Below are positions 1 to 64,000 of a stretch of DNA of 64,000 nucleotides, one piece after another. The stretch's first letter is position 1, and each line of letters starts with the position of its first letter. The notes under the pieces were generated by a model. It was given only the letters and a program-made list of their open reading frames with translations, was not told the origin of the DNA and did no database searches. A program made the position numbers and the translations under genes. The DNA is from Chitinivibrionales bacterium. GTDB lineage: Bacteria > Fibrobacterota > Chitinivibrionia > Chitinivibrionales > WJKA01. Location of the stretch: the NCBI GenBank assembly GCA_014728215.1, contig WJLZ01000117.1:62001-126000 (forward strand). Reading direction: 5' to 3'.

Positions 1-72
1 CTGGCCGGGGTTATAACTATATCGCTTACCTACCTTGTATTTGACCGAATTGTGTTTAAAACGCGGGATTAA
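1..72 (+). CDS. C-terminal end of a gene entering from the left, probably a membrane protein
   Basis: An open frame runs from base 1 to a TAA at 70-72 and encodes a hydrophobic stretch ending in the basic tail FDRIVFKTRD, as expected for the last membrane helix and cytoplasmic tail of an integral membrane protein. It overlaps the end of the convergent hemerythrin gene by 17 bases. Too little remains to name a family; it could also be a chance open frame. Confidence 0.35.
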   Translation: MAGVITISLTYLVFDRIVFKTRD

Positions 73-613
73 TCGTTGGTTTTTTTTCCTGTTCATCAAC
101 AATTCCCGCATACTTTTCGTGAATCATTTTGCGGTCGAATTCCCGGAATCGGAAAAGCATGTCCTGCTCTTCCTTGTCTGAAAGATAGGTCCGTGCTGCC
201 GGAAAGAATATTTTGTCTTCTTTCTCAATGTGTTGAGGATAGAAATCGATGAGTATCTGAATTTTTTCCGCCATAACCGGAAGAGCTGTTGTATCACCAG
301 TGCGATAACGATTGTTTGCGTCGACCAGGGCTCCGGTTGTCTGGCGGGCAAATACATGCTCCCGGATCAACTCATTCATCATAACATTGTCCTTTTCGGT
401 AAGGGAGCGAGAACCCAGATCCTTAAACAGAATATCTTCTTCTTTACCATGATGTGTTCTGTCGGCGTAGGTGCGCAGAAAATCAACGATCGTGTCGATA
501 AAAAGGGGATCGGCCTGTTCGATTGAACGTATCCTGGCAAGTTCATTACGAGCTACAGAAATCATCCGCTCGATCAACCGGTGTTCTTTCATAAGCGGGC
601 CACGTATCTGCAT
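56..613 (-). CDS. Hemerythrin-like (HHE) domain protein
   Basis: A 185-residue all-helical protein of the hemerythrin HHE family, which binds a di-iron centre and senses or handles oxygen, NO or iron in the cytoplasm. Likely iron ligands are visible in order: H11 in KEHRLIERM, H54/H55 with E59 in THHGKEEDI, H86 in IREHV, H128 and E132 in PQHIEKED. The ATG at 613 has an AGGGAG ribosome binding site 8 bases upstream, so I keep it over the internal ATG at 592. There is no signal peptide. It lies just downstream of a truncated radical-SAM gene on the same strand with only about 30 bases between them. I see no sigma-54 site in front of it. Confidence 0.85.
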   Translation of the reverse strand: MQIRGPLMKEHRLIERMISVARNELARIRSIEQADPLFIDTIVDFLRTYADRTHHGKEEDILFKDLGSRSLTEKDNVMMNELIREHVFARQTTGALVDANNRYRTGDTTALPVMAEKIQILIDFYPQHIEKEDKIFFPAARTYLSDKEEQDMLFRFREFDRKMIHEKYAGIVDEQEKKPTINPAF

Positions 614-646
614 GAGTTGACTCCCTATTTCGAAATCGGAATGGTA

Positions 647-1063
647 CTATTCTCCAGCATGCTTCATAGGATGCCTTGCGCTTTCACATCCTGCCTCCAA
701 GGCACTGTCGACAATTTCCTGAGGAGTACATTTCATGCCCTGTTTAAACGTGCCTCCTGAACCGTGGATCTGGGAAATCTGCCAGTTCTGACAGAAATCG
801 CAACGGAAATTGCACCCTATGGTCGCCACCGAATATGATGTGCTACCCGGAAGGACCTGATAAAACGGCTTCTTTTCTATCGGATCGACATGCTGAGCAA
901 TCAGACGGCCGAAAGTGTGAGTATAGAGAACTCCATCAATATTTTCGCGTATACAGCAAAAACCTAGTTTGCCCGGTTTAATCCTGCATCGATGAGAACA
1001 CAGATAGCAATCGACAGCGTTGTCATCCCGTTTTTTGTAAAGCATCGCTTCCTTAGTTGACAT
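647..1063 (-). pseudogene. Truncated AmrS-type radical SAM enzyme (N-terminal part only)
   Basis: These 138 residues match the N-terminal part of the AmmeMemoRadiSam-system radical SAM enzyme (usual length about 330-350). Visible are the cysteine-rich N-terminal segment (CYLCSHRC, GFCCIREN), the GRLIAQHVDPIEKKPFYQ stretch and the cluster motif CNFRCDFC (C84, C88, C91). After EIVDSALEAGCES the family normally continues IAYTYTEPTIF; here the frame runs into ARHPMKHAGE and a TAG, so roughly the last 200 residues, including most of the barrel, are gone. The ATG at 1063 (AGGTG-like ribosome site) is preferred over 1117. No AMMECR1 or Memo partner is nearby. I infer a deletion relic; the peptide could still be made. 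Confidence 0.75.
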
Positions 1064-1150
1064 AAAAGCACCTATCGGTAATTTAGAAAATCGAAATTCG
1101 AAATGATATGGAAACAAATTTTGATGTTTGAAATTCGAAATTGATTACAA

Positions 1151-1480
1151 TTACTGTTCCTTGACTATAACTTCACCGACCATTCCTGCTTTCTCATGGG
1201 GAATGCAGAAATAGCGGTAGAGTCCGGCAGTGGTAAATGTATGCCTATATTCTTCACCCGGTTGCATAGTGCCCGAATCGAAGGGCTTGGCTCCTTTTGG
1301 GAGTGCAACATTTTTCGGATCATTGGCTTTTTCCAGATAGGACCAGAGCGAATCCGCGGTTGTGTCCGGCATGACTTCGTTCATACCCTGGGGGCTTTCT
1401 TTCTTACCTTCACACCCGCCCAGACCGAAAATTACAATGGCTGACAAAAATAATGATGAACATGCACATGGTCTGTACAT
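1151..1480 (-). CDS. Cupredoxin-like lipoprotein, probably a deletion chimera
   Basis: A 109-residue lipoprotein: signal peptide with lipobox GLGGC (C23), then a plastocyanin/halocyanin-like C-terminal half with PKGAKPFDSG, PGEEYRHTF and the copper loop YFCIPHEKAGMVG (C92, H95, M100). The start at 1480 is chosen because AAGGAGGG lies directly upstream; a longer frame to 1552 lacks such a site. The first copper-ligand histidine, usually PHNV, is PKNV here, and the strand before it is missing. Instead residues 44-53 (DSLWSYLEKA) resemble the start of cytochrome P460-like lipoproteins. I infer an in-frame fusion of two lipoprotein genes, or a cupredoxin that lost its N-terminal strands. Normal type-1 copper binding is doubtful. 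Confidence 0.6.
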   Translation of the reverse strand: MYRPCACSSLFLSAIVIFGLGGCEGKKESPQGMNEVMPDTTADSLWSYLEKANDPKNVALPKGAKPFDSGTMQPGEEYRHTFTTAGLYRYFCIPHEKAGMVGEVIVKEQ

Positions 1481-1590
1481 ACACCCTCCTTCGTGTTTGG
1501 TAATGGCCACTATTCTTTTTAGTAATGTATCGATTTCCCGTAAAAAATTCATTTGATTGTCTCCTTATGATTACCGGTTTATGTATGGGC

Positions 1591-3365
1591 TCACACTGTC
1601 GCCCGCATTTCTTTCCACGATTCGACCATGACTCCTCTTGCATTGGGATCTCCTTTAACCATGGCTGACATCTATCCTTTTGCCTGCTCGAATGTAACAT
1701 GAGGAGGCCAGATAGGAACCTCAGGATCACAGTGAGCATCGATAACAAAGGGACGGTCGGCTCCGAATGCCTTGTCCACGGCAGGAGCGATAAATTCCGG
1801 CTTGTCTACTTCGATACCATAAAATCCCAGGCTTTCCGCATAGCCGGCATAGGAGAATTCGGGGATATCCTGCGATGCACTGAATTTGGGATTTCCTTCC
1901 ATAACCCTTTGTTCCCAGGTAACCTGGTTCAAATCTTTATTATTCAGCACGAGGATTATAAGCCGGGGATCGTCCCACCGTTTCCAGTACTTTTTGATTG
2001 TAATAAGACTTCCATTATCGAGCATCTGCATGGCCCCGTCACCAACCATGGCAATTGCAGGGCGATCCGGGTGAGCGAATTTGGCAGCAATCGCATAGGG
2101 GACAGCAGGACACATCGTTGCGAGTCCTCCGGAAAGTGAACCCTTCATCCCGCGGCGTATTTTCAAATCCCGGGCATACCAGTTGGCTGCGGAACCCGAA
2201 TCACAGGTGAGAATGGAATTGTCGGGAAGCCTGCGTGAGAGTTCCCGGAAAAGCCGTTGGGGATTGATCGGATTGGCTGAATGCATGGCCCTGGCTTCAA
2301 GAACTTCCCACCACTCCCTGATATCATTTTCTATTTTTTCCTGCCATGCTCTTTCGGTGTTAAATTCGAGCAGGGGCAGGAGGGCTTGAAGGGTAAGCGC
2401 ACTGTCGCCGATAAGGTTGAGTTCCATAGGATAGCGAAGACTAAGCGCGCGGGGTCGAATATCGATTTGTATGCCCCGTGCCTGCCCTTGTTTGGGGAAA
2501 AATTCCGCATAGGGAAAGGTGCTGCCGATCATCAGAAGGGTATCGCAGTTCATCATCATGTCCCAGCTCGGTTTGGAGCCTAAAAGCCCGATCGGACCGG
2601 TTACATAGGGGAGATCATCGGGGATTGCAGCTTTACCAAGAAGTGCTTTGGCAACCCCGGCACCGAGCTTTTCGGCCACATTCATGATCTCATCGGTCGC
2701 ATTCAACGCACCTGCGCCCACAAGCATGGCGACTTTTTTACCTTTATTGAGGATGTCCGCTGCCTTTACAAGGTCATCCTGCTGCGGCACAATACGGGGA
2801 ACGGTTGCACCCACACCGGTAAAGGTCGTTCCATGTTTACGTTCGGGCGATTCAACAGCTTTCATCTCCTGAACATCATTGGGAATAATCAGACAAGTAA
2901 CCGTCTTTTCGCCCACAGCGATTCGTATGGCCCGGTCGATAAGCTGTCGTATCTGTGATGGTTGGCTTGCCATATGCACAAATGTATTGGCGACATCTTT
3001 GAACAGTGAAACCAGATCGACTTCCTGCTGATAGTCGGAGCCTAACGCAGATCGGGCCTGTTGTCCTACAATTGCTACTACCGGCTGATGGTCGAGTTTT
3101 GCATCGTAAAGTCCGTTGAGCAAATGGATTGCGCCAGGTCCTGAAGTGGCCATACACACACCAACCCGGCCGGAAAATTTGGCATGGGCACAGGCCATGA
3201 AAGCCGCTTCTTCCTCATGACGGGCCTGGATAAAGTCGAGTGTGTCTTGATGACGATTCAGGGCTCCCATAATGCGTTAATGCCGTCACCCGGAAAGCCA
3301 AATACGCGATCGATATCCCATTGATGGATCCTTTCAACCAGGAAGTCACTTGCTGTTTTCGTCAT
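1591..3365 (-). pseudogene. PoxB-type thiamine-pyrophosphate enzyme with frameshift and in-frame amber codon
   Basis: Relatives are about 570-600-residue TPP/FAD enzymes of the pyruvate oxidase / pyruvate:quinone dehydrogenase group. The N-terminal 35 residues (RVFGFPGDGIN) are in one frame; near 3265 the frame shifts by one base (TTATGGGAG where TTAATGGGAG would restore MGALNR). The rest carries ARHEEEAAFMACAHAKF, GPGAIHLLNGLYDAK and the TPP motif GDGAMQMLDNG. The main frame ends at a TAG (1672-1674) right after FEQAKG, yet the same frame continues to a TGA at 1591 with MVKGDPNARGVMVESWKEM, which fits the normal C-terminus of the family. ATG 3365 has a GGAG site, and a perfect sigma-54 promoter lies 85 bases upstream. 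Two independent lesions suggest real decay, although sequencing error could explain either one. Confidence 0.8.
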
Positions 3366-3449
3366 TACAATTCTCCGTCTCTTGATATGGTAATGTTCAC
3401 AGCCAAAACTGCTTTGATAGGAACTACTTACTAATTTTGCAGAAAAGTG

Positions 3450-3465
3450 TGCAAATTCCATGCCA
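3450..3465 (-). promoter_or_regulatory. Sigma-54 promoter for the PoxB-type gene
   Basis: Reads TGGCATGGAATTTGCA on the minus strand: GG-N10-GC with full -24 and -12 boxes, 85 bases before ATG 3365. It lies back to back with the site at 3484-3499, only 18 bases apart. Confidence 0.8.
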
Positions 3466-3483
3466 TGAGAGCCAAATAAAAGT

Positions 3484-3499
3484 TGGTATAGATATTGCG
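3484..3499 (+). promoter_or_regulatory. Sigma-54 promoter for the DAG kinase / HAD operon
   Basis: Reads TGGTATAGATATTGCG: GG-N10-GC, with the GG at 3485-3486 and the GC at 3497-3498, about 83 bases before the GTG start at 3582. Confidence 0.7.
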
Positions 3500-3581
3500 G
3501 GAGAGTAGCAATTGGATATTACTATTTTAAAAAAAATCTTCTCAATTTCAGAATTTCAGCAATGATTGCAAGGAGCGAGAT

Positions 3582-4553
3582 GTGCCGTGGAGAGTTAAAA
3601 AGTCAAAGGTTATGCTGATTATCAATCCACACTCGGGCCAGGAATCGCCGATGCCGCCGATGTTGAAAAGGATCACCGGTATGAAATCGGCCCAGATACC
3701 TCAGCGAAATCACCGTACCGATATTACCGAATATATTGTCGACGCGCTCAAAAAGGCAGGCATTAATCCTAATGTCGTGAAGACAAAAGGTCCATCCGAT
3801 ACCACTCAGAAAGCCAGGCAGTGTGCAGAGCAAGGGTATGAAACGGTGATTGCAGCAGGCGGTGATGGTACAGTCAATGCGGTAATTAACGGTCTGGCAA
3901 ATACGAAAACCGCTATCGGTGTGATCCCCCTGGGTACCGCAAATGTCTTTGCAATACAAATGGGTATCCCGGTGGATGTGCATGAGGCATGCAGAAACAT
4001 CGCTTCGGGCAAAAAAAACCGGATCGATCTGGGGCTGATTAACGATCGGTATTTCGGGTGTACGGCCGGGGTAGGATTCGATGCCTTTGTAATCCGGCAA
4101 ACCCGATCACGGCTGAAACGGAGTATCGGAACACTCGCCTATGTTTCGGTCGGTTTAAGTAACCTTTTGAAATATCCTTTTCAGCGAATCAAATTTACGG
4201 TGGATGACAACTCCGAATCGCGATACGCTTACATTATTATCATAGGCAACGGAAAGTATTATGGAGGAGAACTGATTGTGGCTCCCGAAGCCGATGTGCA
4301 GGACGGGAAACTCGATGTCTGCATTTTCCGTCACCGGGGGATCATGCATCTTCTCTCATATCTCTGGGGTTTGTGGCGGGGTACCTTATGGAGCTATACC
4401 GATGTCGATTGTATTAAGTGTAAAAGCCTTTCGGTATTTAAAAGGGGGCACCACCCGGTCCATGTGGATGGTGAGTATTACCGCAGAACACCGGTGCGCA
4501 TTACCGCTCAACCCGGAGCATTGTATGTTATCGGATCAAAGATAAATCAATAA
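3582..4553 (+). CDS. Diacylglycerol/lipid kinase family protein (DAGK catalytic domain)
   Basis: A 323-residue soluble lipid kinase of the DagK/YegS/BmrU family, which transfers phosphate from ATP to diacylglycerol, sphingoid or related lipids at the inner membrane face. Visible are the N-terminal nucleotide-fold start LIINPHSGQ, the hallmark GGDGT (93-97), PLGTANVFA (116-124), and the C-terminal beta-sandwich with YYGGELIVAPEADVQDG and HVDGE. The start is a GTG with AAGGAG six bases upstream. It is followed after 14 bases by a HAD phosphatase, so the two are probably co-transcribed from the sigma-54 site at 3484. The pairing suggests lipid phosphorylation and dephosphorylation, for example envelope lipid turnover. 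The substrate cannot be read from the sequence. Confidence 0.85.
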   Translation: MPWRVKKSKVMLIINPHSGQESPMPPMLKRITGMKSAQIPQRNHRTDITEYIVDALKKAGINPNVVKTKGPSDTTQKARQCAEQGYETVIAAGGDGTVNAVINGLANTKTAIGVIPLGTANVFAIQMGIPVDVHEACRNIASGKKNRIDLGLINDRYFGCTAGVGFDAFVIRQTRSRLKRSIGTLAYVSVGLSNLLKYPFQRIKFTVDDNSESRYAYIIIIGNGKYYGGELIVAPEADVQDGKLDVCIFRHRGIMHLLSYLWGLWRGTLWSYTDVDCIKCKSLSVFKRGHHPVHVDGEYYRRTPVRITAQPGALYVIGSKINQ

Positions 4554-4567
4554 ATGAGGTGGAATAT

Positions 4568-5230
4568 ATGGTTGAACTGAAAAAAGCTGCAATTTTTGAT
4601 CTTGATGGTACATTGATACGAAATGCAAGTGCAGAGGTGATCTTTTTTCGCCATTTGCTCTTTCACGGTGGTCTTTCACCCTTCAATCTTATCCAGATGC
4701 TGGCCGCTTTGTGGACTGCCCGTGGCAATTTTCATGCAATGACCAGAGAGAACAAGCGGTATCTGCGAAATAAAAATACCGACAAGCTTGAGACGGTGGC
4801 TCGTGAGTATTTCGAACCCCGTACCGACAACCTGGTATTCCCAGTGATGCATCGGGTGATTGAAGAGCATCGGGAAAAGGGCGACGTACTCCTTTTATTG
4901 AGTGGCACCCTTGATCTGATAGCCGCCTGTTTTCAACGGCATCTCAAGTTTGACGGGGCCAGGGCGGCAAAACTCGAACATAGAGATGGAAAATATACCG
5001 GTCGGCTCGAAGGTATTATTCCCTATGGATTCGGCAAGCTTGAAGCACTTCGTGAACTCATGCGCCATCACAATGTCGATGCAAATAAGACAACACTCTA
5101 TGCAAATATTTTTTCCGACCGCTATGTCATGAACGCAGTTGAACGTGCTGTTGCCGTCAATCCCGACCGCCGGCTTCGGGCCTATGCCGCGCGCCGGGGA
5201 TGGCAGGTTATTGATCCGGTTAAGAGGTGA
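4568..5230 (+). CDS. HAD-superfamily phosphatase, subfamily IB (SerB-like)
   Basis: A 220-residue HAD hydrolase. The nucleophile loop is FDLDGTL (D11, D13), followed by a helical cap, the serine motif LLLSGT, then GKLEAL and the C-terminal pattern NIFSDRYVMNAV followed by AVNPDRRLRAYAARRGW, typical of the small HAD-IB phosphatases that act on phosphoserine-like or lipid-linked phosphates. The acidic motif IV normally has DS.sD; here it is NIFSDR, with the first Asp replaced by Asn, so metal binding may be altered. ATG 4568 is preferred to GTG 4559 because GAGGTGG lies five bases upstream. Second gene of the DAG-kinase operon. Confidence 0.8.
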   Translation: MVELKKAAIFDLDGTLIRNASAEVIFFRHLLFHGGLSPFNLIQMLAALWTARGNFHAMTRENKRYLRNKNTDKLETVAREYFEPRTDNLVFPVMHRVIEEHREKGDVLLLLSGTLDLIAACFQRHLKFDGARAAKLEHRDGKYTGRLEGIIPYGFGKLEALRELMRHHNVDANKTTLYANIFSDRYVMNAVERAVAVNPDRRLRAYAARRGWQVIDPVKR

Positions 5231-5256
5231 GAGCCGAAGGTGGAACGTTAAGAGAA

Positions 5257-5300
5257 GAGGATAATGGATGAGGATAATGGTATCCAGCATCCGGCAACCA
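5257..5300. repeat. Dispersed intergenic repeat type B (GAGGATAATGGATGAGG)
   Basis: Core GAGGATAATGGATGAGGAT, then AATGG and GCATCCGG. A closely similar copy with the same GCATCCGG end lies at 31505-31541, and partial copies at 32695-32714 and, inverted, at 51715-51742. All are intergenic. Confidence 0.5.
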
Positions 5301-5336
5301 GTATCGAATACGTTTGATCTTCTGTGATTTTTTTAA

Positions 5337-5359
5337 TTTTGCGAAAGTTTTTCGCAAAA
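5337..5359. terminator. Perfect hairpin TTTTGCGAAA / TTTCGCAAAA between convergent genes
   Basis: A 10-bp perfect inverted repeat with a three-base loop between the end of the HAD gene and the end of the channel relic. There is no clean U-tract on either strand, so it may instead be a protein-binding site: the same TTTCGCAAA half-site recurs upstream of several sigma-54 promoters. Confidence 0.45.
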
Positions 5360-5372
5360 ATGAAATAAGAAC

Positions 5373-5830
5373 CTACTTGCCTTCGACCGCAACATCGAGT
5401 TTCGGGAAATTAACAATTTCGATGGTTGATGAAGCAATGGTGTTCCCTGCCTTGTCGAATCCCTCGATTACCTCTCTGCTAATGGCATCCTTAATGTCCC
5501 TGATATTGTATTCCCGGGTAATAAATCGGGTTGCAAGTTCGAGCCAATTGTCGGTTAACCGGAGATACACTCTGGGTGTGAGTTCAAAAAAAGAGCGGTT
5601 GTTGTTATGTTTATTCCCTGATTCGACCGGAACAGTGCCGCAGCATCTTTCCTTCCACGAACAAAAAGGCGGGCAAATCGTTTGCTCCCCTTGGCCGCAA
5701 GCCACAGGACGACAAGCACTCCAAGAGTCAAAAGCAATTTCCGTCCGTTTGCATCTGTAAAGCCAACCAGCTTGACGCCAAAAATGCTGAGTGCACGGTT
5801 CGGGCCGATGATATCGAAGATTTGTGACAT
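5373..5830 (-). pseudogene. Mechanosensitive ion channel (MscS family) gene with its centre deleted
   Basis: The N-terminal 80 residues (IFDIIGPNRALSIFGVKLVG, one transmembrane helix, then FARLFVRGRKDAAALF and NITTTALF) are the start of a small-conductance mechanosensitive channel. They join at a run of seven T (minus strand) to RVYLRLTDNWLELATRFI and DIKDAISREVIEGFDKAG, the cytoplasmic C-terminal part of the same family. The pore helix and beta domain, roughly 200-250 residues, are missing, and the join is shifted one frame. The start at 5830 sits about 30 bases after an intact sigma-54 promoter. This is a dead gene with a live-looking promoter. Confidence 0.75.
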
Positions 5831-5860
5831 AACAGTACCCACATGATTTACGCCATGTTA

Positions 5861-5876
5861 AGCAAACGGTGTGCCA
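5861..5876 (-). promoter_or_regulatory. Sigma-54 promoter for the channel relic
   Basis: Reads TGGCACACCGTTTGCT on the minus strand, a full consensus match, 31 bases before ATG 5830. Confidence 0.75.
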
Positions 5877-6008
5877 TGGGAATGGGCTAAAGGTTGGTGG
5901 ATGAAGATAATCCGAATCCGATATCCTGATCCCTCTGCCCTGTATCCTGCTTCACTGGGGAATAAAATTTGCTTTCTTATAACAAAATCTTATCGGGGGA
6001 AGCGTTCT

Positions 6009-6134
6009 ATGCGACCCCTATCGGATTTGCGGGAGAGAGCGATCAGAGGACATGTCAAGGATATCGTTATCAGCGCCCTGAGACAGGAAAATTTTTATGC
6101 CCAGCCACTTATCTCGGTAACCATATACGAATAA
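6009..6134 (+). CDS. Possible 41-residue peptide, unrecognised
   Basis: ATG 6009 follows GGGGGAAG at about seven bases and opens a 41-codon frame beginning MRPLSDLRERAIRGHVKDIV and ending QPLISVTIYE. It is amphipathic and coding-like in composition, but I do not recognise it. It may be a short remnant of a larger gene or chance. It is the only candidate in the 5877-6283 stretch, which otherwise holds two TTTCGC(G/A)AA motifs at 6136-6147 and 6170-6180. Confidence 0.25.
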   Translation: MRPLSDLRERAIRGHVKDIVISALRQENFYAQPLISVTIYE

Positions 6135-6283
6135 CATTTCGCGAAAAAATTGCCATTGGTGCGAACATCTTTCGCAAATTTGTAACTCAGCCTCCTGCGG
6201 ATGCTTCCTTCTGCAGGTATGAAAAATTTCGGCACCAAGGGACTCTCCTGTTGATTAGAAAGATTCCGGTATAATCAAGCGAA

Positions 6284-6299
6284 TGGCATAGGAATTGCT
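6284..6299 (+). promoter_or_regulatory. Sigma-54 promoter for the plus-strand glycan operon
   Basis: Reads TGGCATAGGAATTGCT, 71 bases before ATG 6370. Two TTTCGC(G/A)AA motifs 105-150 bases upstream sit where an enhancer-binding protein would bind. Confidence 0.8.
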
Positions 6300-6369
6300 T
6301 CACCCATAGACTTGTACAAGAATTCATACTGGTGACTGGGCAAATTTGCTTCAAAGTGGTGAGGCGCAT

Positions 6370-7488
6370 ATGAAAAGTAATGTTCTTATTGCCGGTGGGG
6401 CCGGTTTTATCGGTTCCCATTTATGCGATTATCTTCTTGAACGCGGCTATCGAGTACGAGTGCTTGACAATCTTGAGCCGCAGGTGCACGGCGGTTCCCA
6501 AAAGCCGCCTTCCTATTTGAATCCGGAAGTCGAATTTATTCTTGGTGATATCCGGGACTCCAGAAAGGTAGAAACTGCCTTGCGAGGTGTTGATATGGTA
6601 GTCCATCTTGCCGCCGCAGTCGGCGTGGGGCAGAGTATGTATGAGATCCATAAATATATGGATACAAACACCCGGGGAACATCGGTACTGCTGGAGGCTC
6701 TGATGAAGCATCCGGTCCGGAAACTGGTGGTTGCATCGAGTATGAGCATTTATGGAGAAGGACTGTATAAATCTCACACGGGCCATTTCGTCCAGGGGCT
6801 TGAGCGGACAAAAGAGCAACTTCAACGGGCAGACTGGAATGTCTATGATGAAAGCGGAGACGTTCTTTATCCTGTTGCTACGTCTGAAAAGAAGCTGCCA
6901 ACGCTCTCTTCTATCTATGCCCTGTCAAAATACGATCAGGAACGGATGTGTCTACTTTTCGGCAATGCCTATTCTGTCCCTGTTGTGGCGATGCGCTTTT
7001 TTAATGTATACGGACCCCGTCAAGCATTGTCGAATCCTTATACAGGTGTACTGGCAATTTTTGCTTCACGACTGCTTAATGGAAAACCGCCACTCATATT
7101 CGAGGACGGGAATCAGATGCGTGATTTTGTAAATGTCCGGGATATCGCTTCTGCATGCACACTGGCGCTCGAAAATGATTCAATTCAAAATGAGGTTTTC
7201 AATATAGGGAGCGGACGGGCCTGTTCGGTACAGGGGATCGCCGAAAGCCTGGCTGCCGTACTCGATAAAGAATATATCGAGCCGGTTATCACAGGAAAAT
7301 ACCGGGTTGGAGACATTCGACATTGTTATGCCGATATCGAAAAAGCACAGCAGAAACTCGGGTATGCTCCTGCGGTAACACTTGATAAGGGAATGGTTGA
7401 ACTTTCAGGATGGCTTCAAACACAAATTGCCGAAGATAATGCGGAAATGGCTGCAGAACAACTTGCACAAAGGGGGCTGACTGTATGA
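6370..7488 (+). CDS. NAD-dependent sugar-nucleotide epimerase/dehydratase (SDR)
   Basis: A 372-residue extended short-chain dehydrogenase. The NAD motif GGAGFIG lies at residues 9-15, the DNL acidic turn follows, and the catalytic tyrosine and lysine are Y183 and K187 in YALSKY, with the serine in ASSMS. The C-terminal part has FFNVYGPRQALSNPYTGV and FEDGNQMRDFVNVRD. The family interconverts nucleotide sugars such as UDP-glucose/galactose or dehydrates them; the substrate is not readable. ATG 6370 has GAGG five bases upstream and is preferred over TTG 6346. First gene of a tightly packed operon; its stop overlaps the next start by four bases. Driven by the sigma-54 site at 6284. Confidence 0.85.
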   Translation: MKSNVLIAGGAGFIGSHLCDYLLERGYRVRVLDNLEPQVHGGSQKPPSYLNPEVEFILGDIRDSRKVETALRGVDMVVHLAAAVGVGQSMYEIHKYMDTNTRGTSVLLEALMKHPVRKLVVASSMSIYGEGLYKSHTGHFVQGLERTKEQLQRADWNVYDESGDVLYPVATSEKKLPTLSSIYALSKYDQERMCLLFGNAYSVPVVAMRFFNVYGPRQALSNPYTGVLAIFASRLLNGKPPLIFEDGNQMRDFVNVRDIASACTLALENDSIQNEVFNIGSGRACSVQGIAESLAAVLDKEYIEPVITGKYRVGDIRHCYADIEKAQQKLGYAPAVTLDKGMVELSGWLQTQIAEDNAEMAAEQLAQRGLTV

Positions 7489-8663
7489 CCGAAAATGCCA
7501 CCGGTACAAAAGCTTTGCAATTAATAGATGGAGATGCTGCATCCAGTCGGACCAGTGTCGGTTTTCCCCACATTCGCAATTTCGGAGACCGTGAGCATGC
7601 CGTCCTTATAACCGGAGGCGCGGGCTTTATCGGAACTAATCTGGCTCATTCTCTTCTTACGAGGGGAAAGGATGTTGTCATTTATGATAATTTCTCCCGG
7701 AAGGGGGTGAAAAGGAATTTTGAATGGTTGAGAGAGCGACATGGTAAAAAAGTCTCATTATGTTTTGATGATATCCGGGATAGTGAAGCGATAAAGGTTG
7801 CGATGGAACGGGTGTCACAGGTTTATCATTTTGCCGCACAGGTGGCGGTTACGTCAAGTCTTACCGATCCTCTTACCGATTTCGAGATCAATCTCAGGGG
7901 CACGCTCAATGTTCTTGAAGCCGTGCGATCACAAGAAAATCCGCCTTCAATCGTTTTTACCTCGACAAATAAGGTGTATGGAGATCTTGCTTCTCTCACA
8001 ATAACCCAAAATGACAGCCGCTATGAGCCTGTTGACGAACAGATGAAATGCACAGGAATCGGTTCGAATCAGGGATTGTCGTTTCATAGCCCCTACGGAT
8101 GTTCCAAAGGCGGCGCAGACCAGTATGTTTTAGACTACGCGAAAAGCTACGGTATTTCAAGTGTGGTATTCCGAATGAGTTGTATCTACGGACCTCATCA
8201 GATGGGTACTGAAGACCAGGGGTGGGTGGCACATTTTATTCTTAGCGTACTTCTGGGAAAACCCATAACCCTGTATGGCGATGGCATGCAGGTTCGTGAT
8301 ATTCTTTATATTAACGATCTTGTTGAAGCATTAACGATAGCACAGGACAATGCTGCATCCCTTGCCGGGCAGGCATTTACAATAGGTGGTGGGCAGGAGA
8401 ATGCAATTACTCTTCGTACTTTGCTCGATATCATTTCTTCTTTGAACGGAAATATGCCGCCGATAGAGTATTCCGAATGGCGGCGAGGCGATCAACGATA
8501 TTTCGTTGCCGACACATCGGCATTCAGAGAAATCACCGGCTGGAATCCCCGGACCGGGTTTAACAAAGGGATAGAGCTGCTGTATCGGTGGCTGGTCGAA
8601 AATAACATCAATGCACAAAACGCTTACAGTCAATTGTCGGCACAGGAAGGAGTCGTAGCATGA
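7485..8663 (+). CDS. CDP-paratose 2-epimerase-like sugar-nucleotide epimerase
   Basis: A 392-residue extended SDR with GGAGFIG at 44-50 after an unusual 38-residue N-terminal extension, the SYK triad region (STNKVYG, YGCSKGGADQY) and CIYGPHQMGTEDQGWVAHF. That last segment is characteristic of CDP-paratose/CDP-tyvelose 2-epimerases and close relatives. It follows with YGDGMQVRDILYINDLVEAL. It probably makes a nucleotide sugar donor for the glycosyltransferases downstream. The start overlaps the previous stop (ATGA), implying translational coupling, and the stop overlaps the next start in the same way. Confidence 0.8.
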   Translation: MTENATGTKALQLIDGDAASSRTSVGFPHIRNFGDREHAVLITGGAGFIGTNLAHSLLTRGKDVVIYDNFSRKGVKRNFEWLRERHGKKVSLCFDDIRDSEAIKVAMERVSQVYHFAAQVAVTSSLTDPLTDFEINLRGTLNVLEAVRSQENPPSIVFTSTNKVYGDLASLTITQNDSRYEPVDEQMKCTGIGSNQGLSFHSPYGCSKGGADQYVLDYAKSYGISSVVFRMSCIYGPHQMGTEDQGWVAHFILSVLLGKPITLYGDGMQVRDILYINDLVEALTIAQDNAASLAGQAFTIGGGQENAITLRTLLDIISSLNGNMPPIEYSEWRRGDQRYFVADTSAFREITGWNPRTGFNKGIELLYRWLVENNINAQNAYSQLSAQEGVVA

Positions 8664-9466
8664 AACAAGGCGTAGCTTCAAAGAAGAATAATGTCAAGGT
8701 TGAGCCCGCTGCATTCGGGATAATCGGGGGACGGAAAACAATGGCTGCCGCTATTTTTGAAGCACCACAGCGTGTAAAAGTGAAAGCGGTACCGGTTCCT
8801 GAAGTGAAAGAGGACCAAGTTCGAATAAAAATAGAGGGCTGTGGTTTATGCGGATCAAACCTTCCGGTCTGGCAAGGCCTTCCCTGGCTCAACTACCCCT
8901 TTGCTCCCGGAGCACCGGGCCATGAAGCTTGGGGATATATCGATTAAGCCGGAGAAAATGTCGCTCATGAGAGGGAAGGAAAACCGGTTACCTTCCTTGC
9001 CGGCAATTCTTTTGCCGAGTACGATGTCGTTGATGCATCGATGGTCATACAGTTGCCCGAATGGCTGAAAGGAAAGCCTTTCCCCGGTGAACCGCTTGGA
9101 TGCGCAATGAATGTTTTTGACAGAAGTGATATTCATTCAGGACAGACAGTAGCAATTATCGGGATGGATGTTTCGGTGGGTTGTTCCTGGAATCTGTCTG
9201 CAGGGCGGGATGCCGTTATCGAACTGCTGTTATACGGTACACAGGGAGGGCTGTCTATCCGGAATGTAAATGGTTCGTTCTATGATTTTATTGCCGAGCG
9301 ATTCTCGGGAACTTCCTGTGAAAAGCTGCATGGACCGCCGGATGACTGGGGTGGCCGCGCAGCAGTCGGCTGGGCCAGAAATCTCGGCCATTCGCCCGGG
9401 TACGATGCCGCCATTGAACAGGCGGTGACGGTGGCAACGATTATCGATCGTATTTACGAAAGTTAA
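8660..9466 (+). pseudogene. Fusion relic: zinc alcohol dehydrogenase N-terminus joined to Gfo/Idh/MocA oxidoreductase C-terminus
   Basis: The frame opens with a zinc-dependent alcohol dehydrogenase: FEAPQRVKVKAVPVPEV, the zinc motif GCGLCGSNLPVW, GAPGHEAWGYID. A TAA at 8945-8947 interrupts it, but the same frame continues AGENVAHEREGKPVTFLAG and reaches the Rossmann start SGQTVAIIG. Immediately after this the sequence changes to the C-terminal domain of a Gfo/Idh/MocA sugar oxidoreductase (CSWNLSAGRDAVIE, YGTQGGLSIRNVNGSFYDF, PPDDWGGRAAVGWAR). The ADH cofactor domain and the Gfo/Idh N-terminal domain are missing. The natural state would be two adjacent genes, collapsed by one deletion and further damaged by the stop. 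Neither activity should survive; a loss of two steps in glycan precursor synthesis is implied. Confidence 0.8.
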
Positions 9467-9496
9467 AAAGGTGTTGTTTTCGAAAGGAGGAACGGT

Positions 9497-9796
9497 ATGT
9501 CGGTAGAATCAAAGGCAACAGTAAATCACGATGAAATAAAAAGATGGGCTGAGGAACGCAATGGCGTACCGGCCACAGTAAAGGGAACCGAACATGGTGG
9601 AGAAGAGGCCGGGTTACTGCGGATCAAACTTCCCCAGGGTGAGGATGAAGCCCTTGAAGAAATCGGCTGGGAAGACTTCTTTAAAAAATTTGAAGAGAAA
9701 AATCTGGCATTTCTTTATCAGGAGACAACAACGGAGGGTGAACGGAGTTACTTTTCAAAATTTGTAGACCGAAGTTCGGTAGAGGCATATGCTTAA
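9497..9796 (+). CDS. Small conserved protein linked to glycan/glucan gene clusters
   Basis: A 99-residue soluble protein preceded by AAAGGAGG. The pattern IKRWAEERNGVPATVKGT, GLLRIKLP, IGWEDFFKKFEEKNLAFLY is one I recognise from small proteins often annotated, without good reason, as 1,4-alpha-glucan branching enzyme. It has no catalytic domain of that enzyme, no signal peptide and no membrane segment. It sits inside the glycan operon and overlaps the next gene by eight bases, so it is probably co-translated with the glycosyltransferase. Function unknown. Confidence 0.7.
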   Translation: MSVESKATVNHDEIKRWAEERNGVPATVKGTEHGGEEAGLLRIKLPQGEDEALEEIGWEDFFKKFEEKNLAFLYQETTTEGERSYFSKFVDRSSVEAYA

Positions 9797-10979
9797 AGAA
9801 AAATTTAATGAAGGATCATTCAACCCCTGGGTAAAGAAAGTACTCATGAGTGCCGATGCTATGGGCGGCGTGTGGACCTATGTACTCGAGCTTAGCCGGG
9901 GTCTCCGGGATTATGGTGTTGAGGTTATTGTAGCGACGATGGGGAGAAGACTGAGTCCTCAGCAACGGGCAGTTGCCCGGAAAGTGACTAATTTACATGT
10001 GGAGGAGAAAAGTTTCAAACTGGAATGGATGCAGGAGCCGTGGGAGGATGTCCGGCGCGCCGGCATGTGGCTTCTGGAGCTTGAGTCGATGCATTCTCCC
10101 GATATTGTACACCTTAACGGGTATGCTCACGGCTTTTTGCCTTTCAGCGCACCGGTGATTGTTGTTGCGCACAGCTGTGTTTATTCCTGGTTTTCTGCGG
10201 TGAAGGGGGATAGGCCTCCAAAGATATGGCGGCGATATTATCGCAATGTAAAACGGGGGCTGAATGCAGCCGGTTACCTTGTTGCACCAAGCCGGGCCAT
10301 GCTCCAAGAAGTGCAAAGATATTATGGCCCCCTTTCCCATAACCGCTATTCGGTTTTGTATAACGGCTATTCGCTTCCCGGGAAAATCGAGTCGACACAG
10401 AAAGAAGAAATATTTGTTTCGGCCGGAAGGGTCTGGGATGAAGCCAAAAATATGGCATTTCTGGATTGCATATCTTCAAAACTGAAATGGCCACTTTATA
10501 TCGCCGGCGATTCAATCGCTCCAAACGGTGTAAGTGTGACACTGGGAAAATCGATGTATATGGGAGGGATATCTCACGGAAGTGTTCTTGATCTTCTGAA
10601 CCGGGCATCGGTATATGTATCGGCAGCATTCTACGAACCCTTCGGGTTAAGCGCGCTGGAGGCTGCAACGTGTGGGTGCGCTCTGGTACTGCCCGATATT
10701 CCAAGCAGCAGGGAAATATGGAACAATAATGCGCTCTATGCATCACCGAACGACCCGGAAAAATATTGTGAGATATTGAATATGGTAGCGGAGAAGCCCG
10801 GGCTTCGAAAAGAAATGGCGAGAAGAGCGCAGGTGCATGCGGCAGGATTTTCTTCATCAAAGATGGCGTCCGATTACATGCAGCTCTACTCCACTATGAT
10901 AGCAAACAGCGATAAGTTCGAAACTTTCAGAGATTACGGGCGCGGCAGTGAAATAAAAATGGGGAGATTGATAGCGTGA
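9789..10979 (+). CDS. Glycosyltransferase family 4
   Basis: A 396-residue GT-B glycosyltransferase. The N-terminal nucleotide-binding half starts VLMSADAMGGVWTYVLEL with a glycine loop, the middle has PDIVHLNGY, and the C-terminal donor-binding half shows VSAGRVWDEAKN and the E-x7-E motif EPFGLSALEAATCG, typical of GT4 retaining enzymes. It transfers a sugar from a nucleotide donor in the cytoplasm, probably to the glycan built by this operon. GTG of the next gene overlaps its stop (GTGA). Confidence 0.85.
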   Translation: MLKEKFNEGSFNPWVKKVLMSADAMGGVWTYVLELSRGLRDYGVEVIVATMGRRLSPQQRAVARKVTNLHVEEKSFKLEWMQEPWEDVRRAGMWLLELESMHSPDIVHLNGYAHGFLPFSAPVIVVAHSCVYSWFSAVKGDRPPKIWRRYYRNVKRGLNAAGYLVAPSRAMLQEVQRYYGPLSHNRYSVLYNGYSLPGKIESTQKEEIFVSAGRVWDEAKNMAFLDCISSKLKWPLYIAGDSIAPNGVSVTLGKSMYMGGISHGSVLDLLNRASVYVSAAFYEPFGLSALEAATCGCALVLPDIPSSREIWNNNALYASPNDPEKYCEILNMVAEKPGLRKEMARRAQVHAAGFSSSKMASDYMQLYSTMIANSDKFETFRDYGRGSEIKMGRLIA

Positions 10980-12100
10980 AAATAGTATTGTTTTGTCATT
11001 CTTTACAATCCGACTGGAACAATGGAAATGCCCATTTCCAGCGGGGAATTGTTTCGGAACTGGCACGTCGTGGGCACCGGGTTGAAGTTTATGAACCCGA
11101 AAACGGATGGAGTTTTGAGAATCTGGTCCGGTTCTACGGCCGCCGGCCTTTGCGGGAATACCATCGGATCTATCCATCGGTTAAAAGTACTCCCTATCAA
11201 CTGGAAAACCTCAACCTCGATGAAGTTCTCGATCATACAGATCTGGTTATAGTTCATGAATGGAATGATCCGGAGCTTGTCCGGCGTATCGGCCTGTATC
11301 GGCGAATTCATAACGATATCAGAGTGCTGTTTCACGATACGCACCATCGTTCGTTCAGCAGTCCTGAAATGATCGACGCCTATGCGATTTCAGAATTTGA
11401 TGGAGTGCTTGCCTTTGGGGAAAGCATCAAGCATCAGTACGAAAGAAATGATTGGAGCCGGCGGTGCTGGGTCTGGCATGAAGCTGCCGATATTAATGTC
11501 TTTTTTCCCCGCCCTTATGCGGGTAAAAAGAAAGATCTGGTGTGGATCGGCAATTGGGGGGATGATGAACGGACTGAGGAATTGAAAGAGTTTCTGCTTG
11601 AGCCTTCGCGGATACTTGGTCTTTCAGCACATGTTTACGGAGTACGTTATCCGCCGGAAGCTTTGTCGCTTTTGGCATCGTGCGACCTGCTCTATAATGG
11701 ATGGCTTTCCAATTTCAGAGTTCCCGAGGTTTTCAGTGAATTTTCCATGACGGTTCATATTCCACGCCGGTATTATTCACGATATCTGCATGGCATTCCG
11801 ACAATCAGGCCTTTTGAAGCGCTTGCGTGTGGTATACCGTTGATCTGCGCGCTCTGGCACGACAGTGAAAATCTTTTTACTGCCGGTGATGATTATCTGC
11901 CGGTACGCAACGGCAGAGAAATGCAACAGGCGATCAGAGCGGTACTCAATGACAAAGATCTGGCGCAACATTTATCACAACACGGCCGACAAACAATTAT
12001 TGAACGGCATACCTGTTCAATTCGAGTCGATCAGCTACTGGAAATTGCAGAAGAAATAGGAATTCAACCTGCTGTAAAAGCCCATGTGGATGCGGATTAG
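10976..12100 (+). CDS. CgeB-like glycosyltransferase 1
   Basis: A 374-residue protein of the CgeB / glycosyl transferase family 1 group: N-terminal KIVLFCHSLQSDWNNGNAHF, then a nucleotide-binding domain, VWIGNWGDD, and the C-terminal RPFEALACGIPLICA donor-site segment. CgeB relatives decorate spore or cell surfaces with sugars. The start is GTG overlapping the upstream stop. It and the next two genes share the same architecture (an N-terminal NG.a or NAH.f motif and a C-terminal FEA.a.G.P motif), so they look like successive paralogs adding different residues. Confidence 0.75.
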   Translation: MKIVLFCHSLQSDWNNGNAHFQRGIVSELARRGHRVEVYEPENGWSFENLVRFYGRRPLREYHRIYPSVKSTPYQLENLNLDEVLDHTDLVIVHEWNDPELVRRIGLYRRIHNDIRVLFHDTHHRSFSSPEMIDAYAISEFDGVLAFGESIKHQYERNDWSRRCWVWHEAADINVFFPRPYAGKKKDLVWIGNWGDDERTEELKEFLLEPSRILGLSAHVYGVRYPPEALSLLASCDLLYNGWLSNFRVPEVFSEFSMTVHIPRRYYSRYLHGIPTIRPFEALACGIPLICALWHDSENLFTAGDDYLPVRNGREMQQAIRAVLNDKDLAQHLSQHGRQTIIERHTCSIRVDQLLEIAEEIGIQPAVKAHVDAD

Positions 12101-12126
12101 CGGGATAAAAAAAGGAGACGCAACGT

Positions 12127-13245
12127 ATGATACAAAAGGAGAAAAAGCAGTCGATAGCATTTTTTGGATCGAGCCTTGTTTCGGCCTACTGGAATGGTGC
12201 CGCAACATACTACCGGGGTATTCTTGAAGCCCTTAACAAAAGAGGGTACAGAATCACCTTTTTTGAGCCCGATGCATTTGAGCGACAGCAACATCGTGAT
12301 ATTGCCGATCCCGAATATGCTGAGGTGGTTGTGTATAGTGCGGAAAGCGAGCGGGATGTTTTTGACACATTGGATCGGGCAACAGGATACGACATTATAA
12401 TCAAAGCAAGTGGCGTTGGTGTCTTCGACCACTTACTGGAACGGTCGGTTCTCGAATTTCGTTCATCGGGAAGTCGTGTTATATTCTGGGATGTTGATGC
12501 ACCGGCTACGCTCGACAGAATGAGTAATGCACCGGATGATCCTTTCAGAGGGCTGGTACCTCAGTATGATCTGATATTTACCTATGGCGGAGGCGATCCG
12601 GTAGTTTCGGGATACAAATCCTTCGGCGCCGCTCGTTGTGTACCGATTTACAATGCCCTCAATCCCGACACACACTTTCCAACAGATTCCCGGGAAAATT
12701 TTCGTGCCGATTTATCATTGCTTGCCAACAGAATGCCCGACCGGGAATCCCGTATCGATGAATTCTTTTTCAAACCGGCACGTCTTTTAAACGCCAGAAG
12801 GTTTCTTCTTGGAGGAAACGGATGGGGGCAGAATGTCCCGAACCTTCGGAACCTGAGAATCATGGGCCATGTTTATACCTCCGACCATAATGCATTTAAT
12901 TCTTCGCCCCTGGCGGTACTCAACGTAAGCCGTCAGAGTATGGCATCCTTTGGCTTTTCACCGGCAACCCGGGTTTTTGAAGCTGCCGGCGCCGGCGCCT
13001 GCATCATTACCGATACCTGGAAAGGAATCGAACAGTTTCTGGTTCCCGGCAAAGAGTGTCTTACCGCAAATTCCGGAATCGAGGTTGCCGAAATTCTTGC
13101 AGTTCTGACAGCAGAACGGGCCCGAAAAATCGGTGTTGCGGCCTTCAGTAAAGTGACCAGTGCTCATACCTATGACCATCGCGCAGAACTGGTCGACCGG
13201 CAACTGCAACGTTTGCTCAGACTGATTCCGGCAGGGGAGGGCTGA
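12127..13245 (+). CDS. CgeB-like glycosyltransferase 2
   Basis: A 372-residue paralog of the preceding gene: FFGSSLVSAYWNGAATYYRG at the N-terminus, RVIFWDVDAPATLDRM (a D-D-PATL motif shared with the third paralog), and RVFEAAGAGACIITD at the donor site. GGAGACG precedes ATG 12127. Its TGA overlaps the next ATG by one base. Probably a cytoplasmic GT-B enzyme in surface-glycan synthesis; donor and acceptor unknown. Confidence 0.75.
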   Translation: MIQKEKKQSIAFFGSSLVSAYWNGAATYYRGILEALNKRGYRITFFEPDAFERQQHRDIADPEYAEVVVYSAESERDVFDTLDRATGYDIIIKASGVGVFDHLLERSVLEFRSSGSRVIFWDVDAPATLDRMSNAPDDPFRGLVPQYDLIFTYGGGDPVVSGYKSFGAARCVPIYNALNPDTHFPTDSRENFRADLSLLANRMPDRESRIDEFFFKPARLLNARRFLLGGNGWGQNVPNLRNLRIMGHVYTSDHNAFNSSPLAVLNVSRQSMASFGFSPATRVFEAAGAGACIITDTWKGIEQFLVPGKECLTANSGIEVAEILAVLTAERARKIGVAAFSKVTSAHTYDHRAELVDRQLQRLLRLIPAGEG

Positions 13246-14321
13246 TGAGAACAGATAAAAATTCCCTGTCATTTGTGATCCTCGGTTTGTCCCTGAGTTC
13301 TTCCTGGGGAAACGGACATGCAACAACCTACCGATCGCTGATAAAAGCTCTTACTCAACAGGGGCATAAGATCCTTTTCCTGGAACGGGATAAGCCATGG
13401 TATGCAGCGAATCGTGATCTCCCTCATCCCGATTTCTGTGATATGCAATTGTATGATTCAATCGAAGATCTCAATAGTAAATTCCGGATATCGGTTCATG
13501 ATGCAGACCTGGTAATAGTAGGGTCCTATGTACCGGAAGGGGTTGACGTTGGTGCGTGGGCGCTCGAGCATGCACGAGGAATTGTCGGCTTTTACGATAT
13601 CGATACACCGGTAACACTCGCCAAGCTTGATTCAGGAAACTATGAGTATATCACACCCGGACTTATTCACCGGTATCATATATATTTCTCCTTTACCGGT
13701 GGGCCGATGCTGAAGAGATTGGAAAAGACCTATGGTTCGCCGAAAGCATTGCCCCTGTACTGCTCGGTGGATCCAAAGTCGTATTACCCGACTTGTGACA
13801 AAGGTGTTTACGATTGCGGGTACATGGGAACCTACAGTCCTGATCGGCAGGAGTTTCTCAATCGGTTTCTGATCGAACCGGCACGGTCCCTTGATAATAA
13901 ACATTTTATTGTAGCCGGTTCGCAGTATCCCGATTATATTAAGTGGCCTCCAAATCTTGAGAAAGTGGAACACCTCCAACCCGAGCGTCACTGTTTTTTT
14001 TACAACAGTCAACGGTTCACGCTGAACATAACCCGGAGAGATATGATAGCGGCAGGTTATTCGCCCAGTGTGCGGCTTTTTGAAGCTGCGGCCTGTGGTG
14101 TGCCGGTCATTTCCGATTACTGGGATGGACTTGAGACATTTTTTACTCTCGGAGAAGAAATTCTTTCGGCACGCCGGCCGCAGGATACCACCGAGTATAT
14201 AAGCCATATCGATGATACTCAGCGGCAGATAATCGGCAGCCGGGCCAGACAGCGGATTCTCGATGAACACACCAGTGAAAAACGGGCACAGCAGCTTATA
14301 ATGTATGTGAAAAATTTATAA
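13245..14321 (+). CDS. CgeB-like glycosyltransferase 3
   Basis: A 358-residue paralog: FVILGLSLSSSWGNGHATTY, GFYDIDTPVTLAKLDSG, RLFEAAACGVPVISDYWDG. It is closer to CgeB-like 2 than to 1, since both keep the DxD.PvTL segment and a CSVDP/NALNPDTHFP-type motif before the Rossmann half. Last gene of the plus-strand operon that began at 6370. A minus-strand operon converges on it about 40 bases downstream; I see no strong terminator hairpin between them. Confidence 0.75.
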   Translation: MRTDKNSLSFVILGLSLSSSWGNGHATTYRSLIKALTQQGHKILFLERDKPWYAANRDLPHPDFCDMQLYDSIEDLNSKFRISVHDADLVIVGSYVPEGVDVGAWALEHARGIVGFYDIDTPVTLAKLDSGNYEYITPGLIHRYHIYFSFTGGPMLKRLEKTYGSPKALPLYCSVDPKSYYPTCDKGVYDCGYMGTYSPDRQEFLNRFLIEPARSLDNKHFIVAGSQYPDYIKWPPNLEKVEHLQPERHCFFYNSQRFTLNITRRDMIAAGYSPSVRLFEAAACGVPVISDYWDGLETFFTLGEEILSARRPQDTTEYISHIDDTQRQIIGSRARQRILDEHTSEKRAQQLIMYVKNL

Positions 14322-14362
14322 ATTCAATAATGTATTCCGCTTATCGTGGCGATATCATTGTT

Positions 14363-15088
14363 TTATCCCGGTGGAATTTTCCTTAAACAAATACCCACCG
14401 ATGTGTAGGGATAACCATGATAGGCTTTCATTTTTTCGGCGGTATCGGGCCAGTTGACACTTAAATCCAGATCACCCTCAATCTCCCATCCCTCTGCTCC
14501 GAGGATATGGCGACGGAAGCTGGATTCATCAAAAAAATACCAGTCTACCGGAAAAGGTCCACCGGCGCCTCCGTAATAGAGCTGTTCGTCGGCGTCTTTG
14601 TAATAGTCGGTCGTAAGCAGCAGTCTGCCTTCCGGCCTGAGTACCCTGTTCAATTCATTCATTGCCCGGCCTATCGAAGACGGTGAGAGGTGTTCAATTA
14701 CCGAAAGGCAGAAAACCGTATCAAAAGAACCCTTGTGGAAAGGAAGCCTGCCCATATCGCCGCGAAAATAGTGCAGGGTTCTTTGTATATATTGACTCAT
14801 ATCTTTACCGAAAGACCAATCAAGCGCGGCGACCCGGCAGCCGATCGAGTGGAGATACAAAGGAAAAACCGACATTCCGCACCCGACATCCAACACCTTC
14901 ATATCCGGTTCCAATCCTGCTCGTTCCAATGCCCAGGGATATTCCCATCGTTTGCCCGGATGGAGGTATAAGGATGGATTGCGCCGCAGGATTTCTTCAA
15001 ATTCATCGAGGCGTTGTTTAAAAGACGGACTTTCCAATTCGTTCAGATCCAGTATTCGGTTGGGAGAGCGTTGACTTTTTGAAATCAT
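14363..15088 (-). CDS. SAM-dependent methyltransferase (class I)
   Basis: A 241-residue Rossmann-fold methyltransferase. Motif I is VLDVGCGMSVFPLYL, motif II ends in ALDWS, and FDTVFCLSVIEHLSP and LRPEGRLLLTTDYY are the usual post-motifs of small-molecule methyltransferases. ATG 15088 has AAAGG five bases upstream and is preferred over 15106, which has no ribosome site; either way it overlaps the 3' end of the GT9 gene. Third gene of the minus-strand operon. It probably methylates a sugar or lipid-linked intermediate of the glycan. Confidence 0.8.
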   Translation of the reverse strand: MISKSQRSPNRILDLNELESPSFKQRLDEFEEILRRNPSLYLHPGKRWEYPWALERAGLEPDMKVLDVGCGMSVFPLYLHSIGCRVAALDWSFGKDMSQYIQRTLHYFRGDMGRLPFHKGSFDTVFCLSVIEHLSPSSIGRAMNELNRVLRPEGRLLLTTDYYKDADEQLYYGGAGGPFPVDWYFFDESSFRRHILGAEGWEIEGDLDLSVNWPDTAEKMKAYHGYPYTSVGICLRKIPPG

Positions 15089-16214
15089 AATGACCTTTCT
15101 TCTCATTACTTGTATCGATTATTTTTTTAAACTCCCGGGCTACGATATCGACGGTACTCTCTCGATCGATACAACTTCCGGAATCGATCATACAGGATCC
15201 CAGGCAGATACACAGTGGCGGTCCGAATGAGGTCGTTTTTCGGTAGGGACATGGAATCGTCCAGCCGCCGAATGCACCGGCTTGGGCATGAGCCGGGAGA
15301 TAAAGAGCTGGATGCGTGGGCCCAAAGAGTGCGGTGACCGGCGTTCCCACAGCATCAGCCATATGCATCAGCCCCGTATCATTACAGAGAAAGGCATTGC
15401 ATTGCCGGAGCAGAGCCGCAATATTTCGGAGGTTTTCTGTTTTGACAAGACTTATATGCCGGCGATTTTTCCCGATATTACGAATTAATTGGTAAACTTG
15501 AGAATCGGAGGGTGCGGCAAAAAGCAGAATATGGACATCAGAATTCTTAATGGTCTTATTCAATACCTGAGTAACCCTTTCCAACGGCCACTGTTTCAGT
15601 GGCGACGACGCTTCAATTGAAGCTCCGGCAAGCCGTTTGTCGGTAAGCGCATTATCCATGATAAACTGCCCGGCAAAATGAAGTGCTCCTTCACCGGGAT
15701 AAATAAAAGGGCGCAAATGCGAGGGGACAGGCAATCCCCAGCCATATTCAATTCCTCTTCGTAGAGCACCCTGACCCTGTTCGCCCTTGGAAAGAGATTC
15801 ATCCTGGGCTTCAATATTGGTATCCAGAAGAGTTGCCCGGGCATATCTCCAGATTGCATTCCGCACCGCTATGATGGCATGGGATATGTCGAGTATCAGA
15901 TCGAACCTGTTTTCATCGAGCCAGGTGTGGATTTCCTGTTCAATTCGTTCATTTCCCCAATCATACCAGTGGGAAAGACCCCACTGTTTTACATCAAAAA
16001 GAATGTCTACCCGGGGATCATTACGGAGCAGGTCGAGAGCAGGGTAAACGCCCATGGCCACGATTGTCGCCTGTGGTGAAGCTTTCCGAAGCGTTTCCAG
16101 AACAGGAGTCTCCATGACCACATCGCCGATTCCGTAGCGAAGGCAGACCAGAATGCGGTGCGAATTTTTAAAAGCCGGATTAATGGTTGCCGGATCCGAA
16201 TCGCATATTTCCAC
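15018..16214 (-). CDS. Glycosyltransferase family 9 (heptosyltransferase-like)
   Basis: A 398-residue GT-B enzyme of the ADP-heptose:LPS heptosyltransferase family. It begins ILVCLRYGIGDVVMETPVL, the family's G-DV/IG-D-loop, and its donor site carries CNDTGLMHMADAVGTPVTAL then FGPTHP. A cysteine-rich tail (CPYRKTTSFGPPLCICLGSC) near the C-terminus resembles the metal-binding insertion of some GT9 enzymes. Such enzymes add heptose or related sugars to lipid-linked acceptors in Gram-negative bacteria. Its C-terminus overlaps the start of the following methyltransferase by 71 bases, an unusually long overlap. Confidence 0.85.
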   Translation of the reverse strand: MEICDSDPATINPAFKNSHRILVCLRYGIGDVVMETPVLETLRKASPQATIVAMGVYPALDLLRNDPRVDILFDVKQWGLSHWYDWGNERIEQEIHTWLDENRFDLILDISHAIIAVRNAIWRYARATLLDTNIEAQDESLSKGEQGQGALRRGIEYGWGLPVPSHLRPFIYPGEGALHFAGQFIMDNALTDKRLAGASIEASSPLKQWPLERVTQVLNKTIKNSDVHILLFAAPSDSQVYQLIRNIGKNRRHISLVKTENLRNIAALLRQCNAFLCNDTGLMHMADAVGTPVTALFGPTHPALYLPAHAQAGAFGGWTIPCPYRKTTSFGPPLCICLGSCMIDSGSCIDRESTVDIVAREFKKIIDTSNEKKGHYDFKKSTLSQPNTGSERIGKSVF

Positions 16215-16243
16215 TGCTTTTTATCTCCTGTGTATGGCGGATA

Positions 16244-17041
16244 TTATCGATCTATTGTATGTGCTGTTGCTGCTTCGAATTCTTCTTTGTCCCATGTTGT
16301 GATGCAGGAGGGATGTTCGGTATCGGGCTCACACACATAAATTTCCGGTGACGGATTACCGGTTATGCGCATGCCGCTGGAACGCAACATGGCTTCCATA
16401 CATGAAGCATTTGGTGCCCACCAGTTGGTAGGATCACCTGCGAACCGATGCTCGATAAAGGCCATCTTGGGCCAGCTGGCTTCGAGCATGTGATCGCGAT
16501 GGGTAATATCGGCATCAGTAATAATGACGTCTTTTGAGTTTCCCGGCATGGAAAGGGATTGAAAAATCATCAGTGACTTAACGATTCGGGAAACAATGTC
16601 GAGCCCAAGCAGCGGATATCGCAGGTGATATAACACCCCCATAAAAAGTACGATATCGAATTGAACGTTAAGATTTCTAAGATCGTAAACCTGCATTTTC
16701 CGGTAGAGTATCCGGTCAGACATATCAAAAAGGCCGGCAACCCACCGAGCCTGCTCAAGGTAATGATCATTTGAATCGATTCCGATAACCTGAGCGCCCC
16801 GTCGGGCAAGTATCAGTGAATAAAACCCGGCATTGCAGCCGATATCCAGCACTGTTTTTTCGGTGAGATCTTCGGGGATAATCGATTCTAACCGGGACCA
16901 CATGGTTTTGGGAAAATCTCCCAAAAAATGATCGGGTGCTGTCTGCATTCCATTGGGAAGATGAATATTGTGAAACCACGGTTTGAATTTTTCAATCCGC
17001 TCTTGTACCGTGCGCTTAATGTGCTGCTCCCCTTTTGTCAT
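16244..17041 (-). CDS. CmoB-related methyltransferase (TIGR04290-like)
   Basis: A 265-residue methyltransferase. The N-terminal FKPWFHNIHLPNGMQTAP followed by WSRLESIIPEDLTEKTVLDIGCNAGFYS resembles CmoB (tRNA uridine-modification) methyltransferases, but this shorter form with DPTNWWAPNASCMEAMLRS is one I associate with a conserved glycan cassette in soil bacteria (family TIGR04290, from memory). Motif I is DIGCNAGF, motif II GIDS. First gene of the minus-strand operon: AAAGGGAG precedes ATG 17041, and a perfect sigma-54 promoter lies 69 bases upstream. Probably modifies the same product as the neighbouring glycosyltransferases. Confidence 0.75.
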   Translation of the reverse strand: MTKGEQHIKRTVQERIEKFKPWFHNIHLPNGMQTAPDHFLGDFPKTMWSRLESIIPEDLTEKTVLDIGCNAGFYSLILARRGAQVIGIDSNDHYLEQARWVAGLFDMSDRILYRKMQVYDLRNLNVQFDIVLFMGVLYHLRYPLLGLDIVSRIVKSLMIFQSLSMPGNSKDVIITDADITHRDHMLEASWPKMAFIEHRFAGDPTNWWAPNASCMEAMLRSSGMRITGNPSPEIYVCEPDTEHPSCITTWDKEEFEAATAHTIDR

Positions 17042-17109
17042 CGATGTACTCCCTTTTGATTGTCAAGCGATCATAGTATGGGATCACCAGGTAATTGAGT
17101 AAACGTTTC

Positions 17110-17125
17110 CGCAAGTTTCGTGCCA
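17110..17125 (-). promoter_or_regulatory. Sigma-54 promoter for the methyltransferase/GT9 operon
   Basis: Reads TGGCACGAAACTTGCG on the minus strand, the textbook TGGCACG-N4-TTGC form. Divergent from the site at 17186, 60 bases apart. Confidence 0.85.
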
Positions 17126-17185
17126 GTAGAATGCCACAATTTACGAACAAAATATGAGGTGGTAATTCTCAAAACGCATCATTTT

Positions 17186-17201
17186 TGGCATGACAATTGC
17201 G
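17186..17201 (+). promoter_or_regulatory. Sigma-54 promoter for the tandem glycosidase operon
   Basis: Reads TGGCATGACAATTGCG, 36 bases before ATG 17237. Confidence 0.8.
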
Positions 17202-17236
17202 GCAGTTTTTGCACTAATATTACCGGAGATTCACGT

Positions 17237-18169
17237 ATGATTGAAGCGATAAAAATATGGAACGAACCGAATAATCTCTCTCACTGGGATTTCCATGAGG
17301 ACTCCGGGTGGGAGATATTTTCAGAAATGGTAAAAAGTGCGGCTCGTAGGCTGTGCCGGATTTGTCCTCATATCCCTCTGGTTCTGGGGGGGATTTCACC
17401 TGTTGATCCTAATTTCATGGAATTGATGAATGATCGGGGGGTTCTTGATGTTGTCGATGCGGTAGGTGTCCATGGATTTCCCCTGGATTGGAACCATTGG
17501 CGATTAAACGATTGGCCGCAAAAAATAGTGGAAATTGAATCCGTAACATCATTACCGGTCTGGGTAACCGAGGCCGGCGTCTCCAGCTTTGGTTCGGATG
17601 AGATCCAGGTGTACGGATTGAAACGCACGATTGAACTGTTAAAGGGCCGGGTCGATCGGGTATTCTGGTACTCGCTTCTGGACCTTCCGCCGCAATGGAC
17701 TGCCACAACGCGACATCAGGAGAAACAGGGAAGCTCCTATTACCGTCATTTTTACCAGGGACTGGTCAGGGCCGACGGTACTCTGAAACCGGCTTTTCAC
17801 CATTTCGACCCCGGTTTTGGAATATGTCAATGGTTTTCCTATGAGGATCCCCGGTTGGATACGGCCGTGGAACTTTTCAAGCGCCTTGAAGTAAAAAAAA
17901 TCAGAACCGGCATAAGCTGGGCCGATTGGCACCGCCCAGATGCTGTCCAATGGTTCGATCGTCAGATGAAAGCGCTTGAGCCTTTTGATGTTTCGCTGAC
18001 TTTGTGTTTCACACCGCCTTCCCGAGGACGAAAGCCTCATCATACGAGTCCGCCGATTGTGCCCGAAGAATTTTCATGGTTTGCCGATGAAATCGCCCGG
18101 AGATATATCGGGAGGAAAAGCGTTTCCGGTCAACACCGCAAAGTAAACATCTCTGAACGGAGGAAATAA
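17237..18169 (+). CDS. Glycosidase-like protein 1, circularly permuted clan GH-A-type barrel
   Basis: A 310-residue protein, ATG at 17237 with GGAG upstream, inside a longer open frame. Residues 1-190 read like strands 4-8 of a clan GH-A barrel: acid/base motif IWNEPNN (E10), GGISPVDPNF, GVHGFPLDWN, nucleophile motif WVTEAGVSSFG (E112), FWYSLLDLP. Residues 195-290 then read like strands 1-3: GICQWF, LEVKKIRTGISWAD, WFDRQMKALEPFD, CFTPP, PHHTSPP and a FADEIARRY helix that would normally come before NEPN. The order is therefore permuted. No signal peptide, so action is cytoplasmic or regulatory. Both catalytic glutamates are present. Annotated relatives are called beta-xylosidase; the real substrate is unknown. 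Confidence 0.7.
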   Translation: MIEAIKIWNEPNNLSHWDFHEDSGWEIFSEMVKSAARRLCRICPHIPLVLGGISPVDPNFMELMNDRGVLDVVDAVGVHGFPLDWNHWRLNDWPQKIVEIESVTSLPVWVTEAGVSSFGSDEIQVYGLKRTIELLKGRVDRVFWYSLLDLPPQWTATTRHQEKQGSSYYRHFYQGLVRADGTLKPAFHHFDPGFGICQWFSYEDPRLDTAVELFKRLEVKKIRTGISWADWHRPDAVQWFDRQMKALEPFDVSLTLCFTPPSRGRKPHHTSPPIVPEEFSWFADEIARRYIGRKSVSGQHRKVNISERRK

Positions 18170-18173
18170 CAAT

Positions 18174-19061
18174 ATGGTCGACTCGGTCATGATATGGAAT
18201 GAACCGAATAACCTTGCTCACTGGGATTATACGCTCGATCCGGAGTGGAATATTTTTGCAAAAATGACAATCGAGGCGATTCAGGCTATCCGTACCGAAA
18301 ATCCCTCCCTGAACATTATTCTTGGCGGCATATCCCCCGTCGATCCCGATTTTATTGCAAATATGAAGAGCAAAGGTGTTATTGACTGTGTAGATGGTGT
18401 CGGGATACATGGTTTTCCCTACGACTGGAACCACTGGACGGTCAATGAATGGCCCCAAAAAATTACCCGGATAGGAGAAATCGCCAAGAAACCGGTATGG
18501 GTCACCGAAGTCGGGGTTTCTTCATTCGGCGCAGAGGATGTTCAGGTAATAGGAATGGAGCAGTCTGCTCCGCTGCTGAAAGAAAATGCCTCACGTACCT
18601 ACTGGTACAGTCTTTTGGACCTGCCCCGGACCTGGGAAGCCGTGGCGCATCAACCGGAAGCTCAGGGAAATGAATATATCAGACACTTTTACATGGGCCT
18701 GCTTCGAGAAGATGCAACACCTAAGCTGGCTTTTTACACTTTCGTTAATAATGCGGACGACATGGGAATATGTCAATGGTTTCATCTCAACGACCAGCGG
18801 ATGAATCTGGCGGTAGAGTTATTGAAAAAGATGGATATACAAAGGGTGCGAACAGGACTGAGCTGGGCCGATAGCATCTATCCCGGAGCATATAAATGGT
18901 TCGACAGGCAGATGAAAGCGCTCGAAAACTTCGAAACCTGTATCACTTTCTGTTTTACTCCCTCAGCCCACGGCATAGCACCCCACCATACAAGTCCGCC
19001 GAAAACGACCGGCCGGTTTGCCGAGTTCTGCGCTTCCATGGTAAAACGCTACATGTGTTAA
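18174..19061 (+). CDS. Glycosidase-like protein 2, tandem paralog with the same permutation
   Basis: A 295-residue paralog aligning almost without gaps to the previous gene: IWNEPNN (E10), WVTEVGVSSFG (E112), YWYSLLDLP, then GICQWF, RVRTGLSWAD, WFDRQMKALENF, CFTPS, PHHTSPP and a final FAEFCASMVKRY. It has its own ribosome site (CGGAGG) after the previous stop, and is in a different frame, so it is a separate protein and not a read-through product. Note that the last third of gene 1 plus the first two thirds of gene 2 would spell a barrel in normal order. Cotranscribed with the next two genes. Confidence 0.7.
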   Translation: MVDSVMIWNEPNNLAHWDYTLDPEWNIFAKMTIEAIQAIRTENPSLNIILGGISPVDPDFIANMKSKGVIDCVDGVGIHGFPYDWNHWTVNEWPQKITRIGEIAKKPVWVTEVGVSSFGAEDVQVIGMEQSAPLLKENASRTYWYSLLDLPRTWEAVAHQPEAQGNEYIRHFYMGLLREDATPKLAFYTFVNNADDMGICQWFHLNDQRMNLAVELLKKMDIQRVRTGLSWADSIYPGAYKWFDRQMKALENFETCITFCFTPSAHGIAPHHTSPPKTTGRFAEFCASMVKRYMC

Positions 19062-19099
19062 CTGTCAAACATGCATCGGAATACAGGAAGGTATAATAT

Positions 19100-19708
19100 A
19101 TGAGCAGATTTTTACTGATCCGTCATTGTGAAGCCGATCATATCGGCAATTTTGTTGCCGGGAGAATGGATGGCGTCCATCTGAACGGCAAGGGGCGCAA
19201 GCAGGCAGACGCCCTTGCCGAACGTTTACGACAGGTCCCTATGGATGCAATCATAACAAGTCCTCTGGAACGGGCATTCGAGTCGGCGGAATTATTAGCC
19301 GAAAGCAAACGAATCTTTCTGCAAAAAAATGACGCACTCAGCGAAATGGATTTCGGCCGATGGACAGGGTGTGAGTTTGAGGCATTGAAAGATGAACCGC
19401 AATGGAAGATCTTTAATTCATTCCGAAGCGGCGCACTGGTTCCCGGCGGTGAATCGATTCTCCAGGTCCAGTGTCGTATGGTATCTACTATTCTGGAAAT
19501 CAATACAGAAAAGCCCGATTCAACGATAGCGCTGGTGAGCCATGCCGACCCGATAAAAACCGCCCTGATCTATTTTCTTGGTGTGCCCATCGATTGCATG
19601 TTACGGATGACCATATCCCCGGCATCAGTCAGTGTACTCGATATCGGAGAAAATGGCGCGGTGGTGCAGTGTATTAATGATGTTGATGGGAGATTGAGTG
19701 TTGATTGA
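19100..19708 (+). CDS. Histidine phosphatase family protein
   Basis: A 202-residue phosphoglycerate mutase-like phosphatase. The catalytic RHCEADH motif near residue 8 (RHG in most family members) gives the phosphohistidine; SPLERAFESAE provides the conserved arginine, E-M-DFGRWTG the proton donor region, and VSHADPIK the second histidine. GNFVAGRMDGVHLNGKGR matches the cobalamin phosphatase/phosphoglycerate mutase subgroup. In this cassette it may remove phosphate from a sugar-phosphate intermediate. AAGGTATAAT precedes the ATG; third gene of the 17237 operon. Confidence 0.8.
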   Translation: MSRFLLIRHCEADHIGNFVAGRMDGVHLNGKGRKQADALAERLRQVPMDAIITSPLERAFESAELLAESKRIFLQKNDALSEMDFGRWTGCEFEALKDEPQWKIFNSFRSGALVPGGESILQVQCRMVSTILEINTEKPDSTIALVSHADPIKTALIYFLGVPIDCMLRMTISPASVSVLDIGENGAVVQCINDVDGRLSVD

Positions 19709-19725
19709 AACAGGAGGTCTGCACA

Positions 19726-20019
19726 ATGTTTGGAATGAAAAAGAGTCACAATTTAAAACAGAAGCTGATATGGTTATCCCTTGGTGCTGCGGTGACCGGA
19801 TTGGCGGGGCTGGCTGGAAGTGCCATGGCAAAAAGGATCTGGAAAATCTGGCGTCGTAGTGAACCGCCGGAGGATGCCGAGTCATCGCAGACCGGCTGGC
19901 GTGATGCTGTGCTCTGGACCGCGCTTACCAGTCTTTTTATCGGTGTTGCAGGGGTAATGTTCAAACGTTTTGCAGCATTAGGATGGAAAAAAACTACCGG
20001 TCACAATCCGCCATCGTGA
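19726..20019 (+). CDS. DUF4235 small membrane protein
   Basis: A 97-residue protein with two hydrophobic segments (WLSLGAAVTGLAGLAGSAMA and LWTALTSLFIGVAGVMF) separated by a polar loop IWKIWRRSEPPEDAE and GWRDAV; this PP...WRdA..WA pattern is DUF4235, a stress-associated membrane protein family. ATG 19726 is chosen because CAGGAGG lies nine bases upstream. Last gene of the operon, followed by a hairpin. Function unknown. Confidence 0.75.
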   Translation: MFGMKKSHNLKQKLIWLSLGAAVTGLAGLAGSAMAKRIWKIWRRSEPPEDAESSQTGWRDAVLWTALTSLFIGVAGVMFKRFAALGWKKTTGHNPPS

Positions 20020-20023
20020 AGTA

Positions 20024-20054
20024 CTGCGGGACAATGATGCACATTGCCCCGCAG
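20024..20054. terminator. Hairpin between convergent DUF4235 and ferritin-like genes
   Basis: CTGCGGG-A-CAATG pairs with CATTG-C-CCCGCAG across a five-base loop, with a single mismatch. It directly follows the DUF4235 stop and precedes the ferritin-like stop. No long U-tract, so probably a bidirectional, weak or Rho-assisted terminator. Confidence 0.55.
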
Positions 20055-20064
20055 GAGTTGCCAA

Positions 20065-20511
20065 TCATCGGGCATAGACCGAAAGTTTTTCCTGTATGTA
20101 TTGCAAATGCCGCTTTTCATCATCGTAATTTTCATCGATAACCGTCTTAATCTCCTGAGGCAGATCCAGTCCATGAGCATTGGAATATTTTTTATTTGTC
20201 AGTTTTTCATTGCCCTCCATGGCTTTCAGTGCACCATCGGTACCCATCATGCTTCGCAGTGCCGTAAATCCCTCGATTAAAAATCCACTGAGGTCCGGCG
20301 ACACCTTGGGAGGTTCTTCGCCCTGTTGACGGATCAAATCGGCAAGACGCTCCACATGGCGGTCGTGGTCGCCCTGATACACTTCCAGCTGCGATTTAAT
20401 ATCGGCATCCGATTCGTCGACACGTTTGATCGCCTGGTCGTAAGCATGAGATGCATCGACATCAAGCTGCATTAAAGACTTGAGGGTATCGATAATTTGA
20501 TTTTTCTCCAT
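20065..20511 (-). CDS. Ferritin-like four-helix protein
   Basis: A 148-residue all-helical protein: MEKNQIIDTLKSLMQLDVDASHAYDQAI, EVYQGDHDRHVERLADLI, and a final DENYDDEKRHLQYIQEKL. Paired acidic/His residues (D17-H21, D-x2-H-x-E in DHDRHVE, E-x2-H in DEKRHLQ) resemble a carboxylate-bridged di-iron site, as in the DUF892/DUF2383 ferritin-like groups linked to stress. ATG 20511 has AAGGAG seven bases upstream and is preferred over 20547. It probably stores iron or protects against oxidants in the cytoplasm. Confidence 0.65.
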   Translation of the reverse strand: MEKNQIIDTLKSLMQLDVDASHAYDQAIKRVDESDADIKSQLEVYQGDHDRHVERLADLIRQQGEEPPKVSPDLSGFLIEGFTALRSMMGTDGALKAMEGNEKLTNKKYSNAHGLDLPQEIKTVIDENYDDEKRHLQYIQEKLSVYAR

Positions 20512-20549
20512 GAGATACTCCTTATGGTTAGTGTTGTTTACAAACACAT

Positions 20550-20795
20550 TTAAACTACGACGCTTTCATAACTGCGGAACCGTTCCACCGGATGAGGCCC
20601 TTGGATTTCCTGCCGGTAATCCCGTCCGAACTGATCGATATGCTGCCTGATCACCGCCTGACTCGGAACAAACCCGTCTTCGTTGACCTTTTTCTGATAC
20701 ATTGCATAATCCGAATTTTCGGGAAGTTCTTTTGCCTGAACATAGTCGGTGCGATTTGCGGTCAGGTCAACCTGATTTTTGATGATCTCACGCAC
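20550..20795 (-). CDS. Unrecognised protein, probably an N-terminally truncated remnant
   Basis: The frame is open from 20930 (just after a TAA) to the stop at 20550 and is coding-like throughout (IINRIARELTQKYENRDP, EFPEPTIFESNKEYVREI, ending HPVERFRSYESVVV), but it contains no ATG. The only plausible start is the GTG at 20795, with AAGGA four bases upstream, giving 81 residues. The coding-like stretch begins only about 20 bases after the DUF3618 gene. I infer that a deletion removed the 5' half. I do not recognise the family. Confidence 0.45.
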   Translation of the reverse strand: MREIIKNQVDLTANRTDYVQAKELPENSDYAMYQKKVNEDGFVPSQAVIRQHIDQFGRDYRQEIQGPHPVERFRSYESVVV

Positions 20796-20948
20796 ATATT
20801 CCTTATTCGATTCGAAGATTGTGGGTTCGGGGAATTCACCGTATTTTTCTGCCGGATCGCGATTTTCATATTTTTGTGTCAGCTCCCGGGCGATCCGGTT
20901 TATGATGCCGCACCGCCCGTTCTGTAATTTTTATGGATGATTTAGTTG

Positions 20949-21797
20949 CTATGCCTGTTTGGGTGGATTCTCACTGCTCTTTTCGGTTTTCTGCATTTCT
21001 TTTTCAGTCGCTTCTTCGGCCTTTTGTGCAGTTTCTTTGGCCTGGGATGTTACCTTTTCTTTAGCTTTTTCGGCTTGTTCGCCCATGAGACGTTTTTCGG
21101 TATGAGTAGGTCTGAATGCCAGGCCTGCGATAATACCCGCAGCCATTGTCGCGACACCTGCAGCAAGGGGATACTCTTGCAGGATATCTCTGGCCCTTTG
21201 ATAGCCCTCTGCGGTCTGTTCTCTCCGCTTGCCCGCCATGGTGCCGAATTTCTCTGAACGTTCTCTGAATTTATCCGCCTGCTCACCTGTTTTGGCTTGT
21301 GCCGATCCTATGCCGTGACGGGCCGATTCGATTGTTTCTTCAACCGATTCACGTGCCGAGGATATCGTCGATTTGGCCGTGTCAAAGGCCTTGCCGATGC
21401 CATGCCTGCCCTTATGCAGTGCTTCCGTGCCGGTGCGGCCGTCATGGGGCTGCATATTCCAGGCAATCCAGCCGATACCCGCGCCTACAAGCATTGAGGG
21501 AAAGGGGTTTTCCTGGATGGTTTGAAAAATGCGGTTGCTTAATTCAATTGCAGACTTGCGGGCATGTTCACGATCATGGGGAATCTGGAAATAATCATAA
21601 ACATATTCTATAAGATGTCCCGGGCTGAGACGATTGCCGAGTGCATCGAGCGTCGTATCCATGTCATGACGTGTATGGTCGACATCTTGCTCGATCTCCT
21701 GAGAATTTTTATGTCTGCCGTCCTGGCGCGCACTCCACTCATACTTATGATGAGCCGGCGGTGTCTGCTCTAATGTTTTCGTTTCTTGTTCAGCCAT
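20949..21797 (-). CDS. DUF3618 membrane-associated stress protein
   Basis: A 282-residue protein. Residues 33-60 (EIEQDVDHTRHDMDTTLDAL then GNRLSPG) are the DUF3618 signature. A short hydrophobic segment follows near PSMLVGAGIGWIAW and another near ILQEYPLAAGVATMAAGIIAG. The rest is highly charged, Ala/Glu/Lys-rich and predicted coiled-coil (KAKEKVTSQAKETAQKAEE), like YtxH and LEA-type proteins. AAGGAGG precedes the ATG. It is the third gene of an operon with the holin-like and NDI-like genes, a trio I know from many stress-tolerant bacteria. Probably anchors to or stabilises the inner membrane. Confidence 0.75.
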   Translation of the reverse strand: MAEQETKTLEQTPPAHHKYEWSARQDGRHKNSQEIEQDVDHTRHDMDTTLDALGNRLSPGHLIEYVYDYFQIPHDREHARKSAIELSNRIFQTIQENPFPSMLVGAGIGWIAWNMQPHDGRTGTEALHKGRHGIGKAFDTAKSTISSARESVEETIESARHGIGSAQAKTGEQADKFRERSEKFGTMAGKRREQTAEGYQRARDILQEYPLAAGVATMAAGIIAGLAFRPTHTEKRLMGEQAEKAKEKVTSQAKETAQKAEEATEKEMQKTEKSSENPPKQA

Positions 21798-22210
21798 TCT
21801 CTATCCTCCTTCATCGATTTGATTGTTTTTTCGGGTACTGCGCTGGTGTGTTTGATTGTTTTTATAGCTTTTTGTATGAATGCGTATCCGATAATACCAA
21901 CGACAGCACCGACAATCAGGGACATCACCATAATAGCGATTGATTGAGTAAGTCCGGCATTCTGCAATCCCCAGGCGCCCAGATAATTGAGCCCGTTAAG
22001 CAGAAATAAAAAGCCGGCGTACGCTATCAGAGAACCCGCCATAAGGTATGCGCCGTTGCGAAGAAGGCGGGAAACTTTTTCGCCGGTTTCCGCTTTGGCG
22101 AGTTCGATCTGCTGACGAACCAGGACAATGCTCTCGTCACGTAAATCTTTCAGCAGTTCCGAAAACGATTCTTCTGTTGCAACGGTTTGCGGTTCATCGT
22201 ATATGTTCAT
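21770..22210 (-). CDS. Holin-like (DUF1469, Phage_holin_3_6) membrane protein
   Basis: A 146-residue protein with an N-terminal amphipathic helix (FSELLKDLRDESIVLVRQQIELAKAE) and two transmembrane hairpins (LMAGSLIAYAGFLFLLNGLN and IAIMVMSLIVGAVVGIIGYA), the standard layout of the DUF1469 superfamily. It is not evidence of a phage; such proteins occur in chromosomal stress operons. The start overlaps the upstream stop by four bases and its C-terminus overlaps DUF3618 by 28 bases. Confidence 0.75.
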   Translation of the reverse strand: MNIYDEPQTVATEESFSELLKDLRDESIVLVRQQIELAKAETGEKVSRLLRNGAYLMAGSLIAYAGFLFLLNGLNYLGAWGLQNAGLTQSIAIMVMSLIVGAVVGIIGYAFIQKAIKTIKHTSAVPEKTIKSMKEDREWLNKKRKH

Positions 22211-22698
22211 AATGCTGCTCCTTCCTCTGAATGCTGCTCGAGCGGCGGTTGTGTAGCGACCATCTCCTTCTGAACCGGCTGGGCAGCTTCATGACCATCG
22301 GGAGAAGTTGATGCTCTGAAAAAGCGTGATGCGGCGATACCCGAAAGAAACATCCCACCGATTACCAGTCCGGGATGTTTCCGGCTGTATTCCTGTGATG
22401 TGTTGATCAGGTCTCCGATATCCCGGCCGGCAAGGTTGTTCGATGCCTGGTCGATAGTATTGGCAGTAGTTTCAAACCAATCGGCAAGCGAACTGTTGTT
22501 TTCACGAAGCTTCTGTGCCGCACTGTGAAGAGCCATGCCGATTTTCTGCACTTCACTTGCAGCTGCCGATTTTTCCTGATTAATAAACTGTGATCCTTCC
22601 CGCTTGATCTGGTCTCCAACCTTTTTGGCTGTGCCGGAGACTGCTTCGGCCTCCGATTCGACAGTGCGGGAAGACTGGTTTTTCGGATTTGACATCAT
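22207..22698 (-). CDS. Nutrient-deprivation-induced-like protein
   Basis: A 163-residue protein: a polar, coiled-coil-prone N-terminal half (EAEAVSGTAKKVGDQIKREG, NEKSAAASEVQKIGMALHSA-type heptads), the segment SLADWFETTANTIDQASNNL, and a C-terminal glycine-rich hydrophobic helix HPGLVIGGMFLSGIAASRFF that can insert in the membrane. This order matches proteins annotated as nutrient deprivation-induced in rhizobia. AGGAGG lies six bases before the ATG at 22698. First gene of the trio; sigma-54 site at 22756. Confidence 0.65.
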   Translation of the reverse strand: MMSNPKNQSSRTVESEAEAVSGTAKKVGDQIKREGSQFINQEKSAAASEVQKIGMALHSAAQKLRENNSSLADWFETTANTIDQASNNLAGRDIGDLINTSQEYSRKHPGLVIGGMFLSGIAASRFFRASTSPDGHEAAQPVQKEMVATQPPLEQHSEEGAAL

Positions 22699-22755
22699 AA
22701 CCATCCTCCTTTTTTGAGAACTACCATTCTATTGAACTGTTGACTACTGGTATTA

Positions 22756-22771
22756 GCAATTTTGGGGCCAA
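22756..22771 (-). promoter_or_regulatory. Sigma-54 promoter for the NDI/holin/DUF3618 operon
   Basis: Reads TGGCCCCAAAATTGCT on the minus strand, about 58 bases before ATG 22698. Confidence 0.7.
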
Positions 22772-23063
22772 GAAAGGCTGAAAAGACATTTTATCCATAC
22801 TTGAGAATTTATATATTCCTGAAGGAGGCTCAAGGGTATACGCCTGAATCGATTATCATATTCGAAAAATGTATTCTATGCTTTGATAATAAATTTTCGC
22901 TCTCATAGTGCATATTCGGTTAGATTACAGGAACTGTTTTCGCAAAAACTGAAATTTTAACGATATGATTCCTATGCTTCTTTTTTCATGCTTCAGAGAG
23001 GAAGAATCGGAGCATATTTTATTCCTTGAAATAAGATATCCTATAGATAGAATGAGCAGAAAC
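22772..23063. other. Intergenic control region, no gene seen
   Basis: AT-rich stretch between divergent sigma-54 promoters. It contains GTTTTCGCAAAAACTG (22935-22950), the same TTTTCGCAAAA motif seen near other sigma-54 sites. No convincing open frame. Confidence 0.5.
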
Positions 23064-23079
23064 CGGCATGTGGTTTGCT
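23064..23079 (+). promoter_or_regulatory. Sigma-54 promoter for the BrkB gene
   Basis: Reads CGGCATGTGGTTTGCT; GG-N10-GC with one -24 deviation (C for T), 144 bases before ATG 23223. Confidence 0.65.
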
Positions 23080-23222
23080 TTACAGTTGACGATCCCTCTT
23101 GAGTAGTCTATTATCGATTTTAAGCTATCCCGGTTTCCAGACTCAAACTTCTATAATCCCGTTGATCAATGGGACAGCGGATATTCGGGCTTTAATTACT
23201 TTTGATACAAAGGAGGTTGATT

Positions 23223-24227
23223 ATGGAGCAAACCAGAGAAGCGACCAGGCAGCGAAGGAAAGGGCGAACGCCGCCATACCGTGAAGACGGTCACGGGCGG
23301 CGAGCACGACGTCCGGAACAGATTCCAGATAAAGGCTGGCGGGATATTATCATGCGGGTAAAAAATCAGATTGGGGAAGACAATTTAAGCATTGTCGCGG
23401 CAGGGGTGGCATTTTTTGCTTTTCTTGCAATATTTCCGGCGATCGCCGCTCTCGTATCCATATATGGTCTTGTGGTGGATCCCCAGATTGTACAGCAACA
23501 GCTTCAGCAGGTTGCCGGTTTTTTTCCGGCCCAGAGTCGTCAGTTAATCTCGCAGATGCTTCAACAGATCGCGGCCGGTTCGCAGCAGGGCCTTGGGTGG
23601 GGACTGGCAATAAGCCTTCTCCTTGCATTATGGGGAGCGAATAAGGGAACAAAAGCACTGTTTACCGGAATTAATATCGTCTATAATGAACATGATGACC
23701 GGGGATTTATCAAGCAGAACGCACTGACCCTGCTCTTCTCACTCGGCGGAATTCTGCTTGCCGTTGTCAGCCTTGCTCTTGTCGTAGCTCTGCCTGCGAT
23801 TCTTGGGATCCTGGGCCTTCCCCTGTGGGGACACATTGCCGCCCGGATATTTCGATGGCTTCTTTTAACCGTTGTGGTGCTGGGCGGGCTTTCATTGCTC
23901 TACCGGTATGCTCCCGACCGGAACAAACCACGGTGGCAATGGATCACCTGGGGCTCGGGTATTGCAACAGTTTTGTGGCTTGTGGCGTCATGGGCTTTTT
24001 CATTTTATGTTTCCAATTGGGGAAGCTATAATAAAACGTATGGCTCGCTTGCCGCAGTAGTTATTCTTCTTTTGTGGTTTATGCTTACCAGCTTTACCTT
24101 TCTTTTAGGCGCCGAGATTAATTCTGAAATGGAGGCACAGACACAGGAAGACACAACGGTCGGACCGGATAAACCCATAGGGGAACGAAATGCTCTCAAG
24201 GCAGATACGGTGAGTGAATCACCCTAA
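23223..24227 (+). CDS. YihY/BrkB family inner membrane protein
   Basis: A 334-residue polytopic membrane protein. After a basic 40-residue N-terminus come IVAAGVAFFAFLAIFPAIAA, the conserved GW(A)ISLLLALWGANKGTKAL segment, and four more helices ending VVILLLWFMLTSFTFLLGAE, then an acidic tail. This is the BrkB/YihY fold (older name ribonuclease BN, which was wrong). The role is unclear; family members are linked to envelope stress and serum resistance. ATG 23223 is chosen for its AAAGGAGG site; 23202 is an alternative. Driven by the sigma-54 site at 23064. Confidence 0.85.
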   Translation: MEQTREATRQRRKGRTPPYREDGHGRRARRPEQIPDKGWRDIIMRVKNQIGEDNLSIVAAGVAFFAFLAIFPAIAALVSIYGLVVDPQIVQQQLQQVAGFFPAQSRQLISQMLQQIAAGSQQGLGWGLAISLLLALWGANKGTKALFTGINIVYNEHDDRGFIKQNALTLLFSLGGILLAVVSLALVVALPAILGILGLPLWGHIAARIFRWLLLTVVVLGGLSLLYRYAPDRNKPRWQWITWGSGIATVLWLVASWAFSFYVSNWGSYNKTYGSLAAVVILLLWFMLTSFTFLLGAEINSEMEAQTQEDTTVGPDKPIGERNALKADTVSESP

Positions 24228-24263
24228 CTTTTGGGGGCAAAATTCTTTAAAAGAAAGCAGTGC

Positions 24264-24301
24264 CGGATGATCGGAGAACCATATACTTCTCCGACCATCC
24301 G
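24264..24301. terminator. Strong hairpin between convergent BrkB and lipoprotein genes
   Basis: CGGATGATCGGAGAA pairs with TTCTCCGACCATCCG (one A-C mismatch) around an eight-base loop. Suitable as a bidirectional terminator; no U-tract. Confidence 0.6.
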
Positions 24302-24326
24302 ATCGATAAGGGGCGTGAGCGGATTA

Positions 24327-24530
24327 TTATTCAACTTCTTCTTCGATTTCCTCCTGAGCTTCTTCACCTTCTTCCTGAGCCTCTTCGGCTGCTTCACCGG
24401 TTTTCTCTTTGGCCTCTTCGGTTGTCTCTTTCATTTCTTCACCAGCTTCTTCGGCCGGTCTTTCCTGTTCACAAGCTGCAAAGGACAGAACCATTGTCAA
24501 AAAAATGGGGAGCAGTTTCTTTATGCCCAT
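24327..24530 (-). CDS. Small acidic lipoprotein with EE-rich repeats
   Basis: A 67-residue protein: signal peptide MGIKKLLPIFLTMVLSFAAC with a lipobox cysteine at 20, then a low-complexity, almost purely Glu/Ala/Lys/Thr tail (EEAGEEMKETTEEAKEKTGE and EEAQEEGEEAQEE). AAAGGAG precedes the ATG, so it is translated. The tail should form a negatively charged helix on the periplasmic side of a membrane. Similar lipoproteins are common and uncharacterised. I see no sigma-54 site before it. Confidence 0.65.
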   Translation of the reverse strand: MGIKKLLPIFLTMVLSFAACEQERPAEEAGEEMKETTEEAKEKTGEAAEEAQEEGEEAQEEIEEEVE

Positions 24531-24590
24531 GCCACAACTCCTTTTTAAGGTTAATAAGTACGATAAAAAAAATATACAATATTACAAAAA

Positions 24591-24636
24591 AATATTCGGT
24601 TGGCTGTCCGGAAATTTCGGAAACCAACCGAATATT
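24591..24636 (-). terminator. Rho-independent terminator of the DTAQM lipoprotein gene
   Basis: A 13-bp perfect stem (AATATTCGGTTGG at 24591-24603 with CCAACCGAATATT at 24624-24636) followed on the minus strand by a T-rich run. It lies 13 bases past the stop of the 24650-24973 gene. Confidence 0.75.
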
Positions 24637-24649
24637 CATATGATGTAAT

Positions 24650-24973
24650 TCAGAAGTTTCGGTTTACTGTGTCATTTTGCATTGTATCACGGCGATTATA
24701 TTTTTGTATGGTATCCTGACGGTTATCCATTTGTGCCGTGTCCTGCCCAATACCATTCATCTGTGCCGTATCAGCCATAGCGGTGTCCCACTCGGTAGTA
24801 TCCATTTGTGCGGTATCCATCTGTGCAGTATCCCGACCCATTGCACCACCGGGTTCCTGCTGGATGCCATTGGTTCCGTTCTGCTGTTGACGTTCTCCCA
24901 TTTCGCAGCCCCAGGATAGAAGCATCGCTCCGGCTATAGATATGGTTATTAATGGTTTTCGTGTAATAAGCAT
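24650..24973 (-). CDS. Lipoprotein with DTAQM repeats
   Basis: A 107-residue secreted lipoprotein: MLITRKPLITISIAGAMLLS with lipobox SWGC (C23), then a Gln/Asn/Asp/Thr-rich tail containing repeated five-residue units DTAQM, DTAQM, DTTEW, DTAMA, DTAQM and later DTAQM, DTIQK, DTMQN. The ATG has AAAGGAGG eight bases upstream. There is no recognisable domain. The repeat may bind ions or other surface polymers, or simply act as a spacer; the number of units is likely to vary between strains. Confidence 0.65.
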   Translation of the reverse strand: MLITRKPLITISIAGAMLLSWGCEMGERQQQNGTNGIQQEPGGAMGRDTAQMDTAQMDTTEWDTAMADTAQMNGIGQDTAQMDNRQDTIQKYNRRDTMQNDTVNRNF

Positions 24974-25043
24974 TGTATTTCCTCCTTTGCAAATATAGTA
25001 CTAATTTATTTTCCGAACATTAAAAGGAATTCAAAAAGCTTGT

Positions 25044-25073
25044 CCGGCGTAAGATCTATTTACTCTACGCCGG
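25044..25073 (-). terminator. Hairpin terminator downstream of the repeat protein gene
   Basis: CCGGCGTA (25044-25051) pairs with TACGCCGG (25066-25073); on the minus strand it is followed by ACAAGCTTTTTGAA. It lies about 40 bases past the stop at 25116. Confidence 0.6.
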
Positions 25074-25115
25074 CCGGCGGAGATTGATATTTAACTGTTT
25101 CCTGTTTATTCATGT

Positions 25116-25775
25116 TTACTGTCGGCGTCCACGTTGTTGACCTTGTGAACGCTTCCACAACGGTGAACCGTCCTTTGCACGAAGCGGGACATTATTAGTA
25201 AATATCTCAATTTCCTGTGCAACCAGAATTTGTTCACCACGGACCCTTGCAGAAAATCCGATTACCTTGATAGAATCACCCTTTTCAAAGGAAATGTTAT
25301 TTTCGGTCAAAAAGGCTCCCGGCGCGGTATGAACCTTCACCATTCCGGTATCGGTATCGAGTGTCAGCACATAGATATTTCCGGTGCTGTCCACCATCTG
25401 AACGATACCTTTTACCGTGTCCGGTGTCTGGTTGTCAAAACCATTATACATACCGTTCCGGTCCTGCATACCATTCGTATCACGTTTCCATTCCTGATCT
25501 TCCTGATCGTAATATTCAATACCATTCGTGTCACGCTGCCATTGGTCTTTCCGATCATAATCCTTGGTACCATTCTTGTCTTTTTTCATCTGGTCTTTCT
25601 GATCATAATCTTGTATACCATTGGTATCGCGTTTCCATTCCTGGTTGTTTTTGTAACGCTTTTTTTCTGCATTTTCATTTTCGTGCTGACGGGCAAAACC
25701 GCCTGCCGTCAAAAGGAAAACGCCGGTACACAGCGCCGCAATACGAATATTTATTATAGAATTATTAGTTTTCAT
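25116..25775 (-). CDS. Secreted protein with four 16-residue repeats and an OB-like C-terminal domain
   Basis: A 219-residue protein with a signal peptide (IAALCTGVFLLTAGGFARQ). Residues about 44-105 hold four repeats of a unit like W-K-R-D-T-N-G-I-x-D-Y-D-Q-K-D-Q, for example EWKRDTNGIQDYDQKDQ, then a KKDKNGTKDYDRKDQ and a WQRDTNGIEYYDQEDQ version. The DxNG core resembles calcium-binding loops. Residues 115-200 (VKGIVQMVDSTGNIYVLTLD, GDSIKVIGFSARV, LVAQEIEI) look like a small beta-barrel of the OB/YdeI type. AAAGGAG precedes the ATG; a perfect sigma-54 site lies about 97 bases upstream. Probably periplasmic. Confidence 0.65.
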   Translation of the reverse strand: MKTNNSIINIRIAALCTGVFLLTAGGFARQHENENAEKKRYKNNQEWKRDTNGIQDYDQKDQMKKDKNGTKDYDRKDQWQRDTNGIEYYDQEDQEWKRDTNGMQDRNGMYNGFDNQTPDTVKGIVQMVDSTGNIYVLTLDTDTGMVKVHTAPGAFLTENNISFEKGDSIKVIGFSARVRGEQILVAQEIEIFTNNVPLRAKDGSPLWKRSQGQQRGRRQ

Positions 25776-25871
25776 CCTGAAACTCCTTTCGGATGTCTCC
25801 GCCTGCCGGCCTGCCGGACAAGCTTAAAGCAGATCGGATCTTATAATCCGCTTCTGCCACGATATCTAAAG

Positions 25872-25887
25872 CGCAAATAATATGCCA
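25872..25887 (-). promoter_or_regulatory. Sigma-54 promoter for the repeat protein
   Basis: Reads TGGCATATTATTTGCG on the minus strand. Confidence 0.8.
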
Positions 25888-25995
25888 GAAGTAAATGATC
25901 CATGGCTGGTGTATATATTTTACGGGTCCTGATTATTAAAGATTTATTTGTCCATACCTGTACTTTAACACGTGGCAGTGTAGTAGCGAGCCTCT

Positions 25996-26011
25996 TGGTA
26001 TGATTGTTGCT
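25996..26011 (+). promoter_or_regulatory. Sigma-54 promoter for the 26-28 kb membrane-protein genes
   Basis: Reads TGGTATGATTGTTGCT, 69 bases before ATG 26080. Confidence 0.7.
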
Positions 26012-26079
26012 CCTTTTCAGAAGTACTACAGTTTTACAGCATTTAGAAATTACCTGCAATCTACGAATGGAAGACTTCT

Positions 26080-26463
26080 ATGGAAAATCAGACAAAATCT
26101 CCGGTTAATATCCAGCAGCACGTGAATATTCTCGGCTGGCTTTTTATCATTCTCGATCTAGTTTTTATTGTCGCGGCGATCTTTGCATTTTTTTTAATAA
26201 CCGGTATCGGGGCGTTGCAGGGCGGAGAATATTTTCAGTATGTCTCTCGAGTGACAGCGACAGTTGTAGCGATAGCATTAACGATTATTTCAATTCCGGG
26301 GTTGATTGTCGGAATTGGAATTCTTAAAAGGAAATCATGGGCGCGACTTATCGCTATCATTCTGGGAGTGATAAACCTTTTCAACTTTCCGATTGGGACA
26401 ATTTTAGGAGTATATACTTTCTGGGTTCTTTTAAATCCCGAAAGTTCGGCTCTATTCGAGTAA
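26080..26463 (+). CDS. Four-helix integral membrane protein, unrecognised
   Basis: A 127-residue protein with four clear hydrophobic segments: LGWLFIILDLVFIVAAIFAF, the segment around VTATVVAIALTIISIPGLIV, ARLIAIILGVINLF and ILGVYTFWVLL. The IPGLIVGIGILKRKSWAR loop and the YTFWVLLNPES ending are common in uncharacterised small membrane proteins. GGAAG lies before the ATG. It is the first gene after the sigma-54 site at 25996 and probably shares a transcript with the next three genes, although gaps of 50-80 bases separate them. Confidence 0.6.
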   Translation: MENQTKSPVNIQQHVNILGWLFIILDLVFIVAAIFAFFLITGIGALQGGEYFQYVSRVTATVVAIALTIISIPGLIVGIGILKRKSWARLIAIILGVINLFNFPIGTILGVYTFWVLLNPESSALFE

Positions 26464-26529
26464 TACACTCATGGAGATAATACAAAATAATACTACCGAA
26501 AGCTTTAAAAAACCTTTCAAGGAGGCTTT

Positions 26530-27000
26530 ATGGAAGAGACCGTATTAATGAAAAACAGAGTTGCGGAACATACCCCGCCGTCAATTAATGCCCGAATACG
26601 TCGGAGAATCGATGTGTCGGTTACCTATTATGCAAAACATCCGGACCGTATCGATACACGGCTTCGTGAACTGGATAATGAATGGGATATCGAACGGTTA
26701 CTTGAGGCCAATGCGGCGAGTTTAATGCTCTATGGTCTCTTGTTCGGGCTTGTCGGAAGACGGTATTATCTTTTACTGCTACCTCTTGTAGTCGCAGGCT
26801 TTTTACTTCAGCATGCAATTCAGGGTTGGTGTCCGCCGATTGTGGTATTTCGCCGCCTTGGCGTGCGGACAAAAGATGAAATCCTTCTGGAACGCTATGC
26901 CTTGCGGGCTATTCACGGGGACCTCGATCCTATATTCAATAATCGCGAACGGGAACCCTCTGAAAAAGTCGGCGATGTTCTAAATGCACTTGAAAAATGA
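26530..27000 (+). CDS. DUF2892/YgaP-like membrane protein
   Basis: A 156-residue protein. A polar N-terminal half (INARIRRRIDVSVTYYAKHP, IDTRLRELDNEWDIERLLEA) precedes a short membrane hairpin (LMLYGLLFGLVGRRYYLLLL, LVVAGFLLQHAIQGWCPP) followed by FRRLGVRTKDEILLERYALRA. The LQHAIQGWCPP..v.RrlGvRT segment is typical of DUF2892-type proteins. AAGGAGG sits before the ATG. Function unknown; member of the stress membrane-protein set. Confidence 0.7.
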   Translation: MEETVLMKNRVAEHTPPSINARIRRRIDVSVTYYAKHPDRIDTRLRELDNEWDIERLLEANAASLMLYGLLFGLVGRRYYLLLLPLVVAGFLLQHAIQGWCPPIVVFRRLGVRTKDEILLERYALRAIHGDLDPIFNNREREPSEKVGDVLNALEK

Positions 27001-27080
27001 ATCCGATAAATGTTTCATGATTCAATTATGGCCGGCATGATAATTTACGAAAAGCACTACAGCTGAAAGGAGAAATGAGC

Positions 27081-27557
27081 ATGAACCTGTTGCATCGGAT
27101 GAAAATTGTCCGTCCTTCTTCACCGACGGATCGTACGAATAACGGAGGTTCGAGCGCTCATCTTTTTGCCGATCTCCGAAATCAAATGGCAACCCTTGCC
27201 GGCTTAGAAAAGACACTCGCAAAAAGGGAAATAAAGGATCAGCTCATAACTGCTTTAAAAGGTGTTGGATTAATTGCGGCAGGTGCGGTAACATCATTTG
27301 CAGGTGTCATTGTCCTGCTGATAGGTATCGCTGCCGCACTTTCTCTTATTCTGGATAATATGGCTATTCCAAGAAAGCATATCCAGTGGCTGAGTTTTAT
27401 AACCACCGGAGGGCTTGGATTACTGGGTGCCGCAGCATGTGTTGTTGCCGCGGCTCTGACATTACGGCGTTTACGTGCCGGGCTTCCACGGACAATACAA
27501 ACCATAAAAGAGACAGCGTCCTGGGCCGGTGAAGTTGCCCATCCGAAAAAAGATTGA
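27081..27557 (+). CDS. Holin-like (DUF1469-type) membrane protein
   Basis: A 158-residue protein: polar N-terminus, amphipathic helix (LFADLRNQMATLAGLEKTLA), then two hydrophobic pairs (VGLIAAGAVTSFAGVIVLLI and LSFITTGGLGLLGAAACVVA). This is the same layout as the 21770-22210 protein, so the two are distant paralogs. ATG 27081 is preferred to 27075, because only the former gives normal spacing (8 bases) from GGAG. Function unknown. Confidence 0.6.
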   Translation: MNLLHRMKIVRPSSPTDRTNNGGSSAHLFADLRNQMATLAGLEKTLAKREIKDQLITALKGVGLIAAGAVTSFAGVIVLLIGIAAALSLILDNMAIPRKHIQWLSFITTGGLGLLGAAACVVAAALTLRRLRAGLPRTIQTIKETASWAGEVAHPKKD

Positions 27558-27608
27558 GGCTAAAGCGTTGATGATACAGACATCGGTAAATCATGACAGG
27601 ATTTCTTT

Positions 27609-27860
27609 ATGACTGATAAGAATGGTTATTTACCATCTGATACACTTCAGGATGAATCAGACGATGATATTGTTGAGGCAATCGAGCAGACACGGACCCG
27701 GCTCGAACGCACATTGACAAGCCTCCGTTTCCGAGTTCATCGGCTAATAATAACAGTAAAAATAGTTGTTGCTGTGGTTATTGCCATAATATTTCTAATC
27801 AAGATATTCCGCCTGTGGTCCGGAAAACGAAGGCACAGCCATCATAAAATGAAACGGTAA
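27609..27860 (+). CDS. Short DUF3618-like single-pass membrane protein
   Basis: An 83-residue protein: the segment DDIVEAIEQTRTRLERTLTS resembles the DUF3618 signature (IE.TR..L..Tl..L), followed by one transmembrane helix (VVAVVIAIIFLIKIF) and a His/Lys-rich tail. AGGA precedes the ATG at moderate spacing. It follows the holin-like gene in the same order as, but reduced compared with, the operon at 20.9-22.7 kb. Confidence 0.55.
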   Translation: MTDKNGYLPSDTLQDESDDDIVEAIEQTRTRLERTLTSLRFRVHRLIITVKIVVAVVIAIIFLIKIFRLWSGKRRHSHHKMKR

Positions 27861-27880
27861 GACTGGAAAAGGGAAAGAAG

Positions 27881-27956
27881 TGCTGGAGTATTAGAGCGCC
27901 ACCCTTACTACAAGGAACAGTGGGGTGCATTACTTTTTGCTCCATAACTCCAACAC
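27881..27956. terminator. Long imperfect inverted repeat between convergent genes
   Basis: GTGCTGGAGTATTAGAG (27881-27897) faces CTCCATAACTCCAACAC (27940-27956); most positions pair over 17 bases. It separates two convergent genes and probably terminates both. A related TGGAGTA/TACTCCA pair occurs at 50161-50198. Confidence 0.5.
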
Positions 27957-27986
27957 TCCATTACTTCACTTTATGCGGATGTTCTT

Positions 27987-28241
27987 TTATGCCTTTGCCA
28001 TTTTAGTTAATTTACGTTTAGCTCTTTTACCAAAGATAAATGCTCCGGCTTTTCCTGATTTTCGAAGCATTGCACCCATACCTTTTCGTGCCGGCCTGAA
28101 TCTCAGAATTTTGATACCGCCTTTTGCCGCCGCTCGTCGTGTCCAACGTGATTTGATCCATGCAGTCACCCCACCGGCAATACCGCCGACTACGGCAACA
28201 GGAATAGCAACTAATGCGATCTTTTTCTTTGTCTTGTTCAT
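27987..28241 (-). CDS. Small basic protein with one membrane segment
   Basis: An 84-residue, strongly basic protein: KIALVAIPVAVVGGIAGGV is a membrane segment close to the N-terminus, followed by a tail with RWTRRAAAKGG, KILRFRPARKGMG and GKRAKRKLTKMAKA. AAAGGAG precedes the ATG. It has no family I recognise. It follows the FKBP gene with a 55-base gap and may share its transcript. The charge suggests contact with nucleic acid or anionic lipids. Confidence 0.55.
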   Translation of the reverse strand: MNKTKKKIALVAIPVAVVGGIAGGVTAWIKSRWTRRAAAKGGIKILRFRPARKGMGAMLRKSGKAGAFIFGKRAKRKLTKMAKA

Positions 28242-28296
28242 AGGAATCTCCTTTCAAAGAATTTAATAATAAAATATATGGTGACGATTGTCTATT

Positions 28297-29025
28297 TCAG
28301 GTTCGTTTCCTGTGATTGACAATGTGAATCAATTCAACATCAAAGATCAAAGGCGTATTTGGCGCAATCAGCGGTGGAATGCCTTCAGCCCCGAATGCCA
28401 GATCAGGTGGTATGAAAAACCGGTATGTTGCACCTTCCTGCATCAGTTGAATGCCTTCCGAGAGCCCGGGGATCGTATTCGGCAATCCAAGTCTTACCGG
28501 CTGTTCCTCCTCCGTGCTGTCAAAGACTGTGCTGTCAAGGAACATGGCCCGGTAGGATACCAGTACCGAATCATCCGCCATCGGGTTATCGCCGTCGCCA
28601 CGTACGACCACCTTGTACTGAAGTCCCGATTTTGTTGAATTGACACCCTTACGCTTCTTGTTCCGGTTAAAATATTTATTGCTCTTTTCAAGATTGGCAG
28701 CCGCCTCTTCAAGTTCCTTTCGATGCATATACGCCTGTGCTTCCATGGCAAATACCATTCGAATCGAATCGGCACTCAATGAGTCAATCAGTGAAGATTT
28801 CCCATGACGAGCATGTTCGATCCCCAGCGTGAAAGGACCGGGCTTTATATTTGCTCCGAGATCATTAAGTTGCTCTCCGATATCACGACCGATTATGTAG
28901 CTGAGTGAATCGACATTGTCGGAAAGTATTACGTCATTCAATATGTTCTGCTGTGTATCGCATTCTGTCGTGATCACCGCAGATCCGACAAAGACTAAGA
29001 ATAAATATTTGTATATTGGTATCAT
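28297..29025 (-). CDS. FKBP-type peptidyl-prolyl isomerase, periplasmic (FkpA/Mip-like)
   Basis: A 242-residue exported foldase. The signal sequence ends near VITTEC, which could be a lipobox. Residues 35-125 form the helical dimerisation domain (DSLSYIIGRDIGEQL, HRKELEEAAANLEKSNKYF), and 130-235 the FKBP domain (GLQYKVVVRGDGDNPMADD, VLVSYRAMFLDSTVFDS, IPGLSEGIQLMQEG, YRFFIPPDLAFGAEG, PLIFDVELI). It catalyses proline cis/trans isomerisation and chaperones outer membrane proteins. A perfect sigma-54 promoter lies 84 bases upstream. Confidence 0.85.
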   Translation of the reverse strand: MIPIYKYLFLVFVGSAVITTECDTQQNILNDVILSDNVDSLSYIIGRDIGEQLNDLGANIKPGPFTLGIEHARHGKSSLIDSLSADSIRMVFAMEAQAYMHRKELEEAAANLEKSNKYFNRNKKRKGVNSTKSGLQYKVVVRGDGDNPMADDSVLVSYRAMFLDSTVFDSTEEEQPVRLGLPNTIPGLSEGIQLMQEGATYRFFIPPDLAFGAEGIPPLIAPNTPLIFDVELIHIVNHRKRT

Positions 29026-29108
29026 AATGATAAACCCTCTTTCTAGTTACTGATACAAACTGAGCCACCCTTGAGCACCGACCGGGGGCCACTCCTGTCT
29101 GTATAGTA

Positions 29109-29124
29109 AGCAATAAAAGTGCCA
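29109..29124 (-). promoter_or_regulatory. Sigma-54 promoter for the FKBP gene
   Basis: Reads TGGCACTTTTATTGCT on the minus strand, 84 bases before ATG 29025. Confidence 0.8.
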
Positions 29125-29256
29125 TAGTGATCGAAGAGGGTGAAGATTATTCGCACTCTGGGCTCAACAAGCGTTCGCAATAGATTGCCCAACAAGTTTG
29201 GGAGAAGATTTGGAGCGAAAATTGACAAAGAGTACAATTTGAGGCGTTGAGGCTGA

Positions 29257-29280
29257 GGTTCAATGAGAGAGCATTGAACC
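29257..29280 (-). terminator. Hairpin downstream of the SDR gene
   Basis: Perfect 9-bp stem GGTTCAATG / CATTGAACC with a six-base loop, 16 bases past the SDR stop. No U-tract follows, so the strength is uncertain. Confidence 0.5.
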
Positions 29281-29296
29281 CCGAACCCTGTACCTT

Positions 29297-30145
29297 CTAA
29301 CCATTGATAATCCTCCCGCCGTTGGGATGGAGTGTTTGTCCGGTGATGTATGATGAATCCGATGAGGCAAGAAAGACATAACAGGGGGCCACTTCAGAAG
29401 GTTGACCCGCCCGTTCCATTGCGGTTCCGCTGCCGAATGATTCAACTTTTTGCTCGCTGAAACTTGCCGGTATGAGAGGTGTCCAGATCGGCCCGGGAGC
29501 AACGGCATTCACTCTGATACCTCTTCCACTGAGATTAATAGCCATCGACCGGGTGAATGCAATAATCGCGCCTTTTGTTGAAGCATAATCGATAAGTTTG
29601 GGATGGCCCTGGTAAGCGGTTACCGAGGATGAGTTTATAATCGTTGCACCTTTCTGGAGATGGGGAAGTACTGCTTTGGTGATGTAGTACTGAGCGAATA
29701 TATTGGTGCGGAAAGTGCGTTCCCACTGCTCGCTTGTCACCTTGGTAAGGTCGTCACAGGCATGCTGCTCACCGGCATTGTTGATAAGGATATCGAGTTT
29801 TCCAAAGGTAGTCAAAACATAGTCGACCGCTTTGATACAAAAGTCTTCATTGCCCACATCACCGGTTATGGTTAAGCACCGTCGGTTTTCCCGTTCGACT
29901 TCCTGTTGCGTATCACGGGCATCTTCGTGTTCGTTAAGATAGGTAATTGCAACATCGGCGCCTTCACGGGCAAAATGGACCGCCACCGCTCTGCCGATTC
30001 CACTGTCGCCACCGGTAATCAGCGCCATTTTGCCTTTCAGTTTATCCGCCGCTTTGTATTGGGGTGAGATTGATTGCGGCTTGGGTTCCATAGGTTCGCG
30101 CTTGCCCGGCTGCGGCTGCTGCTGTTTTGGAAACTGACCTCCCAT
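29297..30145 (-). CDS. Short-chain dehydrogenase (glucose-1-dehydrogenase/YghA type)
   Basis: A 282-residue classical SDR with the N-terminal extension typical of general-stress SDRs (PKQQQPQPGKREPMEPKPQS). NAD(P) motif GGDSGIG, NNAG, catalytic S in INSSSVTAYQG, Y and K in YASTKGA, and the C-terminal ITGQTLHPNGG. Probably reduces aldehydes or oxidises sugars in the cytoplasm during stress. It has its own sigma-54 promoter at 30220, divergent from that of the AI-2E-type permease. Confidence 0.85.
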   Translation of the reverse strand: MGGQFPKQQQPQPGKREPMEPKPQSISPQYKAADKLKGKMALITGGDSGIGRAVAVHFAREGADVAITYLNEHEDARDTQQEVERENRRCLTITGDVGNEDFCIKAVDYVLTTFGKLDILINNAGEQHACDDLTKVTSEQWERTFRTNIFAQYYITKAVLPHLQKGATIINSSSVTAYQGHPKLIDYASTKGAIIAFTRSMAINLSGRGIRVNAVAPGPIWTPLIPASFSEQKVESFGSGTAMERAGQPSEVAPCYVFLASSDSSYITGQTLHPNGGRIING

Positions 30146-30219
30146 AGGTGTGCCCTTTGTGGAAAAAATGCATTCTCCCTCTCCTCGGACCTTTACTCAT
30201 TTTGATGATTGTAAATAAT

Positions 30220-30235
30220 TGCAATATTCATGCCA
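30220..30235 (-). promoter_or_regulatory. Sigma-54 promoter for the SDR gene
   Basis: Reads TGGCATGAATATTGCA on the minus strand; 14 bases from the opposing site at 30250. Confidence 0.8.
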
Positions 30236-30249
30236 TCCGGAATATGCCA

Positions 30250-30265
30250 TGGCATTGCATTTGCA
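30250..30265 (+). promoter_or_regulatory. Sigma-54 promoter for the AI-2E-type permease
   Basis: Reads TGGCATTGCATTTGCA, 66 bases before ATG 30331. Confidence 0.8.
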
Positions 30266-30330
30266 TTATGTTGATGTACATCTTAATAGACTCGAAACTG
30301 AATATGCACTCAGGCAAAGGGGAACGCTTA

Positions 30331-31494
30331 ATGGCACAAACCGGAAAAAAAGAGAATACAAATAAATTACCGCCCCAGCACAAAGCAGCCCGGCCCCACT
30401 CAAAACCGGTATTAAAAGACCGGGATGTCCCCGAACACATGAACCGCTTCACCATCCTGGTTCTCTTAATAATCTCCATTGTTGCATTTTTGCCCTTTGT
30501 GGCCATATTTTTTGTGCCCCTTGTTCTCGCTGCGACGTTCGCGACCATTTTCTACGGCTTTTATCGGATAATTTATAAGCGACTCTGGCATCAACCGGTG
30601 CTCAGTGCCTTTATCTGCTGCATAATTTTGATAATCGGTATGCTTATTCCTGCCTATGTGCTGGTGCAGCTGGTGGTAAACCAGGCGATCGACCTTTACG
30701 AACAGGTTGCCCCGACCATCAGGGGTGCTTTTCAGGACGACGTACAGTATGAATGGCTGCAATTAATCCGGCGATTGCCTTTTGGACGATGGCTGATCGA
30801 TCAGGTCGATTGGAGAGCAATAGTAAACTCAATAGGCTCCACCCTGACTTCACTGGGCACGACAATTCTGAATCGTACCTCTGCCGGAGTATTCGGTTTT
30901 GTTGCAAATTTGCTTATCACCTTTTTTATTCTCTTTTATTTTTTCATTGACGGCAAACGACTGGTCTCATACGTAAAGCATCTGCTGCCGATCAGGGATG
31001 AATACAAAGAGCGTATCGTGTCGAATTTTCTTTTGATCTCAAGGGCCACTGTCCGTGGTACGTTAATAATCGGACTGGCACAGGGATCCCTCGGCGCCCT
31101 GACACTTCTGATTTTCGGGGTCGATACCTGGATTTTCTGGGGATTCATAATGCTCATATTGTCGATAATACCCATGGTCGGACCGCCGATTGTATTGATT
31201 CCCGCGGGATTTATTCAAGTCATGAAAGGCGATATATGGCAGGGGATCGGGATCATTATATCGAGCCTTCTGGTCGTATCGAGTGTGGATAACGTGCTTC
31301 GCCCCAGAGTCGTCGGAAGCGGTGCGCGTATGCACGATCTGATGATATTCATTTCAACGCTCGGCGGACTCAGCATATTCGGAGTCATGGGCTTTATCGT
31401 GGGACCGGCAATAGCTTCATTTTTTGTGGCCGTCGTGAACATCTACCGTCAGGAGTTCGAGCCCCAGCTTGGAAAGTTCGATCCGTCGGGATAG
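30331..31494 (+). CDS. AI-2E family transporter (TqsA/PerM-like)
   Basis: A 387-residue polytopic membrane protein. After a cytoplasmic N-terminus come two adjacent helices (FTILVLLIISIVAFLPFVAI, VPLVLAATFATIFYGFY), a periplasmic-side domain (VDWRAIVNSIGSTLTSLG) and the C-terminal helices with LIIGLAQGSLGALTLLIFG and MVGPPIVLIP, then LRPRVVGSGARMHDLMIFIS. These are AI-2E family hallmarks. Members export small molecules or act as Na+/H+ antiporters. The ATG at 30331 is preferred over 30148 since AAGGGG lies upstream and the extra residues would overlap the promoter. Confidence 0.85.
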   Translation: MAQTGKKENTNKLPPQHKAARPHSKPVLKDRDVPEHMNRFTILVLLIISIVAFLPFVAIFFVPLVLAATFATIFYGFYRIIYKRLWHQPVLSAFICCIILIIGMLIPAYVLVQLVVNQAIDLYEQVAPTIRGAFQDDVQYEWLQLIRRLPFGRWLIDQVDWRAIVNSIGSTLTSLGTTILNRTSAGVFGFVANLLITFFILFYFFIDGKRLVSYVKHLLPIRDEYKERIVSNFLLISRATVRGTLIIGLAQGSLGALTLLIFGVDTWIFWGFIMLILSIIPMVGPPIVLIPAGFIQVMKGDIWQGIGIIISSLLVVSSVDNVLRPRVVGSGARMHDLMIFISTLGGLSIFGVMGFIVGPAIASFFVAVVNIYRQEFEPQLGKFDPSG

Positions 31495-31504
31495 AAGGAT
31501 TGGG

Positions 31505-31541
31505 GAGGATAATGGATGAGGATGGTGGAAGCAGCATCCGG
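31505..31541. repeat. Dispersed intergenic repeat type B, second copy
   Basis: GAGGATAATGGATGAGGAT then GGTGG and GCATCCGG, matching 5257-5300 over nearly the whole length. Confidence 0.5.
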
Positions 31542-31566
31542 AAAAAACATGTCATTTCCGGTTTAT

Positions 31567-31902
31567 TTACAATATCATCCATCGCAGAGCGCTGTCGGCC
31601 AGGGTGATCAGGAGGGCTGCTATGATAGTCCAGCCAAAGCCTTTGATTTCGAATCCGGGGATGAGTTTGTCGGTGATCCAGAGAAGAAATGCGTTGATAA
31701 TCAGTTTGAAAAGGCCGAACGTTATGATAATGAGTGGAAGAGCAAGAATGAAAAGAAGCCATCCTAAAAGAAAGTTGATGACACTGTACACGACAGCAAC
31801 AAGAAGTGCGACGCCGAAACTTTTGACATGAATCGCGGGAAGCAGCTTTGCAACGGCAAATACCGCTAGGGCAAGAAGAAGAATTTTAAGAATGGTTTCC
31901 AT
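31567..31902 (-). CDS. Small four-helix phage-holin-4-like membrane protein
   Basis: A 111-residue protein with four hydrophobic helices and the pattern LLPAIHVKSFGVALLVAVVY, FLLGWLLFILALPLIIITFG, LLWITDKLIPGFEIKGFGW: the family called Phage_holin_4_2 or mycobacterial 4-TMS holin. It is a common chromosomal gene in stress islands and not evidence of a prophage. GAGGAG precedes the ATG. Sigma-54 site 45 bases upstream. Confidence 0.75.
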   Translation of the reverse strand: METILKILLLALAVFAVAKLLPAIHVKSFGVALLVAVVYSVINFLLGWLLFILALPLIIITFGLFKLIINAFLLWITDKLIPGFEIKGFGWTIIAALLITLADSALRWMIL

Positions 31903-31946
31903 ATTGTACTCCTCGAATAAAGAGAATTCCTCACTTTAATTTTCCA

Positions 31947-31962
31947 CGCAAAATTAATGCCA
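31947..31962 (-). promoter_or_regulatory. Sigma-54 promoter for the small holin-like gene
   Basis: Reads TGGCATTAATTTTGCG on the minus strand, 45 bases before ATG 31902. Confidence 0.8.
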
Positions 31963-32103
31963 TCAAAAGAGAACTGATTGTTCCTGTGAATCGAAAAGAC
32001 AGCGGGATAATTGCCGATTCCCAATGATGCAAATTCGTTTTTACGAAAACGCGAAACGATAGGGGATAAGCGGGATACAATGAAGAGTATGTGGTGTCAG
32101 CAC

Positions 32104-32119
32104 AGGCATGTTTTTTGCA
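32104..32119 (+). promoter_or_regulatory. Sigma-54 promoter for the GSP17M-like gene
   Basis: Reads AGGCATGTTTTTTGCA, 59 bases before ATG 32178. A TACGAAAACGCGAAACG stretch lies about 60 bases upstream. Confidence 0.7.
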
Positions 32120-32177
32120 TTCTTAAATTAAGTAAACAGAAATGCCGATAACCACATTCGGGAAATGAGGATATAGT

Positions 32178-32699
32178 ATGGCCATTGTTTTCGGAGCTTT
32201 TGAATTGTATCATTATGTAAGCAGGGCTGTTGACGCTCTGGTGGAGATGAGAATCGCAGAAGAAGACATAAACGTTCTTGCCCAGGCTGAGGATATTCAG
32301 AATATAGAGGCGGTCCAGCTCGAAACATCCGATGATGCCCATTCTAATATAACGGCTAGGGGAACCGACAATATCCTCGATACGCTTCTGGCGGATGTTG
32401 CAAAGGTTGAAACAACCGATGCCGGCTATGTACTCGCCTGTGGCCCGACAGCACGGGAAATTATCCGCAGAAGTACTGCATTGAAAGTCTCGGATACATC
32501 CCTTTTCAATCAGCTGAAGAAAGAATTTCCCAAAGAAGAAGCCGGGCAATTTGTTGCGCATATCAGAGACGGTGGTATTCTTCTCTGGGTTGAGATTGAA
32601 AACTCCCGGGAAAAAGAGATAGCCGGAACCATGCTCGAAAACGGCGCAGTTTCGACCCATTCGCTGGAGACCGTTGAGAGCAGTGGGAGTGAGGGATGA
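32178..32699 (+). CDS. General-stress-protein-17M-like cytoplasmic protein
   Basis: A 173-residue soluble protein. It begins IVFGAFELYHYVSRAVDALV and continues MRIAEEDINVLAQAEDI, the pattern of the GSP17M/YflT heat-induced family (an alpha/beta fold in which a residue pair, here A-F-E, starts an FG..e.A..Av..L helix). The second half repeats a similar pattern (FNQLKKEFPKEEAGQFVAHI, GGILLWVEIEN, E-K-E-IAGTMLENGAVSTHS). I infer an internally duplicated stress protein. GAGGAT precedes the ATG. Function unknown. Confidence 0.55.
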   Translation: MAIVFGAFELYHYVSRAVDALVEMRIAEEDINVLAQAEDIQNIEAVQLETSDDAHSNITARGTDNILDTLLADVAKVETTDAGYVLACGPTAREIIRRSTALKVSDTSLFNQLKKEFPKEEAGQFVAHIRDGGILLWVEIENSREKEIAGTMLENGAVSTHSLETVESSGSEG

Positions 32700-32714
32700 G
32701 GATAATGGATCCGT

Positions 32715-33011
32715 ACTCTGAATTTCGAGCCACTGCTGGAGGGGAGCGGAAGTCGTTTAACGTGAAACCCCGAACCCCTTATGAGCGACAACGAGAGAGG
32801 CAATAGTCCCGGTACCTTGTACCCTTTCCCCAGTAAACGGCCCTTGCGCAATATTTCCTTTTATCATTCGTAATTATCTCTCAATACAAAAACGGCAGAT
32901 TACGTGCCCGGCATGATAATCGGTTTCGATTTCTGGCGGGGAGGTGAAAAGCCGACTCATGAATTATTAAAATGTCGTTATACTGTGTAATTTAACCGTA
33001 GAAGTAATACT
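32715..33011. other. Intergenic stretch without a recognised gene
   Basis: Holds a GGTAC-cttG-TACC palindrome near 32812-32824, AACCCCGAACCCC (also present at about 29277) and, at 32910, CCGGCATGATAATCGG, which has a -24-like but no -12-like box. No coding frame supported. Confidence 0.4.
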
Positions 33012-33950
33012 TTGAGCTTGAGAATTTTCGCGCAGATGCGCTGGCAGTATTTCTTTTTTGTCGTTCTCTTTCATGTTCCTGCACTTTTAAGCCGTCCGGG
33101 CATCAATCTGAAGGGTGCGGTTGTCAACCAGGCACTCATGCCGGTTAAGGGCTTAACGGTAATGCTGGTCGGCGGGAATGTCCGGGATACCACCAATGAA
33201 AGAGGTGAATTTGTTCTCCATCGTCCACCGACATCCCCGGGAGAACAGCGCTTAGCCGGAGCCTTTCCGGTACGTGACAACCGGGGCGCCATTCAAACCA
33301 TAGCCCTGACACCATCATCACCATCCGGCTATGCTCCCCTTGCTGTTTCGAATCCCTGCGACAGTTTGCGGTTCGAACGTTCGGGAAAGCGTATCGCCTC
33401 GGCAGTACTCGCCGAATATAATGGCGAGATATATGTCATACTCGATATCGTGCCCGAGGAAATCGTGAGCATTGCAGCATCGGAACTCGGGGATCGGCCC
33501 AATGGCATTGGTACGGAGCTGGACAGAGAACCCTATGCGTTGGGACACTATCTTGGATTCAGGGAAGCCTGGTGTTCTGAGTTTGTCTCATGGGCATATA
33601 ATGTCGCCGGCTTTCCGCTTACCGAAGGCTCGCAGGGTGGATGGCTTCACCGAAGCTCCCGTTCTCTGAAACGATGGTTTACCCGCAACGCGCGCTTTGT
33701 ACCGCGTACCGATCCTTACTGGGAATCGAACGCCCCCTCGCCGGGCGATTATATCCGTTACGATAATGCCATGGGGGGACACAGTGGAATTGTAGAAGCG
33801 ATACGGGGCTCGACACTCTATACCATTGAAGGCAATGTAAAAAACCGTGTTGTGCGGCGTAAAATTAGCAACTGGCGGGACCGTGAGGATATCGACGGTT
33901 TCGGATTGCGAAGCCGGGCACATGAGAATGTGACAGTGTACAGTCGCTGA
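33012..33950 (+). CDS. Exported CHAP-domain hydrolase with N-terminal regulatory-like domain
   Basis: A 312-residue protein. A signal-like segment (WQYFFFVVLFHVPALLS) is followed by a carboxypeptidase-regulatory-like beta domain (LKGAVVNQALMPVKGLTVML, DTTNERGEFVLH). Residues 180-300 form a CHAP cysteine hydrolase: nucleophile C188 in EAWCSEFVSWAY, H257 in GGHSGIVEA and SPGDYIRYDN between them. It probably cuts peptidoglycan cross-links or amide bonds outside the cytoplasm. The TTG at 33012 is used; ATG 33036 would start right at the signal peptide and is equally possible. No sigma-54 site seen. Confidence 0.7.
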   Translation: MSLRIFAQMRWQYFFFVVLFHVPALLSRPGINLKGAVVNQALMPVKGLTVMLVGGNVRDTTNERGEFVLHRPPTSPGEQRLAGAFPVRDNRGAIQTIALTPSSPSGYAPLAVSNPCDSLRFERSGKRIASAVLAEYNGEIYVILDIVPEEIVSIAASELGDRPNGIGTELDREPYALGHYLGFREAWCSEFVSWAYNVAGFPLTEGSQGGWLHRSSRSLKRWFTRNARFVPRTDPYWESNAPSPGDYIRYDNAMGGHSGIVEAIRGSTLYTIEGNVKNRVVRRKISNWRDREDIDGFGLRSRAHENVTVYSR

Positions 33951-34019
33951 TTATCGATCTGCAGAACGTGAAGTCATGCTCCTCATGCGCCCTCGATGAG
34001 TTATCCCATGCCTACACCC

Positions 34020-34565
34020 CTATGAGACAAGCTCTACCTTAATCCAATCCGACTTCCGTATGTCAAAGACGCGGTAGGCCTCGACCGCTTCATCCAGAGA
34101 TACGATCTCGGTAACAATGCCCGATGGGTCAACCGAACCGTTCACAACGAGTTCGAGCAGCTCCGGTATATACCGACGGTGATTGCAGTTCCCCATATTG
34201 ATAGTCAGGTTTTTGTTCATGGCAATACCGATCGGAAAGCGGTGCACCTGCTGGGGATAGACGCCGATAATCGCCAGGGTGCCGGCCTTGTCCAGTGCTT
34301 CAACTTCCCAGTCAAGGGCCGGCGACGGCGCATTACCGGGTTGCCACTGTCCGTTTTCAGGGTGTCGATTGGGAGCAACCTTAACTGTATTTCCCGGAGC
34401 GATTTCCACACAATCCGCACCGAAATAGCCGGTTGGTAAAATATCCGAAAGAAATATGGCACTGGCCGTAATTTTGACAATTGCATCGGTGGGTTCCTGA
34501 ATTTCAGGCTCAGGTACATCGTCGAGTCTGATATCACTTATTTCATGAAATACTACGGCATGCAT
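34020..34565 (-). pseudogene. Zinc-dependent alcohol dehydrogenase with two in-frame internal deletions
   Basis: The frame is open for 181 codons, against about 390 in relatives. It keeps the start (MHAVVFHEISDIRLDDVPEP), jumps at TASAI to LSDILPTGYFGAD (skipping the CGTDLH zinc site and some 100 residues), continues to GNTVKV, then jumps to APNRHPENGQWQPGNAPSP (skipping most of the NAD-binding domain), and ends normally with GTLAIIGVYPQ, NKNLTINMGNCNHRRYIPEL and SDWIKVEL. Both joins preserve the frame and fall at two-residue similarities (AI and VA). Active-site and cofactor regions are lost, so this should not be an active enzyme. A sigma-54-like site lies 60 bases upstream. Confidence 0.8.
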
Positions 34566-34624
34566 AGAGATCTTTTTTCGTGAAGGGTGATGGAAATGAT
34601 CCGGCTGAAGGGAATATCATGCAT

Positions 34625-34640
34625 TGCAAAGCATGTGCCC
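34625..34640 (-). promoter_or_regulatory. Sigma-54-like promoter for the ADH relic
   Basis: Reads GGGCACATGCTTTGCA on the minus strand; GG-N10-GC with G for T at the first -24 position. Confidence 0.6.
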
Positions 34641-34775
34641 GATAAATCAAAGATCTGCGGGGTCTAAAAAGATGCGATGTCTGTTCATCGTCGATAACAG
34701 GAAAAAGTGATTCTTATATGTACAAACTGCCTTCAATACACTTAAAAAAGTTCATGGTCGTATATGTCAAAATAT

Positions 34776-34791
34776 TGGTCTGTTTCTTGCA
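34776..34791 (+). promoter_or_regulatory. Possible sigma-54 promoter for the 257-residue protein
   Basis: Reads TGGTCTGTTTCTTGCA; spacing correct, -24 box weaker. It lies 168 bases before ATG 34959. Confidence 0.5.
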
Positions 34792-34958
34792 ATGAAATAT
34801 ACTTGGCGTGTTAAATATAATGGGGATACAATGAAATTTGCTCAATGCGTAAAGCGCACCGGACGTTCGATTATTGGTGTGGGGACTTCGGTGGGTGTGT
34901 GGAGTCTTAAGCTGCAAATGACACTCACGTATAATTACTACAAACAAAGGAGTGTGCT

Positions 34959-35732
34959 ATGGCAAAGCAAGGTAATGGAAAATCGGAAACCCTGGAACAG
35001 GGTGATGTACTGTTTTTTTATCGGCCCAGAGTAGAAAAAAAGAAAGCAACCGGCCGCGGAGATCTGCAGCGGTTTTATATGGTATTGCATCCAAGTGATA
35101 AGGACCGGTACCGTCTTGCGATCATCGGCCGCAAGCGGATGCCCGATCCGTCAAAGCCGGGCATGTCGAGGATGTGGGGCTTTGTCGATACGGTGCGCAA
35201 AAAACCCGATTCGATCCGCAATGAACTGGGAGGAAAAGAATACGGGACCAAAACGCGGGGCAAGCGTGAAGTCCCCCCGACCCGCCCTGCCGGTGAAGGA
35301 GTATATCGGATTATCCGTCACGACAGCCACACCCATCTTGCGTATATGCTCGAGCTTCCAAAAAAACGCCGCGGGGTGCAGGAAGAACTCGAGATCGAAA
35401 AACAGGCGAGTTATGTCATAAGCGTTGCCAATCTCGAACGCTCCTCGCCCCGCCCGGCCCGATTGCGGCCTTCACAACAAGCTACCTATTCGCAGAAACT
35501 GAAACAGAAATTTCGGGGACGGAAATTCTCAGAGGTCGATCCGCCCGATTTCCTCAACAAGCAAGGAGCGGAATTTCTTCTGGTTTCAGCGGCAGAGGAT
35601 ATCAAAAAGGATCTGGGTGTCCAGTTGCATCCCCGAGATGAAGATAAAAACAGCGCTGAAGTATTCCGCCACCTGAAAGTTGACAGAAAAAAAAGACCGG
35701 TGAAACCGCTGTTTACGGGGGAATGGAAATGA
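34959..35732 (+). CDS. Uncharacterised conserved protein, FFYRPRV family, copy 1
   Basis: A 257-residue soluble protein with no signal or membrane segment. It opens EQGDVLFFYRPRVEKKKATG, then DLQRFYMVLHPSDKDRYRLA, IIGRKRMP, FVDTVRKK, PAGEGVYRIIRHDSHTHLAY and MLELPKKRRGVQEELEIEKQ. The basic C-terminal half has PPDFLNKQGAEFLLVSAAED and FRHLKVDRKKRPVKPLF. The same order of blocks recurs in the protein at 48429. I know such sequences only as hypothetical proteins. ATG has AAAGGAG upstream. The regular pairing with stress genes suggests a stress role. Confidence 0.6.
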   Translation: MAKQGNGKSETLEQGDVLFFYRPRVEKKKATGRGDLQRFYMVLHPSDKDRYRLAIIGRKRMPDPSKPGMSRMWGFVDTVRKKPDSIRNELGGKEYGTKTRGKREVPPTRPAGEGVYRIIRHDSHTHLAYMLELPKKRRGVQEELEIEKQASYVISVANLERSSPRPARLRPSQQATYSQKLKQKFRGRKFSEVDPPDFLNKQGAEFLLVSAAEDIKKDLGVQLHPRDEDKNSAEVFRHLKVDRKKRPVKPLFTGEWK

Positions 35733-35824
35733 CGATGGAGAGGGTTGAAGGTATAGGGTTGGTGCAAAAACGGATGAAGTATTCCTTCAAACCCCGCCGA
35801 TAGGTACCAGGGAACGGAAACAGG

Positions 35825-36877
35825 TCATGCAACGGTTATTTTCTCATCCAGATATACATCCTGAATAGCATTGAGCAGCTCCACGCCTTTGTTGAATGGT
35901 CGCTGAAATGCTTTCCGTCCGCTGATAACTCCCATGCCACCGGCCCGTTTGTTGATAACCGCAGTGCGGACGACCTGTTCGAGATCATTTTTGCCCGATG
36001 CACCGCCCGAATTGATAAGGCCGCAACGGCCCATGTAGGTATTGGCTACCTGATACCTGACCAGATCGATGATGTGGTCGGACATGAGTTTTTCGTACAT
36101 GAGCGGATCGGATTTACTGTATTTGAGTTCTTCAAAACCATGAAGGGGGACCGGAAGTTTTTGTTTGACAATATCAGCTTGGATCGTTGCGCCGAGATGG
36201 TTGGCCTGTCCTGTTAAATCTGCCGCTATCTGAAGATCTTTGTTTTTATCCTGCAGGTCTGTGTTTCTGAGATAACACCAGAGTACGCATACCAGACCTA
36301 ATCGGTGGGCATGTTCGAAAAGCCGGGAAACTTCTTCAATCTGACGCCTGGATTCGGGGGATCCGAAGTAAATTGTTGCTCCCACGCCGATAGCCCCCAT
36401 CTCAAAGGCCTGTTTCACCGAGGCGAATATGCGCTGGTCGTAGGTGTTCGGATAGGAGAGAAGCTCATTGTGGTTGAGTTTGACGATGAATGGTATTTTA
36501 TGCGCATACCGATGGGCAACCGATCCCAGAACACCCAGCGTTGAGGCTACCGCCGAACACTGAGCTTCTAAGGCAAGTCGGACAATCTGTTCGGGATCGA
36601 AATATATGGGATTAGGGACAAATGCGGATCCGGCGGTATGTTCCACTCCGTGGTCTACCGGAAGAATTGATATATAGCCGGTCCCGGCAAGACGGCCGCC
36701 GGAGATGAGTGTCGATAAATTCCTGAGGACGGTTGGACTGCGGTCGGATGCCGCATAAACATCATCGATCCAGTTTGGTCCCGGCTGATATACCATGCTC
36801 GACGGTATATCACAGCAGGTGTGTTCCAGAAGATCTTTCGATTCATTGCCGAGAATATTTTCAATATCAATAGTCAT
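35825..36877 (-). CDS. fbaB: Class I fructose-bisphosphate aldolase (FbaB/DhnA type)
   Basis: A 350-residue aldolase, exactly the length of E. coli FbaB and recognisable along the whole chain: [92 protein letters not shown] (likely Schiff-base lysine K238), [15 protein letters not shown] and [14 protein letters not shown]. It splits fructose 1,6-bisphosphate into dihydroxyacetone phosphate and glyceraldehyde 3-phosphate and runs in either glycolysis or gluconeogenesis. AAGGAGG precedes the ATG. DJ-1 lies upstream on the same strand, 68 bases away, so the two may share a transcript. No sigma-54 site found. Confidence 0.92.
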
Positions 36878-36945
36878 AACAGATATTCCTCCTTATGTTG
36901 TTACCGCACCATAAAAACAGCCGAAACAATGATAAATAATCAATG

Positions 36946-37497
36946 CTACACAACAACCGCTTTTGCAATGTCGTTCGCTTTTTTTTCTCCATATAACAAT
37001 TGTACCAGGGCAAGACTGAATTCAAGTGCTGTGCCCGGCCCTTGACCGGTAATAATATTGCCGTCGATTACAACTCGTTGCCCGATTGCTTCCTGGTTTT
37101 CGAGTTTTGGGGCAAAATCGGGATGACAGGTTGCCTTGTGATTATCCAGAATTTCATGAAATTCCAGAATAACCGCAGGTGCTGCACAGATAGCCCCAAT
37201 ATACCGGCCACTCTTATTCTGGTTCAAAAGCATTTCGGTAAGTGTGGGATCATCCCGCAGATGTTCGGCGCCCCGTGCACCACCCGGAAGAACGATACAA
37301 TCGAATTTCTCATTAAGACACCCTTCAATCTGGCGGTCTGCGACCAGTTCGACTCCCCGAGATGCCGTAATTCCCAACTGTCCGCCGCAGGCCGCTACGG
37401 TAACATCGGCGCCCGCCCGGCGCAATATATCAATGATGGTGACCGCTTCAGTTTCTTCAGTCCCATGGGCTATGGGAACAAGTACTTTTTTCGACAT
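36946..37497 (-). CDS. DJ-1/PfpI family protein (YajL/ThiJ-like)
   Basis: A 183-residue protein of the DJ-1/PfpI superfamily. E15 in HGTEETE and the nucleophile C104 in GAICAAPAV form the reactive cysteine site; DCIVLPGGARGAEHLRDDP is the family's oxyanion region. Relatives are glyoxalase III, deglycase-like repair enzymes or redox-sensitive chaperones. ATG 37497 is chosen for its AAAGGAG site; a longer frame to 37542 is unsupported. Confidence 0.85.
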   Translation of the reverse strand: MSKKVLVPIAHGTEETEAVTIIDILRRAGADVTVAACGGQLGITASRGVELVADRQIEGCLNEKFDCIVLPGGARGAEHLRDDPTLTEMLLNQNKSGRYIGAICAAPAVILEFHEILDNHKATCHPDFAPKLENQEAIGQRVVIDGNIITGQGPGTALEFSLALVQLLYGEKKANDIAKAVVV

Positions 37498-37614
37498 GGA
37501 GATACTCCTTTCAACAATTAAGCTGACCGCATAAAGAAACATTCAAATTTCATGCCGGCAGAGTGACTGCGCTAATTCTGAAAAAAACATTGCTCTGAGG
37601 GTTAAATCATTTAA

Positions 37615-37630
37615 TGGCATGTAGATTGCA
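37615..37630 (+). promoter_or_regulatory. Sigma-54 promoter for the AEP-like / EndoIV-like operon
   Basis: Reads TGGCATGTAGATTGCA, 170 bases before ATG 37800, a long leader. Confidence 0.75.
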
Positions 37631-37799
37631 TATTTATGAAAATTGAGAATGCCGGTTGCAGAGTGAAAATGCGATGCAGCAAGATGAAAATCTGCTGCCG
37701 TGCTGTTTTAAGATTCCGGATTTGAATTCACCTCGAATTCATTTTCAAAGGTTTTGGTAATTCTGAATAGTGTCATAATCAGGAAAAGAGTTCTTAATA

Positions 37800-39242
37800 A
37801 TGCAAACAATTGAAGTGTTAAAAGGGATGCGTGATGTAGAGAGAGAGCGCATTAAGGAGTATTACCGTACCCCTCCGGTGAGAGAGCGCATTTTAGAATT
37901 CCTCGGTGACGGCGGCAGCAGGGAGCCTACGTGTATGTATATTGCCCACTATGGTAATACAAGCAAATATCTTCCCACAGCAGAACCGGTGTCTGAGCTT
38001 GATAAAATTCTGGGGTACAATGACGGCCTGTTTCGTTCTCTGTGGGATCAGCATTCACTCATTGCAGATGTCGATGTTGAATACGTCAATTTTGATTTTC
38101 CCGCCGAAGCCTATCTCGATCCTTATCGAACGTTTAGTTTGCAGCAGAATGTGAGACAGGCTTTTGTTGATACTTTAGGAGAGTATGGGATTGAGCCTCT
38201 TCAGCTCCTTACCGGACGGGGATATCATTATGTATGGTCTATACCGAAAGGAAGTGCGTCCTTTAATGCTCTGGTCGATATCGGACGTATTGGCGGGGAT
38301 TTGCACGATTATTACCGGTCCCACAAATATTTCGGCAATGCCCGTGTCGACGATACCCTTGGATGTGCCTACACCGGTCTGGGGATGGTTATCGAATACT
38401 TCGCCCACCGAATTATGAGGAAAGCCGGCGGTAAAGGGCCTTTATCGGTGCAATTGACTGCAGTTGTTGTCGGTCCGGCTGAACGGGGAAGGGAAATCGT
38501 TTCTCTTGATATCTCAGAATATGCCGATCCGTTGAACACCCGGATCCTGCAGACCCCTTTTACTCCCTATCTTAAACCTCTGTTGAAAGGGGGCATTTTA
38601 CATGATGGAATACGGAATGAGATTCCGCTTATGACCCCGGTACCCTTGAATGGTCTTGATGTTTATAAAGGGCTCGATACAATGCGGTCACTTTCCCAGA
38701 GTGCTTCCTATGCGTGCACTACCCACACGATTATTCCGGAGATGGGGAGCCCGATGGCGGCGTTGATTGCTGCCTATCGCGGCTCGCCGCTCGCGGGGTT
38801 TCACAAAGATTTTTATTCAGAGGAACACGAGCCGGTGGAACGATGGTCCAACACGTACGATCACCTGGATATGAATCTGCTGCCGGTGTGTATCAGTACT
38901 ATTCTTACCAATCCCAACGATCTGCTGCTCACTCCCGCGGGTATGCAGCAGGTAGTACGGGGGCTCTATGCCTTTGGATGGCATCCGCGGCATATTGCAG
39001 GATTGATCCGCTCGAAGTTCGAACGCAATTTCGGATGGGGTAACGAATGGTATGCCTACAATGCATCGAGCAGGGCGGATGTTTACACCCGGATGTTTGC
39101 CGGACTTATCACTGTCGGACTCGATGAATTAATCGATTTCAATTGTATATCAACAAAGGAAAAGGGTTACTGCTTTAAAAAGGAAGGATACTGCGATCTG
39201 AGCGGTTTACGGCAGGCAGCCCTGGAAAGGAGCCACAGATGA
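37800..39242 (+). CDS. Putative archaeo-eukaryotic primase-like (AEP) protein with C-terminal cysteine cluster
   Basis: A 480-residue protein I cannot name. In the right order it carries features of the AEP fold: an acidic pair after a hydrophobic strand (LIADVDVEY, D90/D92), a G-R-G-Y-H loop after a strand (LQLLTGRGYHYVWSI, 138-143, like the sxH motif), and a third acidic position (IVSLDISEY, D237) followed by DPLNTRILQTPFTP. The far C-terminus has three cysteines in FNCISTKEKGYCFKKEGYC (C449, C458, C465) that could bind zinc or a cluster. A middle segment has AYRGSPLAGFHKDFYSE. No signal or membrane part. The stop overlaps the next gene by four bases. AEP membership is inference from three short motifs. 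Confidence 0.5.
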   Translation: MQTIEVLKGMRDVERERIKEYYRTPPVRERILEFLGDGGSREPTCMYIAHYGNTSKYLPTAEPVSELDKILGYNDGLFRSLWDQHSLIADVDVEYVNFDFPAEAYLDPYRTFSLQQNVRQAFVDTLGEYGIEPLQLLTGRGYHYVWSIPKGSASFNALVDIGRIGGDLHDYYRSHKYFGNARVDDTLGCAYTGLGMVIEYFAHRIMRKAGGKGPLSVQLTAVVVGPAERGREIVSLDISEYADPLNTRILQTPFTPYLKPLLKGGILHDGIRNEIPLMTPVPLNGLDVYKGLDTMRSLSQSASYACTTHTIIPEMGSPMAALIAAYRGSPLAGFHKDFYSEEHEPVERWSNTYDHLDMNLLPVCISTILTNPNDLLLTPAGMQQVVRGLYAFGWHPRHIAGLIRSKFERNFGWGNEWYAYNASSRADVYTRMFAGLITVGLDELIDFNCISTKEKGYCFKKEGYCDLSGLRQAALERSHR

Positions 39243-40132
39243 GCGACTGGCCGGTAGGATTGTCAACAGGATGTTTTTATACCAAAAGCATATTCGATTG
39301 TATCGACAGTATTATCGAAAGCGGTTTCAATATGATCGAAGTATGTTCGTCACCAAACCATCTCGACTACCACAATGAAGCTGCTGTACAGGAGGCGGCG
39401 CGCATGCTTGATGACAAGCATGTTGAAACCTATTCCTTTCACGCTCCCTTTTCGGAAAACATAGATATTACGTCATTAAATGATCACGAACGGGAACATG
39501 CCTTCAATGAGATAAGTCGGGCCGCACAAGCGGCGGCAACGCTCAATGTACGATATTTCGTACTCCATCCGGGCCCCGAAAAGACCTATAATGTTCCGGC
39601 CCACGAGCGCATGCAACGGATGAGAAATGCGGCGGAGGTGCTTGATCGTATCAGTGAACGATGCTCGTCGCTGGGGGTCGGTGTGGTGCTCGAAAACATG
39701 CTTCCCCATCTGTTCTGCGGAGACATCAGCGAAATGGTCTGGCTTCTGGGAAGTATCAACAGTGTTATTCCCGGCGCATGCCTTGATACGGGGCATGCCT
39801 ATCTTTCGGGCAATCTGCATCATGTGATGTATAAGTTGTCGGGACTTCTTTTAATGATCCATGCCAATGACAACAAGGGTAACCGGGACGATCATCTGCC
39901 CCCCGGGCGAGGCGGTATCGAATGGAAACGGTTGCTGTGGGAACTGGGGCGTACCGGCTTTCATGGGGGGATTATTCTGGAGGTTGCCGGAGATGAGCGT
40001 ATGGATCCCGATAAGCTTTTGCATGGCGCAAGAGAAGCCCGGCTCTACCTGCGCCGCATTATGCAGGAACTGGCACTTGCCAGTCCTCCGGCAGTGGCGT
40101 TTGGAAGTTTTGAGAAGGTGCCGGCAGAATAA
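39239..40132 (+). CDS. Endonuclease IV / sugar-phosphate isomerase-type TIM barrel (AP_endonuc_2)
   Basis: A 297-residue TIM barrel. All expected metal-ligand positions of the endonuclease IV fold are present: H in YSFHAPF, H in YFVLHPGP, E in VVLENM, D and H in CLDTGHAY, H in LMIHANDN, D-H in RDDHLPPG, E in IILEVAG. The same set occurs in sugar isomerases (PGxGxIxW in PPGRGGIEW leans that way), so repair nuclease versus sugar epimerase cannot be decided by eye. AAAGGAG precedes the ATG, which overlaps the upstream stop (ATGA). Translational coupling to the AEP-like protein points to a joint function, possibly on nucleic acid. Confidence 0.75.
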   Translation: MSDWPVGLSTGCFYTKSIFDCIDSIIESGFNMIEVCSSPNHLDYHNEAAVQEAARMLDDKHVETYSFHAPFSENIDITSLNDHEREHAFNEISRAAQAAATLNVRYFVLHPGPEKTYNVPAHERMQRMRNAAEVLDRISERCSSLGVGVVLENMLPHLFCGDISEMVWLLGSINSVIPGACLDTGHAYLSGNLHHVMYKLSGLLLMIHANDNKGNRDDHLPPGRGGIEWKRLLWELGRTGFHGGIILEVAGDERMDPDKLLHGAREARLYLRRIMQELALASPPAVAFGSFEKVPAE

Positions 40133-40335
40133 ATATATCATATCAGTTTCCGGTTACCCGGAAAACATCCCCCGGACAGCTCCGGTAACAATCAAAAATT
40201 GAATTGTACCTGCCATATTGTATATTGTAAAAAACTTTTCGATTCGTACAGTCTACACCACCGTAAACGTATCGTTTATTAATTGAAATGTTCCGTGGTA
40301 TTGTCAAGGAAACCTCAGTGGAACGGGGTTTATCT
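40133..40335. other. Intergenic stretch, no gene or promoter recognised
   Basis: No GG-N10-GC sigma-54 pattern and no coding frame. AT-rich with CGTAAACGTATCGTTTATTA near 40262. Confidence 0.35.
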
Positions 40336-40428
40336 ATGGTAATATTAAAAAAAATCTTTACGGGTATGTGTTCAATATTTATATTTACAACTCCTTTTGT
40401 GCTGGGCTGTTACAAATTTCCGGATTGA
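40336..40428 (+). CDS. Possible 30-residue mini-lipoprotein
   Basis: The frame encodes a lysine-containing N-terminus, a hydrophobic core (CSIFIFTTPFVLGC) ending in a lipobox-like VLGC, and only six residues after it (CYKFPD). This is the layout of an entericidin-sized lipopeptide. A GGGG stretch lies about eight bases upstream. It precedes a sensor kinase by 40 bases. No homolog is known to me; a chance frame is possible. Confidence 0.3.
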   Translation: MVILKKIFTGMCSIFIFTTPFVLGCYKFPD

Positions 40429-40467
40429 CTTTGTTCGATTCACCATTAAGAATCATGGGGGTAACTC

Positions 40468-42687
40468 ATGCCTGAACAAACCCGCCCTGAGACCGGAAGA
40501 CTTATTGCTGATGCTGTGGCGATCGATTCAAATAAATGGAAAAATCTTACTTCAGATGATTTTTCAAAGATGAGTAAGGAAGATCTCAAGGATATTGTTG
40601 CAGAAATGCAAATCTATCAACAGGGCCTGGAGATATTCAATCGGAATCTTGCCGGTTCGAACAATAAGCTTGCCCGTGAAAAAGAAGAACTTGAGCGTTC
40701 TCATCGCTTTTTTGGCAATTTTTCCGAAAAGACAACCGGCAATAGTATACAAAATGACCGTGAACAGTTGATCGAGCAGCTAGCCCGTGAAAAGGAGGCG
40801 CTTGCCGAATCGGAACAGCTATTCCGGATCATGGGGCATTCGATTGACTATGGTGTCTGGGCTGCCGATGCTTCGGGGAATATTACCCATGTTTGTCCCA
40901 AACTGACCGATATGCTGGGAAAATCATTTGAAGAGGTCCGCGGCTTTGGCTGGCTCGATACACTGGTTCCCGAACAGCGGGAGGACGTTGCCGATTTATG
41001 GATGCATTCGATACGGACCGGCGAGCCGTTCGAGCATGAGCATCATTTTGTGGCCAAAAATGGTGATATCCGTATTGTGCTGGGGCGTGGCATGCCGGTG
41101 AGAAATGAAAAGGGAACCGTTGTTTCCTGGGCGGGCATCAATCTCGATATTACCGACCCCAACCGAGTTGAAGAAGAGCTTATGCATACCAGTGCGGTTC
41201 TTAAGAGAGTCAATAAAAATCTACAGGAGAGCCGTGAATATCTCAATCGGGCCCAGGAAGTGGCCCATATCGGAAGCTGGCGGCTGGATATTCGAGAAGG
41301 CGAGGCGCTTTGCTCCGATGAAGCATGCCGGATTATTGGGATAGCCGATCAAAAAGAGATAACTAGTGAGATGTTTGCTTCCATAATTTATCCTGACGAC
41401 CGGGATAATGTTGAACAGATGCGGGCTGAACTCATGCAGGGGAACGCACGTGAATTCGATAACCGGATTGTGGTTGACGGAAAGGTTAAGTGGGTGCGGG
41501 TTCGTTCCGAGCCCGAATTCGACAACAATAATGTACTCACCGGTGGATTCGGGACCATCCAGGATATTACCGAACTGATGACTGCCCGGAAAAAAATTGA
41601 AGATCGCGAAAAGCTGTTCAGCCTGGTGCTCGAGAATTCCCGTGACGGCATTCACCTCTTCGATCTTGCTGCCGAAAAATTGGCATTCATGAGTCCGTCG
41701 CTCGAAAAACTTACCGGCTTTACACTCGATGAAATCGAGCAGTTACCCCTTGGAGAGATTGCTTTCCGATTGCATCCCGATGATATTGAGACTGTCAATA
41801 ATTACCTGAGCGAAATTATTGCAGGCAATGAACCGGATAAGCCCATGGAGTATCGCTGGCGTATTAAAAGCGGTGAGTACCGGTGGTTCAGTGACAGCAG
41901 AAAGGCGATCTGGGATCATGAGGGAAATGCAATCGCCCTCGTTGGTGTCAGCCGTGATATTACCGATCAGAAAATAATGGAAGAAAATCTCCGGCGCCAG
42001 GCAGGCGACCTTTCCGTCGTAAATGGTGAACTCGAGTCCTTTTCCTATTCTGTCTCCCACGACCTTCGCAATGTAGTCAATAACATCGCCGCGCTGATCG
42101 ATGTATTCGAGGTTGATAATCTGGATCGTATTAATGAAACCGGAAAAGCATGCCTGCTTCATATCAAGCAAAATGTTTCCCGGATGTCGGATACCATCTC
42201 CGATCTTCTGCAGCTTTCCCGTGTTTCAAAACAGGAGCTGGAAATTACCCAAACCAACTTGAGCCGTATTGCCGAAAGATTTATCGATGAATTGAAAGAA
42301 AGCAATTCCGGCCGCCGGGTCGGGGTAAATATCCATGATAACATGACTGCTATGGCCGATCGGGGGTTGATGCGACTCGTTATGGAAAATCTCATCAGAA
42401 ATGCATGGAAATATACCTCTAAATCTAAACAACCGGAAATCGAAATCGGCTATCGAAAAGAAGGACAGGAGAGGTACTTTTTTGTCAAAGACAATGGCGC
42501 AGGTTTCGATATGAAAGATGCGGAGCGGATTTTCGCTCCATTCCAGCGGGCCCATTCCAAAAAAGAGTATCCCGGTACTGGAATCGGTCTTTCAATTGTC
42601 CGCCGCGTTATCAAAAAACACAGTGGCGAAATATGGGTCGAATCGGAAACCGGAAAAGGGTCATGTTTTTATTTTACGCTGGGCTAG
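40468..42687 (+). CDS. Cytoplasmic multi-PAS sensor histidine kinase
   Basis: A 739-residue kinase without membrane segments. A short helical N-terminus (residues 30-110) is followed by three PAS/PAC units (about 118-235, 262-375 and 385-505, each ending in a GI-LDITD, GTIQDITE or GVSRDITD motif), a HisKA domain with the phospho-acceptor H531 in SYSVSHDLRN, and a HATPase domain (ENLIRNAWKYT, KDNGAGFDM, GTGIGLSIVRR). The last 216 residues align without a gap to the end of the next kinase. No response regulator is adjacent. GGGGGTAA lies before the ATG. It probably senses a soluble redox or ligand signal. Confidence 0.85.
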   Translation: MPEQTRPETGRLIADAVAIDSNKWKNLTSDDFSKMSKEDLKDIVAEMQIYQQGLEIFNRNLAGSNNKLAREKEELERSHRFFGNFSEKTTGNSIQNDREQLIEQLAREKEALAESEQLFRIMGHSIDYGVWAADASGNITHVCPKLTDMLGKSFEEVRGFGWLDTLVPEQREDVADLWMHSIRTGEPFEHEHHFVAKNGDIRIVLGRGMPVRNEKGTVVSWAGINLDITDPNRVEEELMHTSAVLKRVNKNLQESREYLNRAQEVAHIGSWRLDIREGEALCSDEACRIIGIADQKEITSEMFASIIYPDDRDNVEQMRAELMQGNAREFDNRIVVDGKVKWVRVRSEPEFDNNNVLTGGFGTIQDITELMTARKKIEDREKLFSLVLENSRDGIHLFDLAAEKLAFMSPSLEKLTGFTLDEIEQLPLGEIAFRLHPDDIETVNNYLSEIIAGNEPDKPMEYRWRIKSGEYRWFSDSRKAIWDHEGNAIALVGVSRDITDQKIMEENLRRQAGDLSVVNGELESFSYSVSHDLRNVVNNIAALIDVFEVDNLDRINETGKACLLHIKQNVSRMSDTISDLLQLSRVSKQELEITQTNLSRIAERFIDELKESNSGRRVGVNIHDNMTAMADRGLMRLVMENLIRNAWKYTSKSKQPEIEIGYRKEGQERYFFVKDNGAGFDMKDAERIFAPFQRAHSKKEYPGTGIGLSIVRRVIKKHSGEIWVESETGKGSCFYFTLG

Positions 42688-42947
42688 CTGGGAAGCAAGG
42701 GCGATGGTGAAGGGGGAGAGTGTTTGAGTTTAAAGGTGAAGGAAATCGAACTTCGGCAGTTAACCGATTAATATCTGCATTCACCCAGGGTTTTATGACC
42801 CAAACCTCTTCATAATAAATGCACCGGTGATTCGCAATGTATTATTTGTGTTTTAATATTATAGTATATTATTACTCTACATTTCACCGAATTCATAACA
42901 AAAAGTCCTTTTAAAAAGCATGTGTCAGGATGGTGGAGAAGGCAGCT

Positions 42948-48059
<5,112 letters not shown>

Positions 48060-48087
48060 AAAACCGGTTTTCTGAAAAAAAGGATGG

Positions 48088-48115
48088 TAACGAGAACAAT
48101 TAAAACCGACGAGAA
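48088..48115. repeat. Dispersed intergenic repeat type A, copy 1
   Basis: TAACGAGAACAATTAAAACC then GACGAGAA, a diverged copy of the element best seen at 52364-52392 and 51565-51591. Confidence 0.4.
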
Positions 48116-48335
48116 AAATCAGCGTAAGTATATACTATGCTGAACGCTTCAGATTACATCCCTGTTCATCGGTCGTGATCTTTCCCGGCTTCGTTGAGTC
48201 CCGCATTATCGGGATGAATAATCTTGAATCTCTTTCTGCTGCTCATTCCTCACTTTCGATAATTTTCTCTGCAATTTTGCGAAAAAAGAAGTCCTATTCT
48301 CAAATAGCCACGGTAAACTGATTTTTCTTCTGCAT
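48116..48335. other. Intergenic control region, no gene seen
   Basis: Contains ATTTTGCGAAAAAAG at about 48274-48288, a TTTGCGAAA motif roughly 50-60 bases upstream of the sigma-54 site at 48336, at a distance suitable for an enhancer-binding protein. Confidence 0.4.
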
Positions 48336-48351
48336 TGGTATGGTTTTTGCA
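48336..48351 (+). promoter_or_regulatory. Sigma-54 promoter for the second FFYRP-family gene
   Basis: Reads TGGTATGGTTTTTGCA, 78 bases before ATG 48429. Confidence 0.75.
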
Positions 48352-48428
48352 TTTATCTTAGCATGAAATCGAAGAAGAAGATCAGCAGGCGACAAGAAAC
48401 CAGCATCCAGTAATCGAAAGGACAGTAT

Positions 48429-49211
48429 ATGCTCAAAGAGGAACGTGAAGCGGTGAAAGAATCCTATGCAGGGATAGAGGATGGTGATGTATTCTTTTTT
48501 TACCGCCCCAAAACCGACAATCCCGAGAGCGCCCATGATATCCAGTCACTTCAACTGGTCCTTCATCCTCTGGCAAGTCGGAAGTTCCGGTTGCTGATAC
48601 TGGATACGGCGGTTATGCCCCAGAGGACTGAGACATTCAACGAAATTACCGGACGGGTCGACTGTGTTACCGATAAGGAGATGGTCATTCGCAATCGTCT
48701 GAAGGAACGGTTTGGCGAAACAAGGGGAATTGCAACGCTGGAAAAGCCCTATTCGCGAATCTGCGCCGAGGGGGTCTATTCCCTGGTACCTCATAATAAT
48801 CGGATGTATCTGGTATACCTTCTGGAATTGCCCGCGCTTCCCGGTAATGCCCAGCAGGTGTTGGGTATCCGGCGTGAAGATGAGTTTCTTGTTGGTGTTT
48901 ATAATCCGCTCTTCGGCAAGAGTGAAGAAGACCTTGAACGTGAGGAGGTCGGTGCGGAGGAACCCCGGTATCCCGATCAGCTCCAGAAGACCTTTAACCG
49001 GGGGCATATCACCTATGATGTCCATCCCGAATTACTCGACTATGAAAATGCACGGTTTGGTCTGTTCCGCAGGGGTTCCAAAGAAGCCCGCACGCATGCC
49101 GCCGATGTCGGCCCTATGTGGGAAGATTTCGATACCGCGGATATATTCAGAAAATTGGAAATGCGTAAAGAACGAATACCGATCGTATCGATTCTTGAGG
49201 ATTTACGGTAG
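48429..49211 (+). CDS. Uncharacterised conserved protein, FFYRPRV family, copy 2
   Basis: A 260-residue soluble paralog of the protein at 34959. Shared blocks: DGDVFFFYRPKTDNPESAHD, QSLQLVLHP, FRLLILDTAVMPQ, GRVDCVTDKE, CAEGVYSLVPHNNRMYLVYL, LELPALPGNAQQVLGIRRED. The C-terminal part differs and contains HPELLDYENARFGLFRRGSK and DIFRKLEMRKERIP, an equivalent of the FRHLKVDRKKRP end of copy 1. Again it has its own sigma-54 promoter. AAAGGAC precedes the ATG. Function unknown; the two conserved halves suggest a small-molecule or RNA-binding fold, which I cannot prove. Confidence 0.6.
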   Translation: MLKEEREAVKESYAGIEDGDVFFFYRPKTDNPESAHDIQSLQLVLHPLASRKFRLLILDTAVMPQRTETFNEITGRVDCVTDKEMVIRNRLKERFGETRGIATLEKPYSRICAEGVYSLVPHNNRMYLVYLLELPALPGNAQQVLGIRREDEFLVGVYNPLFGKSEEDLEREEVGAEEPRYPDQLQKTFNRGHITYDVHPELLDYENARFGLFRRGSKEARTHAADVGPMWEDFDTADIFRKLEMRKERIPIVSILEDLR

Positions 49212-49230
49212 ATAGATTGTTAAGAGGAAT

Positions 49231-49260
49231 TAACGAATACGAGAATGATCAGGATAAACG
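49231..49260. repeat. Dispersed intergenic repeat type A, copy 2
   Basis: TAACGAATACGAGAATGATC then AGGATAAACG, close to the consensus AACGAGAATGATTAnGATGA. Confidence 0.5.
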
Positions 49261-49391
49261 AAAAAAGGTGGAAAACAAACATGAGAGCACAACGCTGCCG
49301 GCGTATGAGGTAAAACGTCATTTTTGCAATCCACTTTCTTTTCCTTCAATCGTAATCAAAAACCTTTCACCCCAAAAAAAGCGAGGGTCCT

Positions 49392-49829
49392 ATGAAACTG
49401 AGCAGTCCTGCATTCGAGAATGACGGTATTATACCTGCGAAGTTTACTTGTAAAGGCTCGAATATCAATCCGCCATTGACTATCGAAGACCTTCCGGAGG
49501 GTACGAAGAGCCTCTGTCTTATCATGCACGATCCCGATGCTCCATCGGGGGATTTTGTTCACTGGGTTGATTACAATATCGATCCCACCGGAGAAATTCC
49601 CGAAAACAGCACGCCGGGAAAGCAGGGAAAGAACGATTTCGGTAACATCGGCTACGGCGGACCGTGCCCGCCACCCGATGGTGCACATCATTACGTCTGG
49701 GAACTCCATGCACTCGATACCATGCTTGGTATGTCTGGAGGCACGAGCAGACAAGAAGTCGAAAGTGCGCTTCAGGGACATGAGCTTGCATCGGCGCAAC
49801 TGGTCGGACAGTTTGCTTCGGAGAAATAA
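49392..49829 (+). CDS. PEBP/YbhB-YbcL family protein (Raf kinase inhibitor-like)
   Basis: A 145-residue cytoplasmic protein of the phosphatidylethanolamine-binding family. Hallmarks are PPLTIEDLPEGTKSLCLIMH, DPDAPSGDFVHWVDYNID, GYGGPCPPPDGAHHYVWELH and a final LASAQLVGQF. The pocket residues DPDAP and GPCPPxxxHHY are intact. Bacterial members bind small anions and appear in stress operons; no substrate is established. GAGGG precedes the ATG. Probably co-transcribed with the next gene, 43 bases away. Confidence 0.85.
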   Translation: MKLSSPAFENDGIIPAKFTCKGSNINPPLTIEDLPEGTKSLCLIMHDPDAPSGDFVHWVDYNIDPTGEIPENSTPGKQGKNDFGNIGYGGPCPPPDGAHHYVWELHALDTMLGMSGGTSRQEVESALQGHELASAQLVGQFASEK

Positions 49830-49872
49830 GCGTAGGGTGCATGTGTTAGGAATTCAACGAAAGGAGAGGCAT

Positions 49873-50151
49873 ATGGCCGGCGCAAAAGAACCGTGGTATT
49901 GTAAGCACAGCAATCTTGGAAAAGCCTTTCATCAGTTTTACGACACATGCCAGAATGAAACAAATCTCGATAATAAAACCCGCGAGCTTCTGCAGCTTGC
50001 CCTCGCGTCTGTTTTCCGTTGCCCCCGCTGTACCCGCGAACATTTGAGAGGTGCACTTAATTCAGGTGCGAGCAAACAGGAAGTGTCCGAAACACTGCTT
50101 ATCGCCGCACAGGAAGGCGCGGGAACACAATTGAGCCGGCTTAAAGAATAG
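49873..50151 (+). CDS. Carboxymuconolactone decarboxylase (AhpD-like) family protein
   Basis: A 92-residue helical protein with the reactive CxxC of AhpD-like proteins: FRCPRCTREHLRGAL, C50 and C53 with E56 and H57 nearby as proton relay, and GASKQEVSETLLIAAQEGAG after it. Such proteins act as small peroxidases or thiol-disulfide adaptors. It lies inside a longer overlapping frame, but AAAGGAGAGG directly before the ATG at 49873 fixes the start. Second gene of the PEBP unit. Confidence 0.8.
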   Translation: MAGAKEPWYCKHSNLGKAFHQFYDTCQNETNLDNKTRELLQLALASVFRCPRCTREHLRGALNSGASKQEVSETLLIAAQEGAGTQLSRLKE

Positions 50152-50160
50152 AGGAAGAAT

Positions 50161-50198
50161 TGGAGTACCGGGTATCTGATTTGCAGCCCATTACTCCA
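50161..50198. repeat. Inverted repeat TGGAGTA / TACTCCA around a sigma-54-like site
   Basis: Seven perfectly paired bases (50161-50167 and 50192-50198) flank the promoter-like site at 50170-50185. Similar sequence to the arms of the 27881-27956 inverted repeat. Confidence 0.4.
50170..50185 (+). promoter_or_regulatory. Sigma-54-like promoter for the DUF2267 gene
   Basis: Reads GGGTATCTGATTTGCA; spacing correct, first -24 base deviates. It lies 52 bases before ATG 50237. Confidence 0.55.
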
Positions 50199-50236
50199 TC
50201 ACTCTATCTCTTACTTTTAACCATAAGGAGGTTTCT

Positions 50237-50617
50237 ATGGATTACGAAATGCTTCGACGCCGTGTAGAAGAGCTTCCTTTTATTCCCGACAGTCAGACTG
50301 CCGAAGTGGCAATCAAATCGGTACTTGGTCATCTTGCCAGCCGTATGGAGGAAGACCAAGCGCGGGTAATGACCGCAAGCTTTCCGCCGTCGTTGAACTA
50401 CGATACGCTCCGCAGTCACCAGCAGACAGTCACCACTATTTCGGTGGTACAGTTTATCGAAGACATTCGTGAACAATTTGGTTTTTCAACCGGAGATACT
50501 CATAATCTTATTCGAACAATCATGCACTCAGCCAAAGGGGACTTTTCTCCCGATACACTCCAAGAATGGGAAAAGCATCTTCCGGAAGACTGGGCTGAAA
50601 TGGTTGAGGAGGCGTGA
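50237..50617 (+). CDS. DUF2267 family protein, copy 1
   Basis: A 126-residue helical protein: DYEMLRRRVEELPFIPDSQT, then AIKSVLGHLASRMEEDQARV, and a C-terminal half with FIEDIREQFGFS and LQEWEKHLPEDWAEMVEE. The helical order and the LP..W/L ending are those of DUF2267, of unknown function, frequent in stress islands. AAGGAGG precedes the ATG. A second, longer member is at 63398-63847. Confidence 0.7.
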   Translation: MDYEMLRRRVEELPFIPDSQTAEVAIKSVLGHLASRMEEDQARVMTASFPPSLNYDTLRSHQQTVTTISVVQFIEDIREQFGFSTGDTHNLIRTIMHSAKGDFSPDTLQEWEKHLPEDWAEMVEEA

Positions 50618-50641
50618 AGGTTAGAAGAAGGATTGAAGGAT

Positions 50642-50666
50642 GCGAGAACGATTAAGATGGACGAGA
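50642..50666. repeat. Dispersed intergenic repeat type A, copy 3
   Basis: GCGAGAACGATTAAGATGGA then CGAGA, preceded by GGATTGAAGGAT as in the other copies. Confidence 0.45.
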
Positions 50667-50783
50667 GGGAATAGGGCCGGGTTCGCGAAGTTACGAGCGC
50701 ATTATGGAAATCGTTACAAAAACAGTCTGTTTCTTTCTTTTTGTCTACCATACTCGTTCTCCTAATCCTTAATTTATTGGACT

Positions 50784-51521
50784 ATGAACGAATTGCTCTG
50801 TATTATTATTGGTGGTTTTTTGATGAGTCTGATAGCCGTTGTTGGTGGTTTTACGGCTATTTTACAGAAGGGATTGCTCGATCGGATACTTCTTCCAATT
50901 GTAGCGCTCGCCGCGGGGACACTCCTTGGAGGTGCGCTGTTCCATATGATTCCCGAAGCGATTCAGGTAATCGATCCACGGGACGCGGGAATATGGGTGA
51001 TGGGCGGTTTTATCACCTTTCTGGGACTCGAACAGTTTCTTCACTGGCACAACTACGCGCATCACTCGGCCGAAGATAAGCATAAGCCCATGACCTACCT
51101 GGTTCTGATCGGTGACGGAATCCATAATTTTTTAGGGGGGTTGGGTATTGCAAGTACTTTTCTTATTGATCCCCGGGCAGGGATAGCAGCCTGGATCGCC
51201 GCAGCCGGCCATGAAATACCCCAGGAATTCGGCGACTTCGGCGTACTGGTTCACGGCGGCTGGAACAAACGCACCGCCCTTATTCTGAACGTTCTTTCGG
51301 CACTCACCTTTCCGGCAGGCGCCATCCTCGCCTATTATGTATCACTGAGGTTCGAGACCGCCGGACTGGTGCTGTTCGGCGCGGGAAACTTTATCTATAT
51401 CGCAGCATCGGACCTTGTCCCCGAAATCAAACTCCATAAAACATTGTGGAACGCCATAGTTCATTTTTCTTTCCTTGTTGCCGGCATGCTCCTCATGCTC
51501 GTGTTATCCTATGCTTTTTAA
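50784..51521 (+). CDS. ZIP family metal transporter
   Basis: A 245-residue polytopic membrane protein of the ZIP (SLC39) family, which imports zinc, iron or manganese across the inner membrane. The metal-site helix 4 motif is LIGDGIHNFLGGLGIAS, helix 5 has AAGHEIPQEFGDFGVLVHGG, and helix 2 gives AALAAGTLLGGALFHMIPEA-like sequence. A His-rich stretch (FLHWHNYAHHSAEDKHK) lies in the loop between helices 3 and 4, the usual variable metal-binding loop. There is no clear ribosome site at ATG 50784; an internal ATG at 50823 is an alternative. No sigma-54 site. Confidence 0.85.
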   Translation: MNELLCIIIGGFLMSLIAVVGGFTAILQKGLLDRILLPIVALAAGTLLGGALFHMIPEAIQVIDPRDAGIWVMGGFITFLGLEQFLHWHNYAHHSAEDKHKPMTYLVLIGDGIHNFLGGLGIASTFLIDPRAGIAAWIAAAGHEIPQEFGDFGVLVHGGWNKRTALILNVLSALTFPAGAILAYYVSLRFETAGLVLFGAGNFIYIAASDLVPEIKLHKTLWNAIVHFSFLVAGMLLMLVLSYAF

Positions 51522-51564
51522 GGAAGGCCATGGGTGAGGGTAAGGAGGGATGAGGGATTGAAGA

Positions 51565-51591
51565 CAACGAGAATGATTACGATGAACGGGC
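51565..51591. repeat. Dispersed intergenic repeat type A, copy 4
   Basis: CAACGAGAATGATTACGATG then AACGGGC, preceded by GGGATTGAAGA. Confidence 0.5.
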
Positions 51592-51714
51592 GGAGGAGTT
51601 TACGTGGTAAGAATGTGGGTAACTTAAAAATAGTGGAGGCTTTTTTGAACCTTGACCGCCTGTCCCGGGCTTATTTCAGGATTGTGTGTTTGAAAAAAAC
51701 CTCACCTTCGTCTA

Positions 51715-51742
51715 TGCTCCTCATCCATTATCCTTCTCCTCC
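51715..51742. repeat. Dispersed intergenic repeat type B, inverted copy
   Basis: The complement reads GAGAAGGATAATGGATGAGG, matching the core of the 5257 and 31505 copies. Confidence 0.45.
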
Positions 51743-51746
51743 TTCA

Positions 51747-52328
51747 TCATTTCAACAGCTGTATACCACGCAAAAACATTTCTACGGCAACTGTAGTTAG
51801 AAGCATGCCCATTAACCGTTCGATAGCTGCGATAGTTCGCAGGCCGACAAGTTTTGAAATATTGCTTGATATCAGCAGAATAAGTAATGAAAGAAACCAG
51901 GCTGAAAAAAGTGCAAGCAGCCATTGCGGCCAACGCTGAGGATTTCTTGCCATAAGTAACAGTATGGTTGCCATGGCCGACGGTCCGGCGATAAAGGGTA
52001 CCGCCAGGGGAAATATGAAGGGTTCCTCTTCAGGTGATGCTCCAAAAATTTCCCTGGAATCGGAAAAAATCATCCGCAAGGCAATAAGAAACAGTATGAT
52101 TCCCCCTGATATACTGAGGGACACTCTTGACAAAACAAGGAATGCAAGGATATATTGCCCGGTAAAAAGGAAAATGACAAGAATCAAAAAGGCAATGCAC
52201 ATTTCCCGCAGGATGATAATTCTTTGACGTTTTGGCTCGATTTTTTTGAGAACAGATATAAAAAAGGGGATATTGCCGATAGGATCGAGCACTAAGAAAA
52301 GAAGGGCTGCTGCCGAGAGGGTTGTCAT
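51747..52328 (-). CDS. MarC family membrane protein
   Basis: A 193-residue protein with six hydrophobic helices. It begins LLFLVLDPIGNIPFFISVLK, the family's DPiGNiPfF motif, continues IIILREMCIAFLILVIFLF and ALRMIFSD, and later has FPLAVPFIAGPSAMATILLL with GPsa, then ERLMGMLLTTVAVEMFLRGI. MarC/UPF0056 proteins are inner membrane proteins, older suggestion antibiotic resistance, now thought to be transport. There is no clear ribosome site before ATG 52328. The gene converges with the ZIP transporter. Confidence 0.85.
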   Translation of the reverse strand: MTTLSAAALLFLVLDPIGNIPFFISVLKKIEPKRQRIIILREMCIAFLILVIFLFTGQYILAFLVLSRVSLSISGGIILFLIALRMIFSDSREIFGASPEEEPFIFPLAVPFIAGPSAMATILLLMARNPQRWPQWLLALFSAWFLSLLILLISSNISKLVGLRTIAAIERLMGMLLTTVAVEMFLRGIQLLK

Positions 52329-52363
52329 AGTGGTAAGTAAGGGGGGGGAGAAGATCGATTAAA

Positions 52364-52392
52364 GATAACGAGAATGATCAAAATGAACGATA
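52364..52392. repeat. Dispersed intergenic repeat type A, copy 5, with inverted partner
   Basis: ATAACGAGAATGATCAAAAT then GAACGATAA. At 52441-52461 the inverted segment TCATTCTCATTAATCGTTCC can pair with it, so transcripts may fold here. Confidence 0.5.
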
Positions 52393-52545
52393 AAGAATTT
52401 TCCTATTGTTTACCCAGATGCGGGAGGCCGGAAACCAGCTTCATTCTCATTAATCGTTCCCTTTATCTTCCATTGCTTCTCCTCCATACCAATTCTCTCC
52501 CGGGGCGCCTGTGCGCCCTGGGAAGAGAAATTATTGGTAGTTCCC

Positions 52546-52998
52546 TCAGCCCTTGACTTCGATTTTCTTTGCCTGGGGTTGGGGCCGGCTTGTTTTCTTC
52601 AGTGAAAGCTCAAGAACGCCGTTTTTAAATGTTGCGTTGATGCTTTCTTTATCGACATAGTCGGGAAGCGTAAAAGAACGGCTGAATGAGCCATAGGCCC
52701 GTTCGAGATGGCTGTAATACCCGCCTTCTTCTTCCTTTTTCGATTCTTCTTTTTTATCGCCGCTGATAGTGAGAACATCACCGGATATCGAAATGTCGAT
52801 GTTGTTTTTGTCAACACCAGGAATGTCGGCGCGAATGAGAAATTCATCCTTTTCTTCAACAATATCCATACTCGGCCACATTCTGCCGCTGATATCCCGG
52901 TTGGACATGCTGAAAAAAGGATCGTTAAAAAAGTCGTTGAGAAGAGTGCTTAATGAACTCATGGTCCGTTCGGGGCGGAAAGTAGGTAAAAAAGCCAT
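52546..52998 (-). CDS. Hsp20 / small heat shock protein
   Basis: A 150-residue chaperone: N-terminal arm (MAFLPTFRPERTMSSLSTLL, NDFFNDPFFSMSNRD), alpha-crystallin domain (RMWPSMDIVEEKDEFLIRAD, PGVDKNNIDISISGDVLTIS, YGSFSRSFTLPDYVDKESIN, ATFKNGVLELSLKK) and a basic end with KKTSRPQPQAKKIEVKG. The IxI-type C-terminal anchor is IEV. It prevents aggregation of unfolded proteins. AAAGGAGG precedes the ATG. A perfect sigma-54 site lies 137 bases upstream, where sigma-32 or a CIRCE element would be usual. Confidence 0.9.
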   Translation of the reverse strand: MAFLPTFRPERTMSSLSTLLNDFFNDPFFSMSNRDISGRMWPSMDIVEEKDEFLIRADIPGVDKNNIDISISGDVLTISGDKKEESKKEEEGGYYSHLERAYGSFSRSFTLPDYVDKESINATFKNGVLELSLKKTSRPQPQAKKIEVKG

Positions 52999-53134
52999 AG
53001 GTCCTCCTTTAGTAAATAATGATGGAAAAGAAAATCCTACACTGCTTCCATGGTAAGCAGATTACTACCGAGGGCATTCATGTGTTGTTGACAATTTAAA
53101 TCAATGCCTTCGAATTATTTTCCGCATTCATTGA

Positions 53135-53150
53135 TGCAAAAGTTATGCCA
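53135..53150 (-). promoter_or_regulatory. Sigma-54 promoter for the Hsp20 gene
   Basis: Reads TGGCATAACTTTTGCA on the minus strand. Confidence 0.75.
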
Positions 53151-53329
53151 TTCGGGAAGATCGATCGGTGTTTTAGGTGCGTGAGAAAGCTCCACAACGG
53201 CCTCCTTTCGAATGGGATACTCCGGTATCCATTCGTAATTTCGAAAATCGCATTTGCATTTCCGGGAAATTTACGCTTTTGCCGTGCAGTCCATATTGTA
53301 TCAAAGCAGCATGTGAATGAATAGTATCC
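53151..53329. other. Intergenic control region, no gene seen
   Basis: Lies between two divergent sigma-54 sites. It contains ATTTCGAAAATCGCATTTGC near 53238-53257 but no coding frame. Confidence 0.35.
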
Positions 53330-53345
53330 CGGCATCGAATTTGCA
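53330..53345 (+). promoter_or_regulatory. Sigma-54 promoter for the CHAD gene
   Basis: Reads CGGCATCGAATTTGCA; correct spacing, one -24 deviation, 126 bases before ATG 53471. Confidence 0.65.
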
Positions 53346-53470
53346 TCGGAAAACAGCAAAAACTGAGTAATTTCGCTGTAGCCGGGATAAAGAGGTGGTG
53401 AAGCAGACAAAAGCAAGGGGTAATCCATTATTCAATCATTTCATTATTCTCATTTATCGAAAGCATTCTC

Positions 53471-54367
53471 ATGAGTTATCGATATGCAATAACCGAAACA
53501 ACAAAACAGAATCTCAGGCGCATTGCCGGAGAGCAGATCGACAAGGCAATGCGGGATCTGGTGTTTGAAAATATCAAAAACGCCGGCGGCATACATGAGG
53601 CCCGGAAAGAGTTTAAAAAAATACGGGCACTGCTTCGACTGGTGCGTCCTGCACTCGGCAACAATTATACCCGTCTCAATGGAATGTTCCGTGGGGCTGG
53701 ACGGGAATTTTCCGATTTCCGTGATGCGAAAGTAATGGCTGCAACCTGTAGCAACCTCGAAAACCACTTTAAGCCCCAGGCAAAGAAAGCGCTTTTTGCG
53801 GGGATCCAATCGCTTCTGGACAAACGGCGAGAGGATTTGATGAGCAAGCAGGGGCAGATTAAAAAGAAAGTTCAAAGAGTTCGGGACATGCTCAATGACT
53901 CGCAAAAAGTAATAGCTTCATGCAAAATGGGTGCTGAAGGATTCGATGCCGTGGGTGGAGGGCTGACACGAATCTACCGGCGGGGAAGAAAGGCTTTTGT
54001 CAATGCATACGATACTCCTTCCATGCAGAATTTTCATGACTGGCGAAAACGGGTCAAAGATTACTTGTATCACATGCGCCTTCTTCGCGATATGTGGCCG
54101 CCTGTTATAAAGGGATGCTGTTTTTCGCTCGAGGATTTGAGTCATATACTCGGTGATGAACACGATTTGAGTATACTGAGTGAATATATCGATGGTGTTT
54201 CAGAAGCGCATCTCAATTCTGAAGATCGGGCGGTGCTTAAAGATTTAATAACCCTGCGGCAATCGGAACTTCGCGCAAGTGCCCGGGCGCGGGGCAAACG
54301 CCTCTATGCAGAGAAGCCAAAAGCTTTCCGCACCCGTTTCGAGCAGTACTGGCTCGCATGGTCATGA
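53471..54367 (+). CDS. CHAD domain protein (polyphosphate-binding)
   Basis: A 298-residue helical protein with the conserved histidine/lysine/arginine pattern of CHAD: GIHEARKEFKKIRALLRLVR and GRKAFVNAYDTPSMQNFHDW with RKRVKDYLYHMRLL, the two repeats of the domain. The basic helices bind polyphosphate; CHAD proteins localise to polyphosphate granules. It begins right at the domain, without a CYTH or other partner domain. It fits the reserve and stress theme of the region next to the glucan phosphorylase. Sigma-54 site at 53330. Confidence 0.85.
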   Translation: MSYRYAITETTKQNLRRIAGEQIDKAMRDLVFENIKNAGGIHEARKEFKKIRALLRLVRPALGNNYTRLNGMFRGAGREFSDFRDAKVMAATCSNLENHFKPQAKKALFAGIQSLLDKRREDLMSKQGQIKKKVQRVRDMLNDSQKVIASCKMGAEGFDAVGGGLTRIYRRGRKAFVNAYDTPSMQNFHDWRKRVKDYLYHMRLLRDMWPPVIKGCCFSLEDLSHILGDEHDLSILSEYIDGVSEAHLNSEDRAVLKDLITLRQSELRASARARGKRLYAEKPKAFRTRFEQYWLAWS

Positions 54368-54394
54368 TACTCCCCAAGATACCCATCCTCTGAT

Positions 54395-54410
54395 TGGCAT
54401 ACAATTTGCG
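54395..54410 (+). promoter_or_regulatory. Sigma-54 promoter for the glucan phosphorylase
   Basis: Reads TGGCATACAATTTGCG, 58 bases before ATG 54468. Confidence 0.85.
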
Positions 54411-54467
54411 TTTTGCTTTGTGCATTAACCGGGGGTTTGTGCATCAATCAACAATAAGGAGCCGGTC

Positions 54468-56210
54468 ATGATGGAAGACGGTGTGTCGATAATGGAGAGA
54501 TTCTACGATATCGGAACAGCCTATTTCTCCATGGAATTTGCGCTGGAGAATGATATGCACACCTATGCCGGCGGGCTTGGAGTACTGGCTGCCGACATGA
54601 TGCGGGGATGTGCAGATCTGGAAATAGGCATTGCCGGCGTCTCTTTATTAGTGAAAAAGGGGTATTTTTTCCAGACAATCGATGCACAGGGAGTACAGCA
54701 CGAAAAAGAAGATCGCTGGAATCCCCACGAATTTTTGACACCTCTTAATGCAGAAGTCTCCGTCACCATAGAAGACCGTCAGGTACGCATAACTCCCTGG
54801 CTGTACGGGGTGAAGGGGGTTACGGGATTTGAAGTTCCGGTTATTTTTCTTGATACCGACAATGAAGCCAATTCACCCTTCGAACGCAGTTTGAGTTATT
54901 ACCTTTATAAGGATGACGACCGGTTCAGGTGTGCTCAGGAGATTGTTCTGGGTGTGGGCGGAGTACGGATGCTCGAGGCTCTCGGATTCGTCTCCGATCT
55001 CCGGTACCACATGAATGAGGGGCATTCGGCCTTTCTTGTTGCAGAACTCATGCGCAAATTTGGTGATGCTGCAGATCCTGCCCGGGAGGTGCGCAACCGG
55101 TGCATCTTTACCACCCATACGCCCGTTCCCGCCGGTCACGATAAGTTCAGTACAAAGATGGTTCAGAATATGTTTCCCTCCATGCCCGAAGAGATACAAA
55201 AAAGCATGGGGAGCGTCTGTAACATGACCGAACTGGCTCTCAACCATAGCGCATTTGTCAACGGAGTGGCCGGAAGTCATACCGAAACTACGAGCACCAT
55301 GTTTCCCGGTCATGATATCGAATCAATCACCAATGGCATTCATACCTCATACTGGGTGTGCCCGTCAATGGATGAACTTTTTGGCCGCTATGTTAAATCG
55401 TGGCGAAAAGATTTTTTTAATCTGCGGTATATCGCGGGGGTTTCATGCAAAGAAATCATGGAGGCCCACCGGGCGGCAAAGGAGCGGATGATTGCATGGC
55501 TTTTCGGGCATCAAAAAGTCAATCTGAATCCGGATGTTTTTACTATAGGATATGCCCGCCGGATAACACCCTATAAGCGTGCAGACATGCTTTTCTCCGA
55601 TATGCAGCGCCTGAAATCTATTGCACAACAGTATAGGGGGCTGCAGATACTCTATTCGGGTATAGCCCATCCGGCCGACCGGGAAGGGAAGCGGCAGATA
55701 GAGTATGTTCATGACGCCATGAAAGCTCTGAGGCCTCACGTGCGTACGTGCTATATCGAAGACTATGATTTGCAGATCGCCGGTATGATGGTATCCGGGT
55801 GCGACCTGTGGCTCAACACCCCCCGTCCGCCCCAGGAAGCTTCCGGTACCTCGGGAATGAAAGCCGCAGCCAACGGTGTGCCGCAACTCTCGGTTCTCGA
55901 CGGCTGGTGGAATGAAGGACATATCGAGAATATCACCGGATGGAGCATCGGTAAGCGCTATGATGAAAACGAAAGAGCATCACATGCAGAAGAATTGGAA
56001 GATATGTACGGTAAGCTGGAACATACGATCCTCCCACTCTATTACAACAATCCGGAACAATGGGCCCGGATTATGCGCAATTGTATCTCAATCAATGGTT
56101 CATTTTTCAATACGCACCGGATGGTTCGTCAATACGTCGTAAATGCCTACTTTACACACATCACCGAAAAGATAGAGACAACCGAGCCGGTGCTTCAGGA
56201 AATCAGGTAG
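54468..56210 (+). CDS. Alpha-glucan (glycogen) phosphorylase, short form
   Basis: A 580-residue GT35-type phosphorylase that releases glucose 1-phosphate from glycogen or maltodextrin with a pyridoxal phosphate cofactor. It has YFSMEFALENDMHTYAGGLG, YHMNEGHSAFLVAELMRKFG, TTHTPVPAGHDKF, NGIHTSYWVCPSMDELFGRY, TIGYARRITPYKRADML and TPRPPQEASGTSGMKAAANG then DGWWNEG. The PLP-lysine and phosphate-site motif EASGTSGMKAAANG is intact. The chain is shorter than enterobacterial phosphorylases (about 800) and matches the compact TIGR02094-like class. AAGGAG precedes the ATG. Sigma-54 control suggests reserve breakdown on starvation. Confidence 0.9.
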   Translation: MMEDGVSIMERFYDIGTAYFSMEFALENDMHTYAGGLGVLAADMMRGCADLEIGIAGVSLLVKKGYFFQTIDAQGVQHEKEDRWNPHEFLTPLNAEVSVTIEDRQVRITPWLYGVKGVTGFEVPVIFLDTDNEANSPFERSLSYYLYKDDDRFRCAQEIVLGVGGVRMLEALGFVSDLRYHMNEGHSAFLVAELMRKFGDAADPAREVRNRCIFTTHTPVPAGHDKFSTKMVQNMFPSMPEEIQKSMGSVCNMTELALNHSAFVNGVAGSHTETTSTMFPGHDIESITNGIHTSYWVCPSMDELFGRYVKSWRKDFFNLRYIAGVSCKEIMEAHRAAKERMIAWLFGHQKVNLNPDVFTIGYARRITPYKRADMLFSDMQRLKSIAQQYRGLQILYSGIAHPADREGKRQIEYVHDAMKALRPHVRTCYIEDYDLQIAGMMVSGCDLWLNTPRPPQEASGTSGMKAAANGVPQLSVLDGWWNEGHIENITGWSIGKRYDENERASHAEELEDMYGKLEHTILPLYYNNPEQWARIMRNCISINGSFFNTHRMVRQYVVNAYFTHITEKIETTEPVLQEIR

Positions 56211-56274
56211 CGATAATTCAGATGAGAAAAAAGTTTTGACATTACAATAATCAACAAATGAAAGGACATGCGGA

Positions 56275-57012
56275 ATGGTTACCCTCACATACCTTAAGCA
56301 TGCACAAGAAATCAGGGAAAGCAATGATATTCGGGTCAAAAGACTTTTCCCTGCTTCCGATCAGACATCCTATGATCCCTTTGCTCTTGTGGATGAATTT
56401 TTTATACCTCAGGACAGCGGTTTTCCCCGAATGGAATACCGCGGGTTCGAAGGGTATACGTATATCACTGAAGGCGCCCTTCTGCATTCCGATACAACAG
56501 GAATTGCACGGGTGATTGAAAGCGGTGGATTGCAGCATTATGTAGCAGGCAGAGGACTCGTTCACTCGGAAACATCAGTCGCCGGTCATCCGCTGTGTCA
56601 TGGATTCCGGATCTGGGTCAATCTTCCCCGGGACATGAAAAAGATCGATCCGTCATACGACTCTTGGCAGCCCGACCAGTTACCCTATGTTCAGAACCAG
56701 GGAAGCTCGGCTTACCACATTGTCGGGAACGGCGCGCCAACATCTTCAACAATACCGTTAATTATCCAGGATATACATATGGATATCAATGCCCATCATT
56801 TTATGTCGGTGCCCAGTGAGATGGAGGGGTTGATGTACTGTTACTGGGGTGAAGTTGAAGCGTGCGATTACCGGATCGGTCCCGGCGAATACTTTTTTCT
56901 TCCCGATGCCGTTGAAATAGCTGCTTATGCCCGGAGAGAAAGCAGAATTCTGCTTCTTGCAGGCGTACCGTTAGCCGAACAAATCAGACTCAGCGGAACA
57001 TCGGTTGAGTAA
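56275..57012 (+). CDS. Pirin family protein
   Basis: A 245-residue bicupin. The metal-binding motif usually seen as HPHRGFET is here RMEYRGFEGYTYITEGALLHSD, so the first two histidines are replaced (P-R-M-E-Y-R), while GRGLVHSE keeps a later histidine. The C-terminal cupin has MDINAHHFMSVPSEMEG and LLAGVPLAEQIR. Quercetinase-type activity is therefore unlikely; it may be a redox or transcription cofactor as in other pirins. AAAGGAC precedes the ATG. No sigma-54 site. Confidence 0.75.
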   Translation: MVTLTYLKHAQEIRESNDIRVKRLFPASDQTSYDPFALVDEFFIPQDSGFPRMEYRGFEGYTYITEGALLHSDTTGIARVIESGGLQHYVAGRGLVHSETSVAGHPLCHGFRIWVNLPRDMKKIDPSYDSWQPDQLPYVQNQGSSAYHIVGNGAPTSSTIPLIIQDIHMDINAHHFMSVPSEMEGLMYCYWGEVEACDYRIGPGEYFFLPDAVEIAAYARRESRILLLAGVPLAEQIRLSGTSVE

Positions 57013-57081
57013 TTGCGAATTATCAGCAAAAGTGTCTCTTTCCTCTGTTTTTTACCTTGTAGAAAGTGAAAAAGTTGTATT

Positions 57082-58287
57082 ATGGATTTTAAACATCTCA
57101 TGCCCTTGCAGCAAAAGAACGATTCGAAGATTATTATGCTTGTTATGGACGGCCTTGGTGGCCTGCCGAAAACATGGCAGGGAAAGACCGAGCTGGAGCA
57201 GGCGAATACGCCTGAAATGGACACGATGGCCACGGAAGGAATGTGTGGATTACATGTTCCGGTAGGGCCGGGGATCACCCCCGGAAGTGGTCCTGGACAC
57301 CTTGGCATATTCGGGTACGATCCTCTCCAGTATACGGTAGGCCGCGGGGTTCTCTCGGCCCTTGGAATCGATTTTGATATCGGGCCTGATGATGTTGCTG
57401 CGCGGGGTAATTTCTGTACGATCGACAAAAAGGGGAATGTTACCGACCGTCGTGCAGGACGAATCGATACCGAAACCAATAAGAAATTATGCGAAAAATT
57501 ACGGAATATCACAATCAATGGAGTTGAAATATTTATCGAGACAATTAAAGAACACCGTTTCCTTCTGGTGCTGCGGGGTAAGAAATTGAGTTCGGCAATT
57601 AACGATACTGATCCTCAGGCAACGGGGGCGCCGCCCAAAGAGGTGGAGACTGTTGCTCCGGATGCCGAACACACCGGAAATATTGTTGAAGCTTTTATTT
57701 CCCAGGCGAGTGAGATTTTATCCCATGAGCCAAAAGCAAATATGGTGCTGATGCGGGGATTTGCCAAAAGGCCCAATTGGCCCCGGTTCGAGGAAGTATT
57801 CGGAATGCATGGAGCCGCCATTGCTGCATACCCCATGTATCGTGGACTGGGAAAATTGATCGGCATGGATGTCATCGGGAATGCAGGCAATCTTGATGAA
57901 GAACTTTCTCTTGTAAAAGAACATTACGGCAACTATGATTTCTTCTTTGTTCATGTGAAGGCAACCGACAGTTCGGGAGAGGATGGTGATTTTGACCGGA
58001 AGATGCATGCCATTGAAGAGGTCGATTCGATTATCCCCCGGATACTCGATTTTAAACCGGAGGTAATGATTATTACCGGCGATCACTCGACTCCGTCGGT
58101 CTTGAAATCCCACAGCTGGCATCCAGTCCCGCTTTTAATCTGGTCGAAATCATGCCGGCCCGATGATGTTCAGAAATTTGGTGAAAGCTATTGTACCCAT
58201 GGCGCTCTGGGGCCACAAATGCCTGCCGTTGATATCATGCCCATGGCGCTGGCGCATGCACACCGCCTGAATAAATATGGCGCCTGA
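57082..58287 (+). CDS. apgM: 2,3-bisphosphoglycerate-independent phosphoglycerate mutase, archaeal type (ApgM)
   Basis: A 401-residue alkaline-phosphatase-superfamily enzyme that interconverts 3- and 2-phosphoglycerate. Metal-ligand and motif positions are visible: IIMLVMDGLGGLPKTWQGKT, ITPGSGPGHLGIFGYDP (nucleophile serine in the GSGPGH segment), RGNFCTIDKKGNVTDRRAGR, FFFVHVKATDSSGEDGDFDR, ITGDHSTPSVLKSHSWHPVP. The family is typical of archaea and a scattering of bacteria. Only a weak ribosome site precedes the ATG. With FbaB and the phosphorylase, it completes a local set of glycolytic/reserve genes. Confidence 0.9.
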   Translation: MDFKHLMPLQQKNDSKIIMLVMDGLGGLPKTWQGKTELEQANTPEMDTMATEGMCGLHVPVGPGITPGSGPGHLGIFGYDPLQYTVGRGVLSALGIDFDIGPDDVAARGNFCTIDKKGNVTDRRAGRIDTETNKKLCEKLRNITINGVEIFIETIKEHRFLLVLRGKKLSSAINDTDPQATGAPPKEVETVAPDAEHTGNIVEAFISQASEILSHEPKANMVLMRGFAKRPNWPRFEEVFGMHGAAIAAYPMYRGLGKLIGMDVIGNAGNLDEELSLVKEHYGNYDFFFVHVKATDSSGEDGDFDRKMHAIEEVDSIIPRILDFKPEVMIITGDHSTPSVLKSHSWHPVPLLIWSKSCRPDDVQKFGESYCTHGALGPQMPAVDIMPMALAHAHRLNKYGA

Positions 58288-58345
58288 TAGTGTTGCTGCT
58301 TCGCCGGGTATGTGATGCGGGTACTAAACCGAAAGGAACATGATC

Positions 58346-59353
58346 ATGCAAAAGCTGCTTACCAGAATATTCATGTTCGTGCTTAAGTCGGCAGTATTTC
58401 TTGCGCCCCGGGAAGCGTGTCAGAAAAAAATTGAGGAAATCAACTGCACAATCAATAAAATTCAGGAGTACAATTTACACGGATGGTCGTACCGGAGTGT
58501 AATATCCCATGAAACACAGGAACAGTACTGGTATTACGAAGCCGGACCGGATACCGCGCCGGTTCTCGTATGTATTCATGGGTTGATGCTCGATGGGAGA
58601 ACCTTTGTCAAATTAAACAGGTATTTGCGTGATTACCGTATCATTGCAATCAATATGCCCGAACAAAGTTCTTTATATACGGGGAGTATCGAAAACTTTT
58701 TAACCATAATCGTTGATTTTCTCCGTTCGGTGAATGTCCGAGAATGCGATCTTATGGGGGTCTCTTTTGGCGGCGTTGTAGCAACACATCTGGTTGCTCA
58801 TTTGCCCGAGGATATTGCCGTAAGGCGGCTCGTGCTTGCATCATCGGTAATTGCCGGCGCCACACGCAGCATACGAAACAGCGTAAAAGTGAACCATGAA
58901 TGGATCCGGTCGGTTCCCGATTATCAGATATACTGGTTTTTTGAACAGCTTATCAATTTTGTCAAAAATACCCGGGGGCAAAAGAGCGGAGATGAAGAAT
59001 TGGTGGAATTTCTCCGGGTTAAACATCCAGCCTATTACCGTCAGGTTTTTGAAGCCTTGGCGAATTATCAGGGGCTCGAGGATGCCTGCCGGATATTCTG
59101 TCCGGTTATTGTGATGAATGGTGAAAAGGACATGCTGATCGATAAGGAGATGCGAAACCTGATGAAGCATATTTTTGACGGCAAACGCTATTTCACGATC
59201 CCTGAGGCTTCACACGAGATGATGTTCACAAAGACCGAGCTGGTTGCCCGCCATATGGAAAACTTTTTCACCCGGACCCGCCGGCCGGTACCTGCGACAG
59301 GAATAAATATCAGTGCAGTATATAACCGTCATCCGGTCACCAGGGTAAAGTAG
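58346..59353 (+). CDS. Alpha/beta hydrolase
   Basis: A 335-residue alpha/beta-fold hydrolase. The oxyanion motif is CIHGLMLDGRTF, the nucleophile elbow VSFGG (GVSFGGVVATHL) and the catalytic histidine EASHEMMFTK; the acid is likely in MNGEKDMLIDKEM. A hydrophobic N-terminal segment (FMFVLKSAVFLAP) could anchor it at the membrane. ATG 58346 fits AAAGGA at eight bases; 58340 is an alternative. The last 25 bases overlap the end of the convergent kinase gene. The substrate is not readable; an ester or lipase-like role is likely. Confidence 0.8.
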   Translation: MQKLLTRIFMFVLKSAVFLAPREACQKKIEEINCTINKIQEYNLHGWSYRSVISHETQEQYWYYEAGPDTAPVLVCIHGLMLDGRTFVKLNRYLRDYRIIAINMPEQSSLYTGSIENFLTIIVDFLRSVNVRECDLMGVSFGGVVATHLVAHLPEDIAVRRLVLASSVIAGATRSIRNSVKVNHEWIRSVPDYQIYWFFEQLINFVKNTRGQKSGDEELVEFLRVKHPAYYRQVFEALANYQGLEDACRIFCPVIVMNGEKDMLIDKEMRNLMKHIFDGKRYFTIPEASHEMMFTKTELVARHMENFFTRTRRPVPATGINISAVYNRHPVTRVK

Positions 59354-60693
59354 AACGTTGCCCCTCTGTCGACCTGGCCTTCAGCACATATTGTCCCACC
59401 ATGCTTATGTACAACCCGTTGAACGATCGAGAGGCCAATACCGGTTCCACGATATTTTTCCTGTGAATGCAGACGGGTAAACGGTTCAAAGATTATTTCT
59501 GCATGGTTCATATCGAAGCCGGCGCCATTGTCTTTTATGTAAACAACTCTCCGTCCATTGTGATCCTGCATACCGATTTCTATACGGGGATTTTTTACCT
59601 TTGAAGTATACTTCCATGCATTTCTGATAAGATTTTCGAGAGCAAGCCGGATTAGTCCCTTATCTGCATTGACAATGATACCGCTCTGAACGATTACTTC
59701 AACATTACGCCAGGGATTACTCTTTTTCAGTTCACTTAGGAAACTGTCGGTGATCGCACTCAGATCAACATCCTGTTTTTTTAGTTCATGTTGTGAAATT
59801 ATTGATAACTCCAGCAAATTGGAAATTGTGCTGGTCATGCGATAGATGTTTGTTTCGATCTGTTCGATACACTTGTTACCGTCGGCATCCATAAGGTCGG
59901 CATAGTACATTTTCAGGACATCAACCATGGCCGCCATATTATTAAGCGGATTGCGCAGGTCGTGGGATACTGAATGGGCAAAGGCTTTGAGTTCCCTGTT
60001 GGCTGCCAGAAGCTCATTTGTGCGATTCTGCAGTTGCTCTTCCATTTCCTTATGTTTTGTCATATCGAGGGCGATATAAATAAAACTGTGGGGAGTGCTT
60101 CCCCGGTGGTAAACCAGATTGCCCGGGACCAGAATAAAATGACGGAGATCTCCGTTTTGGGCATAAATGGAGACTTCTGTGGTTGGCGGCTGTTCACCTC
60201 GTGCGGATGCCCCCAGTTGACGGCGAACATCCTCCCGCTGACGGGGAACGACAAAATTGGTAAGCGGTTGTCCAAGCATTTCCTCTTTAGCATACCCAAG
60301 GCTGTTCAATGCCTGTTTATTGATATCCAGTATTGTACCGTCCATGCCGATTACCGCATTTACTGCAGGAGACTCTTCGTACAAAAAACGGTATCGTTCT
60401 TCGGATAGCCGCAATCTTTCGTACTCATCACAGGCCTGTTTCAATTTTTCATTTGCCGCGATGAGTTCATGCTGAACCATTTTAAATTCTCTGTTAAGAT
60501 CTTTGGTTCGGGTTTCCAGTTCACTCTGGTTCAGTTGCAGCCGGTAAATAAGCCCCTGAGCATTATCACTGCCGTTCCGGGGAAGGGTATCGCACAGGGT
60601 ATCGACCTGTTTTGCCGGCCAGGAGTGCAGATTGTCGGGAACGGGAGCATCATAGGACGATTGTTTGTTTAAATGAAACAATTTTTTAATCAT
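59329..60693 (-). CDS. PAS sensor histidine kinase
   Basis: A 454-residue soluble kinase: an N-terminal coiled coil (residues 45-100), one PAS/PAC unit (RFLYEESPAVNAVIGMDGTI, ending YIALDMTKHKE), HisKA with the acceptor histidine in FAHSVSHDLRNPLNN and HATPase (ENLIRNAWKYTSKVKNPRIE, KDNGAGFDMNHAE, GTGIGLSIVQR). The core closely resembles those of the kinases at 40468 and 42948. AAGGAG precedes the ATG. It is 12 bases downstream of the CysRS-like gene, so it is probably in one operon with that gene and the phosphoribosyltransferase. No regulator partner is present. Confidence 0.85.
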   Translation of the reverse strand: MIKKLFHLNKQSSYDAPVPDNLHSWPAKQVDTLCDTLPRNGSDNAQGLIYRLQLNQSELETRTKDLNREFKMVQHELIAANEKLKQACDEYERLRLSEERYRFLYEESPAVNAVIGMDGTILDINKQALNSLGYAKEEMLGQPLTNFVVPRQREDVRRQLGASARGEQPPTTEVSIYAQNGDLRHFILVPGNLVYHRGSTPHSFIYIALDMTKHKEMEEQLQNRTNELLAANRELKAFAHSVSHDLRNPLNNMAAMVDVLKMYYADLMDADGNKCIEQIETNIYRMTSTISNLLELSIISQHELKKQDVDLSAITDSFLSELKKSNPWRNVEVIVQSGIIVNADKGLIRLALENLIRNAWKYTSKVKNPRIEIGMQDHNGRRVVYIKDNGAGFDMNHAEIIFEPFTRLHSQEKYRGTGIGLSIVQRVVHKHGGTICAEGQVDRGATFYFTLVTG

Positions 60694-60705
60694 ACGGGCT
60701 ACTCC

Positions 60706-61962
60706 TTATGAATGGTTAATACCTGTCTTCAGGACCATATCGATCTTTTGAAGAACATGGCAGATGCCCGCAGTATCCGATTGATTCAGCGTTCCCTCTT
60801 TACGGGCTTCCGATAAGGGCATGAGCATGTGCTCAAGATCATCAAGAGCGCGTTCGGTATGTAAGTCGTCACTCAGCGCATTTTCAAACTGCACGAGCAA
60901 TTCCCCGGCACTGTGGCTTGATTCAGCCGCTTCTTTATCGGGCTGCACATCCGTGGTGAACACGCGTGCATACTCGATCAGCCGGGCATGACGTTTTGCT
61001 GCGGCATCAAGCGCAGCATAGGTAAAATTGAGCTTTTTCCGATAATGTTGTGTTGCAAAGAAAAAACGGATCACCGCACCATCATACCCCTTTGATGCAA
61101 GGTCGCCGACATGGATTATGTTTCCCTTATTTTTAGACATCTTGTGGCCGTCAACCAGGAGATGTTCCCCATGAAGCCAATAGGGGGCAAGTTCTTTCCC
61201 CGAATAGGCTTCGGTGACTGCAATGGTATAGTCATGGTGACGGTAGAGGTTGTCGATGCCGCCGCAACTGATATCTATTTGTGTGCCGAGATGCTTGACT
61301 ATCATGGCGGGATCCTGAACATTCCATGCAGGACGCCCCTTGCCAAGCACTGTTTCCCATTGGGCCGGTTCATTATCACGCGCACCATGCCAGAGAATAA
61401 AATCTCCCAGATTCCATCGTTGACCCGGGTAGGTATCTTTACTGAAACGTTTTTTCCTAGAAGGCCATTTGCTCATATCCAGTCGGTACAGCCGTCCGAA
61501 GCCCTGGAAGGTGAGTGGATCGAAATAGATATCCGGCCCATAGGAGTAGGCATGTTTCTTTTCAAGTAACCCTTCAATAATCTCGGCCGCGGTATGAACG
61601 CTTGTTGAGGAACGGGGGATGAATGGAGGAAGATCGATTGAAAGAAAGCGGCAATCCTCAAAAAAACGCTCTTCTACCGGACGGGTAAGGTCGTCGACCG
61701 ATATCTGCTTCCGTCGTGCTTCACTGATGCTTTTATCTTCTATATCGGTGAAATTCACTACCCGTTCTACTTCAAATCCCAGGTGGCTGAGATAGCGATG
61801 AAGAATATCTTCATAAAAGAAGGTTCGATAGTTGCCAAGATGAGGGTGGCGGTATACCGAGGGGCCACAGGTAAACAGTTTCACATGGGGCGGTTGAAGT
61901 GGTCGGAACAGGTCCTTGTTCCGGCTCATGGTGTTATTCAACATCAGTGGAGGAGTATTCAT
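60706..61962 (-). CDS. Cysteinyl-tRNA synthetase-like protein lacking zinc ligands
   Basis: A 418-residue class I synthetase fold. It has LFTCGPSVYRHPHLGNYRT (HIGH-type motif as HLGN), VVNFTDIEDKSISEA, GGIDNLYRHHDY and KMSKNKGN. Of the four CysRS zinc ligands, by eye the first Cys (TCGPSV) and the His (RHHDY) remain, but the second Cys (WHIEC in true enzymes) is WNVQD and the Glu of HHENE is replaced in HHDYT. Only about 40-60 residues of the anticodon-binding end are left. It may activate another acid or serve outside translation, or be an impaired duplicate. ATG 61962 aligns with the normal start; the longer frame to 62043 runs into the previous gene. A normal cysS should exist elsewhere. 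Confidence 0.7.
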   Translation of the reverse strand: MNTPPLMLNNTMSRNKDLFRPLQPPHVKLFTCGPSVYRHPHLGNYRTFFYEDILHRYLSHLGFEVERVVNFTDIEDKSISEARRKQISVDDLTRPVEERFFEDCRFLSIDLPPFIPRSSTSVHTAAEIIEGLLEKKHAYSYGPDIYFDPLTFQGFGRLYRLDMSKWPSRKKRFSKDTYPGQRWNLGDFILWHGARDNEPAQWETVLGKGRPAWNVQDPAMIVKHLGTQIDISCGGIDNLYRHHDYTIAVTEAYSGKELAPYWLHGEHLLVDGHKMSKNKGNIIHVGDLASKGYDGAVIRFFFATQHYRKKLNFTYAALDAAAKRHARLIEYARVFTTDVQPDKEAAESSHSAGELLVQFENALSDDLHTERALDDLEHMLMPLSEARKEGTLNQSDTAGICHVLQKIDMVLKTGINHS

Positions 61963-62006
61963 GCTGTAGGTACCTTGGTGAAGGTATTGACTATGGTGTG
62001 CAACAT

Positions 62007-62678
62007 TCAGCTTCCCGCCACCGATTGATGCATCGATGCCCATTCTTTCAGTAAATCTTTGACCTCTTCATCGGTTGTGGGAGTGAAATCATCATACCAG
62101 GCTCCCACTGCTGAAAAGGCCCGGGGTGTTTGTACGCATATGATATCATCGGCGTCTTCGGCCAGTTTATTGCGCACGCTTGGAGAGGCGACTGGAACCG
62201 CAACTGTTATGGCGGAGGGGTTTTGCTGTCGCAAAGTTTTCACCGCCGCCATCATGCTCGCTCCTGTCGCAAGGCCGTCATCCACCAGTATAACCGGGCG
62301 ACCTTCGGCACTGACCGGAACCTTCCCGCCCTCTCGGTACATCGCCTCACGTTTGCGGACTTCTTCCTGTTCGCGGCGGGTTTCCATTTCGATGGCATCT
62401 TCTGGTATGTGAAGATATTCCACAACATCCTCATTGATCACCCGCGTATCTCCTCCGGCAATTGCGCCCATGGCAAGCTCTTCATGACCCGGCGTGTCAA
62501 GTTTACGGACAACAAATATATCCAGATCGGCATCCAGCGCTTTTGCCACTTCAAAGGCCACAGGAACTCCTCCGCGGGGCAATCCAAGAACAAGCAGATT
62601 CTCTTTTGATTTATATTCTTTCAGATGGTCGGCCAGTATTCTGCCGGCTTCACGGCGATTCCCGAATATTCGTTCCAT
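62007..62678 (-). CDS. Phosphoribosyltransferase domain protein
   Basis: A 223-residue protein of the type I PRTase family: LLVLGLPRGGVPVAFEVAKA, the acidic PRPP-binding loop VILVDDGLATGASMMAAVKT and a lid region with AMGAIAGGDTRVINEDVVEY. The family binds PRPP and often an unknown base; the stand-alone bacterial form with DLDIFVVRKLDTPGHEELAM is uncharacterised, sometimes next to stress proteins. ATG 62678 is preferred over 62684 on spacing from GGGAGG. First gene of the CysRS-like/kinase operon, pointing to a nucleotide-linked process. Confidence 0.8.
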   Translation of the reverse strand: MERIFGNRREAGRILADHLKEYKSKENLLVLGLPRGGVPVAFEVAKALDADLDIFVVRKLDTPGHEELAMGAIAGGDTRVINEDVVEYLHIPEDAIEMETRREQEEVRKREAMYREGGKVPVSAEGRPVILVDDGLATGASMMAAVKTLRQQNPSAITVAVPVASPSVRNKLAEDADDIICVQTPRAFSAVGAWYDDFTPTTDEEVKDLLKEWASMHQSVAGS

Positions 62679-62900
62679 CACCATCCTCCCTTAAGTAAAT
62701 CGTGGTGTCTGGTTGTCGGTGTTACCATCTTTTCATCACGGCGCCACAGCAGCTCGTTAAAGATCACATTATTTAATCGCTTGTACCGGTAGATAAAAAC
62801 AATAGTTGACTTCACCTCAACGCCTCGCTTTGAGCATGTTCCTCCCCGCCGGCAAAGCCGGGAGGAGAGGGAAGAGAAGAGGAGAAGTGGGTGACAAATC

Positions 62901-62933
62901 AAAAAGGCATAATTAAAAAAATTATGCCTTTTT
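62901..62933. terminator. Bidirectional rho-independent terminator overlapping a stop codon
   Basis: AAAAAGGCATAATT (62901-62914) and AATTATGCCTTTTT (62920-62933) form a perfect 14-bp stem with a five-base loop; T-runs follow on the plus strand and, through the A-run, on the minus strand too. The TAA of the Hsp20-like gene (62922-62924) and its last codons lie inside the stem. Confidence 0.85.
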
Positions 62934-63401
62934 TGTCGGAACAGCGACTCCTACATAATCGTTGCGCATATAGGCCTGTGCATTATCCCAGTCAAGATCA
63001 CCTTTTAATTCGACACTATTGGAAAATTCAAGTTCGAATTCCTGGCTTCCAAGGTCTTTCCAATTCTTTTTGACCGATCGTGTCCCTTCGATAATGAGCA
63101 TATTACCGGCATGCGTCACATTCACATTTTTTTTCTGTACACCGGGAACTTTTCCGGCTACCCATACATACCCGTTTTTCCGGCCTGCTGCAAAAGTTGT
63201 CCCACTTTCCTTATCAGTTTTGCCGGGAAGGTTTTTTGCAACCATTTCGGGTATGGAAGACCATGAAAAACGCTTTTGGGCAACATCTGTTTTTTTGAAT
63301 ACCTTGCTGTGACCCGCGCGTGACCAGGGTAACGGAACTCTGGTATGTCGTTTTTTTCTTTTCAGTTGACTTTTTCTCATTCGTGGATTAACAAAATTCA
63401 T
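62922..63401 (-). CDS. Hsp20-like (alpha-crystallin domain) divergent protein
   Basis: A 159-residue protein: a strongly basic N-terminal arm (RMRKSQLKRKKRHTRVP), then a domain resembling small heat-shock proteins (GYVWVAGKVPGVQKKNVNVT, AGNMLIIEGTRS, QEFELEFSNSVELKGDLDWD then NAQAYMRNDYVGVAVP). The V-x-G-x-VPGV and LIIEG motifs are those of the alpha-crystallin fold, whereas the basic arm and lack of an IxI tail are unusual. The start overlaps the upstream DUF2267 stop (ATGA). It ends in a terminator. Probably a stress chaperone or a structural variant. Confidence 0.65.
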   Translation of the reverse strand: MNFVNPRMRKSQLKRKKRHTRVPLPWSRAGHSKVFKKTDVAQKRFSWSSIPEMVAKNLPGKTDKESGTTFAAGRKNGYVWVAGKVPGVQKKNVNVTHAGNMLIIEGTRSVKKNWKDLGSQEFELEFSNSVELKGDLDWDNAQAYMRNDYVGVAVPTKKA

Positions 63402-63847
63402 GCTGCATGCTCCTTATCATACTTTTCCCATAATTCTTTTAGTTCGCCGGGAAGCAACTGTTCAATTTCCTGTGCTTCACCGGATGAAATCTCGTGTTTA
63501 AGTACATTTAAAACCACGCCGGTGACTTTTTCGGGCTCGAATGCAGGATCACCGGCAAAATCACGTTCGATACGCTTGAGAAATTCTTCTTTTGACCGGT
63601 ATTTGATCGGAACCTCTGCCGGACGCCAGCTCTCGTAATAGATGCCACGGATCAGCATAGGAAGCTGAGCGCTCAAATGCGCGCCTTCATCGATGGTCAG
63701 GCGGTCTCGCAGAGCATGAAGTACGGCACGTAACGCCTTGTAAGACTTTTGGCGACTGTCCCATCCAAGCTCCTTACCGATCTCTTTGAGCCAGACCTCG
63801 CTTTTCTGAACAGTGGTATCAAATGCTTCCAATCCTGTCATTGCCAT
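63398..63847 (-). CDS. DUF2267 family protein, copy 2
   Basis: A 149-residue helical protein: MTGLEAFDTTVQKSEVWLKE, SYKALRAVLHALRDRLTIDE, GAHLSAQLPMLIRGIYYESW, and EEFLKRIERDFAGDP with LLPGELKELWEKY at the end. This is the standard DUF2267 layout, longer than the member at 50237. AAAGGAGG precedes the ATG. A perfect sigma-54 promoter lies 68 bases upstream, and the Hsp20-like gene follows with a four-base overlap. Confidence 0.85.
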   Translation of the reverse strand: MAMTGLEAFDTTVQKSEVWLKEIGKELGWDSRQKSYKALRAVLHALRDRLTIDEGAHLSAQLPMLIRGIYYESWRPAEVPIKYRSKEEFLKRIERDFAGDPAFEPEKVTGVVLNVLKHEISSGEAQEIEQLLPGELKELWEKYDKEHAA

Positions 63848-63914
63848 ACTGGCCTCCTTTCATAGGTGATTTTCAGGCAGGTGTTACAGTTTTCAATTCA
63901 TTGCACTAAAAAGA

Positions 63915-63930
63915 AGCAAGTTGTGTGCCA
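63915..63930 (-). promoter_or_regulatory. Sigma-54 promoter for the DUF2267/Hsp20-like operon
   Basis: Reads TGGCACACAACTTGCT on the minus strand, a full consensus match. Confidence 0.85.
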
Positions 63931-64000
63931 AAATGGATGGATCAGGAGGAACGGAAGCGAGGGTTCTTTTTTATACTAGATGGTATATGGTATTACGATA

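What the first reader, a model, noticed from the sequence alone, without database searches (positions are those of the whole stretch)
3450..63930. Dense sigma-54 promoter network over the whole window
Twenty-four intergenic sites fit GG-N10-GC, most with TGGCA(T/C) at -24 and TTGC(A/G/T) at -12. They sit 30-170 bases before start codons of unrelated genes (glycan cassette, Hsp20, FKBP, phosphorylase, holin-like proteins, AEP-like operon). It is striking that stress and envelope genes, including Hsp20, share one RpoN-type control when the window has no sigma-54 activator. This suggests one regulon that groups exopolysaccharide-like synthesis and stress tolerance.
Basis: partly seen in the sequence, partly recalled or inferred. 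Interest (0 to 1): 0.85.

Follow-up and report, generated by a model that had tools for sequence, protein, structure and literature searches.

The report
Clustered sigma-54 stress and dormancy regulon
In an uncultured bacterium related to Fibrobacter, about half of the transcription units on roughly 390 kb of contigs carry a sigma-54 promoter in front of stress, dormancy and envelope genes, and about 50 of these promoters share a control element, mostly as pairs 21-22 bases apart, which suggests that one activator switches on a large stress-survival programme.

Summary
A matrix trained outside the window finds 20 sites of >=14 bits in the window, against 1.25 in shuffled sequence; nearly all lie between genes and face a start. 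The density is not genome-wide: contigs C117 (which holds the window), C185, C143 and C42 carry about 35 sites per 100 kb, against about 6 elsewhere, and half of their transcription units are covered.

Motif discovery upstream of these promoters gave a second element, TTNNCAAATTTGNNAA. It lies mostly 40-130 bp upstream of -24 and occurs in pairs 21-22 bp apart (41 of 126 promoters, 0 in shuffles). It is nearly absent elsewhere and held up in cross-validation. This fits tandem enhancers for one sigma-54 activator, hence one core regulon.

Members include Hsp20, Balon and RaiA-like ribosome-hibernation proteins, DegP, UPF0182, a GH65 enzyme and an ATPase operon. A sigma-54 promoter precedes Balon in 11 of 13 genomes of the order and the best Hsp20 gene in 21 of 30 genomes.

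Sigma-54 control of chaperones has been predicted in other phyla. New here are the Fibrobacterota setting, the single paired enhancer, the hibernation genes and the clustering. The activator's identity and the inducing signal remain inferred.

The parts
3451..3465 (-). sigma-54 promoter (22.6 bits) before the TPP enzyme 1672-3270
3484..3498 (+). weaker sigma-54 site (13.0) before the DAG-kinase-like gene 3582-4553
6284..6298 (+). sigma-54 promoter (17.8) before the epimerase 6346 of the glycan cassette; enhancer-like copies centred at 6179 and 6218 (39 bp apart)
17111..17125 (-). sigma-54 site (13.2) before the methyltransferase 16244-17041
17186..17200 (+). sigma-54 promoter (19.3) before the gene ending at 18169
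23064..23078 (+). sigma-54 promoter (15.2) before the BrkB-family gene 23202; enhancer-like copies centred at 22861 and 22947
25873..25887 (-). sigma-54 promoter (20.5) before 25116-25775
25996..26010 (+). sigma-54 promoter (17.9) before 26080-26463 and the holin-X cluster
29110..29124 (-). sigma-54 promoter (19.9) before FKBP 28297-29025
30221..30235 (-). sigma-54 promoter (23.5) before the SDR gene 29297-30145
30250..30264 (+). sigma-54 promoter (21.3) before the AI-2E transporter ending at 31494 (homologues align from about residue 58, so the true start is probably downstream of the site)
31948..31962 (-). sigma-54 promoter (16.3) before the PF04020 holin-like gene 31567-31902
32015..32058 (.). 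tandem enhancer pair (centres 32026 and 32048, 22 bp) between two divergent sigma-54 promoters
32104..32118 (+). sigma-54 promoter (20.2) before 32178-32699
37543..37557 (-). sigma-54 promoter (16.7) before the DJ-1/PfpI gene 36946-37542
37615..37629 (+). sigma-54 promoter (22.4) before the 37800-40132 operon
48244..48286 (.). tandem enhancer pair (centres 48255 and 48276, 21 bp; the first copy is weak)
48336..48350 (+). sigma-54 promoter (22.0) before 48429-49211
53136..53150 (-). sigma-54 promoter (19.7) before Hsp20 52546-52998
53229..53271 (.). tandem enhancer pair (centres 53240 and 53261, 21 bp) between the Hsp20 and CHAD promoters
53330..53344 (+). sigma-54 site (14.6) before the CHAD gene 53471-54367
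54395..54409 (+). sigma-54 promoter (20.9) before the carbohydrate phosphorylase 54468-56210
63916..63930 (-). sigma-54 promoter (19.5) before the DUF2267 / Hsp20-like pair 62922-63847

Best explanation
The window is part of a sigma-54-rich region of at least 0.2 Mb (C117 joined to C42; about 0.39 Mb of similar contigs in all) in an uncultured Fibrobacterota bacterium, probably of the order Chitinivibrionales. About half of the transcription units there have a sigma-54 promoter, at which RpoN-RNA polymerase would wait in closed complexes. A core of about 40-50 promoters carries palindromic enhancers (TTNNCAAATTTGNNAA), mostly as pairs with centres 21-22 bp apart (two helical turns), 40-130 bp upstream of -24. 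One dimeric Fis-HTH activator (bEBP) would bind these pairs, oligomerise and open the promoters, so one signal switches on a stress/dormancy programme: chaperones, proteases, ribosome hibernation by a Balon-family and a RaiA-like protein, carbon-reserve enzymes, ion and ATPase systems, envelope repair. Shown by sequence: promoters, regional density, enhancer pairs, spacing, conservation at Balon and Hsp20. Inferred: that a bEBP binds the pairs, the stress/dormancy role, and which activator it is. The best candidate is the NtrC-type response regulator at C185:101730-103052, which has a sigma-54 promoter of its own and lies beside receiver-only regulators with enhancer-paired sigma-54 promoters.
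For: 20 window sites >=14 bits against 1.25 expected; sigma-54 logo without dimer symmetry; 126 of 136 dense sites intergenic, 109 facing a start within 250 bp; 115 of 229 transcription units; 37 of 142 genome sites on C117, P=6e-21; intact RpoN with RpoN box and about 21 activators; palindrome found de novo (LL 156-167 against 39-48), cross-validated on C117 and peaked 60-120 bp upstream; 41 in-phase pairs against 0.0 in shuffles, no 21-bp peak in other contigs; enhancer pair kept at the Balon gene in G001 and G021; promoter conservation at Balon 11/13 and Hsp20 21/30; Balon relation to PDB 8rd8 and published Balon neighbourhoods (PMC10901736).
Against: No expression or binding data. Most promoters (74 of 126) lack a clear enhancer copy, DnaK and FtsH among them. 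Hsp20 genes of relatives mostly lack this enhancer. The candidate activator's own promoter has no enhancer within 200 bp. Contiguity of C117/C42 with C185 and C143 is not shown. Several group-2 sigma-70 factors could share the stress role. The final enhancer matrix was trained on the dense contigs (the cross-validation answers this for C117).
Confidence: 0.75

Rival explanations
1. The sites are genuine sigma-54 promoters, but they belong to many small regulons with different activators; the clustering merely reflects accumulation of accessory, environment-facing genes in one region.
For: 74 of 126 dense promoters lack the shared enhancer; about 21 activators exist; Hsp20 promoters of relatives lack this enhancer.
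Against: One palindrome with a fixed 21-22 bp pair spacing recurs at 41 promoters and hardly occurs elsewhere (6 of 74 sigma-54 sites of other contigs have a copy); no second motif is found in the rest.
Confidence: 0.17
2. The dense contigs are a separate replicon (megaplasmid or chromid), or a foreign element binned with this genome, with its own promoter style.
For: No tRNA genes on the dense contigs; the genome has about twice as many strict sites as any relative searched; estimated contamination 3.4%.
Against: Tetranucleotide profile and GC3 match the rest; the same-genus and same-family genomes G001 and G002 carry the Balon promoter, and G001 the enhancer pair, with local site clusters; C211 contains both a dense and an empty stretch. 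A separate replicon would not contradict the regulon model.
Confidence: 0.2
3. The -24/-12-like motif is a binding site for another DNA-binding protein or a repeat element, not a promoter.
For: None beyond the lack of expression data.
Against: The logo covers exactly the -24/-12 pattern with a free spacer, sites face gene starts at promoter distance, and the genome has an intact RpoN.
Confidence: 0.03

Closest known systems
Sigma-54 as controller of the bacterial exterior (Francke et al. 2011, PMC3162934)
   Same: Sigma-54 promoters before exopolysaccharide, envelope and transport genes
   Different: Here stress, proteostasis and hibernation genes are prominent, half of the units of a region are covered, and one shared tandem enhancer is found
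Predicted sigma-54 chaperone regulons in Planctomycetota and Bacteroidota (Carrera-Reyna et al. 2025, PMC12316311)
   Same: Small heat shock protein, DnaK and protease genes behind predicted sigma-54 promoters
   Different: Fibrobacterota is not mentioned in the text of that paper; here with a defined enhancer pair, ribosome-hibernation genes and genomic clustering
CbrB regulon of Pseudomonas putida (PMC6296734)
   Same: A single bEBP directly controlling many genes (at least 61, abstract)
   Different: Carbon limitation response; no regional concentration was noted in the abstract I read; the activator here is not identified
Balon/RaiA stress gene neighbourhoods (Helena-Bueno et al. 2024, PMC10901736)
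   Same: Balon-family gene next to RaiA-type, Hsp20, DnaK, MarC and OsmY (BON)-type genes
   Different: Here they are tied to sigma-54 promoters with a shared enhancer; in that paper the word 'promoter' does not occur
General stress regulons of RpoS, SigB and EcfG (general knowledge)
   Same: Overlapping gene content (small heat shock proteins, DegP, BON, glycogen and PRC-barrel genes)
   Different: Sigma-54 promoters need an ATP-driven activator, so leak should be low; no RpoS or SigB above its NCBIfam cutoff among the nine sigma-70 proteins scanned

Membership tests
Sigma-54 (RpoN) regulon | -24/-12 element TGGCAY-N5-TTGC upstream of genes, above chance | tested here: met
Sigma-54 (RpoN) regulon | Intact RpoN in the genome | tested here: met
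   470-aa open frame with the RpoN box ARRTVAKYRE
Sigma-54 (RpoN) regulon | AAA+ activators present, and enhancers upstream of promoters | tested here: met
   About 21 bEBPs; paired palindromes upstream of 41 dense promoters
Sigma-54 (RpoN) regulon | Transcription depends on RpoN, start about 12 bp past the -12 element | not testable with these tools
   Needs 5' end mapping or reporters
Single-bEBP regulon | One enhancer motif shared by the promoters | tested here: met
   For 52 of 126 dense promoters; the rest not
Single-bEBP regulon | One identified activator binds the motif | not testable with these tools
   Candidate C185:101730-103052 by neighbourhood and autoregulation only
General stress response | Target genes of the stress/dormancy type | tested here: met
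   Annotation; not every gene was annotated
General stress response | Induction by several stresses or stationary phase | not testable with these tools
   No expression data
Balon hibernation factor | Sequence relation to Psychrobacter Balon (PDB 8rd8) | tested here: met
   E=1.3e-4 over residues 20-255, and PF18849 (baeRF) E=2e-31
Balon hibernation factor | Binds ribosomes with EF-Tu | not testable with these tools
   Not tested

The most novel reading that the evidence does not exclude
In Chitinivibrionales, sigma-54 with one tandem-enhancer activator has taken over the role of RpoS/SigB/EcfG as master of the general stress and ribosome-hibernation response, and its targets have been gathered into a chromosomal domain where about half of all transcription units start at sigma-54 promoters.
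Probability: 0.45. Interest if true: 0.85.

Novelty: new variant of a known kind. Interest (0 to 1): 0.72.

Why it matters
Sigma-54 regulons are usually thought of as scattered and functionally mixed. Here is a sequence-defined sigma-54 regulon of about 50 promoters with a readable tandem enhancer, covering chaperones and ribosome hibernation and concentrated in one part of the genome. It makes testable the idea that an activator-gated, low-leak sigma factor can run a general stress or dormancy response. It also ties Balon/RaiA-type hibernation to a specific promoter class in a poorly cultured phylum.

Tried and rejected
Bare GG-N10-GC: no information (504 matches). Uniform genome-wide density: rejected. 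The first enhancer search with exact dyads and k-mers gave only TTTGCAAA and CCGGCA hints; EM gave the real motif. Second enhancer in promoters without the first: not above shuffles. PF04020 holin promoter conservation: 1 of 15, so not a conserved regulon member. Hsp20 enhancer in relatives: mostly not the same element. Taxonomy through the 1709-aa hybrid kinase was uninformative by itself; GyrB settled it (73-78% to Chitinivibrionales RBin_299 in two contig-edge fragments, about 63% or less for near-full-length hits elsewhere). AEP reading of 37800-39242: no match.
Full report
WHAT WAS CHECKED. The finding claims that about 24 sigma-54 promoters lie across the window. The window is bases 62001-126000 of a 187,730-base contig (C117) of a 5.0-Mb, 229-contig genome that encodes one rpoN. 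The bare rule GG-N10-GC matches 504 times and means nothing; the strict pattern TGGCAY-N5-TTGC matches 14 times in the window and 142 times in the genome, against 7 for the reversed control. A position matrix trained only on sites outside the window finds 24 window sites at >=12 bits (3.9 expected), 23 at >=13 (2.3) and 20 at >=14 (1.25). The logo has the two sigma-54 elements plus a T/A-rich stretch just downstream, and no dimer symmetry.

DENSITY IS REGIONAL. Contigs C117, C185, C143, C42 and C186 (391 kb) carry 136 sites >=15 bits (34.8 per 100 kb); 126 are intergenic and 109 face a start codon within 250 bp, most at 40-150 bp. The other 1.6 Mb that I read has 6.1 per 100 kb. Half of the predicted transcription units of the dense contigs (115 of 229) have such a site within 330 bp. 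My choice of contigs was partly guided by hits, so the fairer test is the whole-genome strict count: C117 is 3.8% of the genome and holds 26% of the sites (37 of 142, P=6e-21); C117, C185 and C143 together are 7.5% and hold half (P=1e-42); 481 kb from five long contigs (C133, C86, C141, C215, C68) holds 3 where 13.7 are expected. C117 overlaps C42 end to end by 141 bases, and C211 has 8 sites in its first 40 kb and none in the last 31 kb. Tetranucleotide profiles agree between dense and sparse contigs (r 0.98-0.99), which speaks against a foreign contaminant. No tRNA lies on C117, C143, C185 or C211. GyrB (73-78% identical to a Chitinivibrionales genome in two fragments, about 63% or less for near-full-length hits elsewhere) points to Fibrobacterota; this is an inference from one protein.

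ENHANCERS: ONE CORE REGULON. Expectation maximisation on sequence upstream of 89 dense promoters, with sigma-54 elements masked, returned the palindrome tTTttCAaattTGaaAAa (log-likelihood 156-167 against 39-48 in shuffles). A matrix trained without C117 finds it (>=10 bits) upstream of 22 of 55 C117 promoters, against 3.5% in shuffles and 10% for sigma-54 sites of other contigs, with a peak 60-120 bp upstream of the -24 element. Copies occur in pairs: distances of 21 bp (26 cases) and 22 bp (7) stand out alone in the spacing histogram, and on C117 with the matrix trained elsewhere 21 bp (11) and 22 bp (5); other contigs show no such peak. 41 of 126 dense promoters have an in-phase pair (0.0 in shuffles) and 52 have at least one copy (5.5 in shuffles); elsewhere 6 of 74 have one. 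This is the expected anatomy of tandem bEBP enhancers two helical turns apart (established knowledge of bEBPs). In the window, pairs lie at 32026/32048 (between divergent promoters), 48255/48276 and 53240/53261 (between the Hsp20 and CHAD promoters). Promoters without the element yielded no second motif.

GENE CONTENT. Genes behind sigma-54 plus enhancer include Hsp20, the Balon-family protein, a divergent S30AE (RaiA-type)-cold-shock fusion, DegP, an M48 peptidase, UPF0182, GAPDH, a GH65 enzyme, a TolC-type protein, a P-type ATPase, the PRC-barrel-led ATPase operon, and receiver-only response regulators. Others behind sigma-54 without a clear enhancer include DnaK, FtsH, PolX, glycogen debranching and isoamylase-type enzymes, a protein with six BON domains, OmpA, FKBP, the AI-2E transporter and a carbohydrate phosphorylase. 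The Balon assignment rests on PDB 8rd8 (E=1.3e-4) and on the published Balon/RaiA/Hsp20/DnaK/MarC neighbourhoods (PMC10901736); that 8rd8 is the Balon entry is confirmed by its mention in that paper. No RpoS, RpoH or SigB passes its NCBIfam cutoff among the nine non-ECF-type sigma-70 proteins scanned; one further protein of that size was not scanned.

CONSERVATION. A sigma-54 site (>=13 bits) lies upstream of the Balon-family gene in 11 of 13 genomes of the order and of the best Hsp20 gene in 21 of 30 genomes, reaching other families of the phylum; the opposite strand of the same stretches gives 7 of 13 for Balon (as expected from divergent promoters) and 1 of 30 for Hsp20. AI-2E 4 of 16, UPF0182 3 of 10 and the holin-like PF04020 gene 1 of 15 show that this is not a general property of genes. 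The enhancer pair is conserved at the Balon gene in the same-genus genome G001 and in G021 of another family, but Hsp20 genes of relatives mostly lack it (2 of 20). G001 and G002 also show local clusters of strict sites (C361, 4 within 6 kb; C23, 6 within 13 kb).

MECHANISM. Sigma-54 holoenzyme cannot open promoters alone (established knowledge). With one bEBP bound to paired enhancers, these units would stay silent until one signal arrives and then fire together. The best candidate is the NtrC-type response regulator at C185:101730-103052 (receiver, AAA+ and Fis-HTH domains), which has a sigma-54 promoter of its own and sits near a histidine kinase and two receiver-only regulators with paired-enhancer sigma-54 promoters. 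This assignment is inference: its own promoter has no enhancer copy within 200 bp, and a second response-regulator bEBP lies at C185:37282-38694.

KNOWN VERSUS NEW. Sigma-54 control of the cell exterior (PMC3162934) and of chaperones in Planctomycetota and Bacteroidota (PMC12316311) has been proposed; a single-bEBP regulon of at least 61 genes is reported for CbrB (PMC6296734, abstract). In the searches made I found no report for Fibrobacterota, none of sigma-54 control of Balon, and none of a region where half of the units use sigma-54; the library holds only open-licence papers. Hence a new variant of a known kind.

Noticed in passing
C117:134606-135199 (L006:14606-15199): A RaiA/HPF-type S30AE domain fused to a cold-shock domain, divergent from the Balon-family gene, with its own strong sigma-54 promoter (23.1 bits) and the shared enhancer pair; 68% identical copy in the same position in G001.
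   Followed up: partly
L303, L304, L325 (Hsp20 loci of G007, G025, G022): Upstream of the sigma-54 promoters of Hsp20 in relatives lies another imperfect palindrome of the TGTTTC-N5-GAAACA type, possibly the enhancer of a different activator.
   Followed up: no
C185:73075 onward (L024:13075): A seven-gene operon led by a PRC-barrel protein and holding an ATP synthase alpha/beta-type subunit has a sigma-54 promoter with the shared enhancer pair.
   Followed up: partly
window 42930-48059: A 1709-aa CheB-CheR-multi-PAS histidine kinase, preceded by another PAS histidine kinase at 40468-42687; neither has a sigma-54 site right upstream. They could be sensors for the regulon.
   Followed up: no
window 60706-62043: A 445-aa class I cysteinyl-tRNA-synthetase-type catalytic domain protein next to a histidine kinase, possibly a paralogue with another function.
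   Followed up: no
C191, C194, C208, C212, C214, C221, C226: Seven contigs of about 2.5-2.9 kb of this genome read entirely as N and could not be examined.
   Followed up: no

Follow-up and report, generated by a model that had tools for sequence, protein, structure and literature searches.

The 64-kb stretch of DNA analysed here (the window) carries two intact open reading frames in tandem, the first encoding a protein with archaeo-eukaryotic primase (AEP) motifs and the second a protein resembling endonuclease IV (EndoIV). The ATGA coupling reported in a preliminary description of the locus was recovered together with both genes (Table 1); the start codon of gene 2 overlaps the stop of gene 1, and a good Shine-Dalgarno sequence is present. 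The same description had placed the pair under a sigma-54 promoter, and the site is real: nine sigma-54-type sites occur in the window where 0.17 would be expected by chance, and two related genomes have a comparable site ahead of the AEP gene, 161 nt (L011) and 77 nt (L019) upstream of it. The perfect matches in the window fall at 3450, 5861, 6284, 29109, 30220, 30250, 37615, 53135 and 63915, and this density, ~50 times that of chance, suggests that the source genome has a large RpoN regulon. Two further reading frames were observed around the pair. Downstream, a 1709-aa ORF (42930-48059, + strand) reads like a CheB/CheR/PAS/histidine-kinase hybrid, and at 34020-34565 (- strand) a 181-aa zinc-alcohol-dehydrogenase-like ORF, with a weak and partial Pfam match, seems to have been truncated or to have lost an internal part.

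Table 1. Features of the gene pair and its upstream region, in window coordinates.
Feature	Position	Strand	Description	Basis
Promoter	37615..37630	+	sigma-54-type -24/-12 site, TGGCATGTAGATTGCA	site count in window; like sites in relatives
Gene 1	37800..39242	+	480 aa; predicted primase-polymerase, AEP (PriS-like) core and PriL-CTD-like C-terminal domain in one chain	
AEP motif I	38073..38081	+	D92-x-E94 (metal ligands)	D92 in 47/47, E94 in 46/47 homologues
AEP motif II	38211..38228	+	T/S-G-R-G-Y/H-H143	G141 in 47/47, H143 in 46/47; hhalign register with DPANN primase motif II
AEP motif III	38508..38576	+	D237...R248...PF[ST]xYxK259	D237, D243, R248, K259 in 47/47; second hhalign match to DPANN motif III
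C-terminal domain	38832..39209	+	helical, PriL-CTD-like; predicted 4Fe-4S ligands C364, C449, C458, C465	hhalign, cysteine register
Gene coupling	39239..39242	+	ATGA start/stop overlap of genes 1 and 2	ORF analysis
Gene 2	39239..40132	+	297 aa; TIM barrel of the AP_endonuc_2 superfamily; three-metal ligand set of endonuclease IV complete	

A predicted single-chain primase-polymerase

No family match to gene 1 was found in Pfam, NCBIfam, PHROGs, PADLOC or the PDB sequences; the Pfam model LigD_Prim-Pol (PF21686) did not match it either, and among 47 homologues hit a single one, at E 0.25. The fold was clearer. AlphaFold2, supplied with 47 sequences, gave a model with a pLDDT of 91.4 and an RRM-like AEP core, for which the top nine Foldseek matches in the PDB were all AEPs. 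The best of these was Mycobacterium smegmatis Prim-PolC (probability 1.00, E 1.3e-3), with the CRISPR-associated Prim-Pol (CAPP) and the polymerase domain of LigD among the other top folds. Three ordered AEP motifs had been read from the sequence earlier, and the homologues bear this out: the order DxD/E, sxH, hD is that of AEPs, the catalytic residues are kept in at least 46 of 47 sequences, and P253 opens the P-F-[ST]-x-Y-x-K259 stretch of motif III. When aligned by hhalign with single-chain primases of DPANN archaea, collected through PF04104, the N-terminal domain matched at P=2.8e-6; motifs I and II fell in register, and motif III aligned in a further hit. Its motifs and modelled fold make gene 1 an AEP whose catalytic motifs are intact and whose polymerase or primase activity is predicted.

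The C-terminal cysteine cluster described before was also found, and it gave the protein a more specific likeness. The domain aligned with the DPANN PriL-CTD (hhalign P=2.6e-4; 0.34 for the reversed control) with its cysteines in register (PPC ... NC-x8-C ... C), in a comparison confined to the 30 homologues keeping three of them, and PF04104 made sub-threshold matches over the same region in 6 of the 47 homologues. A Foldseek search of the PDB with this domain alone returned nothing significant and no PriL, and the link to PriL thus rests on the profile alignment and the cysteine register. Several Verrucomicrobia have lost the cysteines. The domain is probably a PriL-CTD-like Fe-S domain, and with its cysteines in register with those of PriL, gene 1 looks like a single-chain PriS–PriL-CTD primase. 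This likeness had been missing from the preliminary description, as had the spread over many phyla and the nearby stress and repair genes described below.

Reports of PriS-PriL fusions are few and limited to Nanoarchaeum, a plasmid of Thermococcus and a provirus of Bacillus (PMC3973330). An earlier survey covers AEP families that are linked to mobile elements (PMC5862659). Like gene 1, the single-chain enzymes of DPANN archaea and Nanoarchaeum equitans and the plasmid enzyme PolpTN2 consist of an AEP core followed by an Fe-S-type domain with cysteines in register, but those primases are replicative or plasmid-borne and have no partner nuclease, and their profile similarity to gene 1 is distant. 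That gene 1 is itself a replication primase of a mobile element, comparable to the PrimPol-PV1 supergroup or to PolpTN2 with its similar fusion (PMC3973330), is largely refuted and the most improbable of the readings considered: it has no helicase fusion, no relatives were found among viruses, phages, plasmids or IMG/VR contigs, and the commonest neighbour families include none from mobile elements.

An endonuclease-IV-like partner

The complete set of endonuclease IV metal ligands, previously read in gene 2 of the window, proved invariant, all nine residues (H68, H110, E152, D183, H186, H208, D217, H219 and E248) being present in 40/40 homologues. Gene 2 matches AP_endonuc_2 (PF01261, E=2.8e-34) and shares with endonuclease IV (Nfo) the TIM barrel and this metal site, but it scores only 34.2 bits against the NCBIfam deoxyribonuclease IV model (TIGR00587, cut-off 129.65) and is without the insertion loops of the canonical EndoIV that the source genome also encodes. 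On sequence criteria gene 2 is a separate family within the AP_endonuc_2 superfamily and not a member of endonuclease IV, and for that reason AP-site cleavage by the protein is something we infer. The ligands establish a three-metal phosphodiesterase site, and whether DNA is the substrate gives the strongest reason for doubt.

The nearest curated model is CbiR (NF041277), of the same superfamily, which gene 2 matches with 52.1 bits, below the cut-off of 105; the sugar epimerases are further off, and the closest PDB sequence is the uncharacterised MJ1311. CbiR cleaves a cobamide phosphodiester (PMC7733943). Taken at face value, these affinities would make gene 2 a metabolic enzyme, either a CbiR-like phosphodiesterase or a sugar epimerase, coupled to the AEP by chance or for the sake of a nucleotide or cofactor pathway. 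We regard this as improbable, given that the AEP gene is the sole constant neighbour, that neither sugar nor cobamide genes recur beside the pair, with no cobamide family among its commonest neighbours, and that gene 2 has the full three-metal ligand set, unlike the epimerase-like paralogue in the same genome. The sugar-metabolic alternative raised in the preliminary description finds no support in the neighbourhood either, as gene 2 is conserved with the AEP gene and not with sugar-uptake genes.

Distribution and genomic context

Homologues of gene 1 were found at 48 loci in the genome contigs searched, in Fibrobacterota, Desulfobacterota, Planctomycetota, Verrucomicrobiota, Latescibacterota, Omnitrophota, Acidobacteriota, Hydrogenedentota, Chloroflexi, Clostridia, Endomicrobia and one Pacearchaeota. 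At 40 of the 48, spanning ~10 phyla, the two genes are adjacent on the same strand while the flanking genes vary, and they overlap by 4 nt in 15 and by 59 nt in 12 of these 40 pairs. Within Fibrobacterota, relatives of gene 1 occur in 10/61 genomes, and orthologues of gene 2 are confined to the identical ten. The trees of the two proteins are congruent, with a Mantel correlation of 0.82 between their patristic distances that none of 2000 permutations equalled. The pair is sporadic and patchy in its distribution; a sample of 246 Planctomycetota genomes held one close homologue of gene 1 and distant matches in three more. Three contigs (L051, L053 and L065), one of them archaeal (the Pacearchaeota), have diverged AEP genes in tandem and no EndoIV-like gene beside them.

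A patchy distribution, together with the appearance of CAPP among the top folds of gene 1, could also be expected of an anti-phage or conflict system by analogy with the CRISPR-associated Prim-Pol or TOTE primases. We consider this very improbable, as neither gene matches PADLOC models and the commonest neighbours include no defence families. The preliminary description had offered repair and defence as alternatives; defence gained no support, and repair, as a prediction, remains the best reading in view of the pairing and of the contexts that follow.

Most neighbours of the pair are non-repair genes, which counts against a repair module, yet some loci are suggestive. At a Desulfobacteraceae locus (L034:2993-7096) the AEP gene stands with two divergent Ku genes and, in the place of gene 2, a gene of the uracil-DNA-glycosylase (UDG) family, and at another locus (L052) a HhH-GPD glycosylase lies near gene 1 and gene 2 is missing. 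Stress genes are over-represented close to the pair: HSP20 appears five times and Usp four times among 106 near genes, whereas the 25 commonest families of the distal genes of the same loci (n=120) include neither. Two phyla have HSP20 near the pair, on one side or the other; this context is moderate evidence, because several cases share one Verrucomicrobia clade. No third gene of the module emerged, as HSP20 and Usp are found in some lineages only, and an upstream gene resembling those for secreted or outer-membrane proteins is restricted to one Fibrobacterota family. The latter (L021:1006-1797, L024:7276-7986, L025:7209-7985) lies directly upstream of the AEP gene, has no Pfam match and encodes ~240-260 aa that look like a secreted or outer-membrane protein.

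Ku was detected in 15/45 carrier genomes, and this broad co-occurrence is uninformative. The difference seen within Fibrobacterota, where 7/10 carriers and 4/51 non-carriers have Ku, cannot be separated from clade membership. Gene 1 shares its AEP fold with the polymerase of LigD/Ku end joining, and two Ku genes adjoin it in L034, but a general role as an NHEJ polymerase was rejected: the source genome has no Ku, LigD or ATP-dependent ligase, and in 7/10 Fibrobacterota carriers canonical Ku and LigD are separate from, and additional to, the pair.

A rival reading is a role in damage tolerance, where gene 1 would prime beyond lesions at stalled forks in the manner of PrimPol, aided by its PriL-like domain, and gene 2 would trim or remove the primer or the lesion end. 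PriL-CTD-like domains typically belong to AEPs that prime, not to those that fill gaps, and we know of no such domain in Prim-PolC or in LigD polymerase domains. Repriming nevertheless appears unlikely, though it is the least so of the alternatives, given that the best structural match of gene 1 is a gap-filling AEP and that a constant partner of nuclease-like type, like the loci with Ku and UDG or with a glycosylase, speaks for excision or end repair.

A candidate two-component repair module

The combined results suggest a model in which the pair is probably, though by no means certainly, a chromosomal, stress-expressed DNA-repair module of two components, with a predicted role in excision repair or gap filling similar to that of Prim-PolC. 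Expression under stress would proceed from the sigma-54 promoter. Gene 2, as a metal-dependent phosphodiesterase, would open AP sites or remove blocked 3' ends; gene 1 may then close the short gap by synthesis, probably using ribonucleotides like Prim-PolC, or re-prime past the lesion, while its C-terminal domain would grip the 5' side. Sealing would be left to the ordinary ligase of the cell, i.e. the NAD+ ligase, because Ku, LigD and ATP-dependent ligases are missing from the source genome.

Mycobacterial Prim-PolC fills short gaps with ribonucleotides; together with LigC it takes part in base excision repair, and does so most efficiently on gaps that EndoIV has prepared (PMC5663958). The pair may thus work like Prim-PolC with EndoIV, both activities being provided by one operon. 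Prim-PolC is also a stand-alone chromosomal AEP, but it has no sequence-level match to gene 1, is without the PriL-like cysteine domain and is encoded beside ATP-dependent ligases. In favour of a repair module we count the AEP fold, the obligate pairing, the repair and stress contexts and the precedent of Prim-PolC. Against it stand the missing Nfo loops, the proximity of gene 2 to CbiR, the canonical EndoIV already present in the genome, the limited occurrence of Ku and the cysteine losses in Verrucomicrobia.

Literature searches found no description of the gene 1 family or of the pairing of an AEP with an EndoIV-like protein. In our judgement there is an even chance that the pair represents an undescribed and widely scattered repair system of bacteria, pairing a single-chain primase of archaeal/eukaryotic type, equipped with a PriL-like Fe-S domain, with a new EndoIV-like phosphodiesterase and operating in dormancy or stress without Ku or ATP-dependent ligase. 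Among the carriers, Roseiconus nitratireducens JC645 goes by a strain designation and not by a MAG label, and is therefore probably growable and open to testing. A PriS-PriL-like layout, missed by current family libraries, is found on bacterial chromosomes of many phyla beside a dedicated nuclease-like partner, and if the proposed function is true, a Ku- and ligase-independent route would be added to the repair pathways that employ AEPs.
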